From a virus: DNA of 64,000 nt. Under the pieces are notes generated by a model that was given only the letters and a program-made list of their open reading frames with translations, searched no databases and was not told where the DNA came from. Below are positions 1 to 64,000 of the stretch, in pieces. The position numbers were made by a program, and so were the translations under genes. Each line of letters starts with the position of its first letter. Position 1 is the stretch's first letter. The stretch covers positions 1-64,000 of IMG/VR virus record IMGVR_UViG_3300024520_000066. One strand, 5' to 3'.

Positions 1-347
1 GAATAGCTATGGTATTATATAGAATGAATCTTATTGAAAACCTGTATTTCTTTAATGCTGGTTTAATTCCGATAAATAATCCTAATGAAATATCTATTCT
101 TTCTTTTTCTCAAGGAGGAGGAACAAACTTTAATAATGTTGTTTCAAGCATCAAGAGAAATGGGAATAATTCTGTAATAATTACAGATGGATATGATGCA
201 TGTCGTGAATATGACAAACAGGCTTTTTGGGTTGGAATTGGAGGCACTACGTTTAATCGTAGCGATGATTCTTTTGTGAAATATCGTAAATCTAAACAAT
301 GTGTTTCATATAACTCTAAAACAAGTAAATTTGATTATTGTAAATAA
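1..347 (+). CDS. VWA-like domain protein, C-terminal part (cut by window edge)
   Basis: The frame is open to the left edge, so the first ATG at position 9 is probably internal and the true start lies outside. The visible part has the pattern of the C-terminal half of a von Willebrand A-like fold: a strand ending in SFSQGGGTNF, where the Thr fits the metal-site (MIDAS) Thr, followed about 20 residues later by a strand ending ITDG. VWA-like (DUF2201-type) proteins in phages and bacteria usually sit beside an AAA ATPase partner, which would lie left of the window. Function in this phage is unknown. It leads a tightly packed rightward early operon. Confidence 0.6.
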   Translation, partial: IAMVLYRMNLIENLYFFNAGLIPINNPNEISILSFSQGGGTNFNNVVSSIKRNGNNSVIITDGYDACREYDKQAFWVGIGGTTFNRSDDSFVKYRKSKQCVSYNSKTSKFDYCK

Positions 348-353
348 AAAACT

Positions 354-848
354 ATGTTAACAAGAAAAGAACCTGTTGACATGATATTTATTCCAGGGAA
401 CATCCCAAGCTTAAAGAACAGTAAGGTTAAGACGAGTAGAGGAATCTTCTCGTCTCCTACTGTATCTAAATTTCTTAGGTCTATAGGTATACAAGAATTT
501 AACTCTCGTAAGAAGACAGTTAAAGGATATGTAGATCCAAATAAACCTAATCAATTTGAAGCTTTAAGGAGTACATTCATTTCTATGAAATCAGGAAAAG
601 ATGATCCAATAATTATTGGGTATCATCAAGTCAGAAATAGTAAAAGACTATTTGACTTTAGTAATAGTGTAGAGCTTGTTCAAGATTTGATGACAGCTCA
701 TGACTTTATTGAAGATGACAACGTAAAGTACGTATTCCCTGTACCAATGAGTATAGACGGAAAATTAATTAACCCTTTAAACCCAAGAGAATTTCCTCTT
801 TATTCAGTAGATAAAGAGAATGCTGGTGTTTGGATAAAACTGTTTTAA
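354..848 (+). CDS. RusA-like Holliday junction resolvase
   Basis: 164 residues, slightly longer than the roughly 120-residue E. coli RusA. The N-terminal stretch IPGNIPSLKNSK (residues 13-24) matches the RusA opening strand, where proline, lysine and asparagine are typical. The acidic core is visible as D101-x2-N104, D111 and D121-D122, following the RusA pattern of Asp residues that bind Mg2+. RusA enzymes cut four-way DNA junctions and phages use them to resolve recombination or replication intermediates before packaging. The gene starts 6 bases after the previous stop. An internal Met at residue 10 is an alternative start that would place the IPG strand close to the N terminus, as in other family members. 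Confidence 0.8.
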   Translation: MLTRKEPVDMIFIPGNIPSLKNSKVKTSRGIFSSPTVSKFLRSIGIQEFNSRKKTVKGYVDPNKPNQFEALRSTFISMKSGKDDPIIIGYHQVRNSKRLFDFSNSVELVQDLMTAHDFIEDDNVKYVFPVPMSIDGKLINPLNPREFPLYSVDKENAGVWIKLF

Positions 849-849
849 C

Positions 850-1020
850 ATGAGTGATGATGAATTAAAAATATGCTTTAAAAGTTTAGTATTTGACCTA
901 TCTAAAGATGAAAATCAAAGTCCTGAAGATGGATTTAGAATTGGAACTTTATCCAATGAAGATTTATATGGTGAAGTATTAGATTTAATAAATTATTATA
1001 AAGAAAAAAATAATGAATAA
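850..1020 (+). CDS. Small acidic protein, 56 aa, unknown
   Basis: An ATG one base after the resolvase stop codon opens a 56-residue frame (MSDDELKICF… to …KEKNNE) that overlaps the next gene by 8 bases. The tight packing and overlap are like the other junctions in this operon, which supports it being real. The product is acidic and probably helical, with no motif I recognise. Confidence 0.65.
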   Translation: MSDDELKICFKSLVFDLSKDENQSPEDGFRIGTLSNEDLYGEVLDLINYYKEKNNE

Positions 1021-1222
1021 AGCAAAAAAAGTAATGGTAAGGTTAGCGTTTGCTGACCAAGTACTTTCTTTAGAAGATGCTTACAACAATGAAAACGAAA
1101 TTTGTAGTTGTGATAGCTATGTAGTAGGATATGAAGATGATAACGGTAAAGAGTGTGAAGAAGATGGAACATATCTTAACAACACGGTAGATCCTGATCA
1201 GATAAACATGTTTAATGATTAA
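1013..1222 (+). CDS. Small acidic protein, 69 aa, unknown
   Basis: A 69-residue acidic protein with three cysteines: a CSC pair near residue 32 and one Cys about 17 residues later. This could bind a metal, but no known zinc-ribbon spacing is visible. It overlaps its upstream and downstream neighbours by 8 bases each, the normal spacing of this early operon. I do not recognise the family. Confidence 0.65.
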   Translation: MNKAKKVMVRLAFADQVLSLEDAYNNENEICSCDSYVVGYEDDNGKECEEDGTYLNNTVDPDQINMFND

Positions 1223-2048
1223 GTATCAAGTAACTAAAACTCTTGTTACCAAACCTAATGACAATAGTGCTAACGCAATTGCACCTAACCTAATATATGG
1301 ATGTTTTGGTGGTTGCGTTAACACATATTGTTATATGTCTAGATACAATGGAAAAAGAATATTTGTTAACACAAATGTTATGGATATTGTGTCTTCTGTT
1401 TATGAGTGGGCTAAAGATTATGTAAAAGTTCCTGACCAACAAGATCCTATTTATAAGATGGTAGATGTTGCTTGTAATACTGATTTAGTTCTTATGCAAA
1501 AACACTGCCCAATACCTCTTATAGACTATCTTAAAATGTATGATGATCATCCTGAAATTAACACAACTATGGCTACAAAATATCCTAGTTTGTTGAAATT
1601 AGATGTCAATCATTTTAATAAGAAGCCTAGAGTTAGGGTTAGTCTTATGCCTCAATCTTATTCAGATATTCTTGAACCAAAAATGCAAAGCATAGAGTCT
1701 AGAATAAATGATATAAACAGATTGAAGTCGCTAGGATGGGAGGTCCACATTAACTACTCTCCCGTTGTTCTTTACAAGAACTTTAGGAGTGAGTATAGAA
1801 ATCTATTTAAGATGGTTAATGATATTGCGGGTGAAAATAAGTGTGAAGTAATATTTATGACAAACCACCCTTTGCAAATGGAAAAAGCTAGTGGAGAAGC
1901 GATGGAAGTAATGCAGTATTCTAACGAGGTTAAAAACAAATCAGGAGTTATGAGATATCCGTTAGAATTAAAAAGAAAAGCAATAGGTATATTCAAAGAA
2001 GAATATTCCGAGTTGTTTGATGTAAAATCAATAAGATATATATTTTAA
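1215..2048 (+). CDS. Radical SAM / spore photoproduct lyase-like protein
   Basis: 277 residues. Near the N terminus the cysteines C30, C34 and C39, followed by Tyr and Met, resemble the iron-sulfur cluster motif of spore photoproduct lyase-like radical SAM proteins. The spacing here is CX3CX4C, not the standard CX3CX2C; the codons are clear, so this is not a misreading. Downstream segments such as VRVSLMPQ and WEVHINYSPV fit the strands of a radical SAM barrel. The likely role is a SAM-dependent radical reaction on nucleic acid, by analogy with photolyase-type relatives. The actual substrate is unknown. The gene overlaps its upstream neighbour and is followed by a 22-base A-rich gap. Confidence 0.65.
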   Translation: MIKYQVTKTLVTKPNDNSANAIAPNLIYGCFGGCVNTYCYMSRYNGKRIFVNTNVMDIVSSVYEWAKDYVKVPDQQDPIYKMVDVACNTDLVLMQKHCPIPLIDYLKMYDDHPEINTTMATKYPSLLKLDVNHFNKKPRVRVSLMPQSYSDILEPKMQSIESRINDINRLKSLGWEVHINYSPVVLYKNFRSEYRNLFKMVNDIAGENKCEVIFMTNHPLQMEKASGEAMEVMQYSNEVKNKSGVMRYPLELKRKAIGIFKEEYSELFDVKSIRYIF

Positions 2049-2070
2049 ATTAATTAAAAAAAAATAAATT

Positions 2071-2415
2071 ATGGGAAGATATTATGACGGAGACATAAAC
2101 GGAAAGTTTATGTTAGCAGTACAATCAAGTAGTGCAGCAGACAGATTTGGTTCAGAAGGACACAACAATTATTTAGAGTATTACTTTAACGAGGAACACC
2201 TACCTACAATAAAGGAAGAGTTATCAATATTAAAACCTGCATGGGAAAAAGTAACAGAGTTTTTTAAGGATAGAAACTCATGGACTACTGAACAACAAGA
2301 AGAGGCAGGAATAAGTACTCAAGAAATGAGTGATTATGCTGATTACTGTTTAGGCAAGCAGATAAAAGAATGTGTCGAAGAATATGGGGAATGTCGTTTT
2401 AATGCAGAAATGTAA
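2071..2415 (+). CDS. Conserved-looking hypothetical protein, 114 aa
   Basis: A soluble 114-residue protein starting MGRYYDGDI, rich in Tyr, Glu and Asp, predicted helical in its second half. No catalytic motif is obvious. It is preceded by an A-rich leader (typical of flavobacterial translation starts) and its stop codon overlaps the next start as TAATG, implying translational coupling to the nuclease gene. Function unknown. Confidence 0.75.
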   Translation: MGRYYDGDINGKFMLAVQSSSAADRFGSEGHNNYLEYYFNEEHLPTIKEELSILKPAWEKVTEFFKDRNSWTTEQQEEAGISTQEMSDYADYCLGKQIKECVEEYGECRFNAEM

Positions 2416-3503
2416 TGGCGATACAAGATCATAACCTAAAGTTAACGGAACAACAGTACAGAGACTTAGAGATACCATCTTATTCAATGCTGTCTAGTAT
2501 AGACAAACAAGGATTAGATGTAGTTGGAGGAGTAAAGCAGAGTTTTAATCTTAAATTTGGAAACTTAGTTGATGTAATGTGTTTTGAACCTGACAGAGTT
2601 GATGAAATATTTCATAAAGGAATATCTCCAAAACCACCAACAACAAATGTTAAGAATATTTGTGATCTTATATTAGGTCAATTGGACGGGAAAGAAGGTG
2701 AAATAGCCCCAAATGTTACCCCGTTCAGAAGAAAAGAAAAGAAAATATCTTCTAAACTTTCTGATTATTCTGATGAAATACTAGCTGCAGCCATAAGATT
2801 GAAAGTCTATAAAGGATATACAGATCCAAAGACAATTGAAACAGTTGTTAGTACTGGTTCTGAATATTTTAAAGACAAAATTAAATCTAGAGGAAAGGTT
2901 TTAATAAAACCTGATATGTGGGATCACGCTACTATTACAGCAAATACATTATTGTCACATCCATTTACTGCAAAATACTTTGCAAAAGGTGTTCCGGGAA
3001 TTGAAATTATATATCAATATAAATTCGATACAAAGGTTGCAGGTATGAGATGTAAAGGAATGCTTGATTGTGTTGTGATTAATCATAACCAGAAATTAAT
3101 ATTTCCAATAGATTTAAAGACAGGTGAACAACCCTGTAAAGATTTTCCAATGTTATATACTTTACTCAAGTATTACATTCAAGGTGGTCTTTATAGAGAA
3201 GCTCTAAAAACTATTGTTGATAATGATTTTGATCTCATGGGTTATGACGTTAAACCATTTGAGTTTGTTTATATCTCTAAATTAAATCCAATGAAACCAA
3301 TGAGGTTTTTAGTTACCGAGGAAATGCATACAGCATCTTTGAATGGATTTGTTGATAGATATGGATATGCTCACACTGGAGTAATTGACCTTTTGGACAG
3401 TTACTATTATAGCGTCCAAAACAATAATGCAGAATACACTCAGAAAGAGATAGATTCTAAAGGATTAATTGAGCTTAAGTTTAATGAAATAACTGGAAAA
3501 TAA
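2415..3503 (+). CDS. PD-(D/E)XK nuclease, Cas4/RecB-like exonuclease
   Basis: 362 residues. The nuclease core is visible in the second half: Asp at about residue 218 (GMLDCVV), then PIDLKTG with D233-x-K235, then the QGGLY segment that fits the QxxxY motif of RecB/Cas4-type exonucleases. The N-terminal LEIPSYSMLSSI segment resembles the start of phage-type PDDEXK exonucleases. Such enzymes act in phage recombination or in degrading DNA during replication. The gene is coupled by TAATG to genes on both sides. No cysteines arranged as a Cas4 iron-sulfur cluster are evident, so a plain lambda-exonuclease or RecB-like activity is more likely than a Cas4 one. Confidence 0.75.
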   Translation: MAIQDHNLKLTEQQYRDLEIPSYSMLSSIDKQGLDVVGGVKQSFNLKFGNLVDVMCFEPDRVDEIFHKGISPKPPTTNVKNICDLILGQLDGKEGEIAPNVTPFRRKEKKISSKLSDYSDEILAAAIRLKVYKGYTDPKTIETVVSTGSEYFKDKIKSRGKVLIKPDMWDHATITANTLLSHPFTAKYFAKGVPGIEIIYQYKFDTKVAGMRCKGMLDCVVINHNQKLIFPIDLKTGEQPCKDFPMLYTLLKYYIQGGLYREALKTIVDNDFDLMGYDVKPFEFVYISKLNPMKPMRFLVTEEMHTASLNGFVDRYGYAHTGVIDLLDSYYYSVQNNNAEYTQKEIDSKGLIELKFNEITGK

Positions 3504-4054
3504 TGAAAGATACATATAAAGTTAATATTCTAAGAAATAAAAGCTTAACTTATATGCTGCCTCTTGTTGATGCCGAGCTTAAGCTTGATTTTGATAATTA
3601 CTTATTAAACTGCTATGTTTCATTTGAGAAAAATGATGAAACATTCTGTTTAATGTATTCCTGGTCTAGTAATCCTGCATTTCTAAAATACGAAGGTAAG
3701 CTCATGAGCCACCCTATGTATATTGGACATGCAGATTTCGGAGAAAAAGTTGTTTATAAGTTTCAATTAACTCATGTTATGAAATTAGAAAGACAGCTTT
3801 TTTTAGAAGGCAGGTATAAAGAGTTCTCAGAAAAACACAAAAAAACAATACTTGATTATATTAAATCTAAAGGTTTTAATAATTATTCTAGGATAAATAA
3901 AATATTAGACAAGAATGATGAATTGAAATCTGATGCGCCAGATAGTATTGCTGAATGCGTTTCTGATCAGGTAAGTATATTAATAATTAATAGAGAAAAC
4001 ATATTCGATGAAAGTAATATTGAAACCAGTCCCAGGGAGAAAGGATCATTTTAG
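3503..4054 (+). CDS. Hypothetical protein, 183 aa, downstream of nuclease
   Basis: A 183-residue protein translationally coupled to the nuclease (TAATG). The first ~100 residues look like alternating beta strands with aromatic residues (YMLPLVDAEL, SFEKNDETFCLMYSW), and the second half is helical and charged. No enzyme motif is recognised. Its position suggests a role with the nuclease or in replication, but that is inference from neighbourhood only. Confidence 0.7.
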   Translation: MKDTYKVNILRNKSLTYMLPLVDAELKLDFDNYLLNCYVSFEKNDETFCLMYSWSSNPAFLKYEGKLMSHPMYIGHADFGEKVVYKFQLTHVMKLERQLFLEGRYKEFSEKHKKTILDYIKSKGFNNYSRINKILDKNDELKSDAPDSIAECVSDQVSILIINRENIFDESNIETSPREKGSF

Positions 4055-4139
4055 TCTAAAAATTGGAAGACATGATTTGGGAATAAGAGAAAGAAGTGAA
4101 TTACGTAAAATAATCCAAGACATAGATAATGGAATCTAA
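4008..4139 (+). CDS. Small basic protein, 43 aa
   Basis: An ATG inside the end of the preceding gene opens a 43-residue frame (MKVILKPVPG… …QDIDNGI) that continues through the 74-base space to the DnaA-like gene and overlaps it by 11 bases. It fills an otherwise non-coding gap and has a balanced basic, helical composition. The 47-base overlap with the upstream gene is larger than usual here, so it is less certain than its neighbours. Confidence 0.5.
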   Translation: MKVILKPVPGRKDHFSLKIGRHDLGIRERSELRKIIQDIDNGI

Positions 4140-4677
4140 GGTTGCAGAATTACGCATGATTTTAAATTTAATTGAAGATTTTTATGGATTTTCTTTAAAG
4201 AAATCAGGAAGAAGGCAAGACTTAATATATGCTAGAAAGGTTTATGTTAAGATTGCAAGAGATAGAAATCACACATTTCAATCTATTGGAGATATGTTGG
4301 AAATGAATCACGCAACAATTCTCCATCACTACAATAGTTTTAATGTTGTGCAAAAAGCTGATATAGATGCTTACAATAAGGCTATATATGTTCTTAAAAA
4401 ATCTGAAAATGAGAATAGACTTATTCTAGGATTTAATCCAGATGAACAAAGAGATATGATAGATCTTATTGAGACAAAAATAGAGGCTAAATATGATTCT
4501 GAAATAAAAATTCTTAAATTTGAACTTGAACAACTAAGGAATGAGAAAAGAGATATTGGCAGATTAAAGCCAATGCTTGAACTTATTAAAAATTGGTCAG
4601 ATGACGAGCTTAAAAATTGTATTGATTTTAGAATAAAACCATACGCTCAAGCTTTAAAAAGCAGAGTATATATATAA
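4129..4677 (+). CDS. DnaA domain IV-like DNA-binding protein
   Basis: 182 residues. Residues about 30-70 carry a helix-turn-helix resembling DnaA domain IV: YARKVYVKIAR, then IGDMLEMNHATILHHY (residues 53-68). The HATILHHY segment corresponds to the DnaA-box-reading signature (D/N-H-x-T-V/I-L). No AAA+ ATPase domain is present. Residues about 85-130 are a charged predicted coiled coil, probably for dimerisation. DnaA-like HTH proteins of this kind occur in crAss-like phages and are thought to bind the replication origin or act as regulators. It is the last gene before a hairpin, suggesting the end of a sub-operon. Confidence 0.7.
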   Translation: MESKVAELRMILNLIEDFYGFSLKKSGRRQDLIYARKVYVKIARDRNHTFQSIGDMLEMNHATILHHYNSFNVVQKADIDAYNKAIYVLKKSENENRLILGFNPDEQRDMIDLIETKIEAKYDSEIKILKFELEQLRNEKRDIGRLKPMLELIKNWSDDELKNCIDFRIKPYAQALKSRVYI

Positions 4678-4692
4678 TTAGAAATAGGTGTG

Positions 4693-4719
4693 CAGTTTTG
4701 GAATATAATTCCGAAACTG
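4693..4719 (+). terminator. Hairpin after the DnaA-like gene, weak terminator
   Basis: An 11-base-pair stem (CAGTTTTGGAA paired with TTCCGAAACTG, one T-G wobble) with a 5-base TATAA loop lies 16 bases after the stop codon. The following sequence TATATCTTTTATTATT is U-rich but not a clean run. It could be a partial terminator or a site bound by a protein. Confidence 0.5.
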
Positions 4720-4755
4720 TATATCTTTTATTATTAACATTAAATTTTAAATCAC

Positions 4756-5223
4756 ATGATATTTAAAAGAAAAGATGCTAAGCCTGTTGGCGTTGGTACA
4801 ATTTGTAAAATAAAAGAAAGTGTTATTTCAAAAATGACACAAGAAGAGAGTTATATAAATAACTCTGTTTCAAAAAAAATAGAAGATATTGACGGATTCA
4901 TAAGCAGAAGAGATTTGAGAAAAAATTTATCTCAGAATCAAGTTATGATTGAAGATGCAGAACTTGTATATGTTGGATTTAATAGTGTTTTTGGAAAAGA
5001 TATAGTTGAAGTTGTTCCGTTAAAAATAAAAAGAGATTCTTATTCGCATGCAGTAAGGCATCTTCTTGGAAGTAGAAAAAAATTTTTAATGAAAAAAGAC
5101 TCATTATCTTTGGTTAGTCATCAAGAAATTCTTAAATTTGTTGAAAACAATGATTATATTTTAAAAAATTTTATAACTAGAACTTTAATAGAAGACTATG
5201 GTTTAACTGATTTTTCTTTGTAA
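4756..5223 (+). CDS. Hypothetical basic protein, 155 aa
   Basis: A 155-residue, lysine-rich soluble protein (MIFKRKDAKP…), with a helical N-terminal half and no recognisable motif. It is the first gene after the hairpin at 4693-4719, so it may begin a separate short transcript. The stop codon overlaps a downstream ATG as TAATG. Function unknown. Confidence 0.65.
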   Translation: MIFKRKDAKPVGVGTICKIKESVISKMTQEESYINNSVSKKIEDIDGFISRRDLRKNLSQNQVMIEDAELVYVGFNSVFGKDIVEVVPLKIKRDSYSHAVRHLLGSRKKFLMKKDSLSLVSHQEILKFVENNDYILKNFITRTLIEDYGLTDFSL

Positions 5224-5327
5224 TGGGACATCAAATAACATTATTGGAGATGATAAAAAAATGCGAAGATGAGCAACAAAATAAAATTAACTCCAAGACA
5301 AAGGCAAATACAGAAGCAGAAGGATGA
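5223..5327 (+). CDS. Possible 34-aa micro-ORF
   Basis: The ATG is coupled to the preceding stop as TAATG, the arrangement used between several genes in this operon. It encodes 34 residues (MGHQITLLEM…) and overlaps the next gene by 59 bases in another frame. It may be a genuine small protein or a translational bridge to the next gene. Confidence 0.3.
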   Translation: MGHQITLLEMIKKCEDEQQNKINSKTKANTEAEG

Positions 5328-5589
5328 ATATGAGGTGCGTAGAAGATTCTACCACCGAAATTGGGACGCAATGAAATGGTGCAATAAACAGGGGTTAACA
5401 ATTTATGCAGCATCTCAGTCCCATAATAGCTCCATGGTCAAAATATTTGTCCAAAAAGGAGTTCCTTTTAAACCTCTGAATAACATAGAATATGATCAAA
5501 ATGAGCCAAATGATATAATCAGATATACTGCCGCAATAGATGCAGAGTATGAAAGATTATACCTTAAAATGAAGGATAGAGTAAAGTGA
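5269..5589 (+). CDS. Hypothetical basic protein, 106 aa, last gene of early block
   Basis: A 106-residue protein with a strongly basic N terminus (TPRQRQIQKQKDEYEVRRRF), then a hydrophilic alpha/beta body. The basic start suggests nucleic acid binding, but no defined fold is recognised. It is the last rightward gene, and a strong terminator follows 70 bases later. Confidence 0.65.
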   Translation: MSNKIKLTPRQRQIQKQKDEYEVRRRFYHRNWDAMKWCNKQGLTIYAASQSHNSSMVKIFVQKGVPFKPLNNIEYDQNEPNDIIRYTAAIDAEYERLYLKMKDRVK

Positions 5590-5659
5590 ATTAATACAAC
5601 GTAGATGCGATGTTAAAGAAATTAATTTGGTGATTTGAATTAATGTTATGTTATGCAAC

Positions 5660-5696
5660 AAGCCCTTATCAGTATATCTGGTAAGGGCTTTTTTTT
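5660..5696 (+). terminator. Rho-independent terminator closing the early block
   Basis: A perfect 9-base-pair stem (AAGCCCTTA with TAAGGGCTT), extended inside by CAG/CTG around a TATAT loop, is followed by eight T residues. It lies at the convergence of the rightward early and leftward late blocks. The opposite strand has no U run, so it should stop only rightward transcription. Confidence 0.9.
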
Positions 5697-5734
5697 GCTA
5701 TCCTTCTTTAAGTTTTTTTTTACCTACGAAGGCT

Positions 5735-8700
5735 CTACATGTTCATAGTTCTCAAGAAATCCAAAGACTCTCTAAAGTCTTCTATGTTTTTAAATCTAGG
5801 TAATAACTTTTTAGCTTTATGCTTAAGCTTAAGTTCATCTTTATATGGCCCAACTTTATATCTTTCTCCCCATGTCCAAGGAGTCATATAATTCATAGTC
5901 TTAAATATCTGTTTAAAGTTACCAACAGCAGCCGTAGGAGTTTGAGCAATTTTAAATGCTTCTACTGGATTTAAAAATGTTGTTAATTCTGATTGTTGTC
6001 TTCTCAACAAATACGCTAAGAATATATCTTCATCATCAATATCTCCATCTCCTTCTAGAATACCATAAGCAATTGTTATCATTGTCATAAACGCAACATC
6101 AGCTAATGTTTTTCTAACACCTGCGCGCTGCTTAGGAGTTAATTCTTTCCAACTTTTAGCAACATTAATGCCGTCTTCTCTAGCGTCATTTATAAGCTTA
6201 GATAAAAATCTTGCAGTAGATATATAATATCCTTCCATGTGTTCTTTTTGATCTGCAGAATAAAACAAATCTGCTTCAGAAAGTTCAGCATCGGATGGCT
6301 TAAATGAAGTTGTAATACCTCTGAATCTACGTAAATAACCTGGTATCATCCATTTTCTTAAGAAGAATCCCATTTTACCTAACATATATCTTTGTGCATG
6401 AGCTTGAATATCATTGGTATATTGTCCGTGTAATTCATCAACTTTACTTCTGATAAGGTTTCTAGTTTCAAGAAGAATTGCTTCCTGTCCTCCACCAGTT
6501 GTGAATGATGTATTTTGAACTTTAGAATCTAATACCATTTCTTGACCTCCTTTAGCATTTGTTTTAAATGAAATCATTTGGTCAAGAGAAGCTGCTTTGC
6601 TTTTGTTATCAACAACATTTCCTGCTGAGTCTATCCATTGTCCTTTATCATTTTGAGCTTTAATAGAACTCAATACAGAGTACATAACTTTTCCTTGCAT
6701 CATGTGTTCGCCAGAGTTTGATAGTGGGCGTAATGAATCTTGATTCATTAATCCCTCCATTCTAGTCCCTGCTTCAAATCTTGAATTAAGATTGCTTGGC
6801 CCCATTGTATTAAAGTTTGACATCAATAAATTAGTTCTTGATGTCTTAACATTAGCACCAAAATCAGCCATTATATTCTTAAGGTCAAAACTATAAAGCT
6901 GTTGCGCTCTTTTATAATCTTTAAGATTATAAATATCACCACCAATTGCTTCTATAAGATTTGAAAATGTACCAGTAAATGTATTCACAATACTGTTAGC
7001 ATAGTTAAATACAAGTGATACAGTACCAAAATACTTTAATCCAGCTTTTACTACTTGTTGAGTCTCTACAGTTTTACCTGCTACTTTAAAACCACCCGCT
7101 TGTTTTGTTGTAATACTATAAAGTCTATTCTCAATCATTGATAAAGCTTTTTCATACTCTTTAGATTTAGATCCGCTAGTCCATAAAGGCAATCCAGTTT
7201 GAGCATCAATTTTTTGCTTACCAGATACAGAATCTAATACAGGATATTTCTTTTCAGCCATAGTCTCTGTTATAATTAAAAGAGTTGACTCTATTGATTT
7301 CTTTTCCTCAAAATTCTTAGCCATTATAGAATTTAAAAGCCCTATTGTATGTAGGTCAAATGATTGGTCTGATTCATTAAGTTTAGCTCTATATGGTCTA
7401 GGAAGCCTTAATGTTTCACCTTCTTTAAAATTAGTGTATGTTTGGACATCAAAGTCATCTTTCTGAGTTTCAACCAATCTACTTATAGCATTCTTACCCA
7501 TAGTTGCTATTGATTGACCTTCAGCAATTCTTGAAGCTCCACTTTTCATAATTCCAGGTAATCTCATAAATTCAGCAGCTCGGTAAGTTTCTATAATAGA
7601 ATCATTTTTCTCATACCTTTTATCAGCAATTCTGTTATTTTCCATTAATCTTTCAAGCTCAGCTTTCTTTTTAGGCTGAGTCTGTAATTTATCCCATACA
7701 GGATTTTTCCAAACTTTATGTGGAACACTTCTAGTTACAGTGTATCCATTTTTATTTACATATTGCTGTTGTTCAGTATTTAATTTTAACCAGACATTCA
7801 TCTCGCTTCTTGCAATTGCTTCATTTAATGATATTGTATTTCTCTTATTATTCTTCATTTTATAAGAGACATGCATTGGTCTTTCACCATCTTTTAAGCT
7901 ATCAATACCCTCTATTTGAATTTCATTCCCTCCTGCAATTGTAAGTTTTCTTTTTGAAGTTTTACCAGTCACCGGGTCGGGAATTGTAGATTCATAATGA
8001 AAAGATACAACACCATTCTTATCTGTTACTTTCTCGACTTTGACATCTTTATATTTTTCATCATAAATATCTGAGTCCCCAGCTTCTCTTTGAAGTTCAT
8101 TCTTTTTCTCTATGAATTCAGGCTTAAACTCAGTAGTATAATAAGCTATCCCGCTTTCAGATACAGTAAACATGTCTTCATATTTCTTCTTCATGTTTCT
8201 AGCATTAGATACATTTTCTCTAAATTCTTTATGAGCCTTATCTTCAGCAGTAGCTTCTTCAATTGAGTATTTTTCAATATTACTAGAAGCCTGGTCAAGC
8301 ATTTTAGATATTAATTGAATATCTTTAGCTTTCATTTCTTTTTCTGACAAAAGTTGCATAGATAACCCACTCATTTTTGTAAGAGATGTTTCTGCTCTTT
8401 CTTCAGCTAGTTGTAATTTTCTATCTTCTATTTCATCTTTATTCTCTTGCATTTTAGCTAAGACATACTCTCCTTCTTGTCTTCCATCACCACCAATTTT
8501 TTGAAGATCCTCCCAGTCTTTTTTAAATCCAAGTTTGTATTGCTCTTCAGTTTCAGTATCATGCTTAGCTAGTAATTCAGAATATACTTTTCTTGAACCC
8601 TGTAAAAGCTTTGCATCTATATTTGCTTTAATACCATTAAGCTCAATCATTGAGTTTCTAAGAGTTTTAGACTCTTCTTCAGTGAGAAAATCTGAGTCTT

Positions 8701-9844
8701 TTATTTCCTCTGCCAACGCGCTTATATCTTCCAGTATAGTGAATGAGGCTGCCCAGTCATAAGCTTTTCTTAAAGTATCTGCACCAAGTTCACCTTGTTC
8801 TGATCTTATATCAAGAGTTGATTCCATAAAATATAACTCTCCTCTGGCCCAATCAATATACTTGATAAATCCTAATTTTTTGTCAGTCTTATCAAACTCA
8901 TTTAACTCATCTTGAAGCTCTTTAATAGATCCAAGTCTAGTTTTCTTTCCTATTTTACCTAACTTCCTTGCATTTACATTTTCTTTTTTCTGAGCAGCTT
9001 TTGATGTTATTTTAGAAGATTGATTTTTATATACCTTTGTTATGGTTGCTAATAATTTTTTATATTTATCTTCTACTTTTTGTTCTAAAGTTTTTAATCC
9101 TTTTGAAGCTTCAGTTTGATTTTCATCAGCTTTTTCTTTATTAACAAATATAGGTTTTAATTGTTGAGCTATTTCTTCTATTTTTGTAACATCTACAGCT
9201 TTCACCTTATTGTTTAGAAGTTCTTTTGATAACAATACAACTTCGCTTCTTTCAAGACCAAATGTTCTTCTTATAAAATCTGCAAACCAAGCAATAAATG
9301 ATTCCCAAGAATTTCTCTTTTGTTCATCTGCCCATATTTCAGATCCTTCTCTACCTATTGCTGTAACGAGTATTTCTTTGTGAAGCATGTCTTCTGATAA
9401 TTCAGGATACAAAGCTTCAACTTCCGCCCACAATTCAGTATCTCTTAATTCATTAAGAGCTTTTTGAATTCTCTTATTCTGAAGCCCTCCTGGAAACGAG
9501 TCTATGAATACGTGTCCAAATTCATGTATTGCAGTAGTTTTGAATAACTGATTAGGGTTAATTACAATTACAGGTTTGCCAGCAGCTTTAGTTCTTGGAT
9601 CATTTTTTCCTAGAACTCTTGAGCTTTCAATATTTTCGTCATAAATAACCTCAACATTCATTGTTTTCTTAAGAGCTTCAACCTTTTGATCAAAAGTTGC
9701 TCTCTGTTCTCTCTCGTAATCAGTTCCTTCTCTCTCTTCCTGAGACTTAAAAGACTCTACAAGTTCAATATTTGTTGATAATACTTGAATGAGTTGGGCC
9801 TCTGTTAAGACCATATCCTCATATTTATACATTTTACAATTCAT
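5735..9844 (-). CDS. Large virion-associated protein with N-terminal zincin domain
   Basis: 1369 residues, last gene of the crAss-like late block. The N-terminal region has a zinc metallopeptidase motif HEFGH at residues 107-111, preceded by a hydrophobic strand (PVIVIN), and a helix EILVTAIG around 157-164 whose Glu could be the third ligand. The following several hundred residues are highly charged and predicted coiled coil. The C-terminal third is mixed. crAss-like phages encode two to four giant proteins at this place, next to the virion RNA polymerase, that are packaged and ejected with the genome; zincin domains are known among them and may process these proteins. The role of this peptidase is inferred. 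Start chosen at MNCKMYKYED, 6 bases after the polymerase stop. Confidence 0.75.
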   Translation of the reverse strand: MNCKMYKYEDMVLTEAQLIQVLSTNIELVESFKSQEEREGTDYEREQRATFDQKVEALKKTMNVEVIYDENIESSRVLGKNDPRTKAAGKPVIVINPNQLFKTTAIHEFGHVFIDSFPGGLQNKRIQKALNELRDTELWAEVEALYPELSEDMLHKEILVTAIGREGSEIWADEQKRNSWESFIAWFADFIRRTFGLERSEVVLLSKELLNNKVKAVDVTKIEEIAQQLKPIFVNKEKADENQTEASKGLKTLEQKVEDKYKKLLATITKVYKNQSSKITSKAAQKKENVNARKLGKIGKKTRLGSIKELQDELNEFDKTDKKLGFIKYIDWARGELYFMESTLDIRSEQGELGADTLRKAYDWAASFTILEDISALAEEIKDSDFLTEEESKTLRNSMIELNGIKANIDAKLLQGSRKVYSELLAKHDTETEEQYKLGFKKDWEDLQKIGGDGRQEGEYVLAKMQENKDEIEDRKLQLAEERAETSLTKMSGLSMQLLSEKEMKAKDIQLISKMLDQASSNIEKYSIEEATAEDKAHKEFRENVSNARNMKKKYEDMFTVSESGIAYYTTEFKPEFIEKKNELQREAGDSDIYDEKYKDVKVEKVTDKNGVVSFHYESTIPDPVTGKTSKRKLTIAGGNEIQIEGIDSLKDGERPMHVSYKMKNNKRNTISLNEAIARSEMNVWLKLNTEQQQYVNKNGYTVTRSVPHKVWKNPVWDKLQTQPKKKAELERLMENNRIADKRYEKNDSIIETYRAAEFMRLPGIMKSGASRIAEGQSIATMGKNAISRLVETQKDDFDVQTYTNFKEGETLRLPRPYRAKLNESDQSFDLHTIGLLNSIMAKNFEEKKSIESTLLIITETMAEKKYPVLDSVSGKQKIDAQTGLPLWTSGSKSKEYEKALSMIENRLYSITTKQAGGFKVAGKTVETQQVVKAGLKYFGTVSLVFNYANSIVNTFTGTFSNLIEAIGGDIYNLKDYKRAQQLYSFDLKNIMADFGANVKTSRTNLLMSNFNTMGPSNLNSRFEAGTRMEGLMNQDSLRPLSNSGEHMMQGKVMYSVLSSIKAQNDKGQWIDSAGNVVDNKSKAASLDQMISFKTNAKGGQEMVLDSKVQNTSFTTGGGQEAILLETRNLIRSKVDELHGQYTNDIQAHAQRYMLGKMGFFLRKWMIPGYLRRFRGITTSFKPSDAELSEADLFYSADQKEHMEGYYISTARFLSKLINDAREDGINVAKSWKELTPKQRAGVRKTLADVAFMTMITIAYGILEGDGDIDDEDIFLAYLLRRQQSELTTFLNPVEAFKIAQTPTAAVGNFKQIFKTMNYMTPWTWGERYKVGPYKDELKLKHKAKKLLPRFKNIEDFRESLDFLRTMNM

Positions 9845-9850
9845 AATATC

Positions 9851-12800
9851 TTATTTACAGGATATCTTCTTATCCTCTATTATTTGACTTAGGTTTTGTT
9901 TGATTACATTGTAATCAGATAATTGAGCCTCTTTAGAAAGGTTATATGCTACTGGGTCAAATTTCTTAGCATTGTTATCTTTAAAAGTCTCTTCCATTCT
10001 CATAATAGATTCAACTTTTTCCTGAACTTTTAATTTATCTAATATAGGCACATTATTTGATTCAACCTTAGATTCAGTTATATTTACACCTTTTTCATAT
10101 TCAAATGTCTTATATTTTCCTTCAGATGTTCCAAGCTTAAATGTTCTTGCATAAACTGGGACTCTCATCTTCTGTCCATTAGCATCTTCACGGGATACAG
10201 TTCCAACTCTTTCAAACAGAAAAGTATCTCTACCCCATCTACCATTTACAAATTTAGGAAAAGTTCCGTCATCTGAGCCAAATTCTTGACTTTTATTTTT
10301 AGCAGGTTTGTAAATAAATGCATATTGGTCACCTTGCATCTTCTGAATTTTCAATGTCTTCACTACTTTCCCGTTATCAGAACTATGTCTTTGGAATTGA
10401 TCGACGAAATATTCATCAGTGGTCATCTCGTCAGCCTTAGCAATTGCATCTCTTATTTCTCCACTCATATTAAAGTCTTTTAATATTTGATGTGGAATAT
10501 GAGTAAAAAATTGAGAAAGATTATTTTGGAATCCTGAACTTAAAAATGCATATCTTGCAAGATCTATTGCAAATTTTCTATCAGGATGTATGTTTTCCAT
10601 ATCTAATGAACCATCTTCTTTATAATTATAAGATTCATACAAATCCATCCATCCTCTATAAATTTGATTTTGATAATACGTTGGTTTATTCTTATTATTT
10701 ATGCCTACGTATTGCTTATTTTTATATGTACCAAACTCAAACTCCTCTATTAAGAAGTTTCTTTCTGCAGTTCCATCAGATATAGCTAATTGTCTTTTCT
10801 GTATTTCAAGAGGCACATTTGTTGTAAGAACATCATATCTTTTATTGTTGTTTTTAAACAAAGTAATACCGGACATTATATAAGAATAAAAAGCTCCATT
10901 GACAGATCTTCCAAGCTCTTCATCTGTTAATAACTTTCCATTTGCTGTTTCATTTGAAATATTATTAAAAGTATCAATAGCTCCTTGAGTCCCTGATAAA
11001 AATAAATTAGAAGCTTTCACTACATCTCTTACAAAATTCAAAGTATTGTCTCGATAAGTACCAAGCATAGTTCCTTCAAATTTAGCTTCATATCCTACAA
11101 GTTTCTTAGATTTATCTTTTTCTGTAAGTATTTTTGTGATTTTATTCTCATTGATTTGTCTTTCAATATTGCTACCTCCCGCACCTGCAGTGTCTGATTT
11201 AGCAGCTATCACTCCTTCAGAGAATAATTTAGCTTTATCTTTAAGAAATATCCAAGCTTTTAAAACTTCATAATCTAAATTTGGATCTGTTTTATCTGCT
11301 CTTATATTTGCTTCTAATTCAGACTCAGTTAAAGCTGCTACATTCTTACCAGTTACATTATTTCCTATTGGAGGGAAGCCATATTTATCAAGTATTTTTT
11401 CTAATGGAGATGCTTTTTCACCTGAAACCTCAACTCCTTTAGCAGTAATACTCATTTGTTCTTGTTGCAATTGAACAAGTTCTTTTAATATTGGTTGACC
11501 TATAAATCTATTTACCCATTTCATATCAACACCTGCTCTTAATAACATAAACGTTGTATTAGCAGTAATTGAATTATGATTTGCTCTAGCTATATAAGGG
11601 TCTTTTGCAATATCAACATACGCGTTTAAGAATGCAGATAGATTATCAGCAATTGAATTAGATCCTGTTGTTTCACTATCAAAGAAAGTAACTAGTTTCT
11701 TTTCTCCTTTTCTTTTACCAGAGGTTATTTCAACTTCTTTCTGGTTTCCAATACCAATCCATGAATCAAATCTTACGTTAAGGGATTGATTCATTACATG
11801 GTCAACAAGGTGATTAGCTGTTTGTCCAACACCCATTTTACCAGATAAGTACTCACTTTTAGTCTCAAGCTGAGTAAGAGGAGAGAATAATTCCATATTC
11901 TTCATTACAGGAGCTTCAAACAGTCCTTTAACTCCTTTCTTCTTATTACCTACAATATCATCTTTTAATTGCGCTCCATCAATAGACCTCATCATAGAGT
12001 CATACGTTAATGGAGAGTTTAATACAGACTTGTATAATGACACAAGCTCGTTCTGAGCCAACATCTTTTCAATCTGGGCTTCTGATACCTGATTGCCATT
12101 ATCGTCAACTGCTAAGTGTTTATTTTCAGCCGTGAGCTTTGTTAGACGCATTATCTCTGGGTCATATACCAGATTGTTTTGCATTGCAAATAATTTGTCA
12201 ATATCAAAGTCACTACCTGTTTTAGCAGGAAGACCATCGTACACCACAATACTATCTCCAACTCCAGGAGGTAACACACCAACAATCTGAAGGTAGTCAT
12301 TAGATGACATCCCTTGGTTAGGAATACGATAAGTTATCAATTCTAATGCGCTAGGGTCTAATAAAGCCATTGCGGAAGCAAGATCTTTACCTTCTAAACT
12401 TATTTTATGCTTATCAAGAAGCTTCATTGCTTGAGTATGAGGTATAAAAGCCTGTCCTGGTAATACTTTTCCATTCTCAATACGAGGAGGAAGTAAACCT
12501 TCATTATTATAAGCATCAGATACAATTGTTATTCCAGAATCCTCACCTACTTTTTCTAATCCAAATGGAGATACCTGAATAAAACTACCACCTTGAGTGC
12601 TAATTTTAGTCATTTTTCTATTCATTATAGACATGAATATGCTTTCTACTTTTCCTTTTATTTGAGGAATAGCATCAAATGGCATTTGTTTCCTAAGAGC
12701 ATCAATTACATTCTCATTTCCACCTCTATCAGTAAATTCTTCTATTAATGCATTGTAAATGTATTGCTTATCACTAATGACATTATTTTCATCAATACCA

Positions 12801-15800
12801 AAAGCTTTCTTTATTTCATCTTTACCTAAATTAGACAACTTGGATACAGTATTATGTATCCTTTCAGCTAATTCAAATCCTTTAGTAGGAACACCATCAA
12901 CAGTATATTCACTAGTTAAATCTAATCCTTCAAAAATATTCTTTTGAATTTGAGATCCAACATTAGTTTCTTTCATGTTTTTAATAGGAAGGTCTTGTTG
13001 TAATTTCCAACCTCTATTAGAAAGAACTTGAGGATTTAATACAATATCTTCTTCAGACAATAATTCAGTAGTTCCTGCTTTATTTATAGTTGTTGGTTCT
13101 ACTGCGCCAACTTTAACACCGTCAATTGTTATTACTTCATGAATTTCCTCATAAGCTTCAATTGTATATTCTACTTTTCCAGAAGGACTAGTTTTTGTTG
13201 GCCCTTGCATTTTATTTAACATAGACTCCATTGGAGTTCCTTTAACGAGAGAAGGAATCAATACAGCTTGAGAGTATTTTAAATAAACGGGACGACCCTC
13301 ATTTATCTCAAAATACACACCTTTTAAAGGCTGAGCTGCTAATTTCATTTCTTGAGGAGACATTGATTTGCCAGATATCATCTTTTCATAGACCTTATCA
13401 TGTTGTGGCCCCCATTGTCCAAGTTTTTGTTTTAAAAATCTCCATCTACGAGGAGTTATCCAAGCCTGAGCATCAGTAGTGTTTACTTTATCATAAGCGC
13501 CTGCAATAGACTTGTCTTTTAACGAGTCTTTTATCTTTTGAACATACTTAGATGCAACTTCAACTCCAGATACAGTGGCTTGATTAAATATTATAGAATC
13601 ACCATCCTCTAATCTTAATTGTAATCCATCAGTGTATGTTGCTGGAATACGCTTAATTAAATCAGCGTTATTTTTATAGTAAGCTGGGTCACCAGAGAAT
13701 AACTTTGTATATTCTACTGAAGCTATTAATCCGTTCATGAAGTAATCTCCTGCCATTCCTACTTCCCCGCCTTTGTTCTTGTATAAATCAACTATATCTT
13801 TGCTAATTCCGTCAATTTTAGAAAGCTTTTCTGCGTGTTCAGAAACTCTGTCACGAATATCATTCTCTATAAATTTACGAACTATATTTTCCTGTTCTTT
13901 AGATAAACCATCGTATGTTGAATCTTCAAAAGTTTCACCATAAATAGCTTCTCTTAGTTCTTTGTATTTTGGGTCAGTGCTATCTTTATTAAATTCAGGG
14001 AATATTTGTGACTTAAGACCATTTCCATTTTCACCGTGGTAATGAACTACTTTTTTAACAGTATCATCAGAGTTCTCACGATTAACTCTTTTCATCCTGT
14101 TATATTCATCGAGGAAGTATCCAAGAGCTACTTCGACAGCTTTTGGGGAAATATAAATAGAGTTATCGTTTGGATTCAACTGGATGTTAAATGCAATCGG
14201 ATTAAATCCTTCAAATAAAATTCTTCGTGATTTGTCAGCAGCTATAATAGTTGGAAACATTGATTTGGAAGATTTATTAATCAATCCATTCAACATTTGA
14301 ACTATGTTAGCGTTAATCTGGTCATTTGTAGTAATAGATGTGTTATCAACGCCATCATTTTTTCTTCTTGATTTGAATGAAGAGTCTAAACCGGCTTTTA
14401 ATCCATCCAATCTCTCATTTCTTAATTTAGTTCTTTCTGCTCCTTTTGGAGTATCAAGAGCTAATAAATATCTTAGCCATACAGAATTCTGTTTAGACTT
14501 ATCCATAGCCATATTCTCTAATGAAGATGGATCTTTCTTCCATTCATTTATCTTATTAGAAATATAAGTTGGATTAGATACAGTATATCCTGTTTTACCA
14601 TCATTAAGTAATACAGACATATCAGCCATATCAGTCATTCTCATACCTACAGCTTCAGCAAAAGCTCTTGTAGAGTTTTCTCTGTTAAATATATTCTCAA
14701 ATCCTGCATCTTTTGTTGAAAATTGAAAATCAGGTTGAAGAATATCATTTAATAAAAAGCTTATTTGTTTATGAAGCAAATCTATTGTCTGCTCCATTTT
14801 TTTATCACCACCATTCATGGTAACAAGAGTGTTTATATCATCTGTAAAAATATCAGTAGCTCCTAATCTTTGAAGAATATCTAATAAATCTACTGCAGAT
14901 AAGTTTACAGCATCAAGCAATGCATTTTGATATGCTTCAGACTCTCTATTTGTTCCTGCATTTTGTAGATCTTCATTCCATAATCTTTCAGCTTCTCTTG
15001 CGTCTTTAAATATTTGAGCTAATACACCTCTTTCTCTATCCTGTAATCTGCCATTTTGATCTAAAAATCTTGCAATGAATCCGTTATTCCACTTATTCAT
15101 TAACTGACTTCTTCTACTGTTTGTAGATGTAGCATTTATAACGGTATATTTACCACTATCAACTTGTGTTACAAAATAATTTAAGTGAGTTTTATTAAAA
15201 GCCTGAACAAACTCAGTTATCTTGTTCTTATTGTTTGTCTTTACATAAAAATCAAGCTTATCTAATAAATCATGCATCCATGGTTTTGTATCCCTGAAAT
15301 CATTGATTTTATTATACATGACATCAAATATATCAACAACATTTTCTCCGTGTCCGTATCCAATTTCATCAACTAAAATACTATTTAATGTATTCCAGAC
15401 ATCATCAAATTTTGCAAACATTGGCATTTCAAGAAATCCATCTTCAACTGGGACTGAAACTTCAATACCATCTTCATTTTCAGCAAATACTCTTTCTTCA
15501 ATCTGAGATAAGAATATTTTTGTATTTACAGTTGCTGTTTCTTTAGAGTTAGTTTCAAAACTCTCTTTTATATTTACACCACCACCCCTGTCTTCTTCTG
15601 CAATTTCAGTGATTGGATTACCTTTTTCATCAGTAATTTTTTCACGAATCTTAACTCCAAGTCTATCAATAGTTGATATTAACTCAGTTCTAAAGTCTTC
15701 TTTATTTTTTTCTACTAATTCAATTCTTTCTAAAAGCTCAGCTTCATTCTCACGACCTTTTATTTTCTCTTTATAAGAAGCTATTGTCTTTTCAATAGAA

Positions 15801-16234
15801 TCCATAATCCTGCCTTTCTCAAGTTCAGATGGGTCATAATTATTATAGGACTTCTTGCCACTCTGCAATACAAAATTGTATAGCAAGTGTTCAGTCACTT
15901 CTTCTACTTGTTGAGCTGTAAATTCGGAGAATTTGTATTTGTCGATATAATCTCTATCTCCATTCTTATCCGTGAAGAACCACATTCCTGTAGTTAAGTC
16001 TTTTTTCAACAGAGGCTCCCCTGTTTTAGGGTTGACAAGACCTATTTGTTCATTCTCGAAACCTTTTTCATTTCGATAAACTTTTTCCCAATTACCAAAC
16101 CTTTGCATAAAACTATTGCCTAACACTTTCGCGTAGGCAATTTCAGCTAACTGTGCATCTTGAAAGATTGATAGAAATTGGTCGTGCAATTCGGATTTCT
16201 TCCCATTTGCAGGATTTTCTACATTACATTTCAT
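9851..16234 (-). CDS. crAss-like virion RNA polymerase (vRNAP)
   Basis: 2127 residues. The catalytic signature of crAss-like phage polymerases, DFDID, is at residues 1342-1346 within KTGSDFDIDKLF, preceded by the conserved segment YRIPNQGMSSND about 45 residues earlier. The three Asp residues coordinate Mg2+ in a double-psi beta-barrel core, in a single chain distantly related to eukaryotic RNA-silencing polymerases. The best studied relative is gp66 of Cellulophaga phage phi14:2, of very similar length, which is injected into the cell and transcribes early genes. Neighbouring giant genes encode the presumed co-ejected proteins. The late location means it is made late, packaged, and used in the next infection. 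Confidence 0.93.
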   Translation of the reverse strand: MKCNVENPANGKKSELHDQFLSIFQDAQLAEIAYAKVLGNSFMQRFGNWEKVYRNEKGFENEQIGLVNPKTGEPLLKKDLTTGMWFFTDKNGDRDYIDKYKFSEFTAQQVEEVTEHLLYNFVLQSGKKSYNNYDPSELEKGRIMDSIEKTIASYKEKIKGRENEAELLERIELVEKNKEDFRTELISTIDRLGVKIREKITDEKGNPITEIAEEDRGGGVNIKESFETNSKETATVNTKIFLSQIEERVFAENEDGIEVSVPVEDGFLEMPMFAKFDDVWNTLNSILVDEIGYGHGENVVDIFDVMYNKINDFRDTKPWMHDLLDKLDFYVKTNNKNKITEFVQAFNKTHLNYFVTQVDSGKYTVINATSTNSRRSQLMNKWNNGFIARFLDQNGRLQDRERGVLAQIFKDAREAERLWNEDLQNAGTNRESEAYQNALLDAVNLSAVDLLDILQRLGATDIFTDDINTLVTMNGGDKKMEQTIDLLHKQISFLLNDILQPDFQFSTKDAGFENIFNRENSTRAFAEAVGMRMTDMADMSVLLNDGKTGYTVSNPTYISNKINEWKKDPSSLENMAMDKSKQNSVWLRYLLALDTPKGAERTKLRNERLDGLKAGLDSSFKSRRKNDGVDNTSITTNDQINANIVQMLNGLINKSSKSMFPTIIAADKSRRILFEGFNPIAFNIQLNPNDNSIYISPKAVEVALGYFLDEYNRMKRVNRENSDDTVKKVVHYHGENGNGLKSQIFPEFNKDSTDPKYKELREAIYGETFEDSTYDGLSKEQENIVRKFIENDIRDRVSEHAEKLSKIDGISKDIVDLYKNKGGEVGMAGDYFMNGLIASVEYTKLFSGDPAYYKNNADLIKRIPATYTDGLQLRLEDGDSIIFNQATVSGVEVASKYVQKIKDSLKDKSIAGAYDKVNTTDAQAWITPRRWRFLKQKLGQWGPQHDKVYEKMISGKSMSPQEMKLAAQPLKGVYFEINEGRPVYLKYSQAVLIPSLVKGTPMESMLNKMQGPTKTSPSGKVEYTIEAYEEIHEVITIDGVKVGAVEPTTINKAGTTELLSEEDIVLNPQVLSNRGWKLQQDLPIKNMKETNVGSQIQKNIFEGLDLTSEYTVDGVPTKGFELAERIHNTVSKLSNLGKDEIKKAFGIDENNVISDKQYIYNALIEEFTDRGGNENVIDALRKQMPFDAIPQIKGKVESIFMSIMNRKMTKISTQGGSFIQVSPFGLEKVGEDSGITIVSDAYNNEGLLPPRIENGKVLPGQAFIPHTQAMKLLDKHKISLEGKDLASAMALLDPSALELITYRIPNQGMSSNDYLQIVGVLPPGVGDSIVVYDGLPAKTGSDFDIDKLFAMQNNLVYDPEIMRLTKLTAENKHLAVDDNGNQVSEAQIEKMLAQNELVSLYKSVLNSPLTYDSMMRSIDGAQLKDDIVGNKKKGVKGLFEAPVMKNMELFSPLTQLETKSEYLSGKMGVGQTANHLVDHVMNQSLNVRFDSWIGIGNQKEVEITSGKRKGEKKLVTFFDSETTGSNSIADNLSAFLNAYVDIAKDPYIARANHNSITANTTFMLLRAGVDMKWVNRFIGQPILKELVQLQQEQMSITAKGVEVSGEKASPLEKILDKYGFPPIGNNVTGKNVAALTESELEANIRADKTDPNLDYEVLKAWIFLKDKAKLFSEGVIAAKSDTAGAGGSNIERQINENKITKILTEKDKSKKLVGYEAKFEGTMLGTYRDNTLNFVRDVVKASNLFLSGTQGAIDTFNNISNETANGKLLTDEELGRSVNGAFYSYIMSGITLFKNNNKRYDVLTTNVPLEIQKRQLAISDGTAERNFLIEEFEFGTYKNKQYVGINNKNKPTYYQNQIYRGWMDLYESYNYKEDGSLDMENIHPDRKFAIDLARYAFLSSGFQNNLSQFFTHIPHQILKDFNMSGEIRDAIAKADEMTTDEYFVDQFQRHSSDNGKVVKTLKIQKMQGDQYAFIYKPAKNKSQEFGSDDGTFPKFVNGRWGRDTFLFERVGTVSREDANGQKMRVPVYARTFKLGTSEGKYKTFEYEKGVNITESKVESNNVPILDKLKVQEKVESIMRMEETFKDNNAKKFDPVAYNLSKEAQLSDYNVIKQNLSQIIEDKKISCK

Positions 16235-16249
16235 TATAATATGTATTAA

Positions 16250-19200
16250 TTATTTTTTCTTAGAGCATCTAGGTTGTTTTGTGTCATCTTCCTTATTGAC
16301 TTTATCGTCTGATTGAGTCCTTGTTCTAGGTTTTGATGTTGTTGAACCTGAGCCTATTTTTCTTCCTCTAGTACGAATAGTTCTAGTTGGGACGGAAGGT
16401 ACGTCTTTTTCTTTAGAATCACTAATTTTAGTATCATCATTTTTTGTTACATCAGTAGTATCCTCATCAATAGTAATTTTTTTTGCATCAAATTTAGTCT
16501 GCATGTCATCCTTAATCTTGTTGATAGCATCAACATCTTCTTTAGAGACTAGTTTTCCACCAACCTTTGTTACGGCAGTTCCATCAGGCTTAACTGTAAT
16601 ACCATACTGATACATCTTACCTGGAAATGCTTTTGCAACAGCAGCGTTAATTTCAACCAGACTTGGCCCAGTTGCTTCAGTTATTACATTCTCTGCTCCA
16701 ATAACAGGCTCTACAACTTTTTTAACTGGAGCTGTTTTCTTTATTTTAGCCTGTTTTGCAGGAACTTTGCTGTCAACAGGTTTAGTACGGACTTGAACTC
16801 TTCTTAAGTCTCTTCCAGAAGCCTCACCTCCTGATTTCTCGTATTGTTCTCTAGTCTCAGTTTGAAATTCAGGTTGACCTACAACAACATTAGTATTAAT
16901 GATTCTATTATCTATTATAAAATCTCTGTAACCAGGATAGTTCTCTTGGTCATTCCACATATTTAGATTAACCTGTCTTCTCTTGACATCTCTTAAGTAG
17001 TCAATTAGTTCTTGTTTTTTAGACTCTCTATTTCCTGGATTTACATGATTATTCCCATCTCCGAAATACAGATTAACACCACTCATGTATAATTGAGATG
17101 TTAATCCTTCAGTTTTAGGGCTAACATAAACAAACATGTTTATAATATCTTTTAGTATAGGATCACTATTCTTTTTCTTAAGTAATTCTACCTCTGGCCC
17201 TAATTGTTCTTCAACTCTTTTCTTTAAATCTGGGTCTAATAATGATAGAGGTGTTGATAATGTATATTTCTTTGGAGTTCCTTTCTCTTTTGATGTAGGA
17301 ACTGCAATATCTACTAATAAATCAGCTAATACTTCAGCCTGTTCATTTGTATTCTTTAAGAAATTAAGTCTAACAGGAAATGGAGTCCCATCTGCTTTTC
17401 TTATAATTAAGAATAAACCACCACGATAAGGTTGAGGAGTTCCATCCTCATTCTCTCCAACAGATAATTGTTTATTTCTAAACTCTGCATTTCGAGTTTT
17501 CTTATCCATTTCTATTAAATTCCCGTCAAGATCTGAAAATACAATATGTGGTTCTTTCCCACTATCTTTTATTTGCTTAAGGTCTTTAATATTATTCTCT
17601 GCAACAGTACCAGATTCACTTGGCTGAAGTTGTAATTGTCCTCCAGAAGAGTTTGCAATTACAGTTTCAACTTTCTCACCTCTTGCTAACGCGTCAATTA
17701 TATTTCTTCTCTCAGTGGCGTAATTCTCTTCGTATCTTTTCTTTTTAACAGCACTTCCTTCACCTGCAGAAGCATCTGGCAAGAATGTATTAATTTTATC
17801 ACCATCACCAACAAATGCTTGTATTGGAAAATAGTCATATACACTTTGAGGTATTTCTCTTTTATTTTTTACAGCAGCATTAAAAGCACTTACAGCTTTA
17901 GCTGAAGGATGTTCAGGATTTCCTCTCCAAGATCCTCTTTTAGATAGTTCAAATCTTACAGGAACACCTTCTTTAGGTTGTCCGTTATGAATCCATTCTC
18001 TATAACCTGCGCTAGTTACACTATCTGCATCAAGTAATGCTATTGATTTACCAGTTCCAACTTTTACTTCATAAGCTTTATCTTGCTCTTGAGCAATCTC
18101 TTCTTCAAAATATCTTTCTTCATCTACATTTTCATCTTCAATAGCTTCTTGAACCGGAACATTAACCACACTATTTGGTGGATTTTTAGGATTTTTAGCT
18201 CTAGTTTTGGCATCTTGTTTTATTTCAGCTTCAGCCTTTTTGTTGATTTGTTTAGCTCTAGCTTCTGCTTCTTCTTTCTCGATGGCTTTCAGCCTTGAAT
18301 CTATTTGATCTAATACTTTTTGCTTCTCACTTGATCTTGAATATCCAGCGACCTCACCTTTTTCAACTCTTTGCTTAAAAGTATTCAACATATCTTTATC
18401 AGTAGTTGAGTCAATCAAAGCTTTTGTTTGTTTATTTATTAGAGCTTGTTGAAATTCTTTGTCATTTAGTTTAGTAAGTTGAGCTTGATTCTCAGTTATT
18501 GCGTCATTATATTCTAATTGCTCAACATATCCATCAGCTATTTCAAACTGGACATCCTTATTATATACCTTAGCGGCTAATTCATCACCTTTTTTTTGGT
18601 CACGACTTTGCTCATCTTGAGGTTTACTTAATTCTTTAAACTCTTCTTTTAATCTTGAAAGGTTGTAATTGTGATTTTTAATAATATCACTTTTTGTCTT
18701 CTTAACATCCTTGTCTATTGTTTTTTCAAGAGCTGCAGTTTGTCTTTTTATAATTTCTTGAGTAGCAAGTATCCTAGACTCTACATCTTTCTTAGTTTTA
18801 AAGTTATCACTAGGCTTTCTAATACCGTCATATCTTATACTATCTATTCTTTCTTGCTGTTCTTTCTCAGATTGTTTTGATTTTTCAGAGTATTTTTTAT
18901 TTTGATACTCAATAGCAGTCATTGCTTTGATAATATTATCTTGAACATTTCTGTTCTTAGCCTTATTGAGGTTTTTGAAATGAATTTCTTTTACCTCTTG
19001 TGCTATCTTTAATGCTCTGTTTGCATTTGACTTAGCTAATTCTGAGTTCCACTCATATCCATTGTCTTCTTCAAATTTAGTTTTTTCTTCAGAAGACATC
19101 TCTGGACCATCTTTGATAGAAGTCATTACCATCTCAAGATTGTCATTGTTTATACCGTCAAGAATCATTGATAGCATTATATCATCTTGAGCAGCTTCTA

Positions 19201-20584
19201 TTTCTCTTTGAGTACCTAACTGGTCAGCTTTATTTTTTTCTATTTGAAGTGCAGCTAATACTTTGTTTCTATCTGCTAATGCAGAATTAAAATTCTCTGC
19301 TGCATTTGCTTCAAATTCTTTTCTATCTTTAGATTGAAATGCTTTATTTACTTTTGGCCCAATCATTTGAAATACAGAACCACCAAGACCACCAAATAAC
19401 ATAGATGTCTTAGCTTCATCAGAAGACATTACTTCTGATAACTGATTATTGTATTCTTCTTGAGAAATAAGACCTGCCTGTAAATCAGTTTTTAATTTAG
19501 CACGAGATGATATATAATGTTGATATCCTTCTTCAAACCCTTCTGATGCAAAAGTTCCTAAAGCTCCTGCTCCTTTTTTAACCCAACTAGGGACATCTAA
19601 AGAAGTTGTCATCTTTCTTGCAACTTCCATTTGTCTGGTAACTGGATTAAATACTTTTCCAATAGATAGGTATTGAACCATATCTTGAGCTAACATAGCC
19701 CAGCCATGTTTATAATTATCTGCAGCCCCTTCAGCAGCTAAAGCTTTTGCTTCTTCATCCGTGAAATACACCCCTGTCTTAGGGTTTATTTGCATCATTT
19801 TTTCATTATATATATCCTGAAATGTTCCTGAAGACTCCATTGAATTTTCAATATGTCTTGAAACAACAGCTTGACTGATACCCTCAGTCATCCAATTTGC
19901 TTTTATTCCCATTTGAGAAGCTACATCAAAAGCTTCTTTTGATATTTCTCTTCCTAATGATTTACCAACACTTTTACCAGCGCGTCCAGCAATTTTTGAA
20001 ACCCCTCTTCCAATCATTCCTAATCCTTTAGTTGCCGCCATAGATGGAATCATCATTGAAAGAGTAGATGCAACAGATACAGAGTTTTTAAACCAATATC
20101 CCGGATCAGATAAATTCATTTCACCAGGAGTTTCTTCATATATTTGTGTAGCTTCTTGAGTCTTCTCTCTTATAGATTTACCTATATCTGAAAACCAGTT
20201 AGTAAATTCTTTTTCATTACCAGCAACTAAATTACCTATACCCTGCCAATCCATTAGATATCCTAAACCCTCAATAGTTCCTCCTACTATTTCTCCAACT
20301 ACAGCTTGAGTAATAGCATTCCCTAATTGATCTTGCCAAGGTTGTAATGCAGCTCTCTTTTTATTAAGGCCACCTTCCTTATCAATTTCTTCTATTGTAG
20401 CAGTCTTATCCCATTGAGAATCTCCAAGACCTGTATTACCTACATCTCTTCTTTTTTCCCAAATAGCTTTTTTGCCAGGATCTCCAGGTAATACATCAGC
20501 AAACTCTTCTTCAGAAAATAACAGATCTGAAGGCTGTTCTACTATCTCAAGACTTGAGTCTAATAATTCATCTAATTCATCCAT
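16250..20584 (-). CDS. Giant internal virion (cargo/ejection) protein, 1444 aa
   Basis: 1444 residues. Acidic N terminus (about residues 1-40), then a Gly/Ala-rich, moderately hydrophobic segment at about 165-215 (SMAATKGLGMIGRGVSKIAG), long charged coiled-coil stretches in the middle, and a low-complexity C-terminal tail rich in Thr, Lys, Arg and Asp ending PRCSKKK. This architecture and its place directly before the RNA polymerase match the cargo proteins stored in the tail and capsid of crAss-like phages. A part in carrying the polymerase or forming a channel across the envelope is inferred. No enzyme motif is seen. Confidence 0.65.
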   Translation of the reverse strand: MDELDELLDSSLEIVEQPSDLLFSEEEFADVLPGDPGKKAIWEKRRDVGNTGLGDSQWDKTATIEEIDKEGGLNKKRAALQPWQDQLGNAITQAVVGEIVGGTIEGLGYLMDWQGIGNLVAGNEKEFTNWFSDIGKSIREKTQEATQIYEETPGEMNLSDPGYWFKNSVSVASTLSMMIPSMAATKGLGMIGRGVSKIAGRAGKSVGKSLGREISKEAFDVASQMGIKANWMTEGISQAVVSRHIENSMESSGTFQDIYNEKMMQINPKTGVYFTDEEAKALAAEGAADNYKHGWAMLAQDMVQYLSIGKVFNPVTRQMEVARKMTTSLDVPSWVKKGAGALGTFASEGFEEGYQHYISSRAKLKTDLQAGLISQEEYNNQLSEVMSSDEAKTSMLFGGLGGSVFQMIGPKVNKAFQSKDRKEFEANAAENFNSALADRNKVLAALQIEKNKADQLGTQREIEAAQDDIMLSMILDGINNDNLEMVMTSIKDGPEMSSEEKTKFEEDNGYEWNSELAKSNANRALKIAQEVKEIHFKNLNKAKNRNVQDNIIKAMTAIEYQNKKYSEKSKQSEKEQQERIDSIRYDGIRKPSDNFKTKKDVESRILATQEIIKRQTAALEKTIDKDVKKTKSDIIKNHNYNLSRLKEEFKELSKPQDEQSRDQKKGDELAAKVYNKDVQFEIADGYVEQLEYNDAITENQAQLTKLNDKEFQQALINKQTKALIDSTTDKDMLNTFKQRVEKGEVAGYSRSSEKQKVLDQIDSRLKAIEKEEAEARAKQINKKAEAEIKQDAKTRAKNPKNPPNSVVNVPVQEAIEDENVDEERYFEEEIAQEQDKAYEVKVGTGKSIALLDADSVTSAGYREWIHNGQPKEGVPVRFELSKRGSWRGNPEHPSAKAVSAFNAAVKNKREIPQSVYDYFPIQAFVGDGDKINTFLPDASAGEGSAVKKKRYEENYATERRNIIDALARGEKVETVIANSSGGQLQLQPSESGTVAENNIKDLKQIKDSGKEPHIVFSDLDGNLIEMDKKTRNAEFRNKQLSVGENEDGTPQPYRGGLFLIIRKADGTPFPVRLNFLKNTNEQAEVLADLLVDIAVPTSKEKGTPKKYTLSTPLSLLDPDLKKRVEEQLGPEVELLKKKNSDPILKDIINMFVYVSPKTEGLTSQLYMSGVNLYFGDGNNHVNPGNRESKKQELIDYLRDVKRRQVNLNMWNDQENYPGYRDFIIDNRIINTNVVVGQPEFQTETREQYEKSGGEASGRDLRRVQVRTKPVDSKVPAKQAKIKKTAPVKKVVEPVIGAENVITEATGPSLVEINAAVAKAFPGKMYQYGITVKPDGTAVTKVGGKLVSKEDVDAINKIKDDMQTKFDAKKITIDEDTTDVTKNDDTKISDSKEKDVPSVPTRTIRTRGRKIGSGSTTSKPRTRTQSDDKVNKEDDTKQPRCSKKK

Positions 20585-20586
20585 AT

Positions 20587-22584
20587 TTATTCTTTTGAAA
20601 AGCCTGTTTTCTTATCTGCTATTTGATCGTAATACGAAGTAACTTGATTAATACTTCTTTGCATTTCTTCATCGTAAAAGAATTTGAATACTTTTGGTTC
20701 AATAGTAGTACCATCATCATTAACAGCAACTAGTGCTGTTGCTCCACTTTCAGTTGTAGCTCTTTTAAACTGCATTTTATCTAATTCATCTTTTGTGTAT
20801 TCAGTTTTACTTCTTATAACTGCAGCTTCGTATCCTTTTGTTTGTGGATTAAGTTCAGTAATAACCATTTCATTTATAACGTCATTACTTACATTTGAAC
20901 GCCTCTTAGTATTCATATAGTTTTTACCAGTCTTTATAGCTTCATTCATTTTAGATATACTTCCAAGCATATCTTTAGGTTTCCCGTCATTTTGCATATA
21001 AATAACTGGAGTAGAACCATCTTCTAATTCAATTTGAACTGCAAAAGCTCCTGGCATTTCAATATGTCCAGGTGCAAATCCAAGTACTCGTCCAGTTTTT
21101 CTTACTATTGCATTAAATTCTTGAGGCTTAAGATCTAATTGTTCTGCTATAACCTCTTTACTTCCTCCTTCATGTCCAGCAATCTTCATATATTTCGTAG
21201 CAAAAGTACCATTAGCATCTCCAGATCCTATTAATTCTTTACCAAGAGCAACAAAAGTGCTTGATGGATTTTGAGGCTTGATAATCATAGACATACTCTT
21301 TTCTGCATTTTTTGCTCCATTCATGTAAATATCATAAACCTCTTTATCAGTCCAAGGTCTTGAAGGCTCTACTACATTTCCAGCTTCATCCTTTACTTCA
21401 GGTTTAAAAGAATTCAATACAGGACTATTTTTTCTTAATTCATCTAATGATGCTTTTAATTCAGCTTGCTCTTTATTTAATTGTTGGTATGTTTTATTGT
21501 TCATATCATAAGACAGCAATTCTAAATTTTTATCTTTCCAAGAAATAGGTGATTTTTTAATTAATTCTCTTTCTTGAGCTATCTTTAATTCTCTTGCTTC
21601 ATCATATTTTGGGCTTTGTTCAGGAAGCATGCCATTAACAAACCATTCATTAGTTTTTTCTTGAGATGGTAAATTAAATGTTTCATTCCAAACGCCTTCA
21701 GTATATGTAACATTCATTGTATCCCAAACATTTTCAGTATTAATCATTCCTTTGTTAGGATCAATTTTGTTTGATTGCATATTTGCAGGAAGTAAGTCAA
21801 ATCTTCTACTTCTATCTTTTACTTGGAATACATTACCTGCTGATTGAGCTGCTTTTGCTATTTCTTCAGATGCGTTTGCAATACCAAGCCTATCAACTTC
21901 ACTAGCATAAGCCATTAAATCTAAATCACTCTCAAGTGCTTGTTTTATAACTTTTTCAATATGCTCTGCAGGCAAATCTTTATAGACATAAGACTCGTCT
22001 CTGTAAAATCCATCCTTATCCATAGTAATACCTGTTGCATCTGCAATTTGCTGAGGTGTCATTTTATCAGCAATATCATAAGCTTTATTAAGTATATCAA
22101 TATGAGCTGTTCCTATATAATCTTGATATTGACCACCAGATGCAACTCCTTGATAATTTGTAAGAGCCTCTTGTAATCCTAATTTTTTTTGTTCAGCAGT
22201 TAGATCCTTACGAGACATAATAGCTTTTTCATTTTCTTTGTACTGATTATACGCTGCGGCAGCTTGACCAGTTTTACCTGATAAGCTTAATTCATTAGTC
22301 TTTTTATTTCTTAGAGTTTTTACCTTATTAACAAGATTTCTGTCAACTCCTTGATTAAGTAATTGGTCAGTAAGTGAACTTGCCTCTTGTTTAAACGCGC
22401 CTATTTGTCCAGCAACATATTCTTTGTCTGGGCCTAGTGATTGAGACTCTAATGCTGCGAATTCATCTAATGCTAATTGTGCTTTATCCTCTTGCTCTTG
22501 TTTAGCTAGAGGAACCATAAGTATCTCATCAAGAGATAATGGTTTAAAAGATGATGTGCTTATATCTGGTGTTATTCCTGCCAT
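20587..22584 (-). CDS. Internal virion (cargo) protein, 665 aa
   Basis: 665 residues, soluble, helical and charged, starting MAGITPDIST with an early repeated-looking coiled coil (residues 30-140). It is packed 2 bases from the next giant gene. No motif is recognised. Context between the Gly/Ala-rich protein and the giant cargo protein indicates a virion component, likely ejected; this is inference from gene order in crAss-like phages. Confidence 0.6.
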   Translation of the reverse strand: MAGITPDISTSSFKPLSLDEILMVPLAKQEQEDKAQLALDEFAALESQSLGPDKEYVAGQIGAFKQEASSLTDQLLNQGVDRNLVNKVKTLRNKKTNELSLSGKTGQAAAAYNQYKENEKAIMSRKDLTAEQKKLGLQEALTNYQGVASGGQYQDYIGTAHIDILNKAYDIADKMTPQQIADATGITMDKDGFYRDESYVYKDLPAEHIEKVIKQALESDLDLMAYASEVDRLGIANASEEIAKAAQSAGNVFQVKDRSRRFDLLPANMQSNKIDPNKGMINTENVWDTMNVTYTEGVWNETFNLPSQEKTNEWFVNGMLPEQSPKYDEARELKIAQERELIKKSPISWKDKNLELLSYDMNNKTYQQLNKEQAELKASLDELRKNSPVLNSFKPEVKDEAGNVVEPSRPWTDKEVYDIYMNGAKNAEKSMSMIIKPQNPSSTFVALGKELIGSGDANGTFATKYMKIAGHEGGSKEVIAEQLDLKPQEFNAIVRKTGRVLGFAPGHIEMPGAFAVQIELEDGSTPVIYMQNDGKPKDMLGSISKMNEAIKTGKNYMNTKRRSNVSNDVINEMVITELNPQTKGYEAAVIRSKTEYTKDELDKMQFKRATTESGATALVAVNDDGTTIEPKVFKFFYDEEMQRSINQVTSYYDQIADKKTGFSKE

Positions 22585-22622
22585 TGCGTAAATATATTAT
22601 TTTTTCTAATTACTTGCTAATT

Positions 22623-24212
22623 TTAAGCTTTCTTTTTTTTCTTAGAAGCTAAATGTTCCCCTCTTGATCCGTAAGATAATCCCATTAATTCAGGATATCT
22701 TTTAAACAACTCCTCTTTTCCTACTCCACCGAAGTCATCCCCTAGTTGAGAAAGTAATTTAGATTTGTTTGTTTGATAAGCTGCTTGTAATTGAAGATTA
22801 GTATCTGTTTCTTTATTTGATTGACCTAAGTTAGCTGAGTCAACTCCTAAATTAAATTCTTGAGCTTTTCTTTTTTCTTGTCTATTCTCAGCACCAGCTC
22901 CCATGTATGCTTGAGATAATACCTTACCTCCTTGAAGTTGAGAAGCTAATAAGTTTGCTCTAGCTGTTGAACCTGAACCACCTGAAGATCCTAATATAGC
23001 GTCTCTAGTATTTAATACAGATTCTTGAGCCATATTCTGTAATCCTCTTTCATCAACAAGTTGCTCATTATATCTATTACCTAATTTATCATAACCAACC
23101 TGTTCTGGTTTTTTAAGATTTGCAAGTTGAGCTATATTCATAGCCGCAGGTGCATATCTTAATAATTCTCCTGGATTAAATTTTGTTGCTGGTTTTTCAT
23201 TAGTGTCTCTAGTAATTGATCCTTGCTCAATTGAATTAGCTACTTCAGCTCCTATTTCAGCATTTCTATAATCAGGCATTGTATTTGAAAAAGCATCAAG
23301 TTCTGCAATTTTATCATTTATTGCTTCAGCATCTAATGTAGCATCATCTACGCCTATTTTTGCAAATTTACCTTGATTAGAAGCTCTTCTCATTTCAGCA
23401 ATTAAATTTTCAGTTTCAGCATAAGGATCTGTATTATGTTCTCCACCGTGAACAAACATATTAGCTAAGATATGTCCACCTGATTTATAATCATTAGTTG
23501 CTTTATTATGTAAGTTTTCATCATAAGCAACTGATGCTTTATTTGCTTCATTTTGAGCTTTCTTTCCTCCTACTAGCCCTGAAACACCACCAACTACGCC
23601 ACCAATAGCAGCACCCCATGGTCCAAATGCCATACCTGCTTGCGCACCTTTCATTGCACCACTAGCTGCTGCTGCTCCTTGAGAAGGAACTGCTGGTGCA
23701 GCTTGTCTGCCACTAGTGTCAATTCCTGTTGGGCCAAATGCAGTTTTTGCTAAATCAATAGCTGTTGTTGCCGCACCTACATAGCCACCAGCTCCAGCAC
23801 CTGCTGCTCCAGCTCCACTACCAAGTAAAGATCCAATACCACCTCCAGCAGCACCTCCAGCGCCTGCAGCAGCTCCACCTGCAGCTCCACCTGCAGCAGC
23901 AGCACCACCACCTAACATACTTGTTAAGCCACCAAGAAAGAATTGGTTGGACGCAGGTTCAGAGCCTGTCGGCTCTGCACCAAATCCAGCGTTGGCTGGA
24001 TTTTTTGCCACCTGCTGTGGCTTTGTTCTTTTCTCTTGTTCAGCCTTAACAAACTCTTGAGCTTGTTGAAGTCTTCCTTGCAACTCATTTAATGTTTGCT
24101 CATCTTCTGGACTACTTCTGCCCTCAAACTTCTTAGCTATTAATGCGCTTGCCTCTGAAAAGGACTTTCCTTTCAAATACGATGGCAGGTTAAATTGTTT
24201 AATTATATCCAT
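22623..24212 (-). CDS. Gly/Ala-rich virion protein, possible membrane-penetrating ejection protein
   Basis: 529 residues. Residues about 90-215 are almost all Gly and Ala with two glycine-zipper-like hydrophobic stretches (for example PWGAAIGGVVGGVSGLVGG), which ends at a KK pair. The N-terminal 75 residues are helical and the C terminus is very basic (ASKKKKKA). Short-tailed phages commonly use glycine-zipper internal proteins to form a conduit through the cell envelope; that role is an inference. The Gly/Ala codons make the reverse strand look open, but that is a composition effect. Confidence 0.65.
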   Translation of the reverse strand: MDIIKQFNLPSYLKGKSFSEASALIAKKFEGRSSPEDEQTLNELQGRLQQAQEFVKAEQEKRTKPQQVAKNPANAGFGAEPTGSEPASNQFFLGGLTSMLGGGAAAAGGAAGGAAAGAGGAAGGGIGSLLGSGAGAAGAGAGGYVGAATTAIDLAKTAFGPTGIDTSGRQAAPAVPSQGAAAASGAMKGAQAGMAFGPWGAAIGGVVGGVSGLVGGKKAQNEANKASVAYDENLHNKATNDYKSGGHILANMFVHGGEHNTDPYAETENLIAEMRRASNQGKFAKIGVDDATLDAEAINDKIAELDAFSNTMPDYRNAEIGAEVANSIEQGSITRDTNEKPATKFNPGELLRYAPAAMNIAQLANLKKPEQVGYDKLGNRYNEQLVDERGLQNMAQESVLNTRDAILGSSGGSGSTARANLLASQLQGGKVLSQAYMGAGAENRQEKRKAQEFNLGVDSANLGQSNKETDTNLQLQAAYQTNKSKLLSQLGDDFGGVGKEELFKRYPELMGLSYGSRGEHLASKKKKKA

Positions 24213-24222
24213 GATAATTTTA

Positions 24223-26757
24223 TTATGCTAATTTATAATCATCAATACTACCACCAAGATTAGTATCTTCGTATGCAATAGTATTAAGTGCTTTTACTAT
24301 ATTTTCATCATTAAAAGCACGATAGAAGTTCTCCATACTTGCTCCTGATTTTTTCACTCTCTTTTTTAATTCCTCAACATCTATCTTTTCCCCTGGTTTT
24401 AATCCTATTTTATCTCTAAACTCGACAAAATTTCCATAAGCTTCATGTGGTCGACTTAAGTATCTTAATGCATCTGGATCCATATTCTTAAGGAGACTTC
24501 TTCCTTCTTGTTGAAATGCGCTACCTAGTGTATCAAGTAAATTTATTCCTTGAACAGCGTCAAATCCTGAAGCATGAACTCTTTCATGTGATTCAACATT
24601 TTTATCATCAGCATATTCATCACCAATAAATATTTTATGTTTATCTCTATCGTAAGATGCTTTTGAGTTTGAAACATTACCTCCTACTTGCTTAGATGCT
24701 AATAAGCCTCTTAATATCATATTGTCAATATCATAGTCAGTAAGATTTGTTTGACCTTTCATCATCTCTCTTGTTGCAGGATCGTTATATCTGTTTAAAA
24801 AAGCTTTAGATCCTTCATCTTTTACTGCTAATTCAAAATTAACAGAATCATCATTTTCATCAAACATCACTGGAGGACGACTACCAACATAATTTTTTCT
24901 TATATCTTCAATTTCAATATCCATTCCTGTCTTATGAAACCTAGATTGTGTCTTTGTAAATTTAAGTGGATATTTTGAAGATTCATCTAAAACTGACCCA
25001 GCAACTCCTTTTGATAACATACTAGGTATTACAGGCTCTTCTTTATTTTTCTTATTATCTTTGTCAGCATCTAAATCACCTCCATCTTCAAATGAATTAA
25101 TAAAGTCTTTACCTTTTTCGTATAAATCTTTCTTTATTTTACTGAATTTTTCTGTAACTTTCTTGATTGATCCGTAATCAATATCTAATGCGTCAATAGG
25201 ATTTAATACATTATTTAATACATCCATAAATCCAACATCATCAGGATTATCATTCATATTGAATTCACCTATAAGTTTTGGTGTTGAATCGAGTCTTTCT
25301 TCACTTGCCTCACCTGCAGCACTTCTTATTCTTGCATAAGCACCTCCCCTGTTTGGTGTCTTATTGAAATCATAAGTGTCATATATTTTTACATTACCAG
25401 TCTCTGGGTCAACATCATATGAAACTCTACCATAAGTTGTAGCAGCTTCTAATTCTGGAGACAATGCACTACCTAATAACATGTCTTCAGCGTTCATTCT
25501 TAATGAATTAACATCCCTTTCTACTGCACTACTGTAATCTCTATACTCAGTACCGCCTTTATTGTTTCCAGTTCTTTTTACCGCATTCCTTACGCTTCTG
25601 TATAGATGTTTATTAGCCTTATCTCCACCGTCAGCTGTAGTATATTTACTATCTTTAGTAACCATAGATGCAACTAATTGAGCTGCATTTTGTGGAATAG
25701 GCAATACATCTCTTATAAATTTTGTAGCAATATTAGAACCGCCAACTTCTTTCTTGTCTTTATCTATATTGCCGCCTTTTTCAAATATATTCATTGAATT
25801 ACCGTCCTTACCAGTATAGGTGCCATCTAACGAAAAAGAATTAGAAAAGATGTAATCATTCCACTTTGTTTCTCCTTCTTCAACGAGATTAATTTTACCA
25901 TTATTTCCTACTCCTTGTGGAATACCACCGAGAGAATTCTCTTCGTGAGTTCCTCCATTTTCAAATAGAGTGACTAATTCGTTTGCACCACCTACCTGAC
26001 CACTCATTTGACCACCTTCCTTAAATTCATTATTTCTGAACTCTAATGAAAATGCATCAGAAGATAATTGAGGTGTATCTAATTCTTGAGATTGAGGTTT
26101 ATTTGTTGTTGATAAATCTAAGAAATCTAGACTAGTTTTATTTAATTCTTTTGGCTCTTGACTTGCTACAGCAGTATTATCCACCGCTACTTTTCTTAAT
26201 TCTTTTTCTGAGTCACTATTTTTTAAAGCAACTCTTTCTCCATTTTCAGTAGAATATTGATTTAAATGCTTTCTAAATTTTGATAAGTAATCATCAGTCC
26301 TCATGTTCAATGCTCCAGGTACGACAAAATTTTCAGGGTCTTTAAGAAATTTTCTAGCATTACCTGCACCTACAAAATGTATTAATGCCGTTAAATCTGT
26401 TACATCGTAATCAGACCCGAATTCATTCTTAAGCTTTTTTGCGTATTCTACACCGTAAGTATAGCCTGCTAGTTTTCCTTCAAGAGCCTTATCCATTATT
26501 CTTTCCTGAAGTTCAGGATTATTCATAAAGTCTCTCTTTGTAATACCACTCATTTCCGGGTCATTCTTTATTGAATCATAAAGAAAATGATACTTACCTG
26601 CTGCTGAGGAATAATGCTTACCAGTTTTAGGATTAATCCCAGTCTCTAAATATTTTCCACCAGAAGACTCAATCATTGCTATTGCATGCTTGTAAGCTTC
26701 TTTGTTGAATTTATTAGGATCTCTTTTTGTATCCTTTCCGTAAGTTTCTAACCCCAT
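24223..26757 (-). CDS. Tail-associated murein hydrolase with C-terminal zincin domain
   Basis: 844 residues with two enzyme-like ends. The N-terminal ~150 residues fit a lysozyme/transglycosylase fold: AIAMIESSGG (Glu30 as likely catalytic acid), then SSAAGKYHF (about residues 50-58), the usual G-xYQF-like strand. The C-terminal part has HERVHASG with zinc-ligand HExxH at residues 724-728, followed about 60 residues on by a PHEAYGNF helix. The middle is low-complexity and Gly/Asp-rich. A virion protein that locally opens peptidoglycan during DNA entry is the likely role. Overlaps the upstream gene by 10 bases. Confidence 0.7.
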   Translation of the reverse strand: MGLETYGKDTKRDPNKFNKEAYKHAIAMIESSGGKYLETGINPKTGKHYSSAAGKYHFLYDSIKNDPEMSGITKRDFMNNPELQERIMDKALEGKLAGYTYGVEYAKKLKNEFGSDYDVTDLTALIHFVGAGNARKFLKDPENFVVPGALNMRTDDYLSKFRKHLNQYSTENGERVALKNSDSEKELRKVAVDNTAVASQEPKELNKTSLDFLDLSTTNKPQSQELDTPQLSSDAFSLEFRNNEFKEGGQMSGQVGGANELVTLFENGGTHEENSLGGIPQGVGNNGKINLVEEGETKWNDYIFSNSFSLDGTYTGKDGNSMNIFEKGGNIDKDKKEVGGSNIATKFIRDVLPIPQNAAQLVASMVTKDSKYTTADGGDKANKHLYRSVRNAVKRTGNNKGGTEYRDYSSAVERDVNSLRMNAEDMLLGSALSPELEAATTYGRVSYDVDPETGNVKIYDTYDFNKTPNRGGAYARIRSAAGEASEERLDSTPKLIGEFNMNDNPDDVGFMDVLNNVLNPIDALDIDYGSIKKVTEKFSKIKKDLYEKGKDFINSFEDGGDLDADKDNKKNKEEPVIPSMLSKGVAGSVLDESSKYPLKFTKTQSRFHKTGMDIEIEDIRKNYVGSRPPVMFDENDDSVNFELAVKDEGSKAFLNRYNDPATREMMKGQTNLTDYDIDNMILRGLLASKQVGGNVSNSKASYDRDKHKIFIGDEYADDKNVESHERVHASGFDAVQGINLLDTLGSAFQQEGRSLLKNMDPDALRYLSRPHEAYGNFVEFRDKIGLKPGEKIDVEELKKRVKKSGASMENFYRAFNDENIVKALNTIAYEDTNLGGSIDDYKLA

Positions 26758-27464
26758 GGTTTTATAGGTTGATGTTTAATTGTTGCTAAATACGACATAT
26801 TGCCATATCCAAGTTTTAATGTCCTCCATCCTTTCCATATTCTAATACCGAATATTTTGTATTCTACTATTTTGCAATGACTATATCTAAACATTAAATC
26901 TTTTTTGCCAGTTGGTCTAAACCACATCATCCCTTCTCCAAGAATAGATGTATAGTATGATATAGTGTCACCACCATTAACTTGCCAAGGATCTAAATCT
27001 GGGCTTAATGGAACATATTTTAATCCAGCATCAATTATCCATATACCATCTTGAGGTAGAAGTGTTTTACTTCCGTCCTCATTAAATTTAAAATAATTAT
27101 CAGTTACTATCTTGACAACTTCAATATTATTGTTACCTACTTCAGCAGGTGTAGAATTAACCAGGAATTTGCTTCTTCTAAGGTTCCATACAGAATTCCT
27201 GTTATGCCAGTTATAAGCAATACGAAATGTCTCTTTTGTTCCTCCTTTTAGTTTGATATATGCCGCATAGTCTGGAGCATAAGACCCATTTTCTAGGATT
27301 CTTTCATCATCCATCCACCACCAAAACCAACTTTTTTTTCCTTTGTGTCTAAATACCCAAGCTAATGGGAATATAGCCCAGGCCGTGATAATACCAAAAG
27401 CTCCAACTAAGGAGCCTTTGATCCAATGCCTAATTGAGGCTTTTTGTTCTTTGTTATAACGCAT
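26748..27464 (-). CDS. Membrane-anchored protein of the tail cluster, 238 aa
   Basis: 238 residues. Basic N-terminal 17 residues are followed by one hydrophobic segment (GSLVGAFGIITAWAIFPLAW) and an unusually Trp-rich stretch (KKSWFWWWMDD), then a beta-rich soluble domain. Family not recognised. A promoter-like element ends only 4 bases upstream of the ATG, which would make its mRNA nearly leaderless; no other Met occurs until residue 51 or so. Confidence 0.65.
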   Translation of the reverse strand: MRYNKEQKASIRHWIKGSLVGAFGIITAWAIFPLAWVFRHKGKKSWFWWWMDDERILENGSYAPDYAAYIKLKGGTKETFRIAYNWHNRNSVWNLRRSKFLVNSTPAEVGNNNIEVVKIVTDNYFKFNEDGSKTLLPQDGIWIIDAGLKYVPLSPDLDPWQVNGGDTISYYTSILGEGMMWFRPTGKKDLMFRYSHCKIVEYKIFGIRIWKGWRTLKLGYGNMSYLATIKHQPIKPWG

Positions 27465-27468
27465 CTTA

Positions 27469-27500
27469 CAAATATAGGTAAAGTAACATTATTTGTCAAT
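27469..27500 (-). promoter_or_regulatory. Bacteroidota-type promoter before the 238-aa gene
   Basis: On the minus strand, ATTG then exactly 20 bases then TATATTTG, matching the TTTG / TAnnTTTG arrangement of Bacteroidota primary sigma promoters. The same 20-base spacing recurs at 34630-34661 and 41869-41900. It ends 4 bases before the start codon at 27464. Confidence 0.55.
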
Positions 27501-27518
27501 ATTATGTATCACACACAT

Positions 27519-30500
27519 TTAGTGTTGTGTATAAAATATTGTTATGTCATGTAAAATTAATTTTTTGCCATCAGTGTTGTTAAATTGGAATTCAGCAAAG
27601 CCCCAAGCACTACGAACTCTTTCTCTTGTATTCCTTTGTCTAGGGAAGTTTATCTTCCAGTTTCTAAACTTTTTAAATACATTCTGTCTTAACACAAGTG
27701 GTACTAATCCAGAATCTTGATAATCATTATACACTCTAACACCAGTCAATCCTTCTAATGGTAGTTCAACACCATTCTTTGTCATTTCTAACTTATAAGA
27801 TGCGCCATTAAGAATTATCTCATTTCCTTGTGGAGCAATATGTAGTGTAATAGAACTAGGATATGAAGTTCCATAAAAACTATTTGGATTTCCTTTAAAG
27901 TGTTCCCAAACAGATGTATTTGCTGGATTTGTTGATATAAGTACAGATCCCTTATTTATGTACCAAGCAGGAACATAATCATAATAAGATACAAATGCAC
28001 TTATTTTCTCATTAAACGACAATGTAAACTTATCATTTGACTGAACGAATGAAAAGTAAACGTCTGAGTTTACAGGATTGTATCCTAACGATACACCATT
28101 ATTTAATACAGGATTGTCTTGAACTAGTGATTCATAATCCATTCTGTTTAAAAGTTCATGGTGGAATCCCTGAGCATCTGACAATCTTCCAACCTTAGCC
28201 CCATCAAATACCATTATACCTCTGTTTATAAGATCTATGAAGTAAAATGCATTCTCTGAAGTTACAACACCCCATTTATTCAAACATCCAATTGTTGTGC
28301 TTTTGTATGTATAGTCATGTAATATTCCACCTGTTCCAAGCTCAAGAGAAACTCCATCATTTCCAGGAACTTGTACTCTAGGATTAACAGCAATATGAGC
28401 TACAGCTGTATCTTGCAAGCAAAATATTTCATCTTTAAGATTTACAACAGCGTTAATTGGCCCGTATTTTCCATCAAGATCCATTGTCTCATTCTCTAAG
28501 AAATCAGTCCAAGAGTCTATAAATTCTCCAGGTATTTTTTCTTTTGAAGCCATTAATCTTCCGTCAAATTCCTGAATCTTCTTAACCTTAGACCCTAGCC
28601 CAACAGATTTAAGTAATGTTGGTTGTTGAGAATAAACTCTATTATATTCTTGATATTCTTCATATCTAGGTTGCCATCTATTGTCCCAGTCTCCTAATGA
28701 AAGGTCGTTTCTATTTTTTAAATCTACACTAGTCTCTACTCTTATTGATACTATTTCAGCAAGTAGATTGACATCCACACTTTGTATTTCAGTGTTGTCT
28801 TTTACTAATTTTGTAAATGTAAATGTATTTACAAATGTATCTCCGGGTGAATCCACAAATACAGATGTTGTATCAATATTTGTAAATAAACCTATCTCAA
28901 TGTAACTTGAGTTTGATTTTGACTCATAAGACATACCTCCATAAATACCACCAATGTATGGTGTATTTTTATCTTTAACAAACTCTGCTATCAATACACC
29001 ATCATTTTGACCTGGCGCAGCTAACTGATGAATTTGCTCTATACTTTTTCGAGAAGCTATTGGTGCTGTTTGTAAATCATCTCCTTCAGCAAATGTTATA
29101 CATTTTGCTCCAATTGTATTGCAACCACTTATTCTTTGTTCTGCATCTGTATTTACATCTTTAGACTCTACCCAATTATCCATACGCATTGTCTTAAGAT
29201 TATTTGAGTATCTTAATTTAGCGTCATTATTATATCGTGTAAAATCAGCTCCTTCTTGAGTAAGCTCTGGAGTTCCATATATTTCAAAGATTTTTTGTCC
29301 AGTTGAAGAATGAAAGGTTCCATTAAACTCTCTATAAACTTGATGTCTAGCATGATGATTCTTATTATTAACAGGGCCAAAAAAACCATTATCCGATAAA
29401 TAATTAGCGTTATTTATCATTGGTTGAGGAGTAACTCCTGGCGTCAATCCAGTTATACCATTTAAGAATTTTGCCGCAACACTATTTACTGAATTTACAG
29501 GATTTGTTTCTGTTGACCAACAAGCTACATAACTTTGTCTTATTAATCCAACTATGTTTAATTTATAACTTGCATCAATTGGGTTTTCTCTAAATAACAC
29601 TTCAGGACTATAAAACTGCATAAGTCTATTGTGCTGGAAATTTTGCGCTCTCCAATCTTTAGGATCAGCAGCTTTAAATCCTTCATAATTCTTACCTTCT
29701 CCTAACTCAGGAAAACTTGAATTATTTTCACTATCCCAAGCTAAGCAATGGTAATCTTTACATTTTACAAATGGAACTATAGTTTGAAACATTCTAGTCA
29801 TTGATGGAATTATATCTGGCTTAACTGATTTCTCATGGTTTACAGCATCAACCCTATCAGCTCTTGTTGCATACTTGGTTGTATGAACAAAATTTGCTAC
29901 CATAGGATTTATGAATCCTTGAGCAAATATTGTTTGATCCACTAATGTTCTATCAGCTCTTAATATCTTGTACCCAACAGGTTTGTCATCTTCAGATAAA
30001 AAATTACTTGAAGTATTAAGCCATGCATAAAATTCAGATGTTAATGTAACGCGTAATTGATTATAGTTACCAGACACATTTCCTTCTGGAGCTTTTAAGT
30101 CCATTATCCATTTAGGATCTGATGTTTGTCCTCTTCTGTTGTAAAATTTAATACCTAATCTATATATTTCTCTATCTTTGAAAAATTGTAATTCCTCAGC
30201 AATATCATCAGATAATTGTGATTGAACTATTTCTACATTTACATATTTTCCACTAGCACCATAAGTAGATCCATTTAATTGATACTTATAAGTATCGTAA
30301 TTTTTGTTTATAGAATCATGGTTTGGAGGAACAATAAAATCAGGAGATGTTACTGTTGTTGTAGTTCCGGTTACATTTCCACTAGAATTAACATAAGCTC
30401 CATTTAATATTTGACATAAACCACCAGCATTAAATGAATAAGCCCTCATATCAAGGTCTATCAAGAAATTACTTTCTGTTATATTAACAGGAAATAATCT

Positions 30501-31583
30501 ATTATCTTTTGTTACTATGTGTTGTGGAACTATCGGATTAGAACCAAGAAATATAAATGATTCTAATGAAATTTTCTCTTGACTAGTCCCATCATCTGTA
30601 ATACTCATAGATACATAGTCATCTATCTGTTGATCTGTTACAATTGATATTTCAGGATTTTCATTAAGAGATGTGTATTTTATAGAATACAGCTTAATAT
30701 TAGTAAATTTAGGGTCTATATTTGGTATTGAAATCTGAACTGATTTACCAAGAACTTCATTCACTGCTCCTCCACCGAGTCCATCACCCTTGTCTATTGG
30801 AACCAATTCAGATACAGGAGATACAGTAGTTTGCGCTCCATTAAGTATGTAAAGACCATAAGCGTATTGAACCATGCCAGACGTATGACTTCCACCAGCA
30901 ATCACTCCATCTATAACTGGTTGCGATAATACAAATGTACTTACAGTATCAATTGAACTTGCACTTAAGTCAATAAGATTGTCCCTATCTCCATTTACTG
31001 TACTTTGGCGTATGTTGAAGAATCTTAATTGATGTTTGCCATCAACAAAATATATTTTTTGTATAATTGAGTTTTCGTAATTAAATAAAACCTGAACTAG
31101 GTTATTTTTTGACAAACCTAAATTATTCATGTATAGCAACTCTAAATCAAATGAACCATTATTTAGGTTTTTCAGTTCCCAGAAACAATCAAATCCAGCA
31201 TCATCAGTTGTTATTATTAATGCAGAATCTCTAAGTTCTTTTGTTCCTATGATTATCTGTTGTCCAGATGTATTGAATGAAGCTCCATTCCAATATGTTG
31301 ATTCAAGCTCACAACCAGGAACACTAGATTCTTTTCTATTGTATTTCAAAGATCTTGCTGTTGTTCCAACCGTGTAGTCAATAGTAGTTGTTGTGCTGTT
31401 TATCGAAGGAGTAGGGATAGTGAACACTAGTTCATTGCCTACCTCATTTGTTACAGCAAATGAACTTTTTTGATCTGTTGCTAATATGCGTATATTTTTC
31501 GCGTCAAAATACTTGTCAGACTGTAAATCTGCAGACAAGTCTTTGGACATACCAGAGTAATTAACTTCATGTTTTTTTATCAT
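27519..31583 (-). CDS. Large tail protein, muzzle-like
   Basis: 1354 residues, mostly beta-structured, with an N-terminal segment KHEVNYSGMSKDL that resembles the openings of large tail-tube or tail-stabilising proteins. It has no signal peptide and no coiled coil. In crAss-like genomes the longest beta-rich tail protein lies between ring proteins and cargo proteins and forms the muzzle at the tail end; size and order fit this, so the assignment rests mainly on synteny. Its C-terminal ~150 residues (VRVYNDYQDSG… FRNWKINFPRQ) look like a compact terminal domain. Confidence 0.6.
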   Translation of the reverse strand: MIKKHEVNYSGMSKDLSADLQSDKYFDAKNIRILATDQKSSFAVTNEVGNELVFTIPTPSINSTTTTIDYTVGTTARSLKYNRKESSVPGCELESTYWNGASFNTSGQQIIIGTKELRDSALIITTDDAGFDCFWELKNLNNGSFDLELLYMNNLGLSKNNLVQVLFNYENSIIQKIYFVDGKHQLRFFNIRQSTVNGDRDNLIDLSASSIDTVSTFVLSQPVIDGVIAGGSHTSGMVQYAYGLYILNGAQTTVSPVSELVPIDKGDGLGGGAVNEVLGKSVQISIPNIDPKFTNIKLYSIKYTSLNENPEISIVTDQQIDDYVSMSITDDGTSQEKISLESFIFLGSNPIVPQHIVTKDNRLFPVNITESNFLIDLDMRAYSFNAGGLCQILNGAYVNSSGNVTGTTTTVTSPDFIVPPNHDSINKNYDTYKYQLNGSTYGASGKYVNVEIVQSQLSDDIAEELQFFKDREIYRLGIKFYNRRGQTSDPKWIMDLKAPEGNVSGNYNQLRVTLTSEFYAWLNTSSNFLSEDDKPVGYKILRADRTLVDQTIFAQGFINPMVANFVHTTKYATRADRVDAVNHEKSVKPDIIPSMTRMFQTIVPFVKCKDYHCLAWDSENNSSFPELGEGKNYEGFKAADPKDWRAQNFQHNRLMQFYSPEVLFRENPIDASYKLNIVGLIRQSYVACWSTETNPVNSVNSVAAKFLNGITGLTPGVTPQPMINNANYLSDNGFFGPVNNKNHHARHQVYREFNGTFHSSTGQKIFEIYGTPELTQEGADFTRYNNDAKLRYSNNLKTMRMDNWVESKDVNTDAEQRISGCNTIGAKCITFAEGDDLQTAPIASRKSIEQIHQLAAPGQNDGVLIAEFVKDKNTPYIGGIYGGMSYESKSNSSYIEIGLFTNIDTTSVFVDSPGDTFVNTFTFTKLVKDNTEIQSVDVNLLAEIVSIRVETSVDLKNRNDLSLGDWDNRWQPRYEEYQEYNRVYSQQPTLLKSVGLGSKVKKIQEFDGRLMASKEKIPGEFIDSWTDFLENETMDLDGKYGPINAVVNLKDEIFCLQDTAVAHIAVNPRVQVPGNDGVSLELGTGGILHDYTYKSTTIGCLNKWGVVTSENAFYFIDLINRGIMVFDGAKVGRLSDAQGFHHELLNRMDYESLVQDNPVLNNGVSLGYNPVNSDVYFSFVQSNDKFTLSFNEKISAFVSYYDYVPAWYINKGSVLISTNPANTSVWEHFKGNPNSFYGTSYPSSITLHIAPQGNEIILNGASYKLEMTKNGVELPLEGLTGVRVYNDYQDSGLVPLVLRQNVFKKFRNWKINFPRQRNTRERVRSAWGFAEFQFNNTDGKKLILHDITIFYTQH

Positions 31584-32290
31584 TACTGTATCCTCATTTG
31601 TTCCTGAGCGCCTAAGAATTCAAATCTTCTTTTAAATTCTGTTGTACTAGGAAGTATTTGTGTAATCATGTTTGTTAAAGTCTCCATTTCATCTTGAGAT
31701 GGCATCTTTAATCTTGAGTCTGCTTGACCAACATTGAACATATAATCAACCTCAGCTTTGTTTAATTTTCTATCTGATATCATATCCATGTCATTCATTA
31801 TGTCATACCATTTCCATTTGATGTAAGACTCAATACATCTTAACAGTGTTTCATCATCTAATACAAGAGGATAGCATTCTTCATCTACAGCTATTGCTTT
31901 GTATATTATATCAATAGTGCCTGTCTCAAAATTAACACTTACATACTTACTGTTTAGTGAATAAGTGTAATCCCTTCTGCTAGGGGTAGAACCCCCAGCA
32001 TGAAAGAATTCCTGAGATATATCTTCACTTGAAGATAATGCTATTGGACGACCAGTATCTGTTCTAGATATACCGTCTATTTTTATCATATCAATAGGCT
32101 TAAGTGTACGGAAATTAACAACATTTAACCTCTCTCTTTTTATTACATAGATAGAAGGCGCATCAAGTATTCTTAATACTTGAATTGCATTGTCAACAAT
32201 AAACTCATAGTTTAAATCCTTCATTATAGGATTTCTCATCAACCTATCAGCTACCATTTTAATACTAACTAAATTCCCTGTACTTGCCAT
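31583..32290 (-). CDS. Putative neck/tail ring protein, 235 aa
   Basis: 235 residues; its last base overlaps the start of the 1354-aa tail gene. It begins with a helical connector-like region (VSIKMVADRLMRNPIMKDLNY is the first 20 or so residues) followed by beta strands and a C-terminal helical part. Size and place between other ring-like proteins and the large tail protein fit the tail ring proteins of crAss-like virions. No motif proves it. Confidence 0.6.
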   Translation of the reverse strand: MASTGNLVSIKMVADRLMRNPIMKDLNYEFIVDNAIQVLRILDAPSIYVIKRERLNVVNFRTLKPIDMIKIDGISRTDTGRPIALSSSEDISQEFFHAGGSTPSRRDYTYSLNSKYVSVNFETGTIDIIYKAIAVDEECYPLVLDDETLLRCIESYIKWKWYDIMNDMDMISDRKLNKAEVDYMFNVGQADSRLKMPSQDEMETLTNMITQILPSTTEFKRRFEFLGAQEQMRIQ

Positions 32291-32296
32291 AATTTT

Positions 32297-32815
32297 TTAT
32301 CTTAAAAAGGCATCAATCTTTCCTGCAAATATTGCCTGAGATAATTGACGCTTTAATTGTCTATTGAAACGAATTTTATAAATGCTCTTATTTTTGTAAT
32401 TAGCTTTAGATCTTCTGTAAAAAATCCTGAAGGTGTGTCCCTCAGTATGTTCATTAGTATATCTTATTTTTGTTTTTTTCCGTCTAGCACTTTCACTTTT
32501 AGCCCAAAGTTCCCTTGAGGCTTTCCAATTGATAGGAAGGTTATTTATTATGTTCCCATCATTATCTATCTTGACTTCCTTTTTTACTTTTCTTAATTCA
32601 ATTTTACCGGTTCGGCATGGCATAAAATATTCAGCTCCTTTGGTTGAAATCCTGTCCCTAACAAAGCCATTAAACTCTCTCATTATTTTACCGAACAAAA
32701 CTCTAGATATTTCCGTATGGCCAGTGGTTTTTATGAAATGATTATAATAATCACCACTACCAAAATCTGCTGTTATACGATGAATTCTTTTATCTTCTTC
32801 CATCAGCAGCGTCAT
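32297..32815 (-). CDS. Basic conserved-looking protein, 172 aa
   Basis: 172 residues with a strongly basic second half (SARRKKTKIRYTN, YRRSKANYKNK). It lies between two ring-like proteins in the structural cluster and overlaps the upstream gene by 26 bases. The charge suggests contact with nucleic acid or assembly on an acidic surface. Not recognised. An internal Met at residue 5 is an equally good start. Confidence 0.6.
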   Translation of the reverse strand: MTLLMEEDKRIHRITADFGSGDYYNHFIKTTGHTEISRVLFGKIMREFNGFVRDRISTKGAEYFMPCRTGKIELRKVKKEVKIDNDGNIINNLPINWKASRELWAKSESARRKKTKIRYTNEHTEGHTFRIFYRRSKANYKNKSIYKIRFNRQLKRQLSQAIFAGKIDAFLR

Positions 32816-33461
32816 TATCTTTATCTACGGGAATAGCCATAGCTCTTATCATGTCTTTTACAACTAAATCAACAACTGTATCAGCCATTGCTGATTCAAT
32901 TGGATAATCAACATCCCAAGCTTCTTTAGTTGAATCTACTCCACAAACTAGTTCTCTTGCAACATCTGGAGACTCAAAAACATCAGTTACTTTTATTTGT
33001 TTAAGAAACCTATGCTTATTATCTTTTGATATCAAGAATAATTTTCCATTGAAATCAATGGAACAATACGTTAAGTGTTGTGTGAATTTATTTTCAAACA
33101 AGAAAGGTAATCTTTCTAAAGCAACTGGATTTATAGCCAGTGCAGTGCCATCATATAATCTAACATTTAATGGGCCTTCTTTTCCTTTTATTCTAATTGA
33201 TCTAGGAATAGTAACTGTAGATGCTAATATTTTACCAGCGCAAGAATAGCCGTCAACTTTGTCAATTAACTCCAATGGAACACAAAGCTCTTGCTTTACT
33301 TCTCTTGGTAGGTACCATCCATTTGTTGCGTACTGTTGTTTTAACAACATTGCTCTCTTTGTGTCTATAAGACTTGAAACCAAATCCTCACTGACATTGG
33401 TATCATCAGTAAGGATGTTCAACTTCTCAAAAACTGTATAGATTATTTCTCTCTTGGTCAT
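32790..33461 (-). CDS. Putative neck/tail ring protein, 223 aa
   Basis: I place the start at MTKREIIYTVFEKL, base 33461, 11 bases after the upstream stop. A Met 12 codons earlier would overlap the phosphoesterase gene and adds an unlikely basic leader. The N-terminal helices (EKLNILTDDTNVSEDLVSSL) resemble gp4-type head-tail/ring proteins of short-tailed phages, followed by a beta domain. Context supports a structural ring role. Confidence 0.6.
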   Translation of the reverse strand: MTKREIIYTVFEKLNILTDDTNVSEDLVSSLIDTKRAMLLKQQYATNGWYLPREVKQELCVPLELIDKVDGYSCAGKILASTVTIPRSIRIKGKEGPLNVRLYDGTALAINPVALERLPFLFENKFTQHLTYCSIDFNGKLFLISKDNKHRFLKQIKVTDVFESPDVARELVCGVDSTKEAWDVDYPIESAMADTVVDLVVKDMIRAMAIPVDKDNDAADGRR

Positions 33462-33472
33462 TGTGTTTATTG

Positions 33473-34594
33473 TTAATATCTTTTTCCTCCAAACCAAAAG
33501 TGGCCAAGTGGATCAACTTGTATTTGAGTGACATTACTCCTTCCAGAATCATCAACCATATTTATAGCAAATCCATTTGCCCATTGTGATTTCATTGGTC
33601 TAGTAGCGTAATTAAAAGCTCTAGCATTAAAGTCTGCACAAGCTCCAATATTATATCCAGACATTTGCCCTTCTTGATAATGCTGTATTCTATGTGTATG
33701 AACATAAGCACAACTTCTTCTTAGTTTATCCAAGTGAGCTTTAGCATTGTGAACGTTAAAATATATCCCGTGAAATATATCGAAATCATTACCTATTGTA
33801 ATAAAGTCATCTTTCCAACTTGTCTTAACATTATATCCTCTTTGCCATAATCTTAATCCTTCTTCTGGAGATATAAGTGGAGTTTTTGCATTATCCATTA
33901 CACTCATCCATCTGTTATACCTATCCTCATGGTTTCCATACAAGTATGTCTTCCAACAATCTTTAGGTAATACGTGGTCAAAATCGTAAAGTAAATCACT
34001 ACCAATTTGGTACTCATCATTTAGAGTTAATCCAGGTACTGCAGTAAATCTACCTTTATCGTGACTTGATAAAGGATTCAAATCTAAGAAATCACCTAAT
34101 AAATGAAAACCTTTTATTTTATCCTTATGGTCTTTTATTAATTCAATTATCCCTCTATGTAATTGCTTATGATGAAATGGAACATGGTTACATCCTAGTA
34201 ATATGTGCATTCCAACTTGATCTTTAATTTCAGGAACGTGAAAGCCTTTAACAGCTTGTTTTCTTTGTAGAATTGAATCTACTTTATCTTCTTCTGAAAT
34301 AGGCACTTCTAAGCCTTTTAATCCTAGTTGCTTGGCTATCTCATTAAATTTCTCTAAAAGTTCAGGAGTGACTTTGATTTTAGGCTCAACTATCTTTATT
34401 TCCTTTCCTTTTACTTCTTCGTTTAAAAGATTTTTAAATTCTTTTTTTACTTCCTTTTTTGCAACCTTGATTGCATTTAAATCTAATTTTTGATTATACA
34501 GTCCATAAAGGATTGTTTGAATTTTTAAGTTCCCACATTTTAAATATCCAGGGCGTTTTCTTAAAAATTCTTTTACAATTTCTAAATCTCTCAT
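33473..34594 (-). CDS. Metallophosphoesterase (calcineurin-like), variant metal site
   Basis: 373 residues. The first ~110 residues are charged and helical; the phosphoesterase domain follows. Motifs seen: GCNHVPF (134-140), LLGDFLD (165-171), GNHEDR (220-225), and a C-terminal VHTHR. The first motif normally reads D-x-H; here the Asp position is Cys135, with a clear TGT codon. The other metal ligands are present. Metallophosphoesterases occur in the structural regions of crAss-like phages with unknown substrate. A promoter-like element lies directly upstream, so it may start a new transcript covering the ring and tail genes. Confidence 0.8.
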   Translation of the reverse strand: MRDLEIVKEFLRKRPGYLKCGNLKIQTILYGLYNQKLDLNAIKVAKKEVKKEFKNLLNEEVKGKEIKIVEPKIKVTPELLEKFNEIAKQLGLKGLEVPISEEDKVDSILQRKQAVKGFHVPEIKDQVGMHILLGCNHVPFHHKQLHRGIIELIKDHKDKIKGFHLLGDFLDLNPLSSHDKGRFTAVPGLTLNDEYQIGSDLLYDFDHVLPKDCWKTYLYGNHEDRYNRWMSVMDNAKTPLISPEEGLRLWQRGYNVKTSWKDDFITIGNDFDIFHGIYFNVHNAKAHLDKLRRSCAYVHTHRIQHYQEGQMSGYNIGACADFNARAFNYATRPMKSQWANGFAINMVDDSGRSNVTQIQVDPLGHFWFGGKRY

Positions 34595-34629
34595 TAAGTC
34601 TTTTTAAAGTTAAAAATATATCTCAAAAG

Positions 34630-34661
34630 CAAATATAATGAAAATATAAATACTAGTCAAG
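34630..34661 (-). promoter_or_regulatory. Bacteroidota-type promoter before the metallophosphoesterase
   Basis: Minus-strand CTTG, 20 bases, TATATTTG, in the 93-base gap before the metallophosphoesterase ATG. The -7 box is a full match to TAnnTTTG, the -33 box is one base off TTTG. Confidence 0.6.
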
Positions 34662-34687
34662 TATTTCTATCACTATTTTTTGATACA

Positions 34688-35074
34688 CTAGCAAAAAAGT
34701 TGCGAGTGAAAATGCGTAATCACCTCAGTATCAATCAACGTGCCTCCTTGAGAATCGTATAAATTAATAGTTAGCGTTGATGTTTGAGTGTTTAAAGTTG
34801 CATTTGGAGATATATATCCATGAAATTCAACAATCCATTCTGTTTCTGTAGGATTAATTGATTCTTCATAAACAAAAGGCCCTGTTGGACTTGTCTTAAA
34901 TATTGTCATTTCAGGTTGAGCCGATGCAACAAATTCAATCCATGCAGTTACACTAACCTTAGCTCCAATAAAATATCTTTTAAAACAGTTTGTGTTTGTA
35001 AGTTCTGAAGAACTAACTCTTCCTAATGTATATTCATTAGGTTTTCTCAATATAGTTATACCTATTTGTCCCAT
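34688..35074 (-). CDS. Small fibre-associated protein, 128 aa
   Basis: 128 residues, beta-rich, with no charge clusters, ending HFHSQLFC. It follows two repeat-domain fibre proteins with 1-base spacing and ends just before the phosphoesterase promoter. Probably a structural or fibre-tip component by position; family not recognised. Confidence 0.6.
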   Translation of the reverse strand: MGQIGITILRKPNEYTLGRVSSSELTNTNCFKRYFIGAKVSVTAWIEFVASAQPEMTIFKTSPTGPFVYEESINPTETEWIVEFHGYISPNATLNTQTSTLTINLYDSQGGTLIDTEVITHFHSQLFC

Positions 35075-35075
35075 A

Positions 35076-35801
35076 TTATGTAGAGTGTTGTCCAGAACCT
35101 GAATCTGCTACTGAAAAAGTAAACGACAGGGACTGTAATGTTTCTATTAATAAATTTGGCTCATATACTAAATATCCTGCAGCAATTTCTGATACTGTCA
35201 TCTCTTGATTAACAAGAACATTTACACCATTAAACTTTAATAATCCATTTGCAGGTAAAGTAAGTATTTTTATTTTTGACGCAGGATCTCCTTCAGGGTC
35301 ATTATATGCTGGTGTAGTACCAGTGGTGAAATCTGCAACTGTGAATACTTTAGTGTCTCCATGGTTTAATACAAATGCATTATCACCTACAACGTCTGGA
35401 GGTAAATTTACTGCTACAGCAACAACCATATTAATAAGTCCAGAGCTTAATCCACTTAATGAATTAGATCCTGCATCTGCAACGTCAAATTGAAATGAAA
35501 AACTTCCAGATCCATTTGAAATATATGTAAAGTTGTTTGTTGTAATATTAGCTACAGTAATTATTTGATTAAGTGTAACATCAACTCCATTGACCTGCAA
35601 TGTCCCAGTTGAAGGCAATGATAATATCTTTATAAAAGATAGAGCATCATCTTCAGGGTCTGAATACACTGGTGTTGTTTCAGTCGTAAAATTTGCTACT
35701 GTAAAAGTATAAGTAGCTCCGAAAGCTATATTTATCGTATTAGCTCCAATTTGAGTGGGCCTCCCATTTTGAAGCCCACTATTGGTTATTGTGTATAACA
35801 T
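35076..35801 (-). CDS. Repeat-domain virion fibre protein, 241 aa
   Basis: 241 residues made of two tandem ~110-residue beta-sandwich repeats. Each has FTVA(N/D)FTT, then P-x-Y-x-DPE-x-D, then KIL-x-LP-x-x-G, then NG. The DPExD element resembles calcium-binding loops of cadherin-like or VCBS-type adhesin domains. The same unit occurs in the upstream gene product, so the two genes probably arose by duplication. A fibre or capsid decoration role is inferred. Confidence 0.65.
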   Translation of the reverse strand: MLYTITNSGLQNGRPTQIGANTINIAFGATYTFTVANFTTETTPVYSDPEDDALSFIKILSLPSTGTLQVNGVDVTLNQIITVANITTNNFTYISNGSGSFSFQFDVADAGSNSLSGLSSGLINMVVAVAVNLPPDVVGDNAFVLNHGDTKVFTVADFTTGTTPAYNDPEGDPASKIKILTLPANGLLKFNGVNVLVNQEMTVSEIAAGYLVYEPNLLIETLQSLSFTFSVADSGSGQHST

Positions 35802-35820
35802 ATATGTTCATTATTTTTAT

Positions 35821-35841
35821 TTGTTCAGTGACACTGAACAA
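35821..35841. repeat. 21-base near-perfect palindrome between fibre genes
   Basis: TTGTTCAGTG and its exact reverse complement CACTGAACAA are separated by one base. It fills the 46-base gap between the two fibre genes. There is no U run on the minus strand after it, so it is more like an operator or RNA hairpin than a terminator. Confidence 0.6.
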
Positions 35842-35847
35842 TAGTTA

Positions 35848-36807
35848 TTATTGAACCCAAATCATTGATCCAGTATCTCGAACACTCGCATTAAAGGAGT
35901 CAGTTGTAATTCCATTTGCATCTGCTGCTATATGGTAGAACGCTCCATCTGCTAATTCTGACGCTGTAATTACTTGCCCCTCTATTACTGGAGATCCAAG
36001 ATAATAATACACACCAGTATTTGCTGTTGATACCTCGTCTATTCTTATTGCGTCCAAATCATTTGCTTCTGGATCAAAATAAGGTGCTATTGTTTGAGTT
36101 GTAAAGTCTGCTACTGTAAATATTGTAACAGCTCTGTTACCTGCATATTGCGCTCTATCTCCCACTGTTGCTGGTTCATTTGATTGTACTAAAGCAGTTA
36201 CAGTTATAGTCATTACCGCAGTATTAGATTCTAATGGTAATTGTGTATCTGTATCAAATACAGCCCAAGAGAATGTATCTCCATAACCACCTGTACCACT
36301 TCTAGTGTATGTTAATAATGTAGGGTTAGCATATAAAGTATCCACAACTGCATTTATTCCATTATACTTAAGAGTACCTGTTGCAGGAAGAGTTTTTATT
36401 ACAAAATTCCCTGCAGGAGTAAGTTCAGTATCAGTATATCCATTATAGATATTTACCGTCGTAAATGTATAAACTGAAGTTGTGTCATCTAATGTAACGC
36501 TAGTTCCTGTTATTGTTGGAGGATTGTTTTCTCCTTGACCTATAATTATGATAGGCACTGTTATAGAGCTGTCAACATAAGCCTGTACTGCGTTTATCTC
36601 AAGACATATATGAGGACTTGTTCTTTGTAATTCAGCAACCATAACATCTAATCTTTTAAGGACAGAGTATTGTGTAGAATAACAAGCGTACTTATATATT
36701 AGCTTCAGAAGATTAACCTGGCTTAAATCAACATCACCATACATTTCAAGTTTTTTTGAAATGCTGTTTACTGCCGACACAAATATTCTTGCATTTTTAT
36801 CTTCCAT
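35848..36807 (-). CDS. Repeat-domain virion fibre protein, 319 aa
   Basis: 319 residues. The first ~85 residues form a helical, cysteine-containing attachment-like domain (LKLIYKYACY, LEINAVQAYV). Two beta-sandwich repeats follow (about 105-215 and 215-319) with the FTVADFTT…YFDPE element shared with the next gene. The pattern of an N-terminal anchor followed by adhesin-like repeats suits a head or tail fibre; this is inferred. It overlaps its upstream neighbour by one base. Confidence 0.65.
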   Translation of the reverse strand: MEDKNARIFVSAVNSISKKLEMYGDVDLSQVNLLKLIYKYACYSTQYSVLKRLDVMVAELQRTSPHICLEINAVQAYVDSSITVPIIIIGQGENNPPTITGTSVTLDDTTSVYTFTTVNIYNGYTDTELTPAGNFVIKTLPATGTLKYNGINAVVDTLYANPTLLTYTRSGTGGYGDTFSWAVFDTDTQLPLESNTAVMTITVTALVQSNEPATVGDRAQYAGNRAVTIFTVADFTTQTIAPYFDPEANDLDAIRIDEVSTANTGVYYYLGSPVIEGQVITASELADGAFYHIAADANGITTDSFNASVRDTGSMIWVQ

Positions 36808-37385
36808 TATACAACTGTTAATTGGCAGTCAATAACTCCAACAGAAACTATGTTACCTGCAGTTGAAACTACTGGCTCTATATTTTTACATGAGTCACAA
36901 TCAGATGTCTCAACTGTTATTATTAACTTGCTTAAGTTAGATATAGCATCCTGGTATCTTCCCAGAATAAGTGAATTTTTTGTTGCTTCAAGATACAAGT
37001 CAAATAACAATGCATTTTGAAAATTAGTATTACAATTCAAACATGATAAATCAACATTTGCTATCAGTTTTGCTTGAATTATATAGTATTGTGTTAAATT
37101 TACAGTGGCCACAACAGCAGCTTCAGGCTCACTAGTTGTTATCTGTAAAAAGTATATCCCAGAAAAGGAAGTGACACCAGCATCAGACGCTGTAATTGTG
37201 ATACTTTCTACTTCGCTTGTTCCAGCAAGTAATGCTGATAAATCAACCGAACTAGATGGGTCTTTATAAGTTTCATCAGTCCATAGCAATAATTGTGTAA
37301 CAGTCTGTCCGATAGTTACGTTAACGTCTAAATCTATCGTCAATAGATTATTTGCTACTAAAAATTTTGTTACATTTATAGCCAT
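36807..37385 (-). CDS. Structural protein, 192 aa, unknown
   Basis: 192 residues. The N-terminal half is beta-rich (one predicted sandwich); residues about 120-180 form a helical region with cysteines in CLNC and CDSCKN patterns. The first domain may pair with the fibre proteins that follow. It lies after the terminator at 37411-37450 and has a T-rich leader. Not recognised. Confidence 0.6.
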   Translation of the reverse strand: MAINVTKFLVANNLLTIDLDVNVTIGQTVTQLLLWTDETYKDPSSSVDLSALLAGTSEVESITITASDAGVTSFSGIYFLQITTSEPEAAVVATVNLTQYYIIQAKLIANVDLSCLNCNTNFQNALLFDLYLEATKNSLILGRYQDAISNLSKLIITVETSDCDSCKNIEPVVSTAGNIVSVGVIDCQLTVV

Positions 37386-37410
37386 TGCTTTTTTTGTAAT
37401 TTTTAAGTTA

Positions 37411-37450
37411 ATAAAAAAGGGACTGGGAAATAAGATTCTCCAGTCCCTTT
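37411..37450 (-). terminator. Rho-independent terminator after auxiliary capsid-like gene
   Basis: On the minus strand an 11-base-pair perfect stem (AAAGGGACTGG with its complement) around a 13-base loop, followed by CTTTTTTAT. It lies 21 bases after the stop of the 324-aa gene. Confidence 0.9.
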
Positions 37451-37471
37451 GCTTCTAAATTATATAGACTA

Positions 37472-38446
37472 CTATACTGCTTTAATAACAGCTACAGTTC
37501 CTGCGCCTAATATAGTGTTTAAATCTCCAATAACGCCATTAACATTAGCATTTGGTACTGCTGCAGTTGGAAGAGCAATTGTTAAAGATTTTTTAGACTT
37601 TTTAGCCTCATCTCTTCCTTCATCGAAATAAGAGATTTCTATAATGTCATAAGTTCCATCTTTAGTTGCAGCTAAACCTGGGCCAACAATGTTGTGAGGA
37701 TATCCAGACTCTCTGTAAGTATCGCCTCTTTCTCCTAATAAGAAGAATTCCATTTCCATAACTTGGTATCCAGTTCCAACACCAGCACTGAATGCTTGAG
37801 TTACTGTTACAACTGGGTAAGTAACACAAGAGATATCAACAGAGAAATCATCATAAACTTTGATTTTTTTGTTTCCATCAAATCCATTAGCATCTAATTT
37901 ACCAGTTACCACTAAAGCAGCACTTGCTCCAGTTCCTGTTTTTGTGAAAGTAAAACTACGGTTAGCTGTTGCAGTTGCTCCAACTTCACGAGAGAAATTA
38001 CGATTTAATGACGCAATAAGTCCATCAACGATAGCTTCTTGATCGTCACCAGCAGAAGCTTTGTAGTATCCTTGTTTAAGGTAAGTATCTTCTGGAGACA
38101 AAGAACCATGTCCTTGAATCTCAATATTTACAGTGTAAAGACTGTTAGTATCCACAGTTAAAGCAGAAATAGTAACTGCTTTTGGAGTTGCGGCAGTATA
38201 AGCTACAGAATGAACATCTAATACATTACCAGGTTTGATGGTATCACTAGAGGTAATGTTTCCTAGTGCATCCTTTACGTAAAGTTTAAAAGCTTTTCCA
38301 GCAGCAACAGCAGCTCCATCGGCTCCTAAAAGAACCATATCGTTTGCTACTCCTGCAGATTTCAAAGTTGCTAAATTTGTTACTGTTGCAGCAGGTGCAT
38401 TACCTACGTACATGTGTCTAACTTGGTTTTGACCAGCTAATCCCAT
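37472..38446 (-). CDS. Auxiliary capsid-like or major structural protein, 324 aa
   Basis: 324 residues, rich in Ala, Val, Thr and Gly, poor in Cys and His, consistent with an abundant virion protein. N terminus MGLAGQNQVRHMYVG has no signal peptide. It is isolated by its own promoter-like inverted repeat and a strong terminator, as expected for a gene needing high dosage. In crAss-like phages an auxiliary capsid protein lies near the major capsid gene; this is the best candidate, but a tail-tube-like role is possible. Confidence 0.6.
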   Translation of the reverse strand: MGLAGQNQVRHMYVGNAPAATVTNLATLKSAGVANDMVLLGADGAAVAAGKAFKLYVKDALGNITSSDTIKPGNVLDVHSVAYTAATPKAVTISALTVDTNSLYTVNIEIQGHGSLSPEDTYLKQGYYKASAGDDQEAIVDGLIASLNRNFSREVGATATANRSFTFTKTGTGASAALVVTGKLDANGFDGNKKIKVYDDFSVDISCVTYPVVTVTQAFSAGVGTGYQVMEMEFFLLGERGDTYRESGYPHNIVGPGLAATKDGTYDIIEISYFDEGRDEAKKSKKSLTIALPTAAVPNANVNGVIGDLNTILGAGTVAVIKAV

Positions 38447-38475
38447 AATAAAATTGTTTTTTAATTAAAATAAAT

Positions 38476-38529
38476 TTTTAGATACTTTATCTGTTTTCAA
38501 ATGTAAGGATAAAGTATCTAAAATCCTAA
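38476..38529 (-). promoter_or_regulatory. Promoter-like element inside a 16-base inverted repeat
   Basis: Arms TTTTAGATACTTTATC (38476-38491) and its exact complement (38508-38523) enclose a 16-base loop. On the minus strand the loop and arm junction contain TACATTTG (38498-38505), a TAnnTTTG -7 box, with TTAG exactly 20 bases upstream. It sits in the 103-base gap before the 324-aa gene. It could be a promoter with operator arms, or an AT-rich terminator of the preceding gene. Confidence 0.5.
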
Positions 38530-38549
38530 CATTTATTATTTTTTTTTTT

Positions 38550-39290
38550 TTAAACCCTAGAATCAAGCGTCATTCTTGCTTGTAATGTTCCGTCTCTATA
38601 ATCTAAGACTGCATTCTCTACGGCTATATTAATTATATCTCTATGCGCTAATTCTGCTAATTTACATGTAGCTTGAGCTGTTTTACCTTGAATTGATAAT
38701 CCAAGTCCTGCTACATCACTTGTCAATGTAAGATCTCCAACTATAATTGGAGAAGGATACGCAATGTACCTTAAATTATATCGTGAAAGATTCTCTTCTG
38801 AGACTATTTCCACGGTAGTTTTTGAATTCTGTTTAGAAAGATCCACTCGCCAAGCTTTATTTTTATTAGGCTTCCTAAATGGGTTTCTATAACTTATCAT
38901 GAACTCATCATGTGTAGTTGGGATAACCGGAATTACTTTCCCGTGTATTGCCAGATTAGTCGGATTGTTTATTGTTGCAGTCTCTAATACAATATACATT
39001 GCAGTAGTACTGATTTCAAAAAACTTAGATTCACTCACAAGCCCTCTAGTTGAGCTGACTTGTGAGGTTATCTTTTCATCCTTTACTAATTCGTTAAGTA
39101 CCCTTCTTGCTTTCTCATTAAGTTCAAAAGAAGAAGTTGGATCCTTGGTGGCATCATACATGTTCTTAACATATTGCTCTTGAGCAATCGTAAGATACGA
39201 ACTAATTTCAAATGTATCTAATCCTGGCGCTCCTTCAAGAGCGTTATTGTATCTTAGATTAAACTCTTCTTTTAGTTCTGATGCAGTCAT
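38550..39290 (-). CDS. Putative head-tail connector/ring protein, 246 aa
   Basis: 246 residues. Starts with an all-helical connector-like region (MTASELKEEFNLRYNNALEG), followed by a beta-rich middle (TAMYIVLETATI, IHGKVIPVIP) and a C-terminal helix. Gene order right after the capsid cluster fits the portal-proximal ring protein of crAss-like phages. No definitive motif. Confidence 0.6.
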   Translation of the reverse strand: MTASELKEEFNLRYNNALEGAPGLDTFEISSYLTIAQEQYVKNMYDATKDPTSSFELNEKARRVLNELVKDEKITSQVSSTRGLVSESKFFEISTTAMYIVLETATINNPTNLAIHGKVIPVIPTTHDEFMISYRNPFRKPNKNKAWRVDLSKQNSKTTVEIVSEENLSRYNLRYIAYPSPIIVGDLTLTSDVAGLGLSIQGKTAQATCKLAELAHRDIINIAVENAVLDYRDGTLQARMTLDSRV

Positions 39291-39294
39291 TATC

Positions 39295-40209
39295 CTACTT
39301 TAAATTATGTTTAAGCTTTGCTTCTAGTGCTAATCTCATTTCCTGACCCAAGTTTGATGCTAAATATTCAGCAGCTACTTGTAAATATGGTGCATCACCA
39401 TCAGAAATAGGTTCATCATCTAAAGTGTAAAACTTTTTATCTACTTTATTTACTGCTCCAAATTCATAACAAGTCTCTAATAACACTTTAGTTTTTAAAT
39501 ACTCATCACCCATTATAGAACATAGTAAGCTTGGATTCTTTTCAAGCTCTTTATGTAATTCAGATTGCAAGAAGTCAAGTTTGTGAGATCTGTTTGTATT
39601 TCTACCTAAGTTTCTCAAAGCGTATCTTAATACTTCTTTGTCATCCTCATACTTAACATACAACTTGTATGCTTGTACTTTGTTACCAACTTTATCAATT
39701 TCTTTGGCCATTTCCTCAGAAGATGAAGTTAGTACCCATCTATTTGTGGCTCTATGTTTGATTTCATCAAGACTATTTGCCACGATAGGACAAGCCATCA
39801 ATACCTTAATTTTAATGTAGTCGTAAGGATCTGACATATCTAGCCTTAATTCATCCTTACCAAGATAGATAGGAAGAATGCCCATTTCATAAGCTCCTCC
39901 ACTTTCTTTCCAGAACGGGCCGTATATTGATAAGTCAACACCTCTTAAGATGCTTTCTAATCCAGCCTTCTCTACATTAGTTAAAAGATTTTTCATCTTT
40001 CCATTGTCCATTGTTGGTGCTGGTATTGCAACTTCTGCTCCATTCAGCAACCCACCATAGGCAACGTGTTTTATATCTTTAATCCCGTTTCTTTCGTTAG
40101 GGATATACTTTACTGACACAATTTTGTCAACTAAGAAGTCAGTACGAACTACTTCTTTTTTTTCTTCTAGCACAACATCTTGTGCTACATTTTTTTTAGC
40201 TACTGCCAT
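39295..40209 (-). CDS. Capsid-cluster protein, 304 aa
   Basis: 304 residues, mixed alpha/beta, with a lysine-rich N terminus (MAVAKKNVAQDVV) and a helical C terminus. It is the first gene after the major capsid terminator, and 4 bases from the ring-like gene. Conserved capsid-adjacent proteins of this size occur in crAss-like phages; role unknown. Confidence 0.6.
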   Translation of the reverse strand: MAVAKKNVAQDVVLEEKKEVVRTDFLVDKIVSVKYIPNERNGIKDIKHVAYGGLLNGAEVAIPAPTMDNGKMKNLLTNVEKAGLESILRGVDLSIYGPFWKESGGAYEMGILPIYLGKDELRLDMSDPYDYIKIKVLMACPIVANSLDEIKHRATNRWVLTSSSEEMAKEIDKVGNKVQAYKLYVKYEDDKEVLRYALRNLGRNTNRSHKLDFLQSELHKELEKNPSLLCSIMGDEYLKTKVLLETCYEFGAVNKVDKKFYTLDDEPISDGDAPYLQVAAEYLASNLGQEMRLALEAKLKHNLK

Positions 40210-40292
40210 TTTTAAACTATTTTTAATGATTCTTCCTTCCTTATCTTCGGGGGTTTTATGAAGAACTCCCCAAAACTTTATTTTTAAAATAC

Positions 40293-40319
40293 TTACCCTC
40301 GTCGAACAAACGAGGGTAA
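40293..40319 (-). terminator. Hairpin terminator after the crAss-like capsid gene
   Basis: A perfect 10-base-pair stem (TTACCCTCGT with ACGAGGGTAA) and 7-base loop, 13 bases after the capsid stop codon. On the minus strand it is followed by AGTATTTTAAAAAT, a weak U run, so termination is likely partial. Confidence 0.65.
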
Positions 40320-40332
40320 ATAAGTCACTATA

Positions 40333-41832
40333 TTACGCTAATACGTAAGGGATAATTGATGCAGTACGAGATGGGTCATAAACCACTACTCCTAATTGAC
40401 ACCATTTGGTGATAGTACCACTATCTTCCAAAGTTCCCATATTCTCATTGTTGATAGCACCTGTGAAAGGATTTCTGAAACCATATTGGTATCCACGAAT
40501 CTCTTCAGCACCTTTAACTTGCACTTTTTGTATGTTTGGCTCTTCTGGAGTTCCAACATAGAAAATATCAAATCTGTAAGACTCAGCAACACCACTAGAT
40601 CCAGGGATTTTGATAGTGTTACGGATTTTGTCATCATAGAAGTCATCAACTTCTAATTTAACAGTTACTCCGTTTGGAGCCATATACTCTGTAAACTGGA
40701 ATCCAGCAGCCATTGCATTTGAATGCAATTCAGAGTTAGTGTTCTTAATTGTAGCTGGGTTAGTTCCAGGAGTTGACACATTTGCAGACCAACCTGAAGT
40801 TGTAGATAATACAGCTTTGTGGAACTCAGCAGCTCCTCTTTCACCTGTACGCAAGATAAATACTCGGTTGTTGAAACCTAATTTACCTTCTGACAATCCG
40901 AAAAGGATTTCTTCTAATAGCTCAATAGAGAACTCATTGTAGAAGTAAGTGTTAGACTGCTCCATTTGCTCACGGATACCAGAACCAATTTTAATGCTTC
41001 GTCCAGAAACATCTTTGTTGTGGTATTGACCATCAGCAGTACGGTTAGTTTTACCATACATTAAGAACTTGTTTTTGTAAAGAGAAAATTCTTGCTCTAC
41101 TAACCAGTCTTCGTATAATGCTAAAGCACCAAATACTTTTTTGTTACCATCTTTATCGACAACAGGAATACCCATTACAACTTTCTTGTTGGTAGCATCA
41201 CCAGGTAATTTGTGGTCGATACGAATAGTAGTCAACTCACCTCTCATAGAAACTGGAGTTACTCTACGAACACCACCAACTTCTCTAGAAAGACCTTTAC
41301 CTACAGGAGCAAACTCTTCACTGAATCTTTTTCCAGCTACTAATTCAGAACCAGGAATACCTGATCTATCTGAACCTGCAATCTCTGCAGTGTGAACCCA
41401 CTGAGATCCTGATGGATAACCATCATCCAATAATCTAATTGGATATACTTCATTTTTCTCACCTACGATGATTTCGCCTTTGAAGAACCATTGCTCACCA
41501 AAAGTTACTTGAAATTCTTGACCACCTTCACCGATGTTATTGTCACTACCTGTAACAGTTGAACCTTTGAAAGAAGCTTCCACTAAAGGAATGTTTCTGC
41601 GCGAACTACCAATAAGTTCCCAATAGAACTCATTATCGTTGTCCACCATTTTTGTCTCAAATTTAGCCAACATATTCTCCAAAGATTTACCTCTGTTGAT
41701 GGCTAACAATTTGATCATAGCATCATTAATCTTTGTTGGAGATGTCTTCCAGATAGCACCTAGAGTGTTCTCAGGATTAATCATACCAGCAAAGGCTTTT
41801 GCGTCAGTTACTTGGAACCTACCTAATTGCAT
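40333..41832 (-). CDS. crAss-like major capsid protein
   Basis: 499 residues, the size typical of crAss-like capsid proteins, which have an HK97 fold but little sequence similarity to classical HK97 phages. N terminus MQLGRFQVTDAKAF resembles the start of that family, and the fold regions KLLAINRGKSLENMLAKF (an N-terminal helix) and the beta-rich body fit. It has its own promoter (41869-41900) and terminator (40293-40319). The acidic scaffold-like gene directly upstream supports the assignment. This is one of two unrelated capsid genes in the window. Confidence 0.85.
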   Translation of the reverse strand: MQLGRFQVTDAKAFAGMINPENTLGAIWKTSPTKINDAMIKLLAINRGKSLENMLAKFETKMVDNDNEFYWELIGSSRRNIPLVEASFKGSTVTGSDNNIGEGGQEFQVTFGEQWFFKGEIIVGEKNEVYPIRLLDDGYPSGSQWVHTAEIAGSDRSGIPGSELVAGKRFSEEFAPVGKGLSREVGGVRRVTPVSMRGELTTIRIDHKLPGDATNKKVVMGIPVVDKDGNKKVFGALALYEDWLVEQEFSLYKNKFLMYGKTNRTADGQYHNKDVSGRSIKIGSGIREQMEQSNTYFYNEFSIELLEEILFGLSEGKLGFNNRVFILRTGERGAAEFHKAVLSTTSGWSANVSTPGTNPATIKNTNSELHSNAMAAGFQFTEYMAPNGVTVKLEVDDFYDDKIRNTIKIPGSSGVAESYRFDIFYVGTPEEPNIQKVQVKGAEEIRGYQYGFRNPFTGAINNENMGTLEDSGTITKWCQLGVVVYDPSRTASIIPYVLA

Positions 41833-41868
41833 AATTTTTAATTGTTTTGTGTGTCCTTTTTACTGACA

Positions 41869-41900
41869 CAAAGTTAATAAAGTTGTTATTCTATTTCAAA
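41869..41900 (-). promoter_or_regulatory. Bacteroidota-type promoter of the major capsid gene
   Basis: Minus-strand TTTG (41897-41900), 20 bases, then TAACTTTG (41869-41876): both boxes match the TTTG / TAnnTTTG consensus exactly. It overlaps the last codons of the scaffold-like gene and would give a leader of roughly 30 bases before the capsid ATG. Confidence 0.75.
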
Positions 41901-43007
41901 ATCCTTGAGATCTGACAACTTAAAATTAGAGTTGGTATCTTGACTACTTGTGTCAACAGTTCCAGACTCTGTAAAGTTAGCACCTCTCAGTAAATTTTCT
42001 ATGTTATTAGTGATCTTACTTTCAGCTCTACTTCCAAATACGCTGAAATCTTTAAGACCCTTAGTTAAGTAAAATAAAGCCTCCAATTTAATTCTAGATC
42101 CAATTGGGTCTGCCTTTTGTGCTTTTATAAAGGCATTCTCTTTATTTCCTAAATCCGTAGTAATTTGTTTGTATAACTCATCTTTTTGAGAATCTGTTAA
42201 TTCAATACTAGGGATTATTTCAGGAGTAGTAGAAATGAAGTTCTTAATATCATCAATACTTTTCTTCTCCTTATTTTTAGCTTCGTCTATGATTGCTTTC
42301 AATCTAGCTTCTTCTGATTTAATAAGACTATCTAATGCAAATTCAGCATCTTCAATATCTGTACCAGCATCTACGCTTCGTTGAGCCATAGCCTCAGCTC
42401 TTTCTTTATTGTATCCTTTTTCAAGGAAATCCTGTGCAATTGCAGTTAACCTGAATTTCACATTCTTTTCATCTTTGATAAACTCAGGCGTTACAGATTT
42501 AAGTTTATCAATAGTGTTTACTTTTTCAGCAACCTCAGCAACTGGCGCACCAGATTGTTGAGCTTCTTCAATTAATTTCTGTCTTTCAGTTAATTGTGAA
42601 TCAACTTGCTTTTTAATTGCTGCATTAAGATCCTCAAGTGAACGGATCGTTGTTACATCATCAAGTTCAGGTAAAACTCCTTTGGCTTTAAACTCGGCAG
42701 CTAGTTTAGAATAAAGCTGTTCAGTCTCATTCAGTTTAGGAGAGGAAGAATCACTGCCTTCTTTTCCATCAGCAGTTTTACCTGCCTGAACTTGATTTTT
42801 ATCCTTATTCTGATTAGCTACGCTCTCTTGATCCTCTTTTTTGGAATCATCACCATCAGTAATTTTTTTGTCGTTTGCATCATCAGATGCTGAAGGAGTA
42901 CCTTCTTTTTCAGCCTTCTCTTCTGGTTTCTCAATATCAACACCTTCATCAAAAAGATCAAGGGACGATGTGTCAAAATCCAAATCAGCTAGATTTAATT
43001 CTTCCAT
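41886..43007 (-). CDS. Scaffolding-like acidic protein
   Basis: 373 residues, very acidic at the N terminus (LADLDFDTSSLDLFDEG) with long Lys/Glu/Asp/Ser low-complexity (about 30-95), then charged helices. It sits directly upstream of the crAss-like major capsid gene, the usual position of the scaffold. Such proteins guide shell assembly and leave or are cleaved. Assignment is by position and composition, no motif. Confidence 0.7.
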   Translation of the reverse strand: MEELNLADLDFDTSSLDLFDEGVDIEKPEEKAEKEGTPSASDDANDKKITDGDDSKKEDQESVANQNKDKNQVQAGKTADGKEGSDSSSPKLNETEQLYSKLAAEFKAKGVLPELDDVTTIRSLEDLNAAIKKQVDSQLTERQKLIEEAQQSGAPVAEVAEKVNTIDKLKSVTPEFIKDEKNVKFRLTAIAQDFLEKGYNKERAEAMAQRSVDAGTDIEDAEFALDSLIKSEEARLKAIIDEAKNKEKKSIDDIKNFISTTPEIIPSIELTDSQKDELYKQITTDLGNKENAFIKAQKADPIGSRIKLEALFYLTKGLKDFSVFGSRAESKITNNIENLLRGANFTESGTVDTSSQDTNSNFKLSDLKDFEIE

Positions 43008-43036
43008 TGTTAAATAATTTTAATTCTCCTATCTTA

Positions 43037-43044
43037 CAAATCTA
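43037..43044 (-). promoter_or_regulatory. Possible -7 promoter box before the scaffold-like gene
   Basis: TAGATTTG on the minus strand, about 30 bases before the ATG, matches TAnnTTTG. The position 20 bases upstream reads ATGG, a poor -33 box, so this is weaker than the capsid promoter. Confidence 0.4.
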
Positions 43045-43093
43045 CGGAATTACCGCAAAAAAGTCCATTTAGTATTATAGCTAAAGAATGTAT

Positions 43094-43744
43094 TTATTTA
43101 AACAATTTTAATGTTTTATAGTATCCAATTGTTACAAATTTCTCAGAGTTTACACCTAATGTAACAATGCTTCCTTTTTTATTTTGTATCCCAAGAGACA
43201 CTCCTATTACAGGTGCTTGAGGGATTACTTGTTGTGCTGGTAATCCTAATTCTAATCCATAAACTAAAGATGCTTTTGGATATCTATACACAACCTCTGG
43301 AATGTATTTGAATTCTTTTTCTTTTATATTATAGTCAATACGGTATGCTAATAATGATCCGCGAGTTTTTGCATATAAATCAACTTTTACTATATCATTA
43401 TCAATAGCCACTTCATTATATTCTTTAATCTGAATAGACTCTAAATAAAGATTACGAGCGGAAATGCTGTCTTTTTCTTTAATAACTTGATCATACTTAT
43501 TCTTATATTCTTGATCAACTACAATCTCTACATCTCCTTTTATATAAACAGGAACCTCAATTATTTCTGGATCATAAATAGAATCATTATTATTATCAAT
43601 AATAACCACTCCGCTTGACTCCGTTGAGCCTGGTATAGAAATAGTTTTATCATCATAAATTGGTTTTGGCCTTGTGTTAAAATAAATCATAAATCCTAAA
43701 GAAACAGATAATCCTAATATTATATAATTTTTTATCTTTTCCAT
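43094..43744 (-). CDS. Membrane-anchored periplasmic protein, possible spanin-like
   Basis: 216 residues. Residues about 6-23 (NYIILGLSVSLGFMIYF) are a single N-terminal membrane segment without a cleavage site. A charged linker and a predicted coiled coil (KNKYDQVIKEKDSISARNLY) follow, then beta strands with an alternating aromatic pattern to the end. A membrane anchor, a periplasmic coil and a downstream position next to a two-TM protein fit the inner-membrane part of a spanin-type lysis system, but no outer-membrane partner is visible. It may belong to either phage, as it lies at the junction. Confidence 0.5.
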   Translation of the reverse strand: MEKIKNYIILGLSVSLGFMIYFNTRPKPIYDDKTISIPGSTESSGVVIIDNNNDSIYDPEIIEVPVYIKGDVEIVVDQEYKNKYDQVIKEKDSISARNLYLESIQIKEYNEVAIDNDIVKVDLYAKTRGSLLAYRIDYNIKEKEFKYIPEVVYRYPKASLVYGLELGLPAQQVIPQAPVIGVSLGIQNKKGSIVTLGVNSEKFVTIGYYKTLKLFK

Positions 43745-43756
43745 TATTTTTTTTTT

Positions 43757-43810
43757 AAAAGATTCAATAAATGTATTCGTAATTACGTAAATAAATTTAT
43801 TTAATCTTTT
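43757..43810. repeat. Nested AT-rich inverted repeats between lysis-like genes
   Basis: A 16-base imperfect inverted repeat (43757-43772 with 43795-43810, one mismatch) encloses the perfect 10-base palindrome CGTAATTACG (43778-43787). It fills most of the 87-base gap. It may be a bidirectional terminator-like structure or a recombination or protein site; AT richness limits its weight. Confidence 0.4.
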
Positions 43811-43831
43811 TTATTTATTCAATTCATTTTA

Positions 43832-44074
43832 CTACTTCTCTACTTTACCAAACAGTTTGTTTATTCCTGCGGTGAAAAATGTCTTAACCATATCTATTGC
43901 CTTATCTTCACTTATAGCAAAAATTACACCTGTATAAATAAGTAAACCTATCTGCCAAAGGCTTATTTCTCGTTTTAAGTCGATGAATAAATACATGAAT
44001 ATTAGTACTATTCCTGCGGCAAAAAGTATCAATCCTAATACTGTACTTATTTTGTTTGTTTTAAAATTATTCAT
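43832..44074 (-). CDS. Holin-like protein with two membrane segments
   Basis: 80 residues with two membrane segments (about 10-32 VLGLILFAAGIVLIFMYLF and 41-58 IGLLIYTGVIFAIS) and a basic, amphipathic C terminus. Size, topology and position after the fibre genes fit a small class II holin. No endolysin gene is found beside it in the window. Confidence 0.5.
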   Translation of the reverse strand: MNNFKTNKISTVLGLILFAAGIVLIFMYLFIDLKREISLWQIGLLIYTGVIFAISEDKAIDMVKTFFTAGINKLFGKVEK

Positions 44075-44110
44075 AATTTATATGTGTTATTGACCATTTA
44101 AAGTAGGTAT

Positions 44111-44794
44111 TTATATTATTTTAATTTTCAAAACAGATGTTATTAAGATATTTCCACTAGAGTCTTTGCCTGATGTTGTTAAATTATAATTTCCAACAGT
44201 AAAAGGATACGGCTCTGGTATTAAATTAGTATCCCCATTTACTGAATAGGGTTTTATTTTTTCTGTTCTTTCATGGACAACTAAACCACCTGTTTCTAAT
44301 TTAAAATCGAAACTTGTACATTGAGAGCATTCTTCAGTAGTCTTTAACCTTATATCGCTATCATTTGATAAGCTAAATGTTTTTTCAAATAAAAACCTAT
44401 CAATTTCCAAACCTAAACTGTCTGTTTGTATAATTGCAACAGGATTTGGGTAAAGACTATTATAATCAATAACGAGGTCTTTTAAATCAACTCCCATATA
44501 AGCGTTTACAACAAGTATTTCAGTATCCTTTATAGCTATAGTGTCATTAATAGCTTTAGGTACAACACCTGTTATTGCAACTTCAACATAATCTGGGAAT
44601 AATATTACATAAGAATCTATATCATTTGCTAAACAGTAGTTTATCCCGTCATCTTTAGCCTTTCTTTCAGTAGTTCTGTTTGGAAGTATACTATCTCCTA
44701 CTTTTGCTCTAAAGTAACCTTTCTGTACACTTTCTATTTGCTGTGAAAATGTGTACTGTGTAAGTAATAATAATAGTAATAATAGTTTTTTCAT
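44111..44794 (-). CDS. Secreted protein with signal peptide, 227 aa
   Basis: 227 residues. A Leu-rich signal peptide (MKKLLLLLLLLTQYTFSQ) ends with the flavobacterial-style S-Q cleavage. The mature part is beta-rich with one CSQC pair (about residue 156). No enzyme motif is recognised. It is the last of four consecutive proteins with Sec signals at the downstream end of the tail operon. Confidence 0.6.
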   Translation of the reverse strand: MKKLLLLLLLLTQYTFSQQIESVQKGYFRAKVGDSILPNRTTERKAKDDGINYCLANDIDSYVILFPDYVEVAITGVVPKAINDTIAIKDTEILVVNAYMGVDLKDLVIDYNSLYPNPVAIIQTDSLGLEIDRFLFEKTFSLSNDSDIRLKTTEECSQCTSFDFKLETGGLVVHERTEKIKPYSVNGDTNLIPEPYPFTVGNYNLTTSGKDSSGNILITSVLKIKII

Positions 44795-44824
44795 TATTCT
44801 GTTGCGTTTTTATTTTAATTGTTA

Positions 44825-47143
44825 TTAATAAATTGAATAAATAGCATTTAACGCGTTTTGATAATCTACCATCTCTGTGGGTGTCATATAACTTGGGATA
44901 ATGTGTAATGCTTTTATTTTAGATGTAAAAAATATACTACTCCCATATTGTCTTTTACCAATATAAAGCTCCCCAAAATTACCTCCAGCAAAAGCCGCTG
45001 TTTTGTTAATTTTGTCCGTTGCCCACGTACCCCCAGAAATACTAGCGGGCGCGCCTCTATTAACCCCGTTTTTAAAATTATATATTGCGTTTGCCGAATT
45101 ATCATAAGTAGCTGCTAAAATATAATTATTAGTAGTTGTTAAATCGCCCCAACCCGATGAAATATAACACGCTCCAACCGTTAACCCCTCCGTTGAAAAG
45201 CTCCAATCTGGAGCGTTTATATCATTTGCCACTGGAGTTCCAACGGATTTAGAGCAAATACGAAGTCCCGATGTTGACTGTAAATTTTCTATAACTACAA
45301 AAATTGAAAATCCAGCTGTAAGATTTAAACTTTCATGATGCGTAACTCTTAAAAAACTTGCACCATCAAATTGTATTCCTCCGCTTACCCAATTAGGTTT
45401 TGCTGCGTTGTTTGCAATTCTTAAAAAAGGACTATTAAAATTAATACTTTGGTCATGTATTATAGAAATTCCGTTAACATCTTCAAATCTTTGTGAATTT
45501 TCATCTATAATCAAACCCCCGTCAATATAATTTATAGGTGTTAAGCTTCTAAAGCCCGTTATTTTAGACAAAGTTATTAAATCAGCATTGTGCCAGTCGA
45601 CCGCGTCCGCGGTTGCTAGTCTTGTAGCAAATAAAATATCATTCCCATCTATTATAAAAGATGGGTATTGCGCGCCGTATTGTAAAACTTCTGACTCCCA
45701 GCTTAAAGTAGGCGTAAATCCAACGACTTTTTTTAATATATCCCACGTAATACCATCGTCATCACTGGATATTAAATATCCCTCCATTCTTTGGTCTGAA
45801 AAATCTTTAAATCTATTTACATTCGTTATAGAATATAATTTGTCTGATGTTGAATCGTAAGTAACTTGGTATTTTACATTTCCACCGTGTAATTTTACTA
45901 TATTCTGAGTGCTTGATATGGTAGAAGTCGACGGATTTAAAGGAACCCATGTAACATCCATATATACACCGTGGTTTGAAGCTGGCGTCTGTTCTAATCT
46001 CATAAACAAACGTAAGTTCCCAGAGCTTAACTCCACGATAGACGCCTCTAAAAAACCTTTACTTACAGATTGCCCCGCCGCTGGAGGGTATTTTGTATTT
46101 GGTGTATTAGAATATATTTCAGAATTTGAAAAAGTAGTTCCATTAAATGCAACTTTATTACTAAAAGACCAGTTCCCAGCGTCCTCTAAATCTGTTAAAT
46201 CTGCGAAAACTAGACAAGCCTCGTAAATACCACCAAAAGACCCACTACTTTTTACAGCCTCAATCCCAGCGACTAAAAAACCATCCTTTATAATAACATT
46301 ATTTGGTGATTTGCTCCAGCCAATATATGCGCCTGCGGGCGCAGCCAAAACAGTTGTAACGGCACTCCATGTTAATCCATCATCTGTTGATTTTGAAAGT
46401 GTAATATTTCCGTTTTCTTTATCCGTACCTAATAAATATATGTTTCCATTATATTCAAAAATAGAAGCCCAAAACATATCCACAACATCCGCCGCTTTTG
46501 TAAAATTATTTGTTTCTAAAGGAGCATCTGTGTAATATATAGATGTAGTTCCCGAAACTGCATAATCAGAACCAGCCCCATAATAATCATGGGCTACTAA
46601 ATACCTTCCTGTACTTGTTTTGAATATAACTGGCGAACCTAAAAAGATATTTGATGGATTTGCTGATTCTACAACTGTAATACCAAAAGGCAAGGCTGTT
46701 AAATCTACAAATGGATTTATATGTATTTGTTTAACCCAATATTCAATTCTGCCATTGCTATTCTCAACCTCTAAATAAATATCTGTATTAGCCTGAAAAT
46801 CTTCTCCTTTTATATTTATTGCGCCTGTTATTTCTGGCAAACTTGGAGCGTTAACAAGTAGACGAGCCTTTCCGCCGTTAATAGAACCCGTTACCGTGTA
46901 AATTAAACTGGTGTTTGGCGTTGTCATGTTGCAATATGTAACCAAAGGATTATTTAAAGGTATTTCTGTTCCTGTGTAAATTGATGAACCGCCACTGTTT
47001 ACTTGAGATAAAGGAACGCCGTTTATATTAACTGCCCCTAAAAAATCAACAGTACCTAGATAATCATAATCAGAGTACATTTTCTTTTGGGAAAAAGAAA
47101 TTGTTGTTATAAGTATCGTTATTAATGGAATTATTTTTTTCAT
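44825..47143 (-). CDS. Signal-peptide fibre protein with Asp-box repeats and LamG-like C terminus
   Basis: 772 residues. N-terminal signal peptide (MKKIIPLITILITTISFSQ). Two Asp-box (BNR) motifs, DDGLTW at about residue 255 and DDGITW at about 463, indicate a sialidase-like beta-propeller. The C-terminal ~180 residues resemble a LamG/concanavalin sandwich and end MTPTEMVDYQNALNAIY, similar to the end of the 852-aa fibre. Carbohydrate binding or hydrolysis on the host surface is likely. The signal peptide is unusual for a phage fibre. Confidence 0.65.
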   Translation of the reverse strand: MKKIIPLITILITTISFSQKKMYSDYDYLGTVDFLGAVNINGVPLSQVNSGGSSIYTGTEIPLNNPLVTYCNMTTPNTSLIYTVTGSINGGKARLLVNAPSLPEITGAINIKGEDFQANTDIYLEVENSNGRIEYWVKQIHINPFVDLTALPFGITVVESANPSNIFLGSPVIFKTSTGRYLVAHDYYGAGSDYAVSGTTSIYYTDAPLETNNFTKAADVVDMFWASIFEYNGNIYLLGTDKENGNITLSKSTDDGLTWSAVTTVLAAPAGAYIGWSKSPNNVIIKDGFLVAGIEAVKSSGSFGGIYEACLVFADLTDLEDAGNWSFSNKVAFNGTTFSNSEIYSNTPNTKYPPAAGQSVSKGFLEASIVELSSGNLRLFMRLEQTPASNHGVYMDVTWVPLNPSTSTISSTQNIVKLHGGNVKYQVTYDSTSDKLYSITNVNRFKDFSDQRMEGYLISSDDDGITWDILKKVVGFTPTLSWESEVLQYGAQYPSFIIDGNDILFATRLATADAVDWHNADLITLSKITGFRSLTPINYIDGGLIIDENSQRFEDVNGISIIHDQSINFNSPFLRIANNAAKPNWVSGGIQFDGASFLRVTHHESLNLTAGFSIFVVIENLQSTSGLRICSKSVGTPVANDINAPDWSFSTEGLTVGACYISSGWGDLTTTNNYILAATYDNSANAIYNFKNGVNRGAPASISGGTWATDKINKTAAFAGGNFGELYIGKRQYGSSIFFTSKIKALHIIPSYMTPTEMVDYQNALNAIYSIY

Positions 47144-47156
47144 TTTAATTGTATTA

Positions 47157-49445
47157 TTAATTATTTAAAGTGTGTTTAACAAAAAATTGAGGGTAAGGGT
47201 TTACAGGCGCATCAATAATGGTAGCTTTAACATTGTTTGTCATGTTTACAAACAACTTACTTAATGTAGCATCTTGCGTAAAATTGCTATTAATATACAT
47301 GCCATCGTTACGAGTTAATCCACCACCTAAAGCACCAGATATTGTTGAGTTTAAAATATACTGACTTTGTGAAATTTGCGTAACAGGTGAGCATAGTGAT
47401 ACATTATCTAAAAAATTTGAGCCTTCAGCATAAATAGTTTTAGCATCAAAAATATAGTTAGCAGTATTGTTATTAAAATAACCGTTGTATATAGAAATCT
47501 GGTCACCTGTTAATACAGAGCCATCAATAGCTGTACCTGTGTTATTTGTAAAATCACAATTAGCAAAAAATGCAAAATTATTTCCTGTAACATCACCACA
47601 AGAATCGTTATTATCAAAATTACAATCTATCCAACAATTCAAATTATTACCTCTATCCGCTCTCATTAACATAGAAATCCCACAGTTAATAAATTGGCAT
47701 CTGTAAAATGTAGTTTTATCTATGTAAGAAGTATCATCAAAATTACTAGGTGATGTTCTTGGTAGTCTTGGTTCTTGATGCACTCCTATACCACAATCTA
47801 CAAAACTTACATTATCTAAAAAATTATTGTCAAATCCGTAAATCCAATAAAAATGAATACCCTTTGCTTGGTTTCTGAAAACTACATTTTTCCATGTGTT
47901 ACCATTAACTAAATTAACGTCTAAGGCTAAATAAAACCCTACACTTCCACCTTGTAAAGTGATGTTAGATAAATGATACCTTAGTGTTTGGTCCTGCGTT
48001 GTAGTAGCTGTTATTAAAGGGAAATCGTCTGTTAATCCTACAATAGCAGTTTTGCCAGAACCTTGCCCTATAATGCCCTGTGTGTTTCCTACATTACCAT
48101 TAATAAATAAAGTTGAACTTATATAAAAAACACCTTCTGGCAATTCAGCAATTCTATCAGTATCAATCAAATTTTGAATATAAGCAGTACTATCTGGTTT
48201 ACCTATTCTTTCGGTTGCCCAATTACTCCCTGTTGGATTTGGTACAGATTCAAAAGTTACTCTAGGGTATGGCTGATATTCTGGTCTAAGAATCTGACTT
48301 GTTAAAGTGTTAAGCAATCCCGCATCTACAATAGTTGAAGCTTGTGTAACATTGTTTATTCTAGTTTCAAAGTTTGGAATCCCTGTTGTGTTTGAATCAC
48401 CGTTATAATGCCCTTGTAAATCAATACCCGTACTTCCTGCTTCCATTTCGTAAACCTCTCTAAGTAAAAGCGATTTAACACCAAAAACATTAGCGTTTGC
48501 TCTTGCTATACTAGGGTTTACTAAAGGGTTATCTGTTTCTTGTGATGTCACATGACCTATACCCTTATTAAGAAACATAATATTATCTGCTTCAATATCC
48601 CATGCCCTTGTTTCGTTTGCTGCTTGATAACCATTTGCACCACCAAAATCTGTAATAATAACTTCACCCATGTTTCTAGCATAAAACATAGCGTTTACAG
48701 TTTCTTCATTTCTTAAATTCCAACCCTCGGAATCTAAACCTATAAAAGTAAAATTACCTAAATTATCAATTAAAACAGCATCACCATTAGGTGTTAAGTA
48801 ATTACCCCAAACAAATAAGTTTCCATCACTAGGCGTTGTATTATTACCATTTAATATTAATTGTGGTGATATTGTACTTACAGCTTGTCGATATACTCTA
48901 TTGTTTCTTAAATAACCAGAAACGCCACAATCAAAATAAATTCTAGCGTTAATATCTATAAACAAATTATCTTCTAAACTACCACCTAAACTATATAATC
49001 TTGTACCGCCAATATGCTTTAAAGTCCAATTTGTAATAGGTGCGCCAGCTTCAAAAGTTATATCTTGACTTGTTAAAATTTTTACAGATTCTAACCTGCC
49101 ACCTGTACTACCTGCTGCAATAGTAATTGGTGAAACTGTGGTAACTTCTGGATGCCCGTATAAACTTTGGTTTGATGTCATGGTTATTGGCACACCACTA
49201 TAATCTCCTTTATCCAATCTTACACTACCGTAGGTATTTAAAGCTGTTTGAATGTTTGCCTTTTCTGAAATGGGCAAAAAATGGGATGCAAAGTACGCCT
49301 GTTCCTCAATTAAATTATTGGTTGTTGGCGGTGGCGGTGGTTGCGACACATTTCGTCTTTTGCTTTGGCTTACTAAACTCGGTAATATTTGGGCATTGCC
49401 AAACACGCAAGCCAAAAGCAATAGGTATGTGATTAGTTTTTTCAT
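47157..49445 (-). CDS. Signal-peptide beta-helix protein, tailspike-like
   Basis: 762 residues. The N terminus LITYLLLLACVFGNAQ reads either as a signal peptide ending A-Q or as a lipoprotein signal (lipobox LLAC, Cys13). A PPPPP linker follows at about 36-40. The rest repeats short strands rich in Asn, Gly and Thr (NNLFIDINARIYFD, NLNCWIDCNFDNN) typical of right-handed parallel beta-helices in tailspikes and polysaccharide lyases. Depolymerase or receptor-binding function is inferred; no catalytic residues can be named. Confidence 0.6.
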   Translation of the reverse strand: MKKLITYLLLLACVFGNAQILPSLVSQSKRRNVSQPPPPPTTNNLIEEQAYFASHFLPISEKANIQTALNTYGSVRLDKGDYSGVPITMTSNQSLYGHPEVTTVSPITIAAGSTGGRLESVKILTSQDITFEAGAPITNWTLKHIGGTRLYSLGGSLEDNLFIDINARIYFDCGVSGYLRNNRVYRQAVSTISPQLILNGNNTTPSDGNLFVWGNYLTPNGDAVLIDNLGNFTFIGLDSEGWNLRNEETVNAMFYARNMGEVIITDFGGANGYQAANETRAWDIEADNIMFLNKGIGHVTSQETDNPLVNPSIARANANVFGVKSLLLREVYEMEAGSTGIDLQGHYNGDSNTTGIPNFETRINNVTQASTIVDAGLLNTLTSQILRPEYQPYPRVTFESVPNPTGSNWATERIGKPDSTAYIQNLIDTDRIAELPEGVFYISSTLFINGNVGNTQGIIGQGSGKTAIVGLTDDFPLITATTTQDQTLRYHLSNITLQGGSVGFYLALDVNLVNGNTWKNVVFRNQAKGIHFYWIYGFDNNFLDNVSFVDCGIGVHQEPRLPRTSPSNFDDTSYIDKTTFYRCQFINCGISMLMRADRGNNLNCWIDCNFDNNDSCGDVTGNNFAFFANCDFTNNTGTAIDGSVLTGDQISIYNGYFNNNTANYIFDAKTIYAEGSNFLDNVSLCSPVTQISQSQYILNSTISGALGGGLTRNDGMYINSNFTQDATLSKLFVNMTNNVKATIIDAPVNPYPQFFVKHTLNN

Positions 49446-49446
49446 A

Positions 49447-52005
49447 TTATAAAGCTTGCTTTGCTGTTATTAGATAATTTATTGCGTTGGTATAAACAGC
49501 TATTTCAGCATCTGTTAAACCTAAACCTATACCAAAAGCACCCAATTTTATAGAACTTGCATTTACAGAAGAACCATTGTTGTTTACAGCTAATAGATAT
49601 GTAGTAAGATTAGGGTGTGTGTTTTGTGAAGTTGCATTACTTGCTAATAAAACTCCATCTTCCCAAAGTTCATTACTTGTTGCATTTTCCCTGTTTCCTA
49701 TAAACAAACCACCCGCATCGGTAGTGTTAAAAGCAACCCTTCCAGATCCAAAGCCATAAGCATCAAAATTAGTATTGCCAGCACCACCTTCTTCAATATC
49801 AAACATTATTCTATTTGTGCCATCATTAGCACCAAACTCTACATGACCAGATGAAGAAGTTGTTGTTAAACTATAAAAAGCAATATGTAAGTTATTTGCA
49901 GTACCGTTAACAAAAAAATTATAATTTGTATCTAAATAATTTGACGAACCAGCACCACCTCTTATAACACCAACTGCATCCCTAGTATAAGATGTACCTA
50001 CACTTGTTAACCTAAAAGCTGCATTGGTATCAGCAGGGTTAAGTAAGTTAAGTTTTTGGTTGGGTTCTGTTGTTCCAATTAAAGGGTAAAAAACATGAAT
50101 TTTACTTATTAATGTGGGTGATAATTCTAGGCTATCAACAAAATTTTGTATAATGGTTTGTTCGCTTGCGCTAAAACTTCCTGCTGCAATAAAAGCCGCT
50201 GCATAATCTATTGTTGGTGCGCTAGTAGTTACATTAACAGTATTTGAATTTATACTTTCGTTTCCAGCTGCATCTAAAGCCCTAACATTAAAATCATAAC
50301 TTGTTGAGCCTGTAAGCCCTGTTACTTGATAATTTAAAACATTACCTAAAGTAGTTTCTAAAATACCACCTACATATACCTTATACCCTGTAACCGCTAC
50401 GTTATCGGTAGCACCACTCCATGATAAATCAACCGTTGTTTCAGCTACTGTTCCAGATGCTAAAGTGGGTGCTGTTGGGTTTTCAACATCTACCCCAGCC
50501 ACTAAAGTATAATCTAAGAAATCTTCATCTAGTTCAAAATCAACTCCGTTCCAAAATAGGTTTATTACATCGGTATCGTTTGCACCTATGCTTAATGTTG
50601 GTAAAGTACCACTTGGCACATAAATATCATTACCCCAAGTTACTGTTCTGCTTCCTACACCATCTTGCGTTAATTTTAATCTTAACCTTTCAGGATATGT
50701 AGGCGGTGTCATTGTAATAATTTCATTAAAAGCACCAAAAGTAAAATCCATAAAAGGTGAAACAGTCCAATTAATATTAGTTGCACCATCACCTGTTGCT
50801 GTTTGTACTGCTACTGCACCACTACCACCGCTATTTTCATCTTGATACCATGTTAAATTATCATCTTTATCAACTAAAAAATAAACTACTTTTAAATCAC
50901 CACTTACAGGAACTACTAAAGTACTCGCATCTGTATTATTTAAAGTTGCTGTTCCTGTGCCATATAAATACCATAATCCAGTATCACCACTTACACCACC
51001 TGTAACTGTTATATCAGAATTACCTGCTAATGTGATGTGTCTATTAGGTTGTGCGCTTGTGTAAGCATCGCTAACTGTTGCGTTGTATGCTACTAAAGTT
51101 GATGCTGTGTTTACTGATGTTGGTATAGTTGCTGCAACTGCATCTAGTTGCGCTTTATTTACAGCTTCATCAGAAGCCGTTCCGTTTGCAACACCTGTTA
51201 ATGTATTATTGCCAAAATCTGGTGATGATGTAAAATTCACAAAATCTAAAGCAACCGCACCATTAAAAATCCAATCTCCTGTTATGGTTTGGTTTAATGA
51301 GGGATCAAAACCAGAACCAACTATTCCTGTTAAACCACTTCCATCACCAATAAAAGAATTAGCAGTAACAACTCCTGTTTTGCTAACGGTAAAGGTGTTT
51401 GTGCCATTATTTTTACCTACATAAATATTACCCGTTGAATCATTATCACCATTTGAAACAATACCATCTCCAGTACCGCTAATATTTGAATATATACCTG
51501 TACCAGAAAAAGAACTTTGTGAAAAAATAGCATTACCTGTATTGCTAGAATTTGATGCAAAAAGAGCATTACCATTGGTTGTAGCGTTATTATAAACATT
51601 AATACCACTTTTATCATCAACACCATTGCCTATATACATACCATGATTAGTACCACTATTAAGTAGATACAAACCATATCCTGCATCTGTGTTAGTTATT
51701 ACTATATTTGAACCTCCACCAGAAACGTTAAAATTTTTAGTGCCTGTAATAGTTTGAGAACCATCTAAAGTAACGTAGTTTGATAAGTCTGAACCACTAC
51801 CGAAACTTTCCCAACTATCACCATCCCAATATTCATAACGGTTATTAGTAATATTATAAATTAACGGATAGCGATCTACAGGAACTATTAACGCATTACG
51901 CTGTGTTGTGGTAACTTCTCCAAAAAAAACAGCATCAACATATTGTTTTTGAGAGTAACTTAAAAAGGATATTAAGCTTATTAGTATTATAAATATTTTT
52001 TTCAT
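49447..52005 (-). CDS. Signal-peptide tail fibre with FnIII domain and LamG-like C terminus
   Basis: 852 residues. Signal peptide MKKIFIILISLISFLSYSQ, then a phage-fibre attachment-like motif (LIYNITNNRYEYWDG), Asn/Gly-rich repeated strands, and the fibre motif FIGDGSGLTGI near residue 218. A fibronectin type III domain spans about 506-595. The last ~200 residues look like a lectin sandwich and end LTDAEIAVYTNAINYLITA. It follows directly, with 2-base spacing, the small tail proteins of the siphovirus, so it is almost certainly part of the same tail operon. Confidence 0.65.
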   Translation of the reverse strand: MKKIFIILISLISFLSYSQKQYVDAVFFGEVTTTQRNALIVPVDRYPLIYNITNNRYEYWDGDSWESFGSGSDLSNYVTLDGSQTITGTKNFNVSGGGSNIVITNTDAGYGLYLLNSGTNHGMYIGNGVDDKSGINVYNNATTNGNALFASNSSNTGNAIFSQSSFSGTGIYSNISGTGDGIVSNGDNDSTGNIYVGKNNGTNTFTVSKTGVVTANSFIGDGSGLTGIVGSGFDPSLNQTITGDWIFNGAVALDFVNFTSSPDFGNNTLTGVANGTASDEAVNKAQLDAVAATIPTSVNTASTLVAYNATVSDAYTSAQPNRHITLAGNSDITVTGGVSGDTGLWYLYGTGTATLNNTDASTLVVPVSGDLKVVYFLVDKDDNLTWYQDENSGGSGAVAVQTATGDGATNINWTVSPFMDFTFGAFNEIITMTPPTYPERLRLKLTQDGVGSRTVTWGNDIYVPSGTLPTLSIGANDTDVINLFWNGVDFELDEDFLDYTLVAGVDVENPTAPTLASGTVAETTVDLSWSGATDNVAVTGYKVYVGGILETTLGNVLNYQVTGLTGSTSYDFNVRALDAAGNESINSNTVNVTTSAPTIDYAAAFIAAGSFSASEQTIIQNFVDSLELSPTLISKIHVFYPLIGTTEPNQKLNLLNPADTNAAFRLTSVGTSYTRDAVGVIRGGAGSSNYLDTNYNFFVNGTANNLHIAFYSLTTTSSSGHVEFGANDGTNRIMFDIEEGGAGNTNFDAYGFGSGRVAFNTTDAGGLFIGNRENATSNELWEDGVLLASNATSQNTHPNLTTYLLAVNNNGSSVNASSIKLGAFGIGLGLTDAEIAVYTNAINYLITAKQAL

Positions 52006-52007
52006 GT

Positions 52008-52277
52008 TTACTGTGTTTGTATATAAAATTTTAAATTACTTTCTGTAGTATATGGTAAGGCGGTTACTTCAGCAATTATATATCTACCATTTAAAACCCC
52101 TCTAATAATATTACCAACCGCAATAGTTGCACTAGCAACTCCTTTTTGATCTACTAAAAAACCATCAATACGCGCTTCTAAACCTAATACAGAAGTACCA
52201 ACTGTAATATTAATTGGTAATTGAGATCCAGATTCAAACATTATATTTTCTGAACTACTTATTGTTATTGTTGCCAT
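52008..52277 (-). CDS. Small tail protein, 89 aa
   Basis: 89 residues, beta-rich. Its C-terminal half shares a pattern (RY-I/V-V/I then V-x-ALP then hydrophobic strand) with the 105-aa protein two genes upstream, suggesting a duplicated domain. It is 2 bases from the fibre gene. Likely a baseplate or fibre-adaptor component. Confidence 0.6.
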   Translation of the reverse strand: MATITISSSENIMFESGSQLPINITVGTSVLGLEARIDGFLVDQKGVASATIAVGNIIRGVLNGRYIIAEVTALPYTTESNLKFYIQTQ

Positions 52278-52279
52278 AA

Positions 52280-52609
52280 TTAACTAAAAGATTTATTTAC
52301 ATTAATTCGACCATAAAAATCTCTTTGGCCATTAGCAACTCTTATTAATGTAGCATCATAAACCACACTTCTATTACCCCAATCATCCGGATTAAAACGC
52401 CAGGTAATACTTTGACCATCTATTGTTAAACCATCACCAACTGTATATTCTTTTAATGTGGTATAATCGTAATTAACACCTAGTTTAACAACACCATTAA
52501 TACTCCAGGTATCACCTTCTGATAAGGTGAATGTGATACTGCAAATTTGGTTTTGATGCGCTACTATATTTATTTCTTGAGCATCATCTAAATTTATTGT
52601 GGTTTCCAT
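52280..52609 (-). CDS. Small tail protein, 109 aa, beta-rich
   Basis: 109 residues; the pattern of a short beta-sandwich (ICSITFTLSEGDTW, VKLGVNYDYTT) is like N-terminal domains of baseplate upper proteins (BppU) of siphoviruses. Packed 2-3 bases from neighbours on both sides. Function inferred from context. Confidence 0.6.
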   Translation of the reverse strand: METTINLDDAQEINIVAHQNQICSITFTLSEGDTWSINGVVKLGVNYDYTTLKEYTVGDGLTIDGQSITWRFNPDDWGNRSVVYDATLIRVANGQRDFYGRINVNKSFS

Positions 52610-52612
52610 ATT

Positions 52613-52930
52613 TTATATATAAGCGTTTACTGCTAATTGCACTTTTGTACTATCATTAATATCAAAAGGTAAGGCTATAACCTTACCTACTACATAACGG
52701 GTATCTGTATCTAACCATGCTTCAAATTTATCTCCTACCTCTAAAGCTAAAAGGTCTATATTACCAGAAGCTTTTTCAACAAAATATAAACCTATCTGTA
52801 TTTTTTTATAAGCTAAAATTAAACCTTCTAAATACGCAAAATTAGCGTTGGTTTTTCCAGCCCATGTTCTTGCATCATCACCTGTTTCTGAATTTGGTGA
52901 AACACCTAAATCTATATTTTGTATTGCCAT
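52613..52930 (-). CDS. Small tail protein, 105 aa, paralogous domain
   Basis: 105 residues. N-terminal part contains WAGKTNANFAYLEGLI, a motif commonly seen near the start of tail fibre and baseplate proteins. The C-terminal half (RYVVGKVIALPF) resembles that of the 89-aa protein at 52008-52277. Probably adaptor between tail tip and fibres. Confidence 0.6.
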   Translation of the reverse strand: MAIQNIDLGVSPNSETGDDARTWAGKTNANFAYLEGLILAYKKIQIGLYFVEKASGNIDLLALEVGDKFEAWLDTDTRYVVGKVIALPFDINDSTKVQLAVNAYI

Positions 52931-52935
52931 GTCTA

Positions 52936-53076
52936 TTATTTTGTTTCATCTGCAAAACGCGTAGTGCTATCTGCAAATATTAATGTACTATCAGCTGTAA
53001 AAGCATTATTATTAACACTAGGCAACTGCAACTCATTTATAAGTATTTTAAAACCTATTTTATGTTTTTCTGCCAT
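52936..53076 (-). CDS. Very small tail protein, 46 aa
   Basis: I start it at MAEKHKIGF, base 53076, directly after the 925-aa gene stop. An in-frame Met 24 codons upstream would overlap that gene and add an unlikely Leu/Gln-rich leader. It has repeated ADST and FADS units at the C terminus. Not recognised. Confidence 0.5.
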   Translation of the reverse strand: MAEKHKIGFKILINELQLPSVNNNAFTADSTLIFADSTTRFADETK

Positions 53077-53077
53077 G

Positions 53078-55855
53078 TTATCCTTGCGCGTTTGTTGATG
53101 CTGTAAAAGCAAATGGTACATTAACAACATTACCAGTACCTTGCTCAAAAACCACTTCTGTTATAATACAACTTATATCTGCTGATGTTTCTCCTTGACC
53201 AGAAGTAGAAATACTTTCAACATCTAAATAATATTTAAATTGGTCTGTACTGATATGCAATAATTCAACATTTACAGAAAAATTTTCTGTACCATTGATA
53301 CTTTTATTATAAACAACTGTGTTATTTTTATAAATAGTTAATACAGCTCTACTATTACCACCGTTTGCATGATTAACAACCACTATATTTATAGTATGTT
53401 TTAACCTTAAAATAAAATCTGTTGGAAGCAAAGGCGTAATTACTAAAGTATCTTCTATAGTTTCCGCTTGCCCATCTGCATCACTGTTAGTTATTAATGT
53501 GATGTTATTTTTAGAAAAACTATAATCTAAAACCCTAATAACTTCTACAACATCACTAGCTGTTAAACCACCATTATCTGTTACTGTTATTTGAAATTGC
53601 CAAATATTACCAGTCATGTTTGTAATATTAGTTGCTAATAACGTTGGACTCGATACCACCGCTGCACCTTGTATTACTTGCCAAATACGAGAAACAATAA
53701 AGCCATCTGGATCACTTTCTGTAGCTAATAAATTTGTGGTATTTGCATTATCTGAAATTGAAAAATCTGGTCCCGCATAAACTACAGGCGGTATATTATT
53801 TGCAATAGCTACATTATAAAAAGATTCACTATAAAAAGCTTTTGTAATACCTTGTGTTATATTCCACTCTAAATTTAATGGATACCAGATTCTAGAACCA
53901 TTAAATTTATAATCTATTAATTGACTAAATTTAAATAAGCCATTAAACTCACCTTCTATATTATAGTGCGCTTGTTTATGTAATGCTAAATAAATAGAAG
54001 CTAATACCTCGCCATAACGTTTTGCAGTAATAGGATATACAGCATCACCCCAATTTTGCCATGTTGTTCTATCTACGTTTGGATGATAGATGTTTTTTAC
54101 ATTAACACGTATTACATCATTATCATCTATAACAAAACCTAAAGCATTTGCATCATAACTAAATACAAATTGCTCACCATTAAAATAATTATAAACAACT
54201 TCAACATCTGTTAAGGCGATATAAGCACCAACACCATTTTGCTGCACTTCAACATTATTACTATTATCTTTTATAGTGATGATTTCCTCTAGGCTAACTT
54301 GTATTAAATTTTTACCTAAAGATTGAAATATATATATAGGGTTGATTATTTTTACATGATTAAGTGCATTAAGTTCATTAAGTTGCTCTAACCTTATAAC
54401 ATTTGTATAATTACCAACCGCATCTGTTAAATCTAAATCTATATCTTTTACTGAAGAAAAAGAACCCTCGTTTACAGCAGTAAACAACTCATCAATTTCA
54501 TCATTTATTTTTTTAAAGGTGATGTTTTTAAATAAAAAACCTGATGCTTTATTTAATAAATAATTGTATGCAGGTTGATAAAATTTAATATCTAAATACC
54601 CATTATTTTCTACAATAAATTCAATTTGAATTTCTGCGTTTCTAGTATTATCAAAATCGAATCTATAATCCGGACCTTTACTATTAGAAAATATAACCGT
54701 ATCATTAATTAAAACTTCATATTTTAATAAATTATACCAGGATCCGTTACTTGAAAAAGTTTCGTTATCTGCTGCTGTTATTGTTAAATCATAAAGCAAC
54801 TCTAAAGCAAAAGTAGCTTCAAATTTTGATCCAGCTAATACATAAGGCTTACGTTTTAAACTGATAAAATTTAAAGGATTTTCAGCAGCTAAACTTGTAA
54901 ATATTTTTACAGCATTATCAGAGGTGTTTACTTGCGCAAAATAGCCATTGTTTTCAATCCAATGTCTGCTTTTAAAATAAGCGTTTTCATTATTTACATC
55001 TACCCAACCATCACTAACTTCTTTATAAAGCTGGCTTTCCCAATAAAAAGAACTATTGGTTTGGGCCACTTCAACCTGTTTTAATGGTGCTGTTATACTA
55101 ATTAAAGGCGTTGCATAAGCAACAACACTGGTGTAATTTCTAGTTACCGCTATATCTTCTATAAAATTACCTAGATAATTATATTTACTTAATGTGTAAA
55201 CACTTAAAGCCCGCTTATTATAACCTACTACATAAAACTCACCATCTTCTTGATAAACTGTACACCCAATATTTTTTAAAACTAATTCTAAAATACCGTA
55301 AGCCGATTTCTTTTTCCCTGAAGATGATTTAAAAATAGAAGTGTCTAACCATTTAGTTTCCCAACTAGGTTCGGCTAAATTTACTAAAGCAGGTGTGAAA
55401 TAAAAATTAGTATTTAAACCTGTTAACTCTAAGCATTTTGCTATTATTTCTATAATAGTATGCTCATTAGTGTAAAAAGATTCTGGTAAAAAATACCCTT
55501 TTAAAGATGCTAAACCACAATTAGCTTCAAATTGAATAAAAAGCACACCATTTGTATATGGTTCTTTATATTGATCTGGTATAATAAAACCCTTCCATAA
55601 AATAATATTAGTATCTTCATCTACCAATTCTACTTTATATCTACGCTCATCATTAGTGTATAAGTGTACAAAATGCGCATCAGAACGAATAGGTGCTAAC
55701 ATTGAATAATTTAAAGCAGAACCTATGATGTTTTTATCCTTATCATCTCCACCAAAATACTTTAAAGAAATGGTGTTATTTTCTGCAGCTTCTAAAATAG
55801 TTACAGCGTTTAAATCTTGCGTGTCGTATATTTTAATTGCATAGTTTAGTTCCAT
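53078..55855 (-). CDS. Tail tip / distal tail protein with PKD-like domain
   Basis: 925 residues, directly after the tape measure gene (one-base overlap), the position of the tail tip protein in siphoviruses. The N-terminal region (ELNYAIKIYDTQDL, LIPDQYKEPYTNG-like strands) fits a distal-tail fold. Residues about 688-773 form a PKD-like domain (PPVVYAGPDFSI, then VTDNGGLTASD). It has no signal peptide, unlike the fibre genes downstream. The PKD domain probably binds sugar or extends the tip. Confidence 0.7.
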   Translation of the reverse strand: MELNYAIKIYDTQDLNAVTILEAAENNTISLKYFGGDDKDKNIIGSALNYSMLAPIRSDAHFVHLYTNDERRYKVELVDEDTNIILWKGFIIPDQYKEPYTNGVLFIQFEANCGLASLKGYFLPESFYTNEHTIIEIIAKCLELTGLNTNFYFTPALVNLAEPSWETKWLDTSIFKSSSGKKKSAYGILELVLKNIGCTVYQEDGEFYVVGYNKRALSVYTLSKYNYLGNFIEDIAVTRNYTSVVAYATPLISITAPLKQVEVAQTNSSFYWESQLYKEVSDGWVDVNNENAYFKSRHWIENNGYFAQVNTSDNAVKIFTSLAAENPLNFISLKRKPYVLAGSKFEATFALELLYDLTITAADNETFSSNGSWYNLLKYEVLINDTVIFSNSKGPDYRFDFDNTRNAEIQIEFIVENNGYLDIKFYQPAYNYLLNKASGFLFKNITFKKINDEIDELFTAVNEGSFSSVKDIDLDLTDAVGNYTNVIRLEQLNELNALNHVKIINPIYIFQSLGKNLIQVSLEEIITIKDNSNNVEVQQNGVGAYIALTDVEVVYNYFNGEQFVFSYDANALGFVIDDNDVIRVNVKNIYHPNVDRTTWQNWGDAVYPITAKRYGEVLASIYLALHKQAHYNIEGEFNGLFKFSQLIDYKFNGSRIWYPLNLEWNITQGITKAFYSESFYNVAIANNIPPVVYAGPDFSISDNANTTNLLATESDPDGFIVSRIWQVIQGAAVVSSPTLLATNITNMTGNIWQFQITVTDNGGLTASDVVEVIRVLDYSFSKNNITLITNSDADGQAETIEDTLVITPLLPTDFILRLKHTINIVVVNHANGGNSRAVLTIYKNNTVVYNKSINGTENFSVNVELLHISTDQFKYYLDVESISTSGQGETSADISCIITEVVFEQGTGNVVNVPFAFTASTNAQG

Positions 55856-57906
55856 TACGATTGCCTTAATTGTTCTTTTAAACTACGCTCATAACTTATT
55901 ACAATATCGCTACCACGTAAAACTGTTTGAGGGATAAATACCTGTGGCTGCGAACTACCCTCACCCATTAAACCATATAACTTTTTTTGTTGCGCCTGGT
56001 TTAAAACCAACTCGCCAGAATTTACACGCGCTAATATTTTATCTCCAAAAAAAGAAGAACCACCAACTACACCACCATCTGCAAAAGCAGGTAAATTACC
56101 ACCACCTCCAAAATTAGATGCTAAACCTTTTAACAAACTACCTACCACTACCAAACCAACACCAGCCGCTATAGCAGCCAAAGGATTTGTAAAAGATAGT
56201 TTTACAGCCTTCATTGTAATACCTATTTTTATAGCTGCTTTTCCTAACTGTGTAGCTAAATCTCCTAGGGTAGATAAAAGCAAACCACCTACCGCACCAA
56301 AACCAATATTACCCTGCGCTATACCAGCTATAACATTAGCAAAACCATCAATAAAACTATTACCAATGTTTTGTAATATACCTGAAGAAGCATCTTGAAA
56401 ATCTAACAACCTAGATTGAAATGCGATTAAATTTGCATCTATTATTTCATTCTCAACGGGCAAAGATTCTGAAATACCAGCTAAAGGTGATGTTGTTAAA
56501 ACTGTACCACCTTGCGCTAAACCCGTTGTGTTTAAAGCAGATACTTGTTTACGACCTGTTAACCCTTGTTTTTTAGCTTTTTCAATTGCGTTGGTTATTG
56601 CTGAAGCATCTACATTTTCTTCTAAAAAAGCTATTTTTTTTCGTTGTGTAACATTATCAATAGCATCGTTAAAATTTTTATCAATACCATTAGTTAAATT
56701 TTTCCAGTCGTTACTAATATTATCTGTAAAAGTTGAAAAATTACTAAAACCCTCTGAACTTGCTTTTTTAATGATAGCTGGCAACTCTGAAATATTACCA
56801 GTAAGCACTGCTTTAAAAACACTTCCTATAGTTTTAAAACCAGTTACAAAATTATCTACAAAACCTTGAATGATGCTTTTAAGGGCTTCAAAAGCAAATT
56901 TACCTATCTCAAAAAGGTTTTTAAATTGCTGCACAACCAACTCAACTGCAGTTCTAAAAAGAGTGCTTTCATTATATAAATCAATAAAATAGTTTGCTAT
57001 ATTTATTAAGGTTTGTTTTATAGGTGCCCAATTTTTATAAATTACAACACCAACCGCTGTTAAACCGGCTACTATTAACCCTATTGGCCCCGTAAGTAAT
57101 GCTAAACCTGTACCAATTGCCGGTAATATAGTTCCTGCCAATGCTAATAATGGACCAATAGCAGCGGCAACACCACCGAGTATTACGATCCATTTTTTGG
57201 TTTCTGGAGATAGCGATTGAAATCTTTGCAAAATACCATTTAAGCTTTCAAATAAAGGGGTTATATATGGAATAATAATATCTCCAATAGATGCAAAAGC
57301 TTGTTGAATATTATCGCGCAAGGTACTCATCCTACCACTAAAAGTATTTGCTTGTCGCTCTATGCTTCCTGCAAAATTAGTATTACCTATGTTTTGTAAG
57401 TATTGCGAAATTTCTTCCGAATTTTTTTTAACAGTAGTTGTTACTCCTTGAAACGTAAAAGAAACATTATCGCCTTGCGATTTTGCTTTAATACCAAACT
57501 CTTTTAAACGCTCGAACTCACCTACTGCAGCATCAGCTACAGCTTCAATCATTTGGTCTAAACTTTTACCTAATGCGCTTGCTGTATTACCATAACTTGT
57601 TAGTGATGCTATTGATGGATCTAAACCTAAGTTTTTTAATTTTATAAAAGCACTTGCAACTTCTTCCATTTGAAATGGGGTTGTAGCTGCAAATTCTTTT
57701 ATTTGAGCAAAAGCAGAAGATGAAGATGCCGAATTACCTTGAAAAACCGTATCTAAAGAAGTTTTAAGAGTTTCCATATCAGCAGCAGCACTTATAGCTT
57801 GCGCACCTATACCCAATAAAGGCAATGTTACACCAATACTTAAACCTGCACCAATTTTTTGCATACCAGCACCTACTTTAGTTAACTGCCTATTAGCGTT
57901 ATCCAT
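55855..57906 (-). CDS. Tail tape measure protein
   Basis: 683 residues from the ATG at 57906. Start region GAGMQKIGAGLSIGVTLPLLG and long helical segments, a hydrophobic stretch at about 230-275 (LAGTILPAIGTGLALLTGPIG), and the C-terminal DGGVVGG and ARVNSGELVLNQAQ motifs are typical of tape measure proteins. By the usual ~1.5 Å per residue rule the tail would be near 100 nm. About 20 coding-like codons continue upstream in frame (LSQINILFKADLKSF) without an ATG, so the true start is uncertain. Confidence 0.85.
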   Translation of the reverse strand: MDNANRQLTKVGAGMQKIGAGLSIGVTLPLLGIGAQAISAAADMETLKTSLDTVFQGNSASSSSAFAQIKEFAATTPFQMEEVASAFIKLKNLGLDPSIASLTSYGNTASALGKSLDQMIEAVADAAVGEFERLKEFGIKAKSQGDNVSFTFQGVTTTVKKNSEEISQYLQNIGNTNFAGSIERQANTFSGRMSTLRDNIQQAFASIGDIIIPYITPLFESLNGILQRFQSLSPETKKWIVILGGVAAAIGPLLALAGTILPAIGTGLALLTGPIGLIVAGLTAVGVVIYKNWAPIKQTLINIANYFIDLYNESTLFRTAVELVVQQFKNLFEIGKFAFEALKSIIQGFVDNFVTGFKTIGSVFKAVLTGNISELPAIIKKASSEGFSNFSTFTDNISNDWKNLTNGIDKNFNDAIDNVTQRKKIAFLEENVDASAITNAIEKAKKQGLTGRKQVSALNTTGLAQGGTVLTTSPLAGISESLPVENEIIDANLIAFQSRLLDFQDASSGILQNIGNSFIDGFANVIAGIAQGNIGFGAVGGLLLSTLGDLATQLGKAAIKIGITMKAVKLSFTNPLAAIAAGVGLVVVGSLLKGLASNFGGGGNLPAFADGGVVGGSSFFGDKILARVNSGELVLNQAQQKKLYGLMGEGSSQPQVFIPQTVLRGSDIVISYERSLKEQLRQS

Positions 57907-58009
57907 TTGGGTGCTAAAGCTTTTTAAATCGGCTTTAAATAGAATATTTATTTGACTTAAACTTGCCCTTCAGTTTTGGTTTTAGGATTAATACTTTATC
58001 TTTACTTTT

Positions 58010-58102
58010 ATGATTGAATGGTATTACATTCCTGCTTTTATTATTATTGGTTTTTTAGGATTTGTTTTTAACGACTACATCCGTAAGAACCGTTTTAAGT
58101 AG
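58010..58102 (+). CDS. Possible 30-aa membrane micro-protein, opposite strand
   Basis: On the plus strand, against all surrounding genes, ATG to TAG gives MIEWYYIPAF… then a hydrophobic stretch (IIIGFLGFVF) and a basic tail (DYIRKNRFK). This is a textbook single-pass small membrane protein. Its stop overlaps the 3' end of the tRNA. It may be real or chance; no clear promoter was found. Confidence 0.4.
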   Translation: MIEWYYIPAFIIIGFLGFVFNDYIRKNRFK

Positions 58103-58174
58103 CGTTGGTAGGATTCGAACCTACGACCTCGAGAAAAGGATTCTCGCGAGCTAACCAAACTGCTCTACAACGCG
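58100..58174 (-). tRNA. tRNA-Arg (anticodon CCT)
   Basis: Folds as a complete cloverleaf: D stem GAGC/GCTC with G18 G19, anticodon stem CGAGA/TCTCG with loop ATCCTTT (anticodon CCT, reads AGG), variable loop AGGTC, T arm GTAGG-TTCGAAT-CCTAC, acceptor GCGTTG/CAACGC. T8, A14, A21, T33, C56 and A58 are present. Odd features are a C1-T72 mismatch, T at position 37, and no encoded CCA. Positions 8-10 (TAG) are also the stop codon of the chaperone extension. Confidence 0.8.
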
Positions 58175-58512
58175 ATTTTATTTTTTTTATCTAAGGCATC
58201 AAATTCGGCTTTAAGTTGCTCTTGTGTTTTTTTAGGTTGTTTTAAATCTTTTTTCTCCCAATCAAAAGGATACCATTTTTCTACGGTTAAATTTTTATCT
58301 TTAGATTCAAAATTAAAAGCTGATGTAAAAGCTATTAATCTTATTTGTGTCCATTTTTCTCGTTTTTTGGTTTCATAACCTCTGGTTATATTATCTAATT
58401 GCCGCCAATCTAAAGAATCAAAAGTTTTAATAGTTAACCCAATTTCTCCACAAACAAAGGCTTCTAAATCATCGAACGTTAGCGAAGTATTATTTACTCC
58501 GCTTGGTTCGAC
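58165..58512 (-). CDS. Frameshifted extension of the tail assembly chaperone (GpGT-like)
   Basis: An open frame of 115 codons without its own ATG, in the -1 frame relative to the upstream chaperone. It begins at the GGGAAAG heptamer and ends TAG at 58167-58165. It reads VEPSGVNN… through helical, charged residues (DWRQLDNITRG, KREKWTQIRL) to NKIAL. The length from the slip site (348 bases) is an exact multiple of three, and size and position match the T part of lambda G-T. It should be made only as a fusion with the 120-aa protein. Confidence 0.85.
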   Translation of the reverse strand, partial: VEPSGVNNTSLTFDDLEAFVCGEIGLTIKTFDSLDWRQLDNITRGYETKKREKWTQIRLIAFTSAFNFESKDKNLTVEKWYPFDWEKKDLKQPKKTQEQLKAEFDALDKKNKIAL

Positions 58513-58856
58513 TTTCCCACAGCTTGGGTATCTTCTTCTGTATTTGGTTGTGCGCCTTTAAAAACATCAAACATAGGTTGCAATATAGATTCGCCATTTA
58601 TGTTTAAATGATCTACAATATCATCCGGATCTATGTTAATAGATTTTTTACTTGCTGCACGAATGGCACTTAAAATAAATACACCAATAACTTCTTGACT
58701 TTCTAAAGTGCCAGCATCTATAACCGCAATCTTTTTTTGAAAGTCTGCTATAAGTTTGAGTTTATAATGATTCATAAACTCCCTCTGAAACTTAATTCCA
58801 AATCTAAATGGATATTCTTTATTAAATAAAATAATACTTTTTGCTGTGGTACTCAT
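58494..58856 (-). CDS. Tail assembly chaperone (GpG-like)
   Basis: 120 residues, helical and acidic, directly after the tail tube gene and before the tape measure region, the standard place of the tail chaperone. Near its end, GTG GGA AAG TCG contains the heptamer GGGAAAG in the right phase (G GGA AAG), identical to the lambda G/GT slippery site. It binds the tape measure protein during tail assembly in lambda-like phages. Confidence 0.85.
   Translation of the reverse strand: MSTTAKSIILFNKEYPFRFGIKFQREFMNHYKLKLIADFQKKIAVIDAGTLESQEVIGVFILSAIRAASKKSINIDPDDIVDHLNINGESILQPMFDVFKGAQPNTEEDTQAVGKSNQAE
58512..58518 (-). promoter_or_regulatory. Slippery heptamer for -1 ribosomal frameshift
   Basis: GGGAAAG (minus strand) positioned as X XXY YYZ in the chaperone frame. 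Slippage of one base leads into the 115-codon extension. The normal chaperone terminates five codons further on (TAA, 58496-58494). Confidence 0.85.
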
Positions 58857-58873
58857 TTTTTTATTCTTTTATA

Positions 58874-59278
58874 TTAAGCTACTCTAGCTACTGTTAAATC
58901 TCCATTACCCTTAAAGCTAAAACTACAAGTTACGTACTCATCGTTTGTTGCATTGGTATTAAATGATTCGATATAAGCATTACCACTGTAAACAACATCA
59001 CCAGAAACACCTGTAGTTAGAGTAACTGCCACTTCTGTTTTGTTTATCGCCAGGGTTGATAATGTAAATAAATCTTCTTGGGTAGTACCATCGTTATCAT
59101 ATAATGCTTCTACTGGAATATTCCAAGATGAAGAACCAGGTGATACTAATTTACCAGAAGTATCTTTTGATGCTACTTCTTTAAAGTCTGTTTGGAATGA
59201 TAAATCTGCAGATACTTCGTGAAATATCTCTTTACCACCCACTGTAATACGCATATTTACGCCTTCTTTTAATGCCAT
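58874..59278 (-). CDS. Major tail tube protein
   Basis: 134 residues, beta-rich, with the order characteristic of TP901-1/lambda-type tail tube proteins: N-terminal MRITVGGKEIFHE strand, then S-F-Q-T-D-F and a central NIPVEALYD, ending SCSFSFKGNGDL-like strands. Immediately upstream of the chaperone. Multimerises to form the tail tube. Confidence 0.8.
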   Translation of the reverse strand: MALKEGVNMRITVGGKEIFHEVSADLSFQTDFKEVASKDTSGKLVSPGSSSWNIPVEALYDNDGTTQEDLFTLSTLAINKTEVAVTLTTGVSGDVVYSGNAYIESFNTNATNDEYVTCSFSFKGNGDLTVARVA

Positions 59279-59284
59279 GATTTC

Positions 59285-59650
59285 TTATTTTTTTATGTTA
59301 AATGTTTGTTCTATGTAAAATTCGTCTTGATCGTTAAATACAGGCTTCCCACCTTGTATTAAATAAATATTATTACTTGCCTTAATAGCATCTGTTACTT
59401 TATCTGCTATTGCTATCGCTTTATTATAAGTTGAAGCAAAAGCGTTTATTACTACTGTAAACTCATAAATACCATCTTTACTAGGTTTTGTTTCATAACT
59501 TGTATAATAATTTATAAAAGAATCTCCTTCATTTGGTGTTGCAATTAATGGGTAAATACTATCTGGTCCATGAGATAACAATGTAGTAAGAGGTGTGTGT
59601 AATGCTAAATCTGCATAAACCAATTCTGATATTTGTAACCACTTACTCAT
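59285..59650 (-). CDS. Tail completion protein, DUF3168-like
   Basis: 121 residues with the pattern of DUF3168: LVYADLALHTPLTTLL, then IYPLIATPNEGDSFINYY, then VVINAFASTYNKAIAIADKV. Such proteins (similar to SPP1 gp17) cap the tail end that joins the head. It overlaps the HK97 gp10-like gene by 4 bases. Confidence 0.8.
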   Translation of the reverse strand: MSKWLQISELVYADLALHTPLTTLLSHGPDSIYPLIATPNEGDSFINYYTSYETKPSKDGIYEFTVVINAFASTYNKAIAIADKVTDAIKASNNIYLIQGGKPVFNDQDEFYIEQTFNIKK

Positions 59651-60108
59651 TTGCTTAATCTGTTTATTTGTTTTTGCACGTATGCTGATACTTTAGCTTC
59701 TGCATCGGCTGTTACTTTTCCTTTTGTTTGTTTGTAAGCTCTATTCATAAAAGGATTTGGTTTTTGATTTATGGTTCCACCCTCTACAAAAGCACCATAC
59801 CAACCATCATGTTTCCCTTTTACCCTAGGTCCTACAACTAACACTGCATCAACTTTATTACGTTTAGCTACTATTTTGCCAATTGATTTTTTTAAGTTTC
59901 CCGGCTGTATTAATTTCCTGGTACGTTTACCACTTTGTAAATGTGGTTTTTTACTTACCGGAACTGTACCTCTTGCTGCTTTAACCGTTGGTTCTGCTAC
60001 TACACGTAATACCTTTAAAAGTTCTGAACGTTTTACCTTATCTGGTAACTGCTTTATTTTTGCTCGTAATAGATTAAAACCTTGTATTTCTATTAAGTCT
60101 TTTGCCAT
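59647..60108 (-). CDS. HK97 gp10-like head-tail joining protein
   Basis: 153 residues, basic. Residues IQGFNLLRAKIKQLPDKV and RVVAEPTVKAARGTVP match the helical opening of HK97 gp10-type proteins; GPRVKGKHDGWYGAFVEGGT (about 93-112) is the conserved core and KPNPFMNRAY follows. Overlaps the neighbour by one base. Part of the neck assembly. Confidence 0.8.
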   Translation of the reverse strand: MAKDLIEIQGFNLLRAKIKQLPDKVKRSELLKVLRVVAEPTVKAARGTVPVSKKPHLQSGKRTRKLIQPGNLKKSIGKIVAKRNKVDAVLVVGPRVKGKHDGWYGAFVEGGTINQKPNPFMNRAYKQTKGKVTADAEAKVSAYVQKQINRLSK

Positions 60109-60446
60109 TACTCGCGTTTACTACATTTTAATTGGATGTATTCTTTATGTCCTACATACCCTACACTATAAATATTATAAGTTTCACCTAAATGATTTAT
60201 ATATAAATCCTGTATTTGTTTTAACACCAAAGCCGGATTATACTTTATAGTGTATCGCCTAACATTTAAGGCTAAAATTTTACCATCTTCTTCTTCATTA
60301 CCACTTACATCTTCAACTTTTGCCCATACTTCATTAAACAGTATTTCTTGATATGTTTTTTCACCGGTACTACTATTAGTGCGTTGGCGTTCTATAATCC
60401 GAATACGTTGGTTTAACTGCCCTGTATAAACTTTTATATTTGCCAT
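60108..60446 (-). CDS. Head closure / head-tail adaptor protein
   Basis: 112 residues fitting the phage head-tail joining family (SPP1 gp16-like): GQLNQRIRIIERQRT at the N terminus, then VWAKVEDVSG and RYTIKYNP. The short beta-barrel closes the head after packaging. Overlaps its neighbour by one base. Confidence 0.8.
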   Translation of the reverse strand: MANIKVYTGQLNQRIRIIERQRTNSSTGEKTYQEILFNEVWAKVEDVSGNEEEDGKILALNVRRYTIKYNPALVLKQIQDLYINHLGETYNIYSVGYVGHKEYIQLKCSKRE

Positions 60447-60468
60447 TTAACAAATTACGGTTTTGTTT

Positions 60469-61095
60469 TTAAATTGTTTTACGATAATATTTATAAGGCT
60501 CTAACTTTATTTTAGCTGCAGTTAAATAACCTTTACTTTCCATATTATTACGTATGTTATAGTTTTCGTGCATTAAAAGTTTAATACCTTGCAATAAACC
60601 TTTTGGCACTTTATTTTCTGGATAACCTACAGTAACCTCAAAAGCTACCGCATCTGTTTTGGTTTCAATTAATTCTGGTAAATCTGAAATATCTTCTATG
60701 TTTTTATAATGAATTACAGTTGCATATTTATCTACTGGTAACAATTCTAAAAAGTCTGATAAATCAGTTATTTCTTCTACTTCATTAGTTGCAGCTACAT
60801 CTTGTAAAATAATAGTTTCTGAAGCGGTTTTATAAGTTAGTTTTGAAACTTCTGTTATAATTTGCTCTCTAAATTCAAAATCTTGATCTAACCATTTATT
60901 ACTTTTTACTATGTATTTTCGCTGGCGTATATTTGTGCTGGTATAACTTTCTGCTTCATCAATAGCTGCTTCAATACAATCTAAAATTATATCATCATCA
61001 AAAGTGCCTAAATCTTCCATTTTAAGCTGCTTTTTTGCTGCTTCTAACGATAATATTTCTGGGGATGTATGTGCTACTGGAATATAAAAGTCCAT
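60469..61095 (-). CDS. Head-tail connector, gp6-like
   Basis: 208 residues. SLEAAKKQLKMEDLGTFDDD and the helix IEAAIDEAESYTSTNIR (residues about 45-60) are characteristic of HK97 gp6-type connector proteins that form a ring under the portal. Its C-terminal region ending in RKTI is basic. It follows the small 55-aa gene. Confidence 0.8.
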   Translation of the reverse strand: MDFYIPVAHTSPEILSLEAAKKQLKMEDLGTFDDDIILDCIEAAIDEAESYTSTNIRQRKYIVKSNKWLDQDFEFREQIITEVSKLTYKTASETIILQDVAATNEVEEITDLSDFLELLPVDKYATVIHYKNIEDISDLPELIETKTDAVAFEVTVGYPENKVPKGLLQGIKLLMHENYNIRNNMESKGYLTAAKIKLEPYKYYRKTI

Positions 61096-61099
61096 GTTT

Positions 61100-61267
61100 C
61101 TATTTTACAAATTCTGCATAATGCGATTCTACTAACTCTTTAGCTATAAGCTCATCAAATTCTGCTTCATCACCTATACTATATCCTAAGTTAAAACTAC
61201 CTGTTGGTGATAACAGAAATTTAATTTTAAGTGTTTTAGGTGTTTTTACAGTTTGTTTTTTTGCCAT
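61100..61267 (-). CDS. Small head-region protein, 55 aa
   Basis: ATG at 61267, TAG at 61100: 55 residues, MAKKQTVKTP… FNLGYSIGDEAEF… ELVESHYAEFVK. The GY-x-x-GD-x-A-x-F and ELVE-x-x-YA pattern resembles small proteins frequently encoded between the major capsid and gp6 genes in siphoviruses. Basic start, acidic end. Function unknown. Confidence 0.7.
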   Translation of the reverse strand: MAKKQTVKTPKTLKIKFLLSPTGSFNLGYSIGDEAEFDELIAKELVESHYAEFVK

Positions 61268-61280
61268 CGTTTTTGTTTTA

Positions 61281-61320
61281 AAAAAAAAGGGGGTTTGGCT
61301 TTCAACTCAAAACCCCTTTT
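61281..61320 (-). terminator. Rho-independent terminator after the HK97 capsid gene
   Basis: On the minus strand AAAAGGGGTTTT, loop, then AAACCCCCTTTTTTTT: a G/C-rich stem extended by A-T pairs and a long U run. It lies 26 bases after the capsid stop and should give partial termination before the connector genes. Confidence 0.85.
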
Positions 61321-61345
61321 TACAATTAACCAACCAAACTAATTA

Positions 61346-62656
61346 TTAAACTATGAAATCTTTAGATACTGCAAAGCCTGCGCCTTGACGTATCAATATA
61401 TCTAAGAACTGGTTTACTGTAATTTCAATTAAACCAGCTTTCTTTTGAGTGATATTATCTACTACCATATCATAGAATCCCCACTCACCAATTAAGACAT
61501 TAGAGAAATCTCCGAAAATAGCAGCATGTAAATTTGTACCAGAACCTTTTGTTAAGTTTCCAGGAACCATTGTATTTGCAGTTGCAGCATAGCTATTAAT
61601 TGTACCATCTGCAGCCATTAGGTAATTCCAGTTACCAGAACCTGCATGTGTGGTTTGTTTTAAGAAACCTTTTAAACCTGGTGTGATTAAATAATTCATA
61701 TTTGCACCACCAGCGTTAGCAGCTAATACAGCAGTTTCCATTTCTACAAGTTGTGCCCAAGTTGGTGCAATACCATTAGTAGCACCTGTTAAAACATAAA
61801 CATCTGAATTGTTTAATATACCTTCTGGTTGCCCTGAAGCACCAGATCCATTTATTACAGCTGTATCAATAGCTATTTCAGTGATTTTTTTAATATCTGC
61901 AGCAGTTAAAGCTTCTAAATCTGGTGTAGATTGTAGGATATTTTGTAAAGAAATTGGCACTGTAGCTGATAATCTTTTAGGGCTCATAGTTTTTGTACCA
62001 TAAGCAGTTTTAGAAGGGCTTACAGTAGCAATTTCAGTTTCCCAAGTAGCAGCAATACCACCACCATTAGTAACCATTTTAATATCTCCTGTTAAACCTC
62101 TCATGTATCTAGCACCTAAACGCTCTGCAACCGGCATTGGTCTTAACGCATCAATAATACCACCATAGTTAGTATCTACTAAATTAGCACCATAGTTACC
62201 AGAATCTTGTGATACTGTTTGCCCTGCTGCTCTTTTTTCTTTGTTTGCACCGTTTGGCACAGCAATACCTTCTATAGCTACACCAGCGTTACGCGCTTCT
62301 TTTAGCATTTCTTGGTGATATTCTAACTCTACACCTTCTAGATTACCATTTGGTAATTGTGAGCGTAATGCTTTATGCAAAGAGTATGATGCAACCATTT
62401 TTTGTTGCTCTCTTTTTTCTGAAGTACCTAAGCTTTCGCCAGATAAGGAAGCTATACGTAATTCTGCAGCTTCATCAGCTACTGCGTTACGTATTTGATT
62501 ATCTAAATCTTCAATTTCTGAAGTTAGGGTGTTGAATTTTGAGCGTTCTTCAGTAGAAAACTCTTTAGTTTCAGAAGCCTTACGTACTTCTAACATTGTT
62601 TTTTGAGCTTCGATTTTCTCTGTTTTCGCTGCTCTTAATTCATCAGATTTTTTCAT
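61346..62656 (-). CDS. Major capsid protein, HK97 family
   Basis: 436 residues. The first ~110 are a charged coiled coil (delta domain; RSKFNTLTSEIEDLDNQIRN) expected to be cut away by the prohead protease. The remainder carries typical HK97 elements: SGNYGANLVDT, PVAERLGARYM, ATWETEIATVSPSKTAYG, ALTAADIKKITEIAID and GQPEGILNN. The protease gene directly upstream and the connector series downstream confirm it. This is the second, unrelated capsid gene of the window. Confidence 0.9.
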   Translation of the reverse strand: MKKSDELRAAKTEKIEAQKTMLEVRKASETKEFSTEERSKFNTLTSEIEDLDNQIRNAVADEAAELRIASLSGESLGTSEKREQQKMVASYSLHKALRSQLPNGNLEGVELEYHQEMLKEARNAGVAIEGIAVPNGANKEKRAAGQTVSQDSGNYGANLVDTNYGGIIDALRPMPVAERLGARYMRGLTGDIKMVTNGGGIAATWETEIATVSPSKTAYGTKTMSPKRLSATVPISLQNILQSTPDLEALTAADIKKITEIAIDTAVINGSGASGQPEGILNNSDVYVLTGATNGIAPTWAQLVEMETAVLAANAGGANMNYLITPGLKGFLKQTTHAGSGNWNYLMAADGTINSYAATANTMVPGNLTKGSGTNLHAAIFGDFSNVLIGEWGFYDMVVDNITQKKAGLIEITVNQFLDILIRQGAGFAVSKDFIV

Positions 62657-62657
62657 T

Positions 62658-63314
62658 TTATTTGTTTTTATTTATTAGGAATTGAGCTTCATAAACATCG
62701 AGTGTTTCTGCTCGGTTTTCATTAATTATAATGGCTCGTTTTACTTCAATTTCGTTGGTTTTAAAAGCATCTAAACTGCGTTTCGCTACGCTTGTATCTT
62801 GGTACGCTGGATAGGTTACTGGCGATACATCGTAAAGGCGTTTTAGTTTTGTTATTTGGCGTAATGGTAGTTCCCCATCACGCTCAATCCAATTTTGTTC
62901 ATCTATAGAAAAACCAAATGAAGATTGTGATACGTTGCCTAAGCGTATGTTTTCTTCTAAGTCTTTTGCATACGATACGTTTGGTGTTTCGTAACGGTAT
63001 TTTAAACCAGTTTCATCTACAGATAGTTTTAAAGTTCCTGTACCGTTTACAGATCGTGCTAATACCATATCTGGGTTGTGGTTAAAAAGGCATCTAACAT
63101 CATCGTTTAAAACACCATCTAAAGCACCTGGTAATATTTCTTCACGAAACCAATCGCCTATACTGGTTGTTTTATTAAATTTTAACGCATAACCTTCTAT
63201 TCCTGAATTTGCATCTGCGCTTCCTTCTGCACGCTCTTGTATTGCTACTGGTGCTTCAACAAAACGACGTTCTGCACCATCAATTTTTAGTATATAATCT
63301 TTTTCTTCAGCCAT
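62658..63314 (-). CDS. Prohead protease, HK97 (S78) family
   Basis: 218 residues. The likely catalytic His79 is in LFNHNPDMVLAR, and the Ser in QSSFGFS (131 or 132). The opening (IEGYALKFNKT, then FREEILPGALDG) is the standard family start. This serine protease cleaves the capsid delta domain during maturation. One base separates it from each neighbour. Confidence 0.9.
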   Translation of the reverse strand: MAEEKDYILKIDGAERRFVEAPVAIQERAEGSADANSGIEGYALKFNKTTSIGDWFREEILPGALDGVLNDDVRCLFNHNPDMVLARSVNGTGTLKLSVDETGLKYRYETPNVSYAKDLEENIRLGNVSQSSFGFSIDEQNWIERDGELPLRQITKLKRLYDVSPVTYPAYQDTSVAKRSLDAFKTNEIEVKRAIIINENRAETLDVYEAQFLINKNK

Positions 63315-63315
63315 T

Positions 63316-64000
63316 TTATTGTTGTGTATTAATTTCTTTTATTTTAGCATCTATTTGCTCTAAAGTTTGGGTGTTTACAGGTGTAAGCGGCTCATCTAAA
63401 CCTGTTATATTATTTCTATCTAATAATTGACGTACTTCATTACGTGTTAAAACCCCTGCAAAAATTAGTTTACTCCAATAATCTGCTTGTGAAACTTTAT
63501 CGGCACTTAAAAGCGATTCTGTATTATATTTTGTGTAGATGCGTTTAGCTTTTTCGGATGTAGAAAATAACTTTCGATCGCATTCTTGCTGGAACTTTAT
63601 AGCCCAAGGTAATATAGAATCGCTTACGTGCTGACGTTCTAAACTTTCTGAAATTGAGTTATTTATATCTTTATTGTTTTTTAGTTTTTGAGGGCTTATG
63701 TTTAAAAACCTTGCAACCTCATTAATACCATGTTCTGATGCTAAAAGGAATTGCGCTTCTTGTGGGGTTATTTTTAAGTGCTCAAATTTTGAAGCTTCAT
63801 CTATAACCGGTACGGTCCATTTAGATTTTTGCGCAAACATTTCTGATAAGGCTTTACTGTAACGTGCTTTTGCATCTGGATCCATACTTTTAGAGGTGGT
63901 TAATACACCTGTACCAACACCTTTACCATCATAATATTCGCTTGCAAATTCTTGGGATGCTAAACTTACACCTAAGCTTTTTGCTGCGTGTGTAACTACT
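63316..64000 (-). CDS. Portal protein, HK97-like, C-terminal part (cut by window edge)
   Basis: The frame is open to the right edge, so the Met at 63885 is internal and the N-terminal part is missing. The visible part includes GVGTGVLTTSKSM, a helical segment, IDEASKFEHLKITPQE and FLNISPQKL, all matching the C-terminal region of HK97-type portals (the clip-to-wing region, …GVPP…L). Position directly before the prohead protease confirms it. Forms the ring through which DNA passes. Confidence 0.85.
   Translation of the reverse strand, partial: VVTHAAKSLGVSLASQEFASEYYDGKGVGTGVLTTSKSMDPDAKARYSKALSEMFAQKSKWTVPVIDEASKFEHLKITPQEAQFLLASEHGINEVARFLNISPQKLKNNKDINNSISESLERQHVSDSILPWAIKFQQECDRKLFSTSEKAKRIYTKYNTESLLSADKVSQADYWSKLIFAGVLTRNEVRQLLDRNNITGLDEPLTPVNTQTLEQIDAKIKEINTQQ

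Follow-up and report, generated by a model that had tools for sequence, protein, structure and literature searches.

Two head-gene systems in one viral record

The source record is an IMG/VR entry of 65,744 bp, classed as linear and lacking end repeats, and the window analysed here (the whole stretch of 64,000 nucleotides) corresponds to its bases 1–64000. An open reading frame check of the window reproduced the coordinates given in a preliminary description of the sequence. The record holds a crAss-type major capsid gene (40333–41832) together with an HK97-type head-tail operon (approximately 44–65.7 kb). The two unrelated capsid systems reported in that description are both real, one being a PF23898 capsid and the other an HK97-type set with matches to PF05065, phrog_617 and phrog_80. 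The identity of each half is settled by its relatives, positions 1–43744 being colinear with ordinary marine crAss-like contigs and 52.6–65.7 kb with a siphovirus type of Flavobacteriia. The record is made up of a part of a marine crAss-like phage and a part of an unrelated long-tailed phage, both from the same group of bacteria.

The left half (1–43744), assigned by tblastn colinearity and by DNA comparison, carries early genes on the plus strand up to 5589 and late genes on the minus strand. At the protein level (tblastn) it is colinear with a 90.6-kb IMG/VR contig, G002, running from 73790 down to about 27490 of that contig, which provides a 43.7-kb block of colinear late genes of the kind that identifies Crassvirales. 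DNA identity of this half to loci L003–L022 is 71–84%, and the DNA similarity occurs in blocks from about 30 kb onwards, stopping between 42.8 and 43.76 kb in the loci compared. The capsid gene (minus strand, 499 aa) gives a strong match to Crass_capsid (PF23898, E 1.7e-156; phrog_11589, 1e-100), a further mark of Crassvirales, and its product is 48–50% identical to Steigviridae capsids. Scanning IMG/VR with this protein gave 44 related loci at 50–95% amino acid identity, most of them at 81–95% and the remainder at 50–67%. Directly upstream lies a 373-aa gene (41886–43007, minus strand), present in 42 loci and 75% identical in amino acid sequence to L003/L004. An informative Pfam or PHROG match was not found for it, and a scaffold function is suggested by its position, which matches the placement in crAss phages.

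The preliminary description had recommended that the rest of the contig be searched for crAss portal and terminase genes. Using the cr108_1 portal and TerL as queries, we found neither in the whole record, whereas both are present in all five long relatives tested; the portal is also lacking from shorter crAss relatives whose contigs stop upstream of the capsid. The expectation that both genes lie close to the capsid holds for the distant relatives L039, L041 and L046, in which the portal ends 1.1–2.7 kb upstream of the capsid gene and TerL is also close to the scaffold gene. It does not hold for the close long relative G002/L007, in which tail-fibre and lysis genes intervene, the portal ends approximately 16.7 kb upstream of the capsid gene, and TerL (in G002) lies beyond the portal and farther from the capsid; in cr108_1 and DAC15 the portal–capsid distance is at least 10 kb. 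The contig passes out of the crAss genome before reaching the two genes, which explains their absence. A review describes portal, TerL, capsid and primase as universal across Crassvirales (PMC10136315), so the absence of portal and TerL marks the contig as incomplete on its crAss side, and as the record is a fragment the missing TerL is no argument against a crAss-like left half. By size, the 772- and 762-aa genes of the right half were candidates for the missing portal and TerL, but they were rejected on account of their signal-peptide-like starts, the lack of a family match and the empty direct search of the record.

The features of the right half (about 43.8–65.7 kb) described here are all on the minus strand. 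The HK97-type head-tail genes (58494–64000: tail chaperone-like, major tail protein, connectors, major capsid, protease and portal) include the major tail protein (58874–59278), the major head protein (61346–62656; PF05065, E 7.7e-21; phrog_617, 4e-52) and the head maturation protease (62658–63314; phrog_80). The genes of the set that had been called complete are real, but the portal (63316–64542; 63% identity to G011 and 35% to the annotated phi39:1 portal) overruns the end of the window, while remaining within the 65,744-bp record. The tail module (52008–57906) comprises small tail proteins, a 925-aa tail-tip protein and the tape measure (55855–57906; phrog_1716), and a tRNA-Arg (CCT) lies within the tail operon at 58099–58174 (ARAGORN; Rfam RF00005, 52.6 bits). 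Four genes with signal-peptide-like N-termini (227, 772, 762 and 852 aa; 44111–52005) form a strain-specific siphovirus tail-fibre/host-recognition region, placed as in phi39:1 and containing an FN3 domain; the N-terminus of the 852-aa protein matches G011 and an Allomuricauda prophage.

Among isolates, Cellulophaga phage phi39:1 (28.8 kb) matches best, with 30% identity for both capsid and tail-tip protein. Two features of its type are found in the right half, namely an HK97-fold capsid, protease and portal in order, and a tape measure followed by tail-tip, fibre and lysis genes. A scan of genomes with a terminase alignment gave ten relatives in Flavobacteriia, and the same kind of scan with the siphovirus capsid alignment gave 0 matches. 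The 925-aa tail-tip protein was matched in all 11 genomes or records carrying the siphovirus TerL (ten Flavobacteriia and one virus record). Searches of viral contigs with the 925-, 227- and 772-aa proteins gave no relatives, so that no second copy of the 44–56 kb segment was found. A siphovirus-only IMG/VR contig, L047, differs from positions 55987–65744 by a single mismatch over 9,758 bp and runs on into TerL.

The lysis regions and the junction

The final crAss gene before the junction (43094–43744, minus strand, 216 aa) matches phrog_25644, a family of unknown function, and its position and form point to a spanin role. It is 63% identical over its full length to L030/L036, where it too lies immediately upstream of the scaffold-like gene. 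A siphovirus origin was considered and rejected: eight prophage stretches gave 0 matches, and crAss loci supplied the best ones. Judged by these matches the gene is crAss-native, a correction to the preliminary description, in which it lay between two of the candidate breaks. Segment identities show the gene to be a mosaic, with residues 1–160 nearest the L030/L031 lineage and residues 161–216 nearest L003. Natural recombination among crAss-like phages is therefore real at this site, although this does not imply that it reaches to an HK97 siphovirus.

In close crAss relatives the lysis cassette lies between the tail-fibre genes and the scaffold gene, and reading upstream from the spanin-like gene one meets an endolysin-like gene, a holin (PF05105) and long tail-fibre genes; ‘endolysin’ and ‘holin’ are putative labels from position and form unless a family match is cited. 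The tail-fibre and lysis genes are highly modular and the cassette is often swapped among crAss relatives. Module exchange among crAss-like phages thus has a real hot spot in the boundary region, and this is the part worth following.

Across the junction lies a gene for an 80-aa hydrophobic membrane protein (43832–44074, minus strand). Its product is 35–36% identical (E 2e-11) to that of a 76-aa gene directly past the final tail-fibre gene in a Mesonia aquimarina prophage, in which the order is tail tip, small genes, 938-aa fibre gene and 76-aa membrane gene, followed by more small genes, an amidase (PF01510) and a spanin-like gene. Neither the 80-aa nor the 227-aa gene was found in the crAss loci. 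Given the matching position of the Mesonia homologue, the 80-aa gene is most plausibly the one that opens the siphovirus lysis cassette, and its product may be holin-like.

The two genes are separated by an AT-rich gap of 87 bp (43745–43831), located 1,913–1,999 bp upstream of the crAss capsid gene. The last position with homology to crAss DNA is 43760, which lies 16 bases ahead of the spanin-like gene's start; from the other side the siphovirus-type 80-aa gene reaches to 43832, and the boundary is thereby placed within 43745–43831. The gap contains an imperfect inverted repeat (arms 43757–43777 and 43790–43810), but its predicted hairpin is no stronger than that of shuffled sequence (z -1.4) and we therefore left it out as evidence. 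Three candidate gaps had been named in the preliminary description. This one fits best; 43008–43093 is ruled out by the crAss-native gene that follows it, and 44075–44110 is disfavoured because the preceding 80-aa gene has its siphovirus-prophage homologue in the matching position. The same description had the crAss genome interrupted between scaffold and portal: the break stands, but those two genes are not neighbours and it falls inside the lysis cassette.

Codon usage changes sign between the two halves. With codon models trained within the record, each gene being left out of its own model, all crAss genes of more than 70 codons score positive (crAss-like) and all siphovirus core genes score 0.002 or below; models trained on relatives show the same switch. 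Usage from 43.8 to 49.4 kb is intermediate, with the 80-, 227- and 772-aa genes crAss-like or intermediate; as usage in the 80- and 227-aa genes is crAss-like, an edge farther to the right keeps some plausibility.

How the two halves came to be joined

We consider the record to be, very probably, a chimeric metagenome contig whose join arose in assembly; the weights given to this and to the competing readings are judgements and not computed values. A crAss-like fragment (1 to about 43.76 kb) would have become attached, in assembly or in library preparation, to a phi39:1-type siphovirus fragment (about 43.8–65.7 kb). Strain variation beside the variable tail-fibre/lysis region, or the AT-rich gap, may have been the trigger, although this is a guess. 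The preliminary description had offered chimeric assembly as the most conservative explanation, and the separate references for the two halves and the truncation of both genomes support it. The two halves are colinear with separate references, which in the viralFlye study is the criterion for a potentially chimeric contig; that study counted 81 contigs of this kind in metaFlye assemblies of ALOHA_VIROME (PMC8862349). The crAss genome is cut at the join, without its endolysin, holin, tail-fibre genes, portal and TerL, and the siphovirus genome is cut there too, with nothing past the first lysis gene, where the Mesonia prophage continues with the amidase and more. The junction, its hairpin and the DNA of the 80-aa gene occur in no other IMG/VR contig, records nearest the window's own possibly having been left out of this search. 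Furthermore, crAss contig ends cluster upstream of the capsid gene: 21 of the 44 relatives' contigs end 1.8–5.3 kb upstream of it, compared with 10 of 44 on the downstream side, and in L024 the 51.7-kb contig stops 1,958 bp upstream. The siphovirus strain is also present on its own in L047, but as that contig ends at 55987, short of the junction, it could be a piece of a real hybrid as well.

What speaks against misassembly is that the join, intergenic on both sides, leaves the direction of the genes unchanged and links one phage's lysis cassette to the other's, the outcome expected of a natural module exchange under selection; nor was a long shared sequence seen that would explain a misjoin. 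In one variant of the chimera, the siphovirus-side fibre and lysis genes (80 to 772 aa) might have been recently exchanged between the two phages, so that an identical module present in both genomes bridged the misassembly and the true edge lies as far right as about 49.4 kb. The codon usage of the 80-, 227- and 772-aa genes and the high modularity of crAss tail-fibre and lysis genes are in keeping with this, but the Mesonia homologue of the 80-aa gene and the absence of the 227- and 80-aa genes from every crAss relative make it unlikely. The same intergenic, co-directional linkage of functionally matching cassettes, together with the mosaic spanin-like gene next to it and the frequent swapping of the cassette, could be taken to indicate that a crAss-like phage and a siphovirus co-infected one flavobacterial cell and underwent illegitimate recombination in their lysis cassettes, leaving both head-tail modules in the product. 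We regard such an event as quite unlikely, since no second example occurs in the 44 crAss and three siphovirus loci, an independent contig with the junction was not found in IMG/VR, and the codon usage of the halves is still sharply different. Siphovirus proteins matched the 44 crAss loci in fibre-type domains only, and crAss proteins gave no match in the three siphovirus loci. There are moreover two capsid systems, yet the crAss portal and TerL are absent from the sequence and no recognised endolysin lies near the join; a real crAss-like and siphovirus hybrid, joined at the lysis cassettes and with head modules of two unrelated kinds on a single replicating DNA molecule, is very unlikely.

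An arrangement in which a siphovirus prophage and an integrated crAss-like element lie side by side in a host chromosome, or in which two phages form a concatemer, appears extremely improbable. The siphovirus type is known from prophages in Flavobacteriia, but bacterial genes are absent at the junction, both genomes are cut internally and not at an attachment site, and the gene resembling an integrase in sequence that the Mesonia prophage carries about 3 kb past the 80-aa homologue has no counterpart here. Integration is not known to be usual for crAss-like phages. Neither this arrangement nor a natural recombinant has strong positive support here.

Taken as real, the record would point to fusion of crAss-like phages with siphoviruses and to crAss-like phages being able to carry two capsid systems, and its acceptance would have a distorting effect on phage taxonomy and host prediction. 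Should it be an artefact, a flag on it prevents its use in reference sets. The halves remain useful, as a marine crAss-like fragment and as a link to a flavobacterial prophage family.

Comparison with known phages and chimeric contigs

The chimeric contigs of the viralFlye study (PMC8862349) differ from the present case in that the references here are relatives and not the same strains, L047 excepted. Within Crassvirales the nearest named group is Steigviridae/Asinivirinae (cr108_1, DAC15), with which the left half shares the capsid family PF23898, although its capsid is only about 50% identical to those of named members and the record, unlike them, has no portal, TerL, holin or endolysin on this side. 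As in marine crAss-like phages, the late order is lysis gene, scaffold and capsid, and there is a strand switch between early and late genes.

In comparison with phi39:1, the capsid, portal and tail-tip proteins of the right half are about 30–35% identical and the fibre genes are unshared, and the record halts past the first lysis gene and before TerL. The right half nevertheless has the same gene order as phi39:1 and the prophages of Aquimarina, Flavobacterium, Mesonia and Tenacibaculum, running from portal, protease, capsid and connectors through tail, tape measure and tail tip to fibres and lysis genes.

Spanin-like gene and lysis cassette on the crAss side

The putative spanin-like gene (43094-43744, 216 aa), the last crAss gene before the junction with the siphovirus side, proved to be a mosaic within a single gene when its identity to the crAss-like IMG/VR loci was compared segment by segment. 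Residues 1-160 are nearest to the L030/L031 lineage, with 68-85% identity per segment, and residues 161-216 are nearest to a different locus, L003, at 57%. This pattern suggests that marine crAss-like phages recombine at the lysis/capsid boundary. Among crAss relatives whose capsids are >80% identical, the lysis cassette directly upstream of the scaffold-like and major capsid genes (41886-43007 and 40333-41832 in the window) is highly modular. Across the relatives compared (L007, L014, L017-L019, L023 and L026) the holins, amidases and small genes differ, and some cassettes lack the spanin-like gene.

Local base composition on the crAss side

At 23-24 kb the G+C content reaches a local maximum of 0.42, owing to a long Ala/Gly-rich stretch in a 529-aa protein (22623-24212, minus strand).

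Capsid and tail genes of the siphovirus side

In L049, a relative of the siphovirus half, the HK97 capsid gene (10001-11305) carries an in-frame stop close to mid-gene. Possible explanations are a sequencing error, a pseudogene and a recoded codon.

ARAGORN and Rfam both place a tRNA-Arg (CCT) at 58099-58174 (minus strand) within the siphovirus tail operon, with the tape measure gene (55855-57906) on one side and the chaperone-like gene (58494-58856) on the other, an unusual setting for a tRNA. Following the 120-aa chaperone-like gene, a stretch open in another frame (57907-58493, minus strand) stops short of the tape measure, an arrangement consistent with a putative programmed frameshift of the G/GT type.
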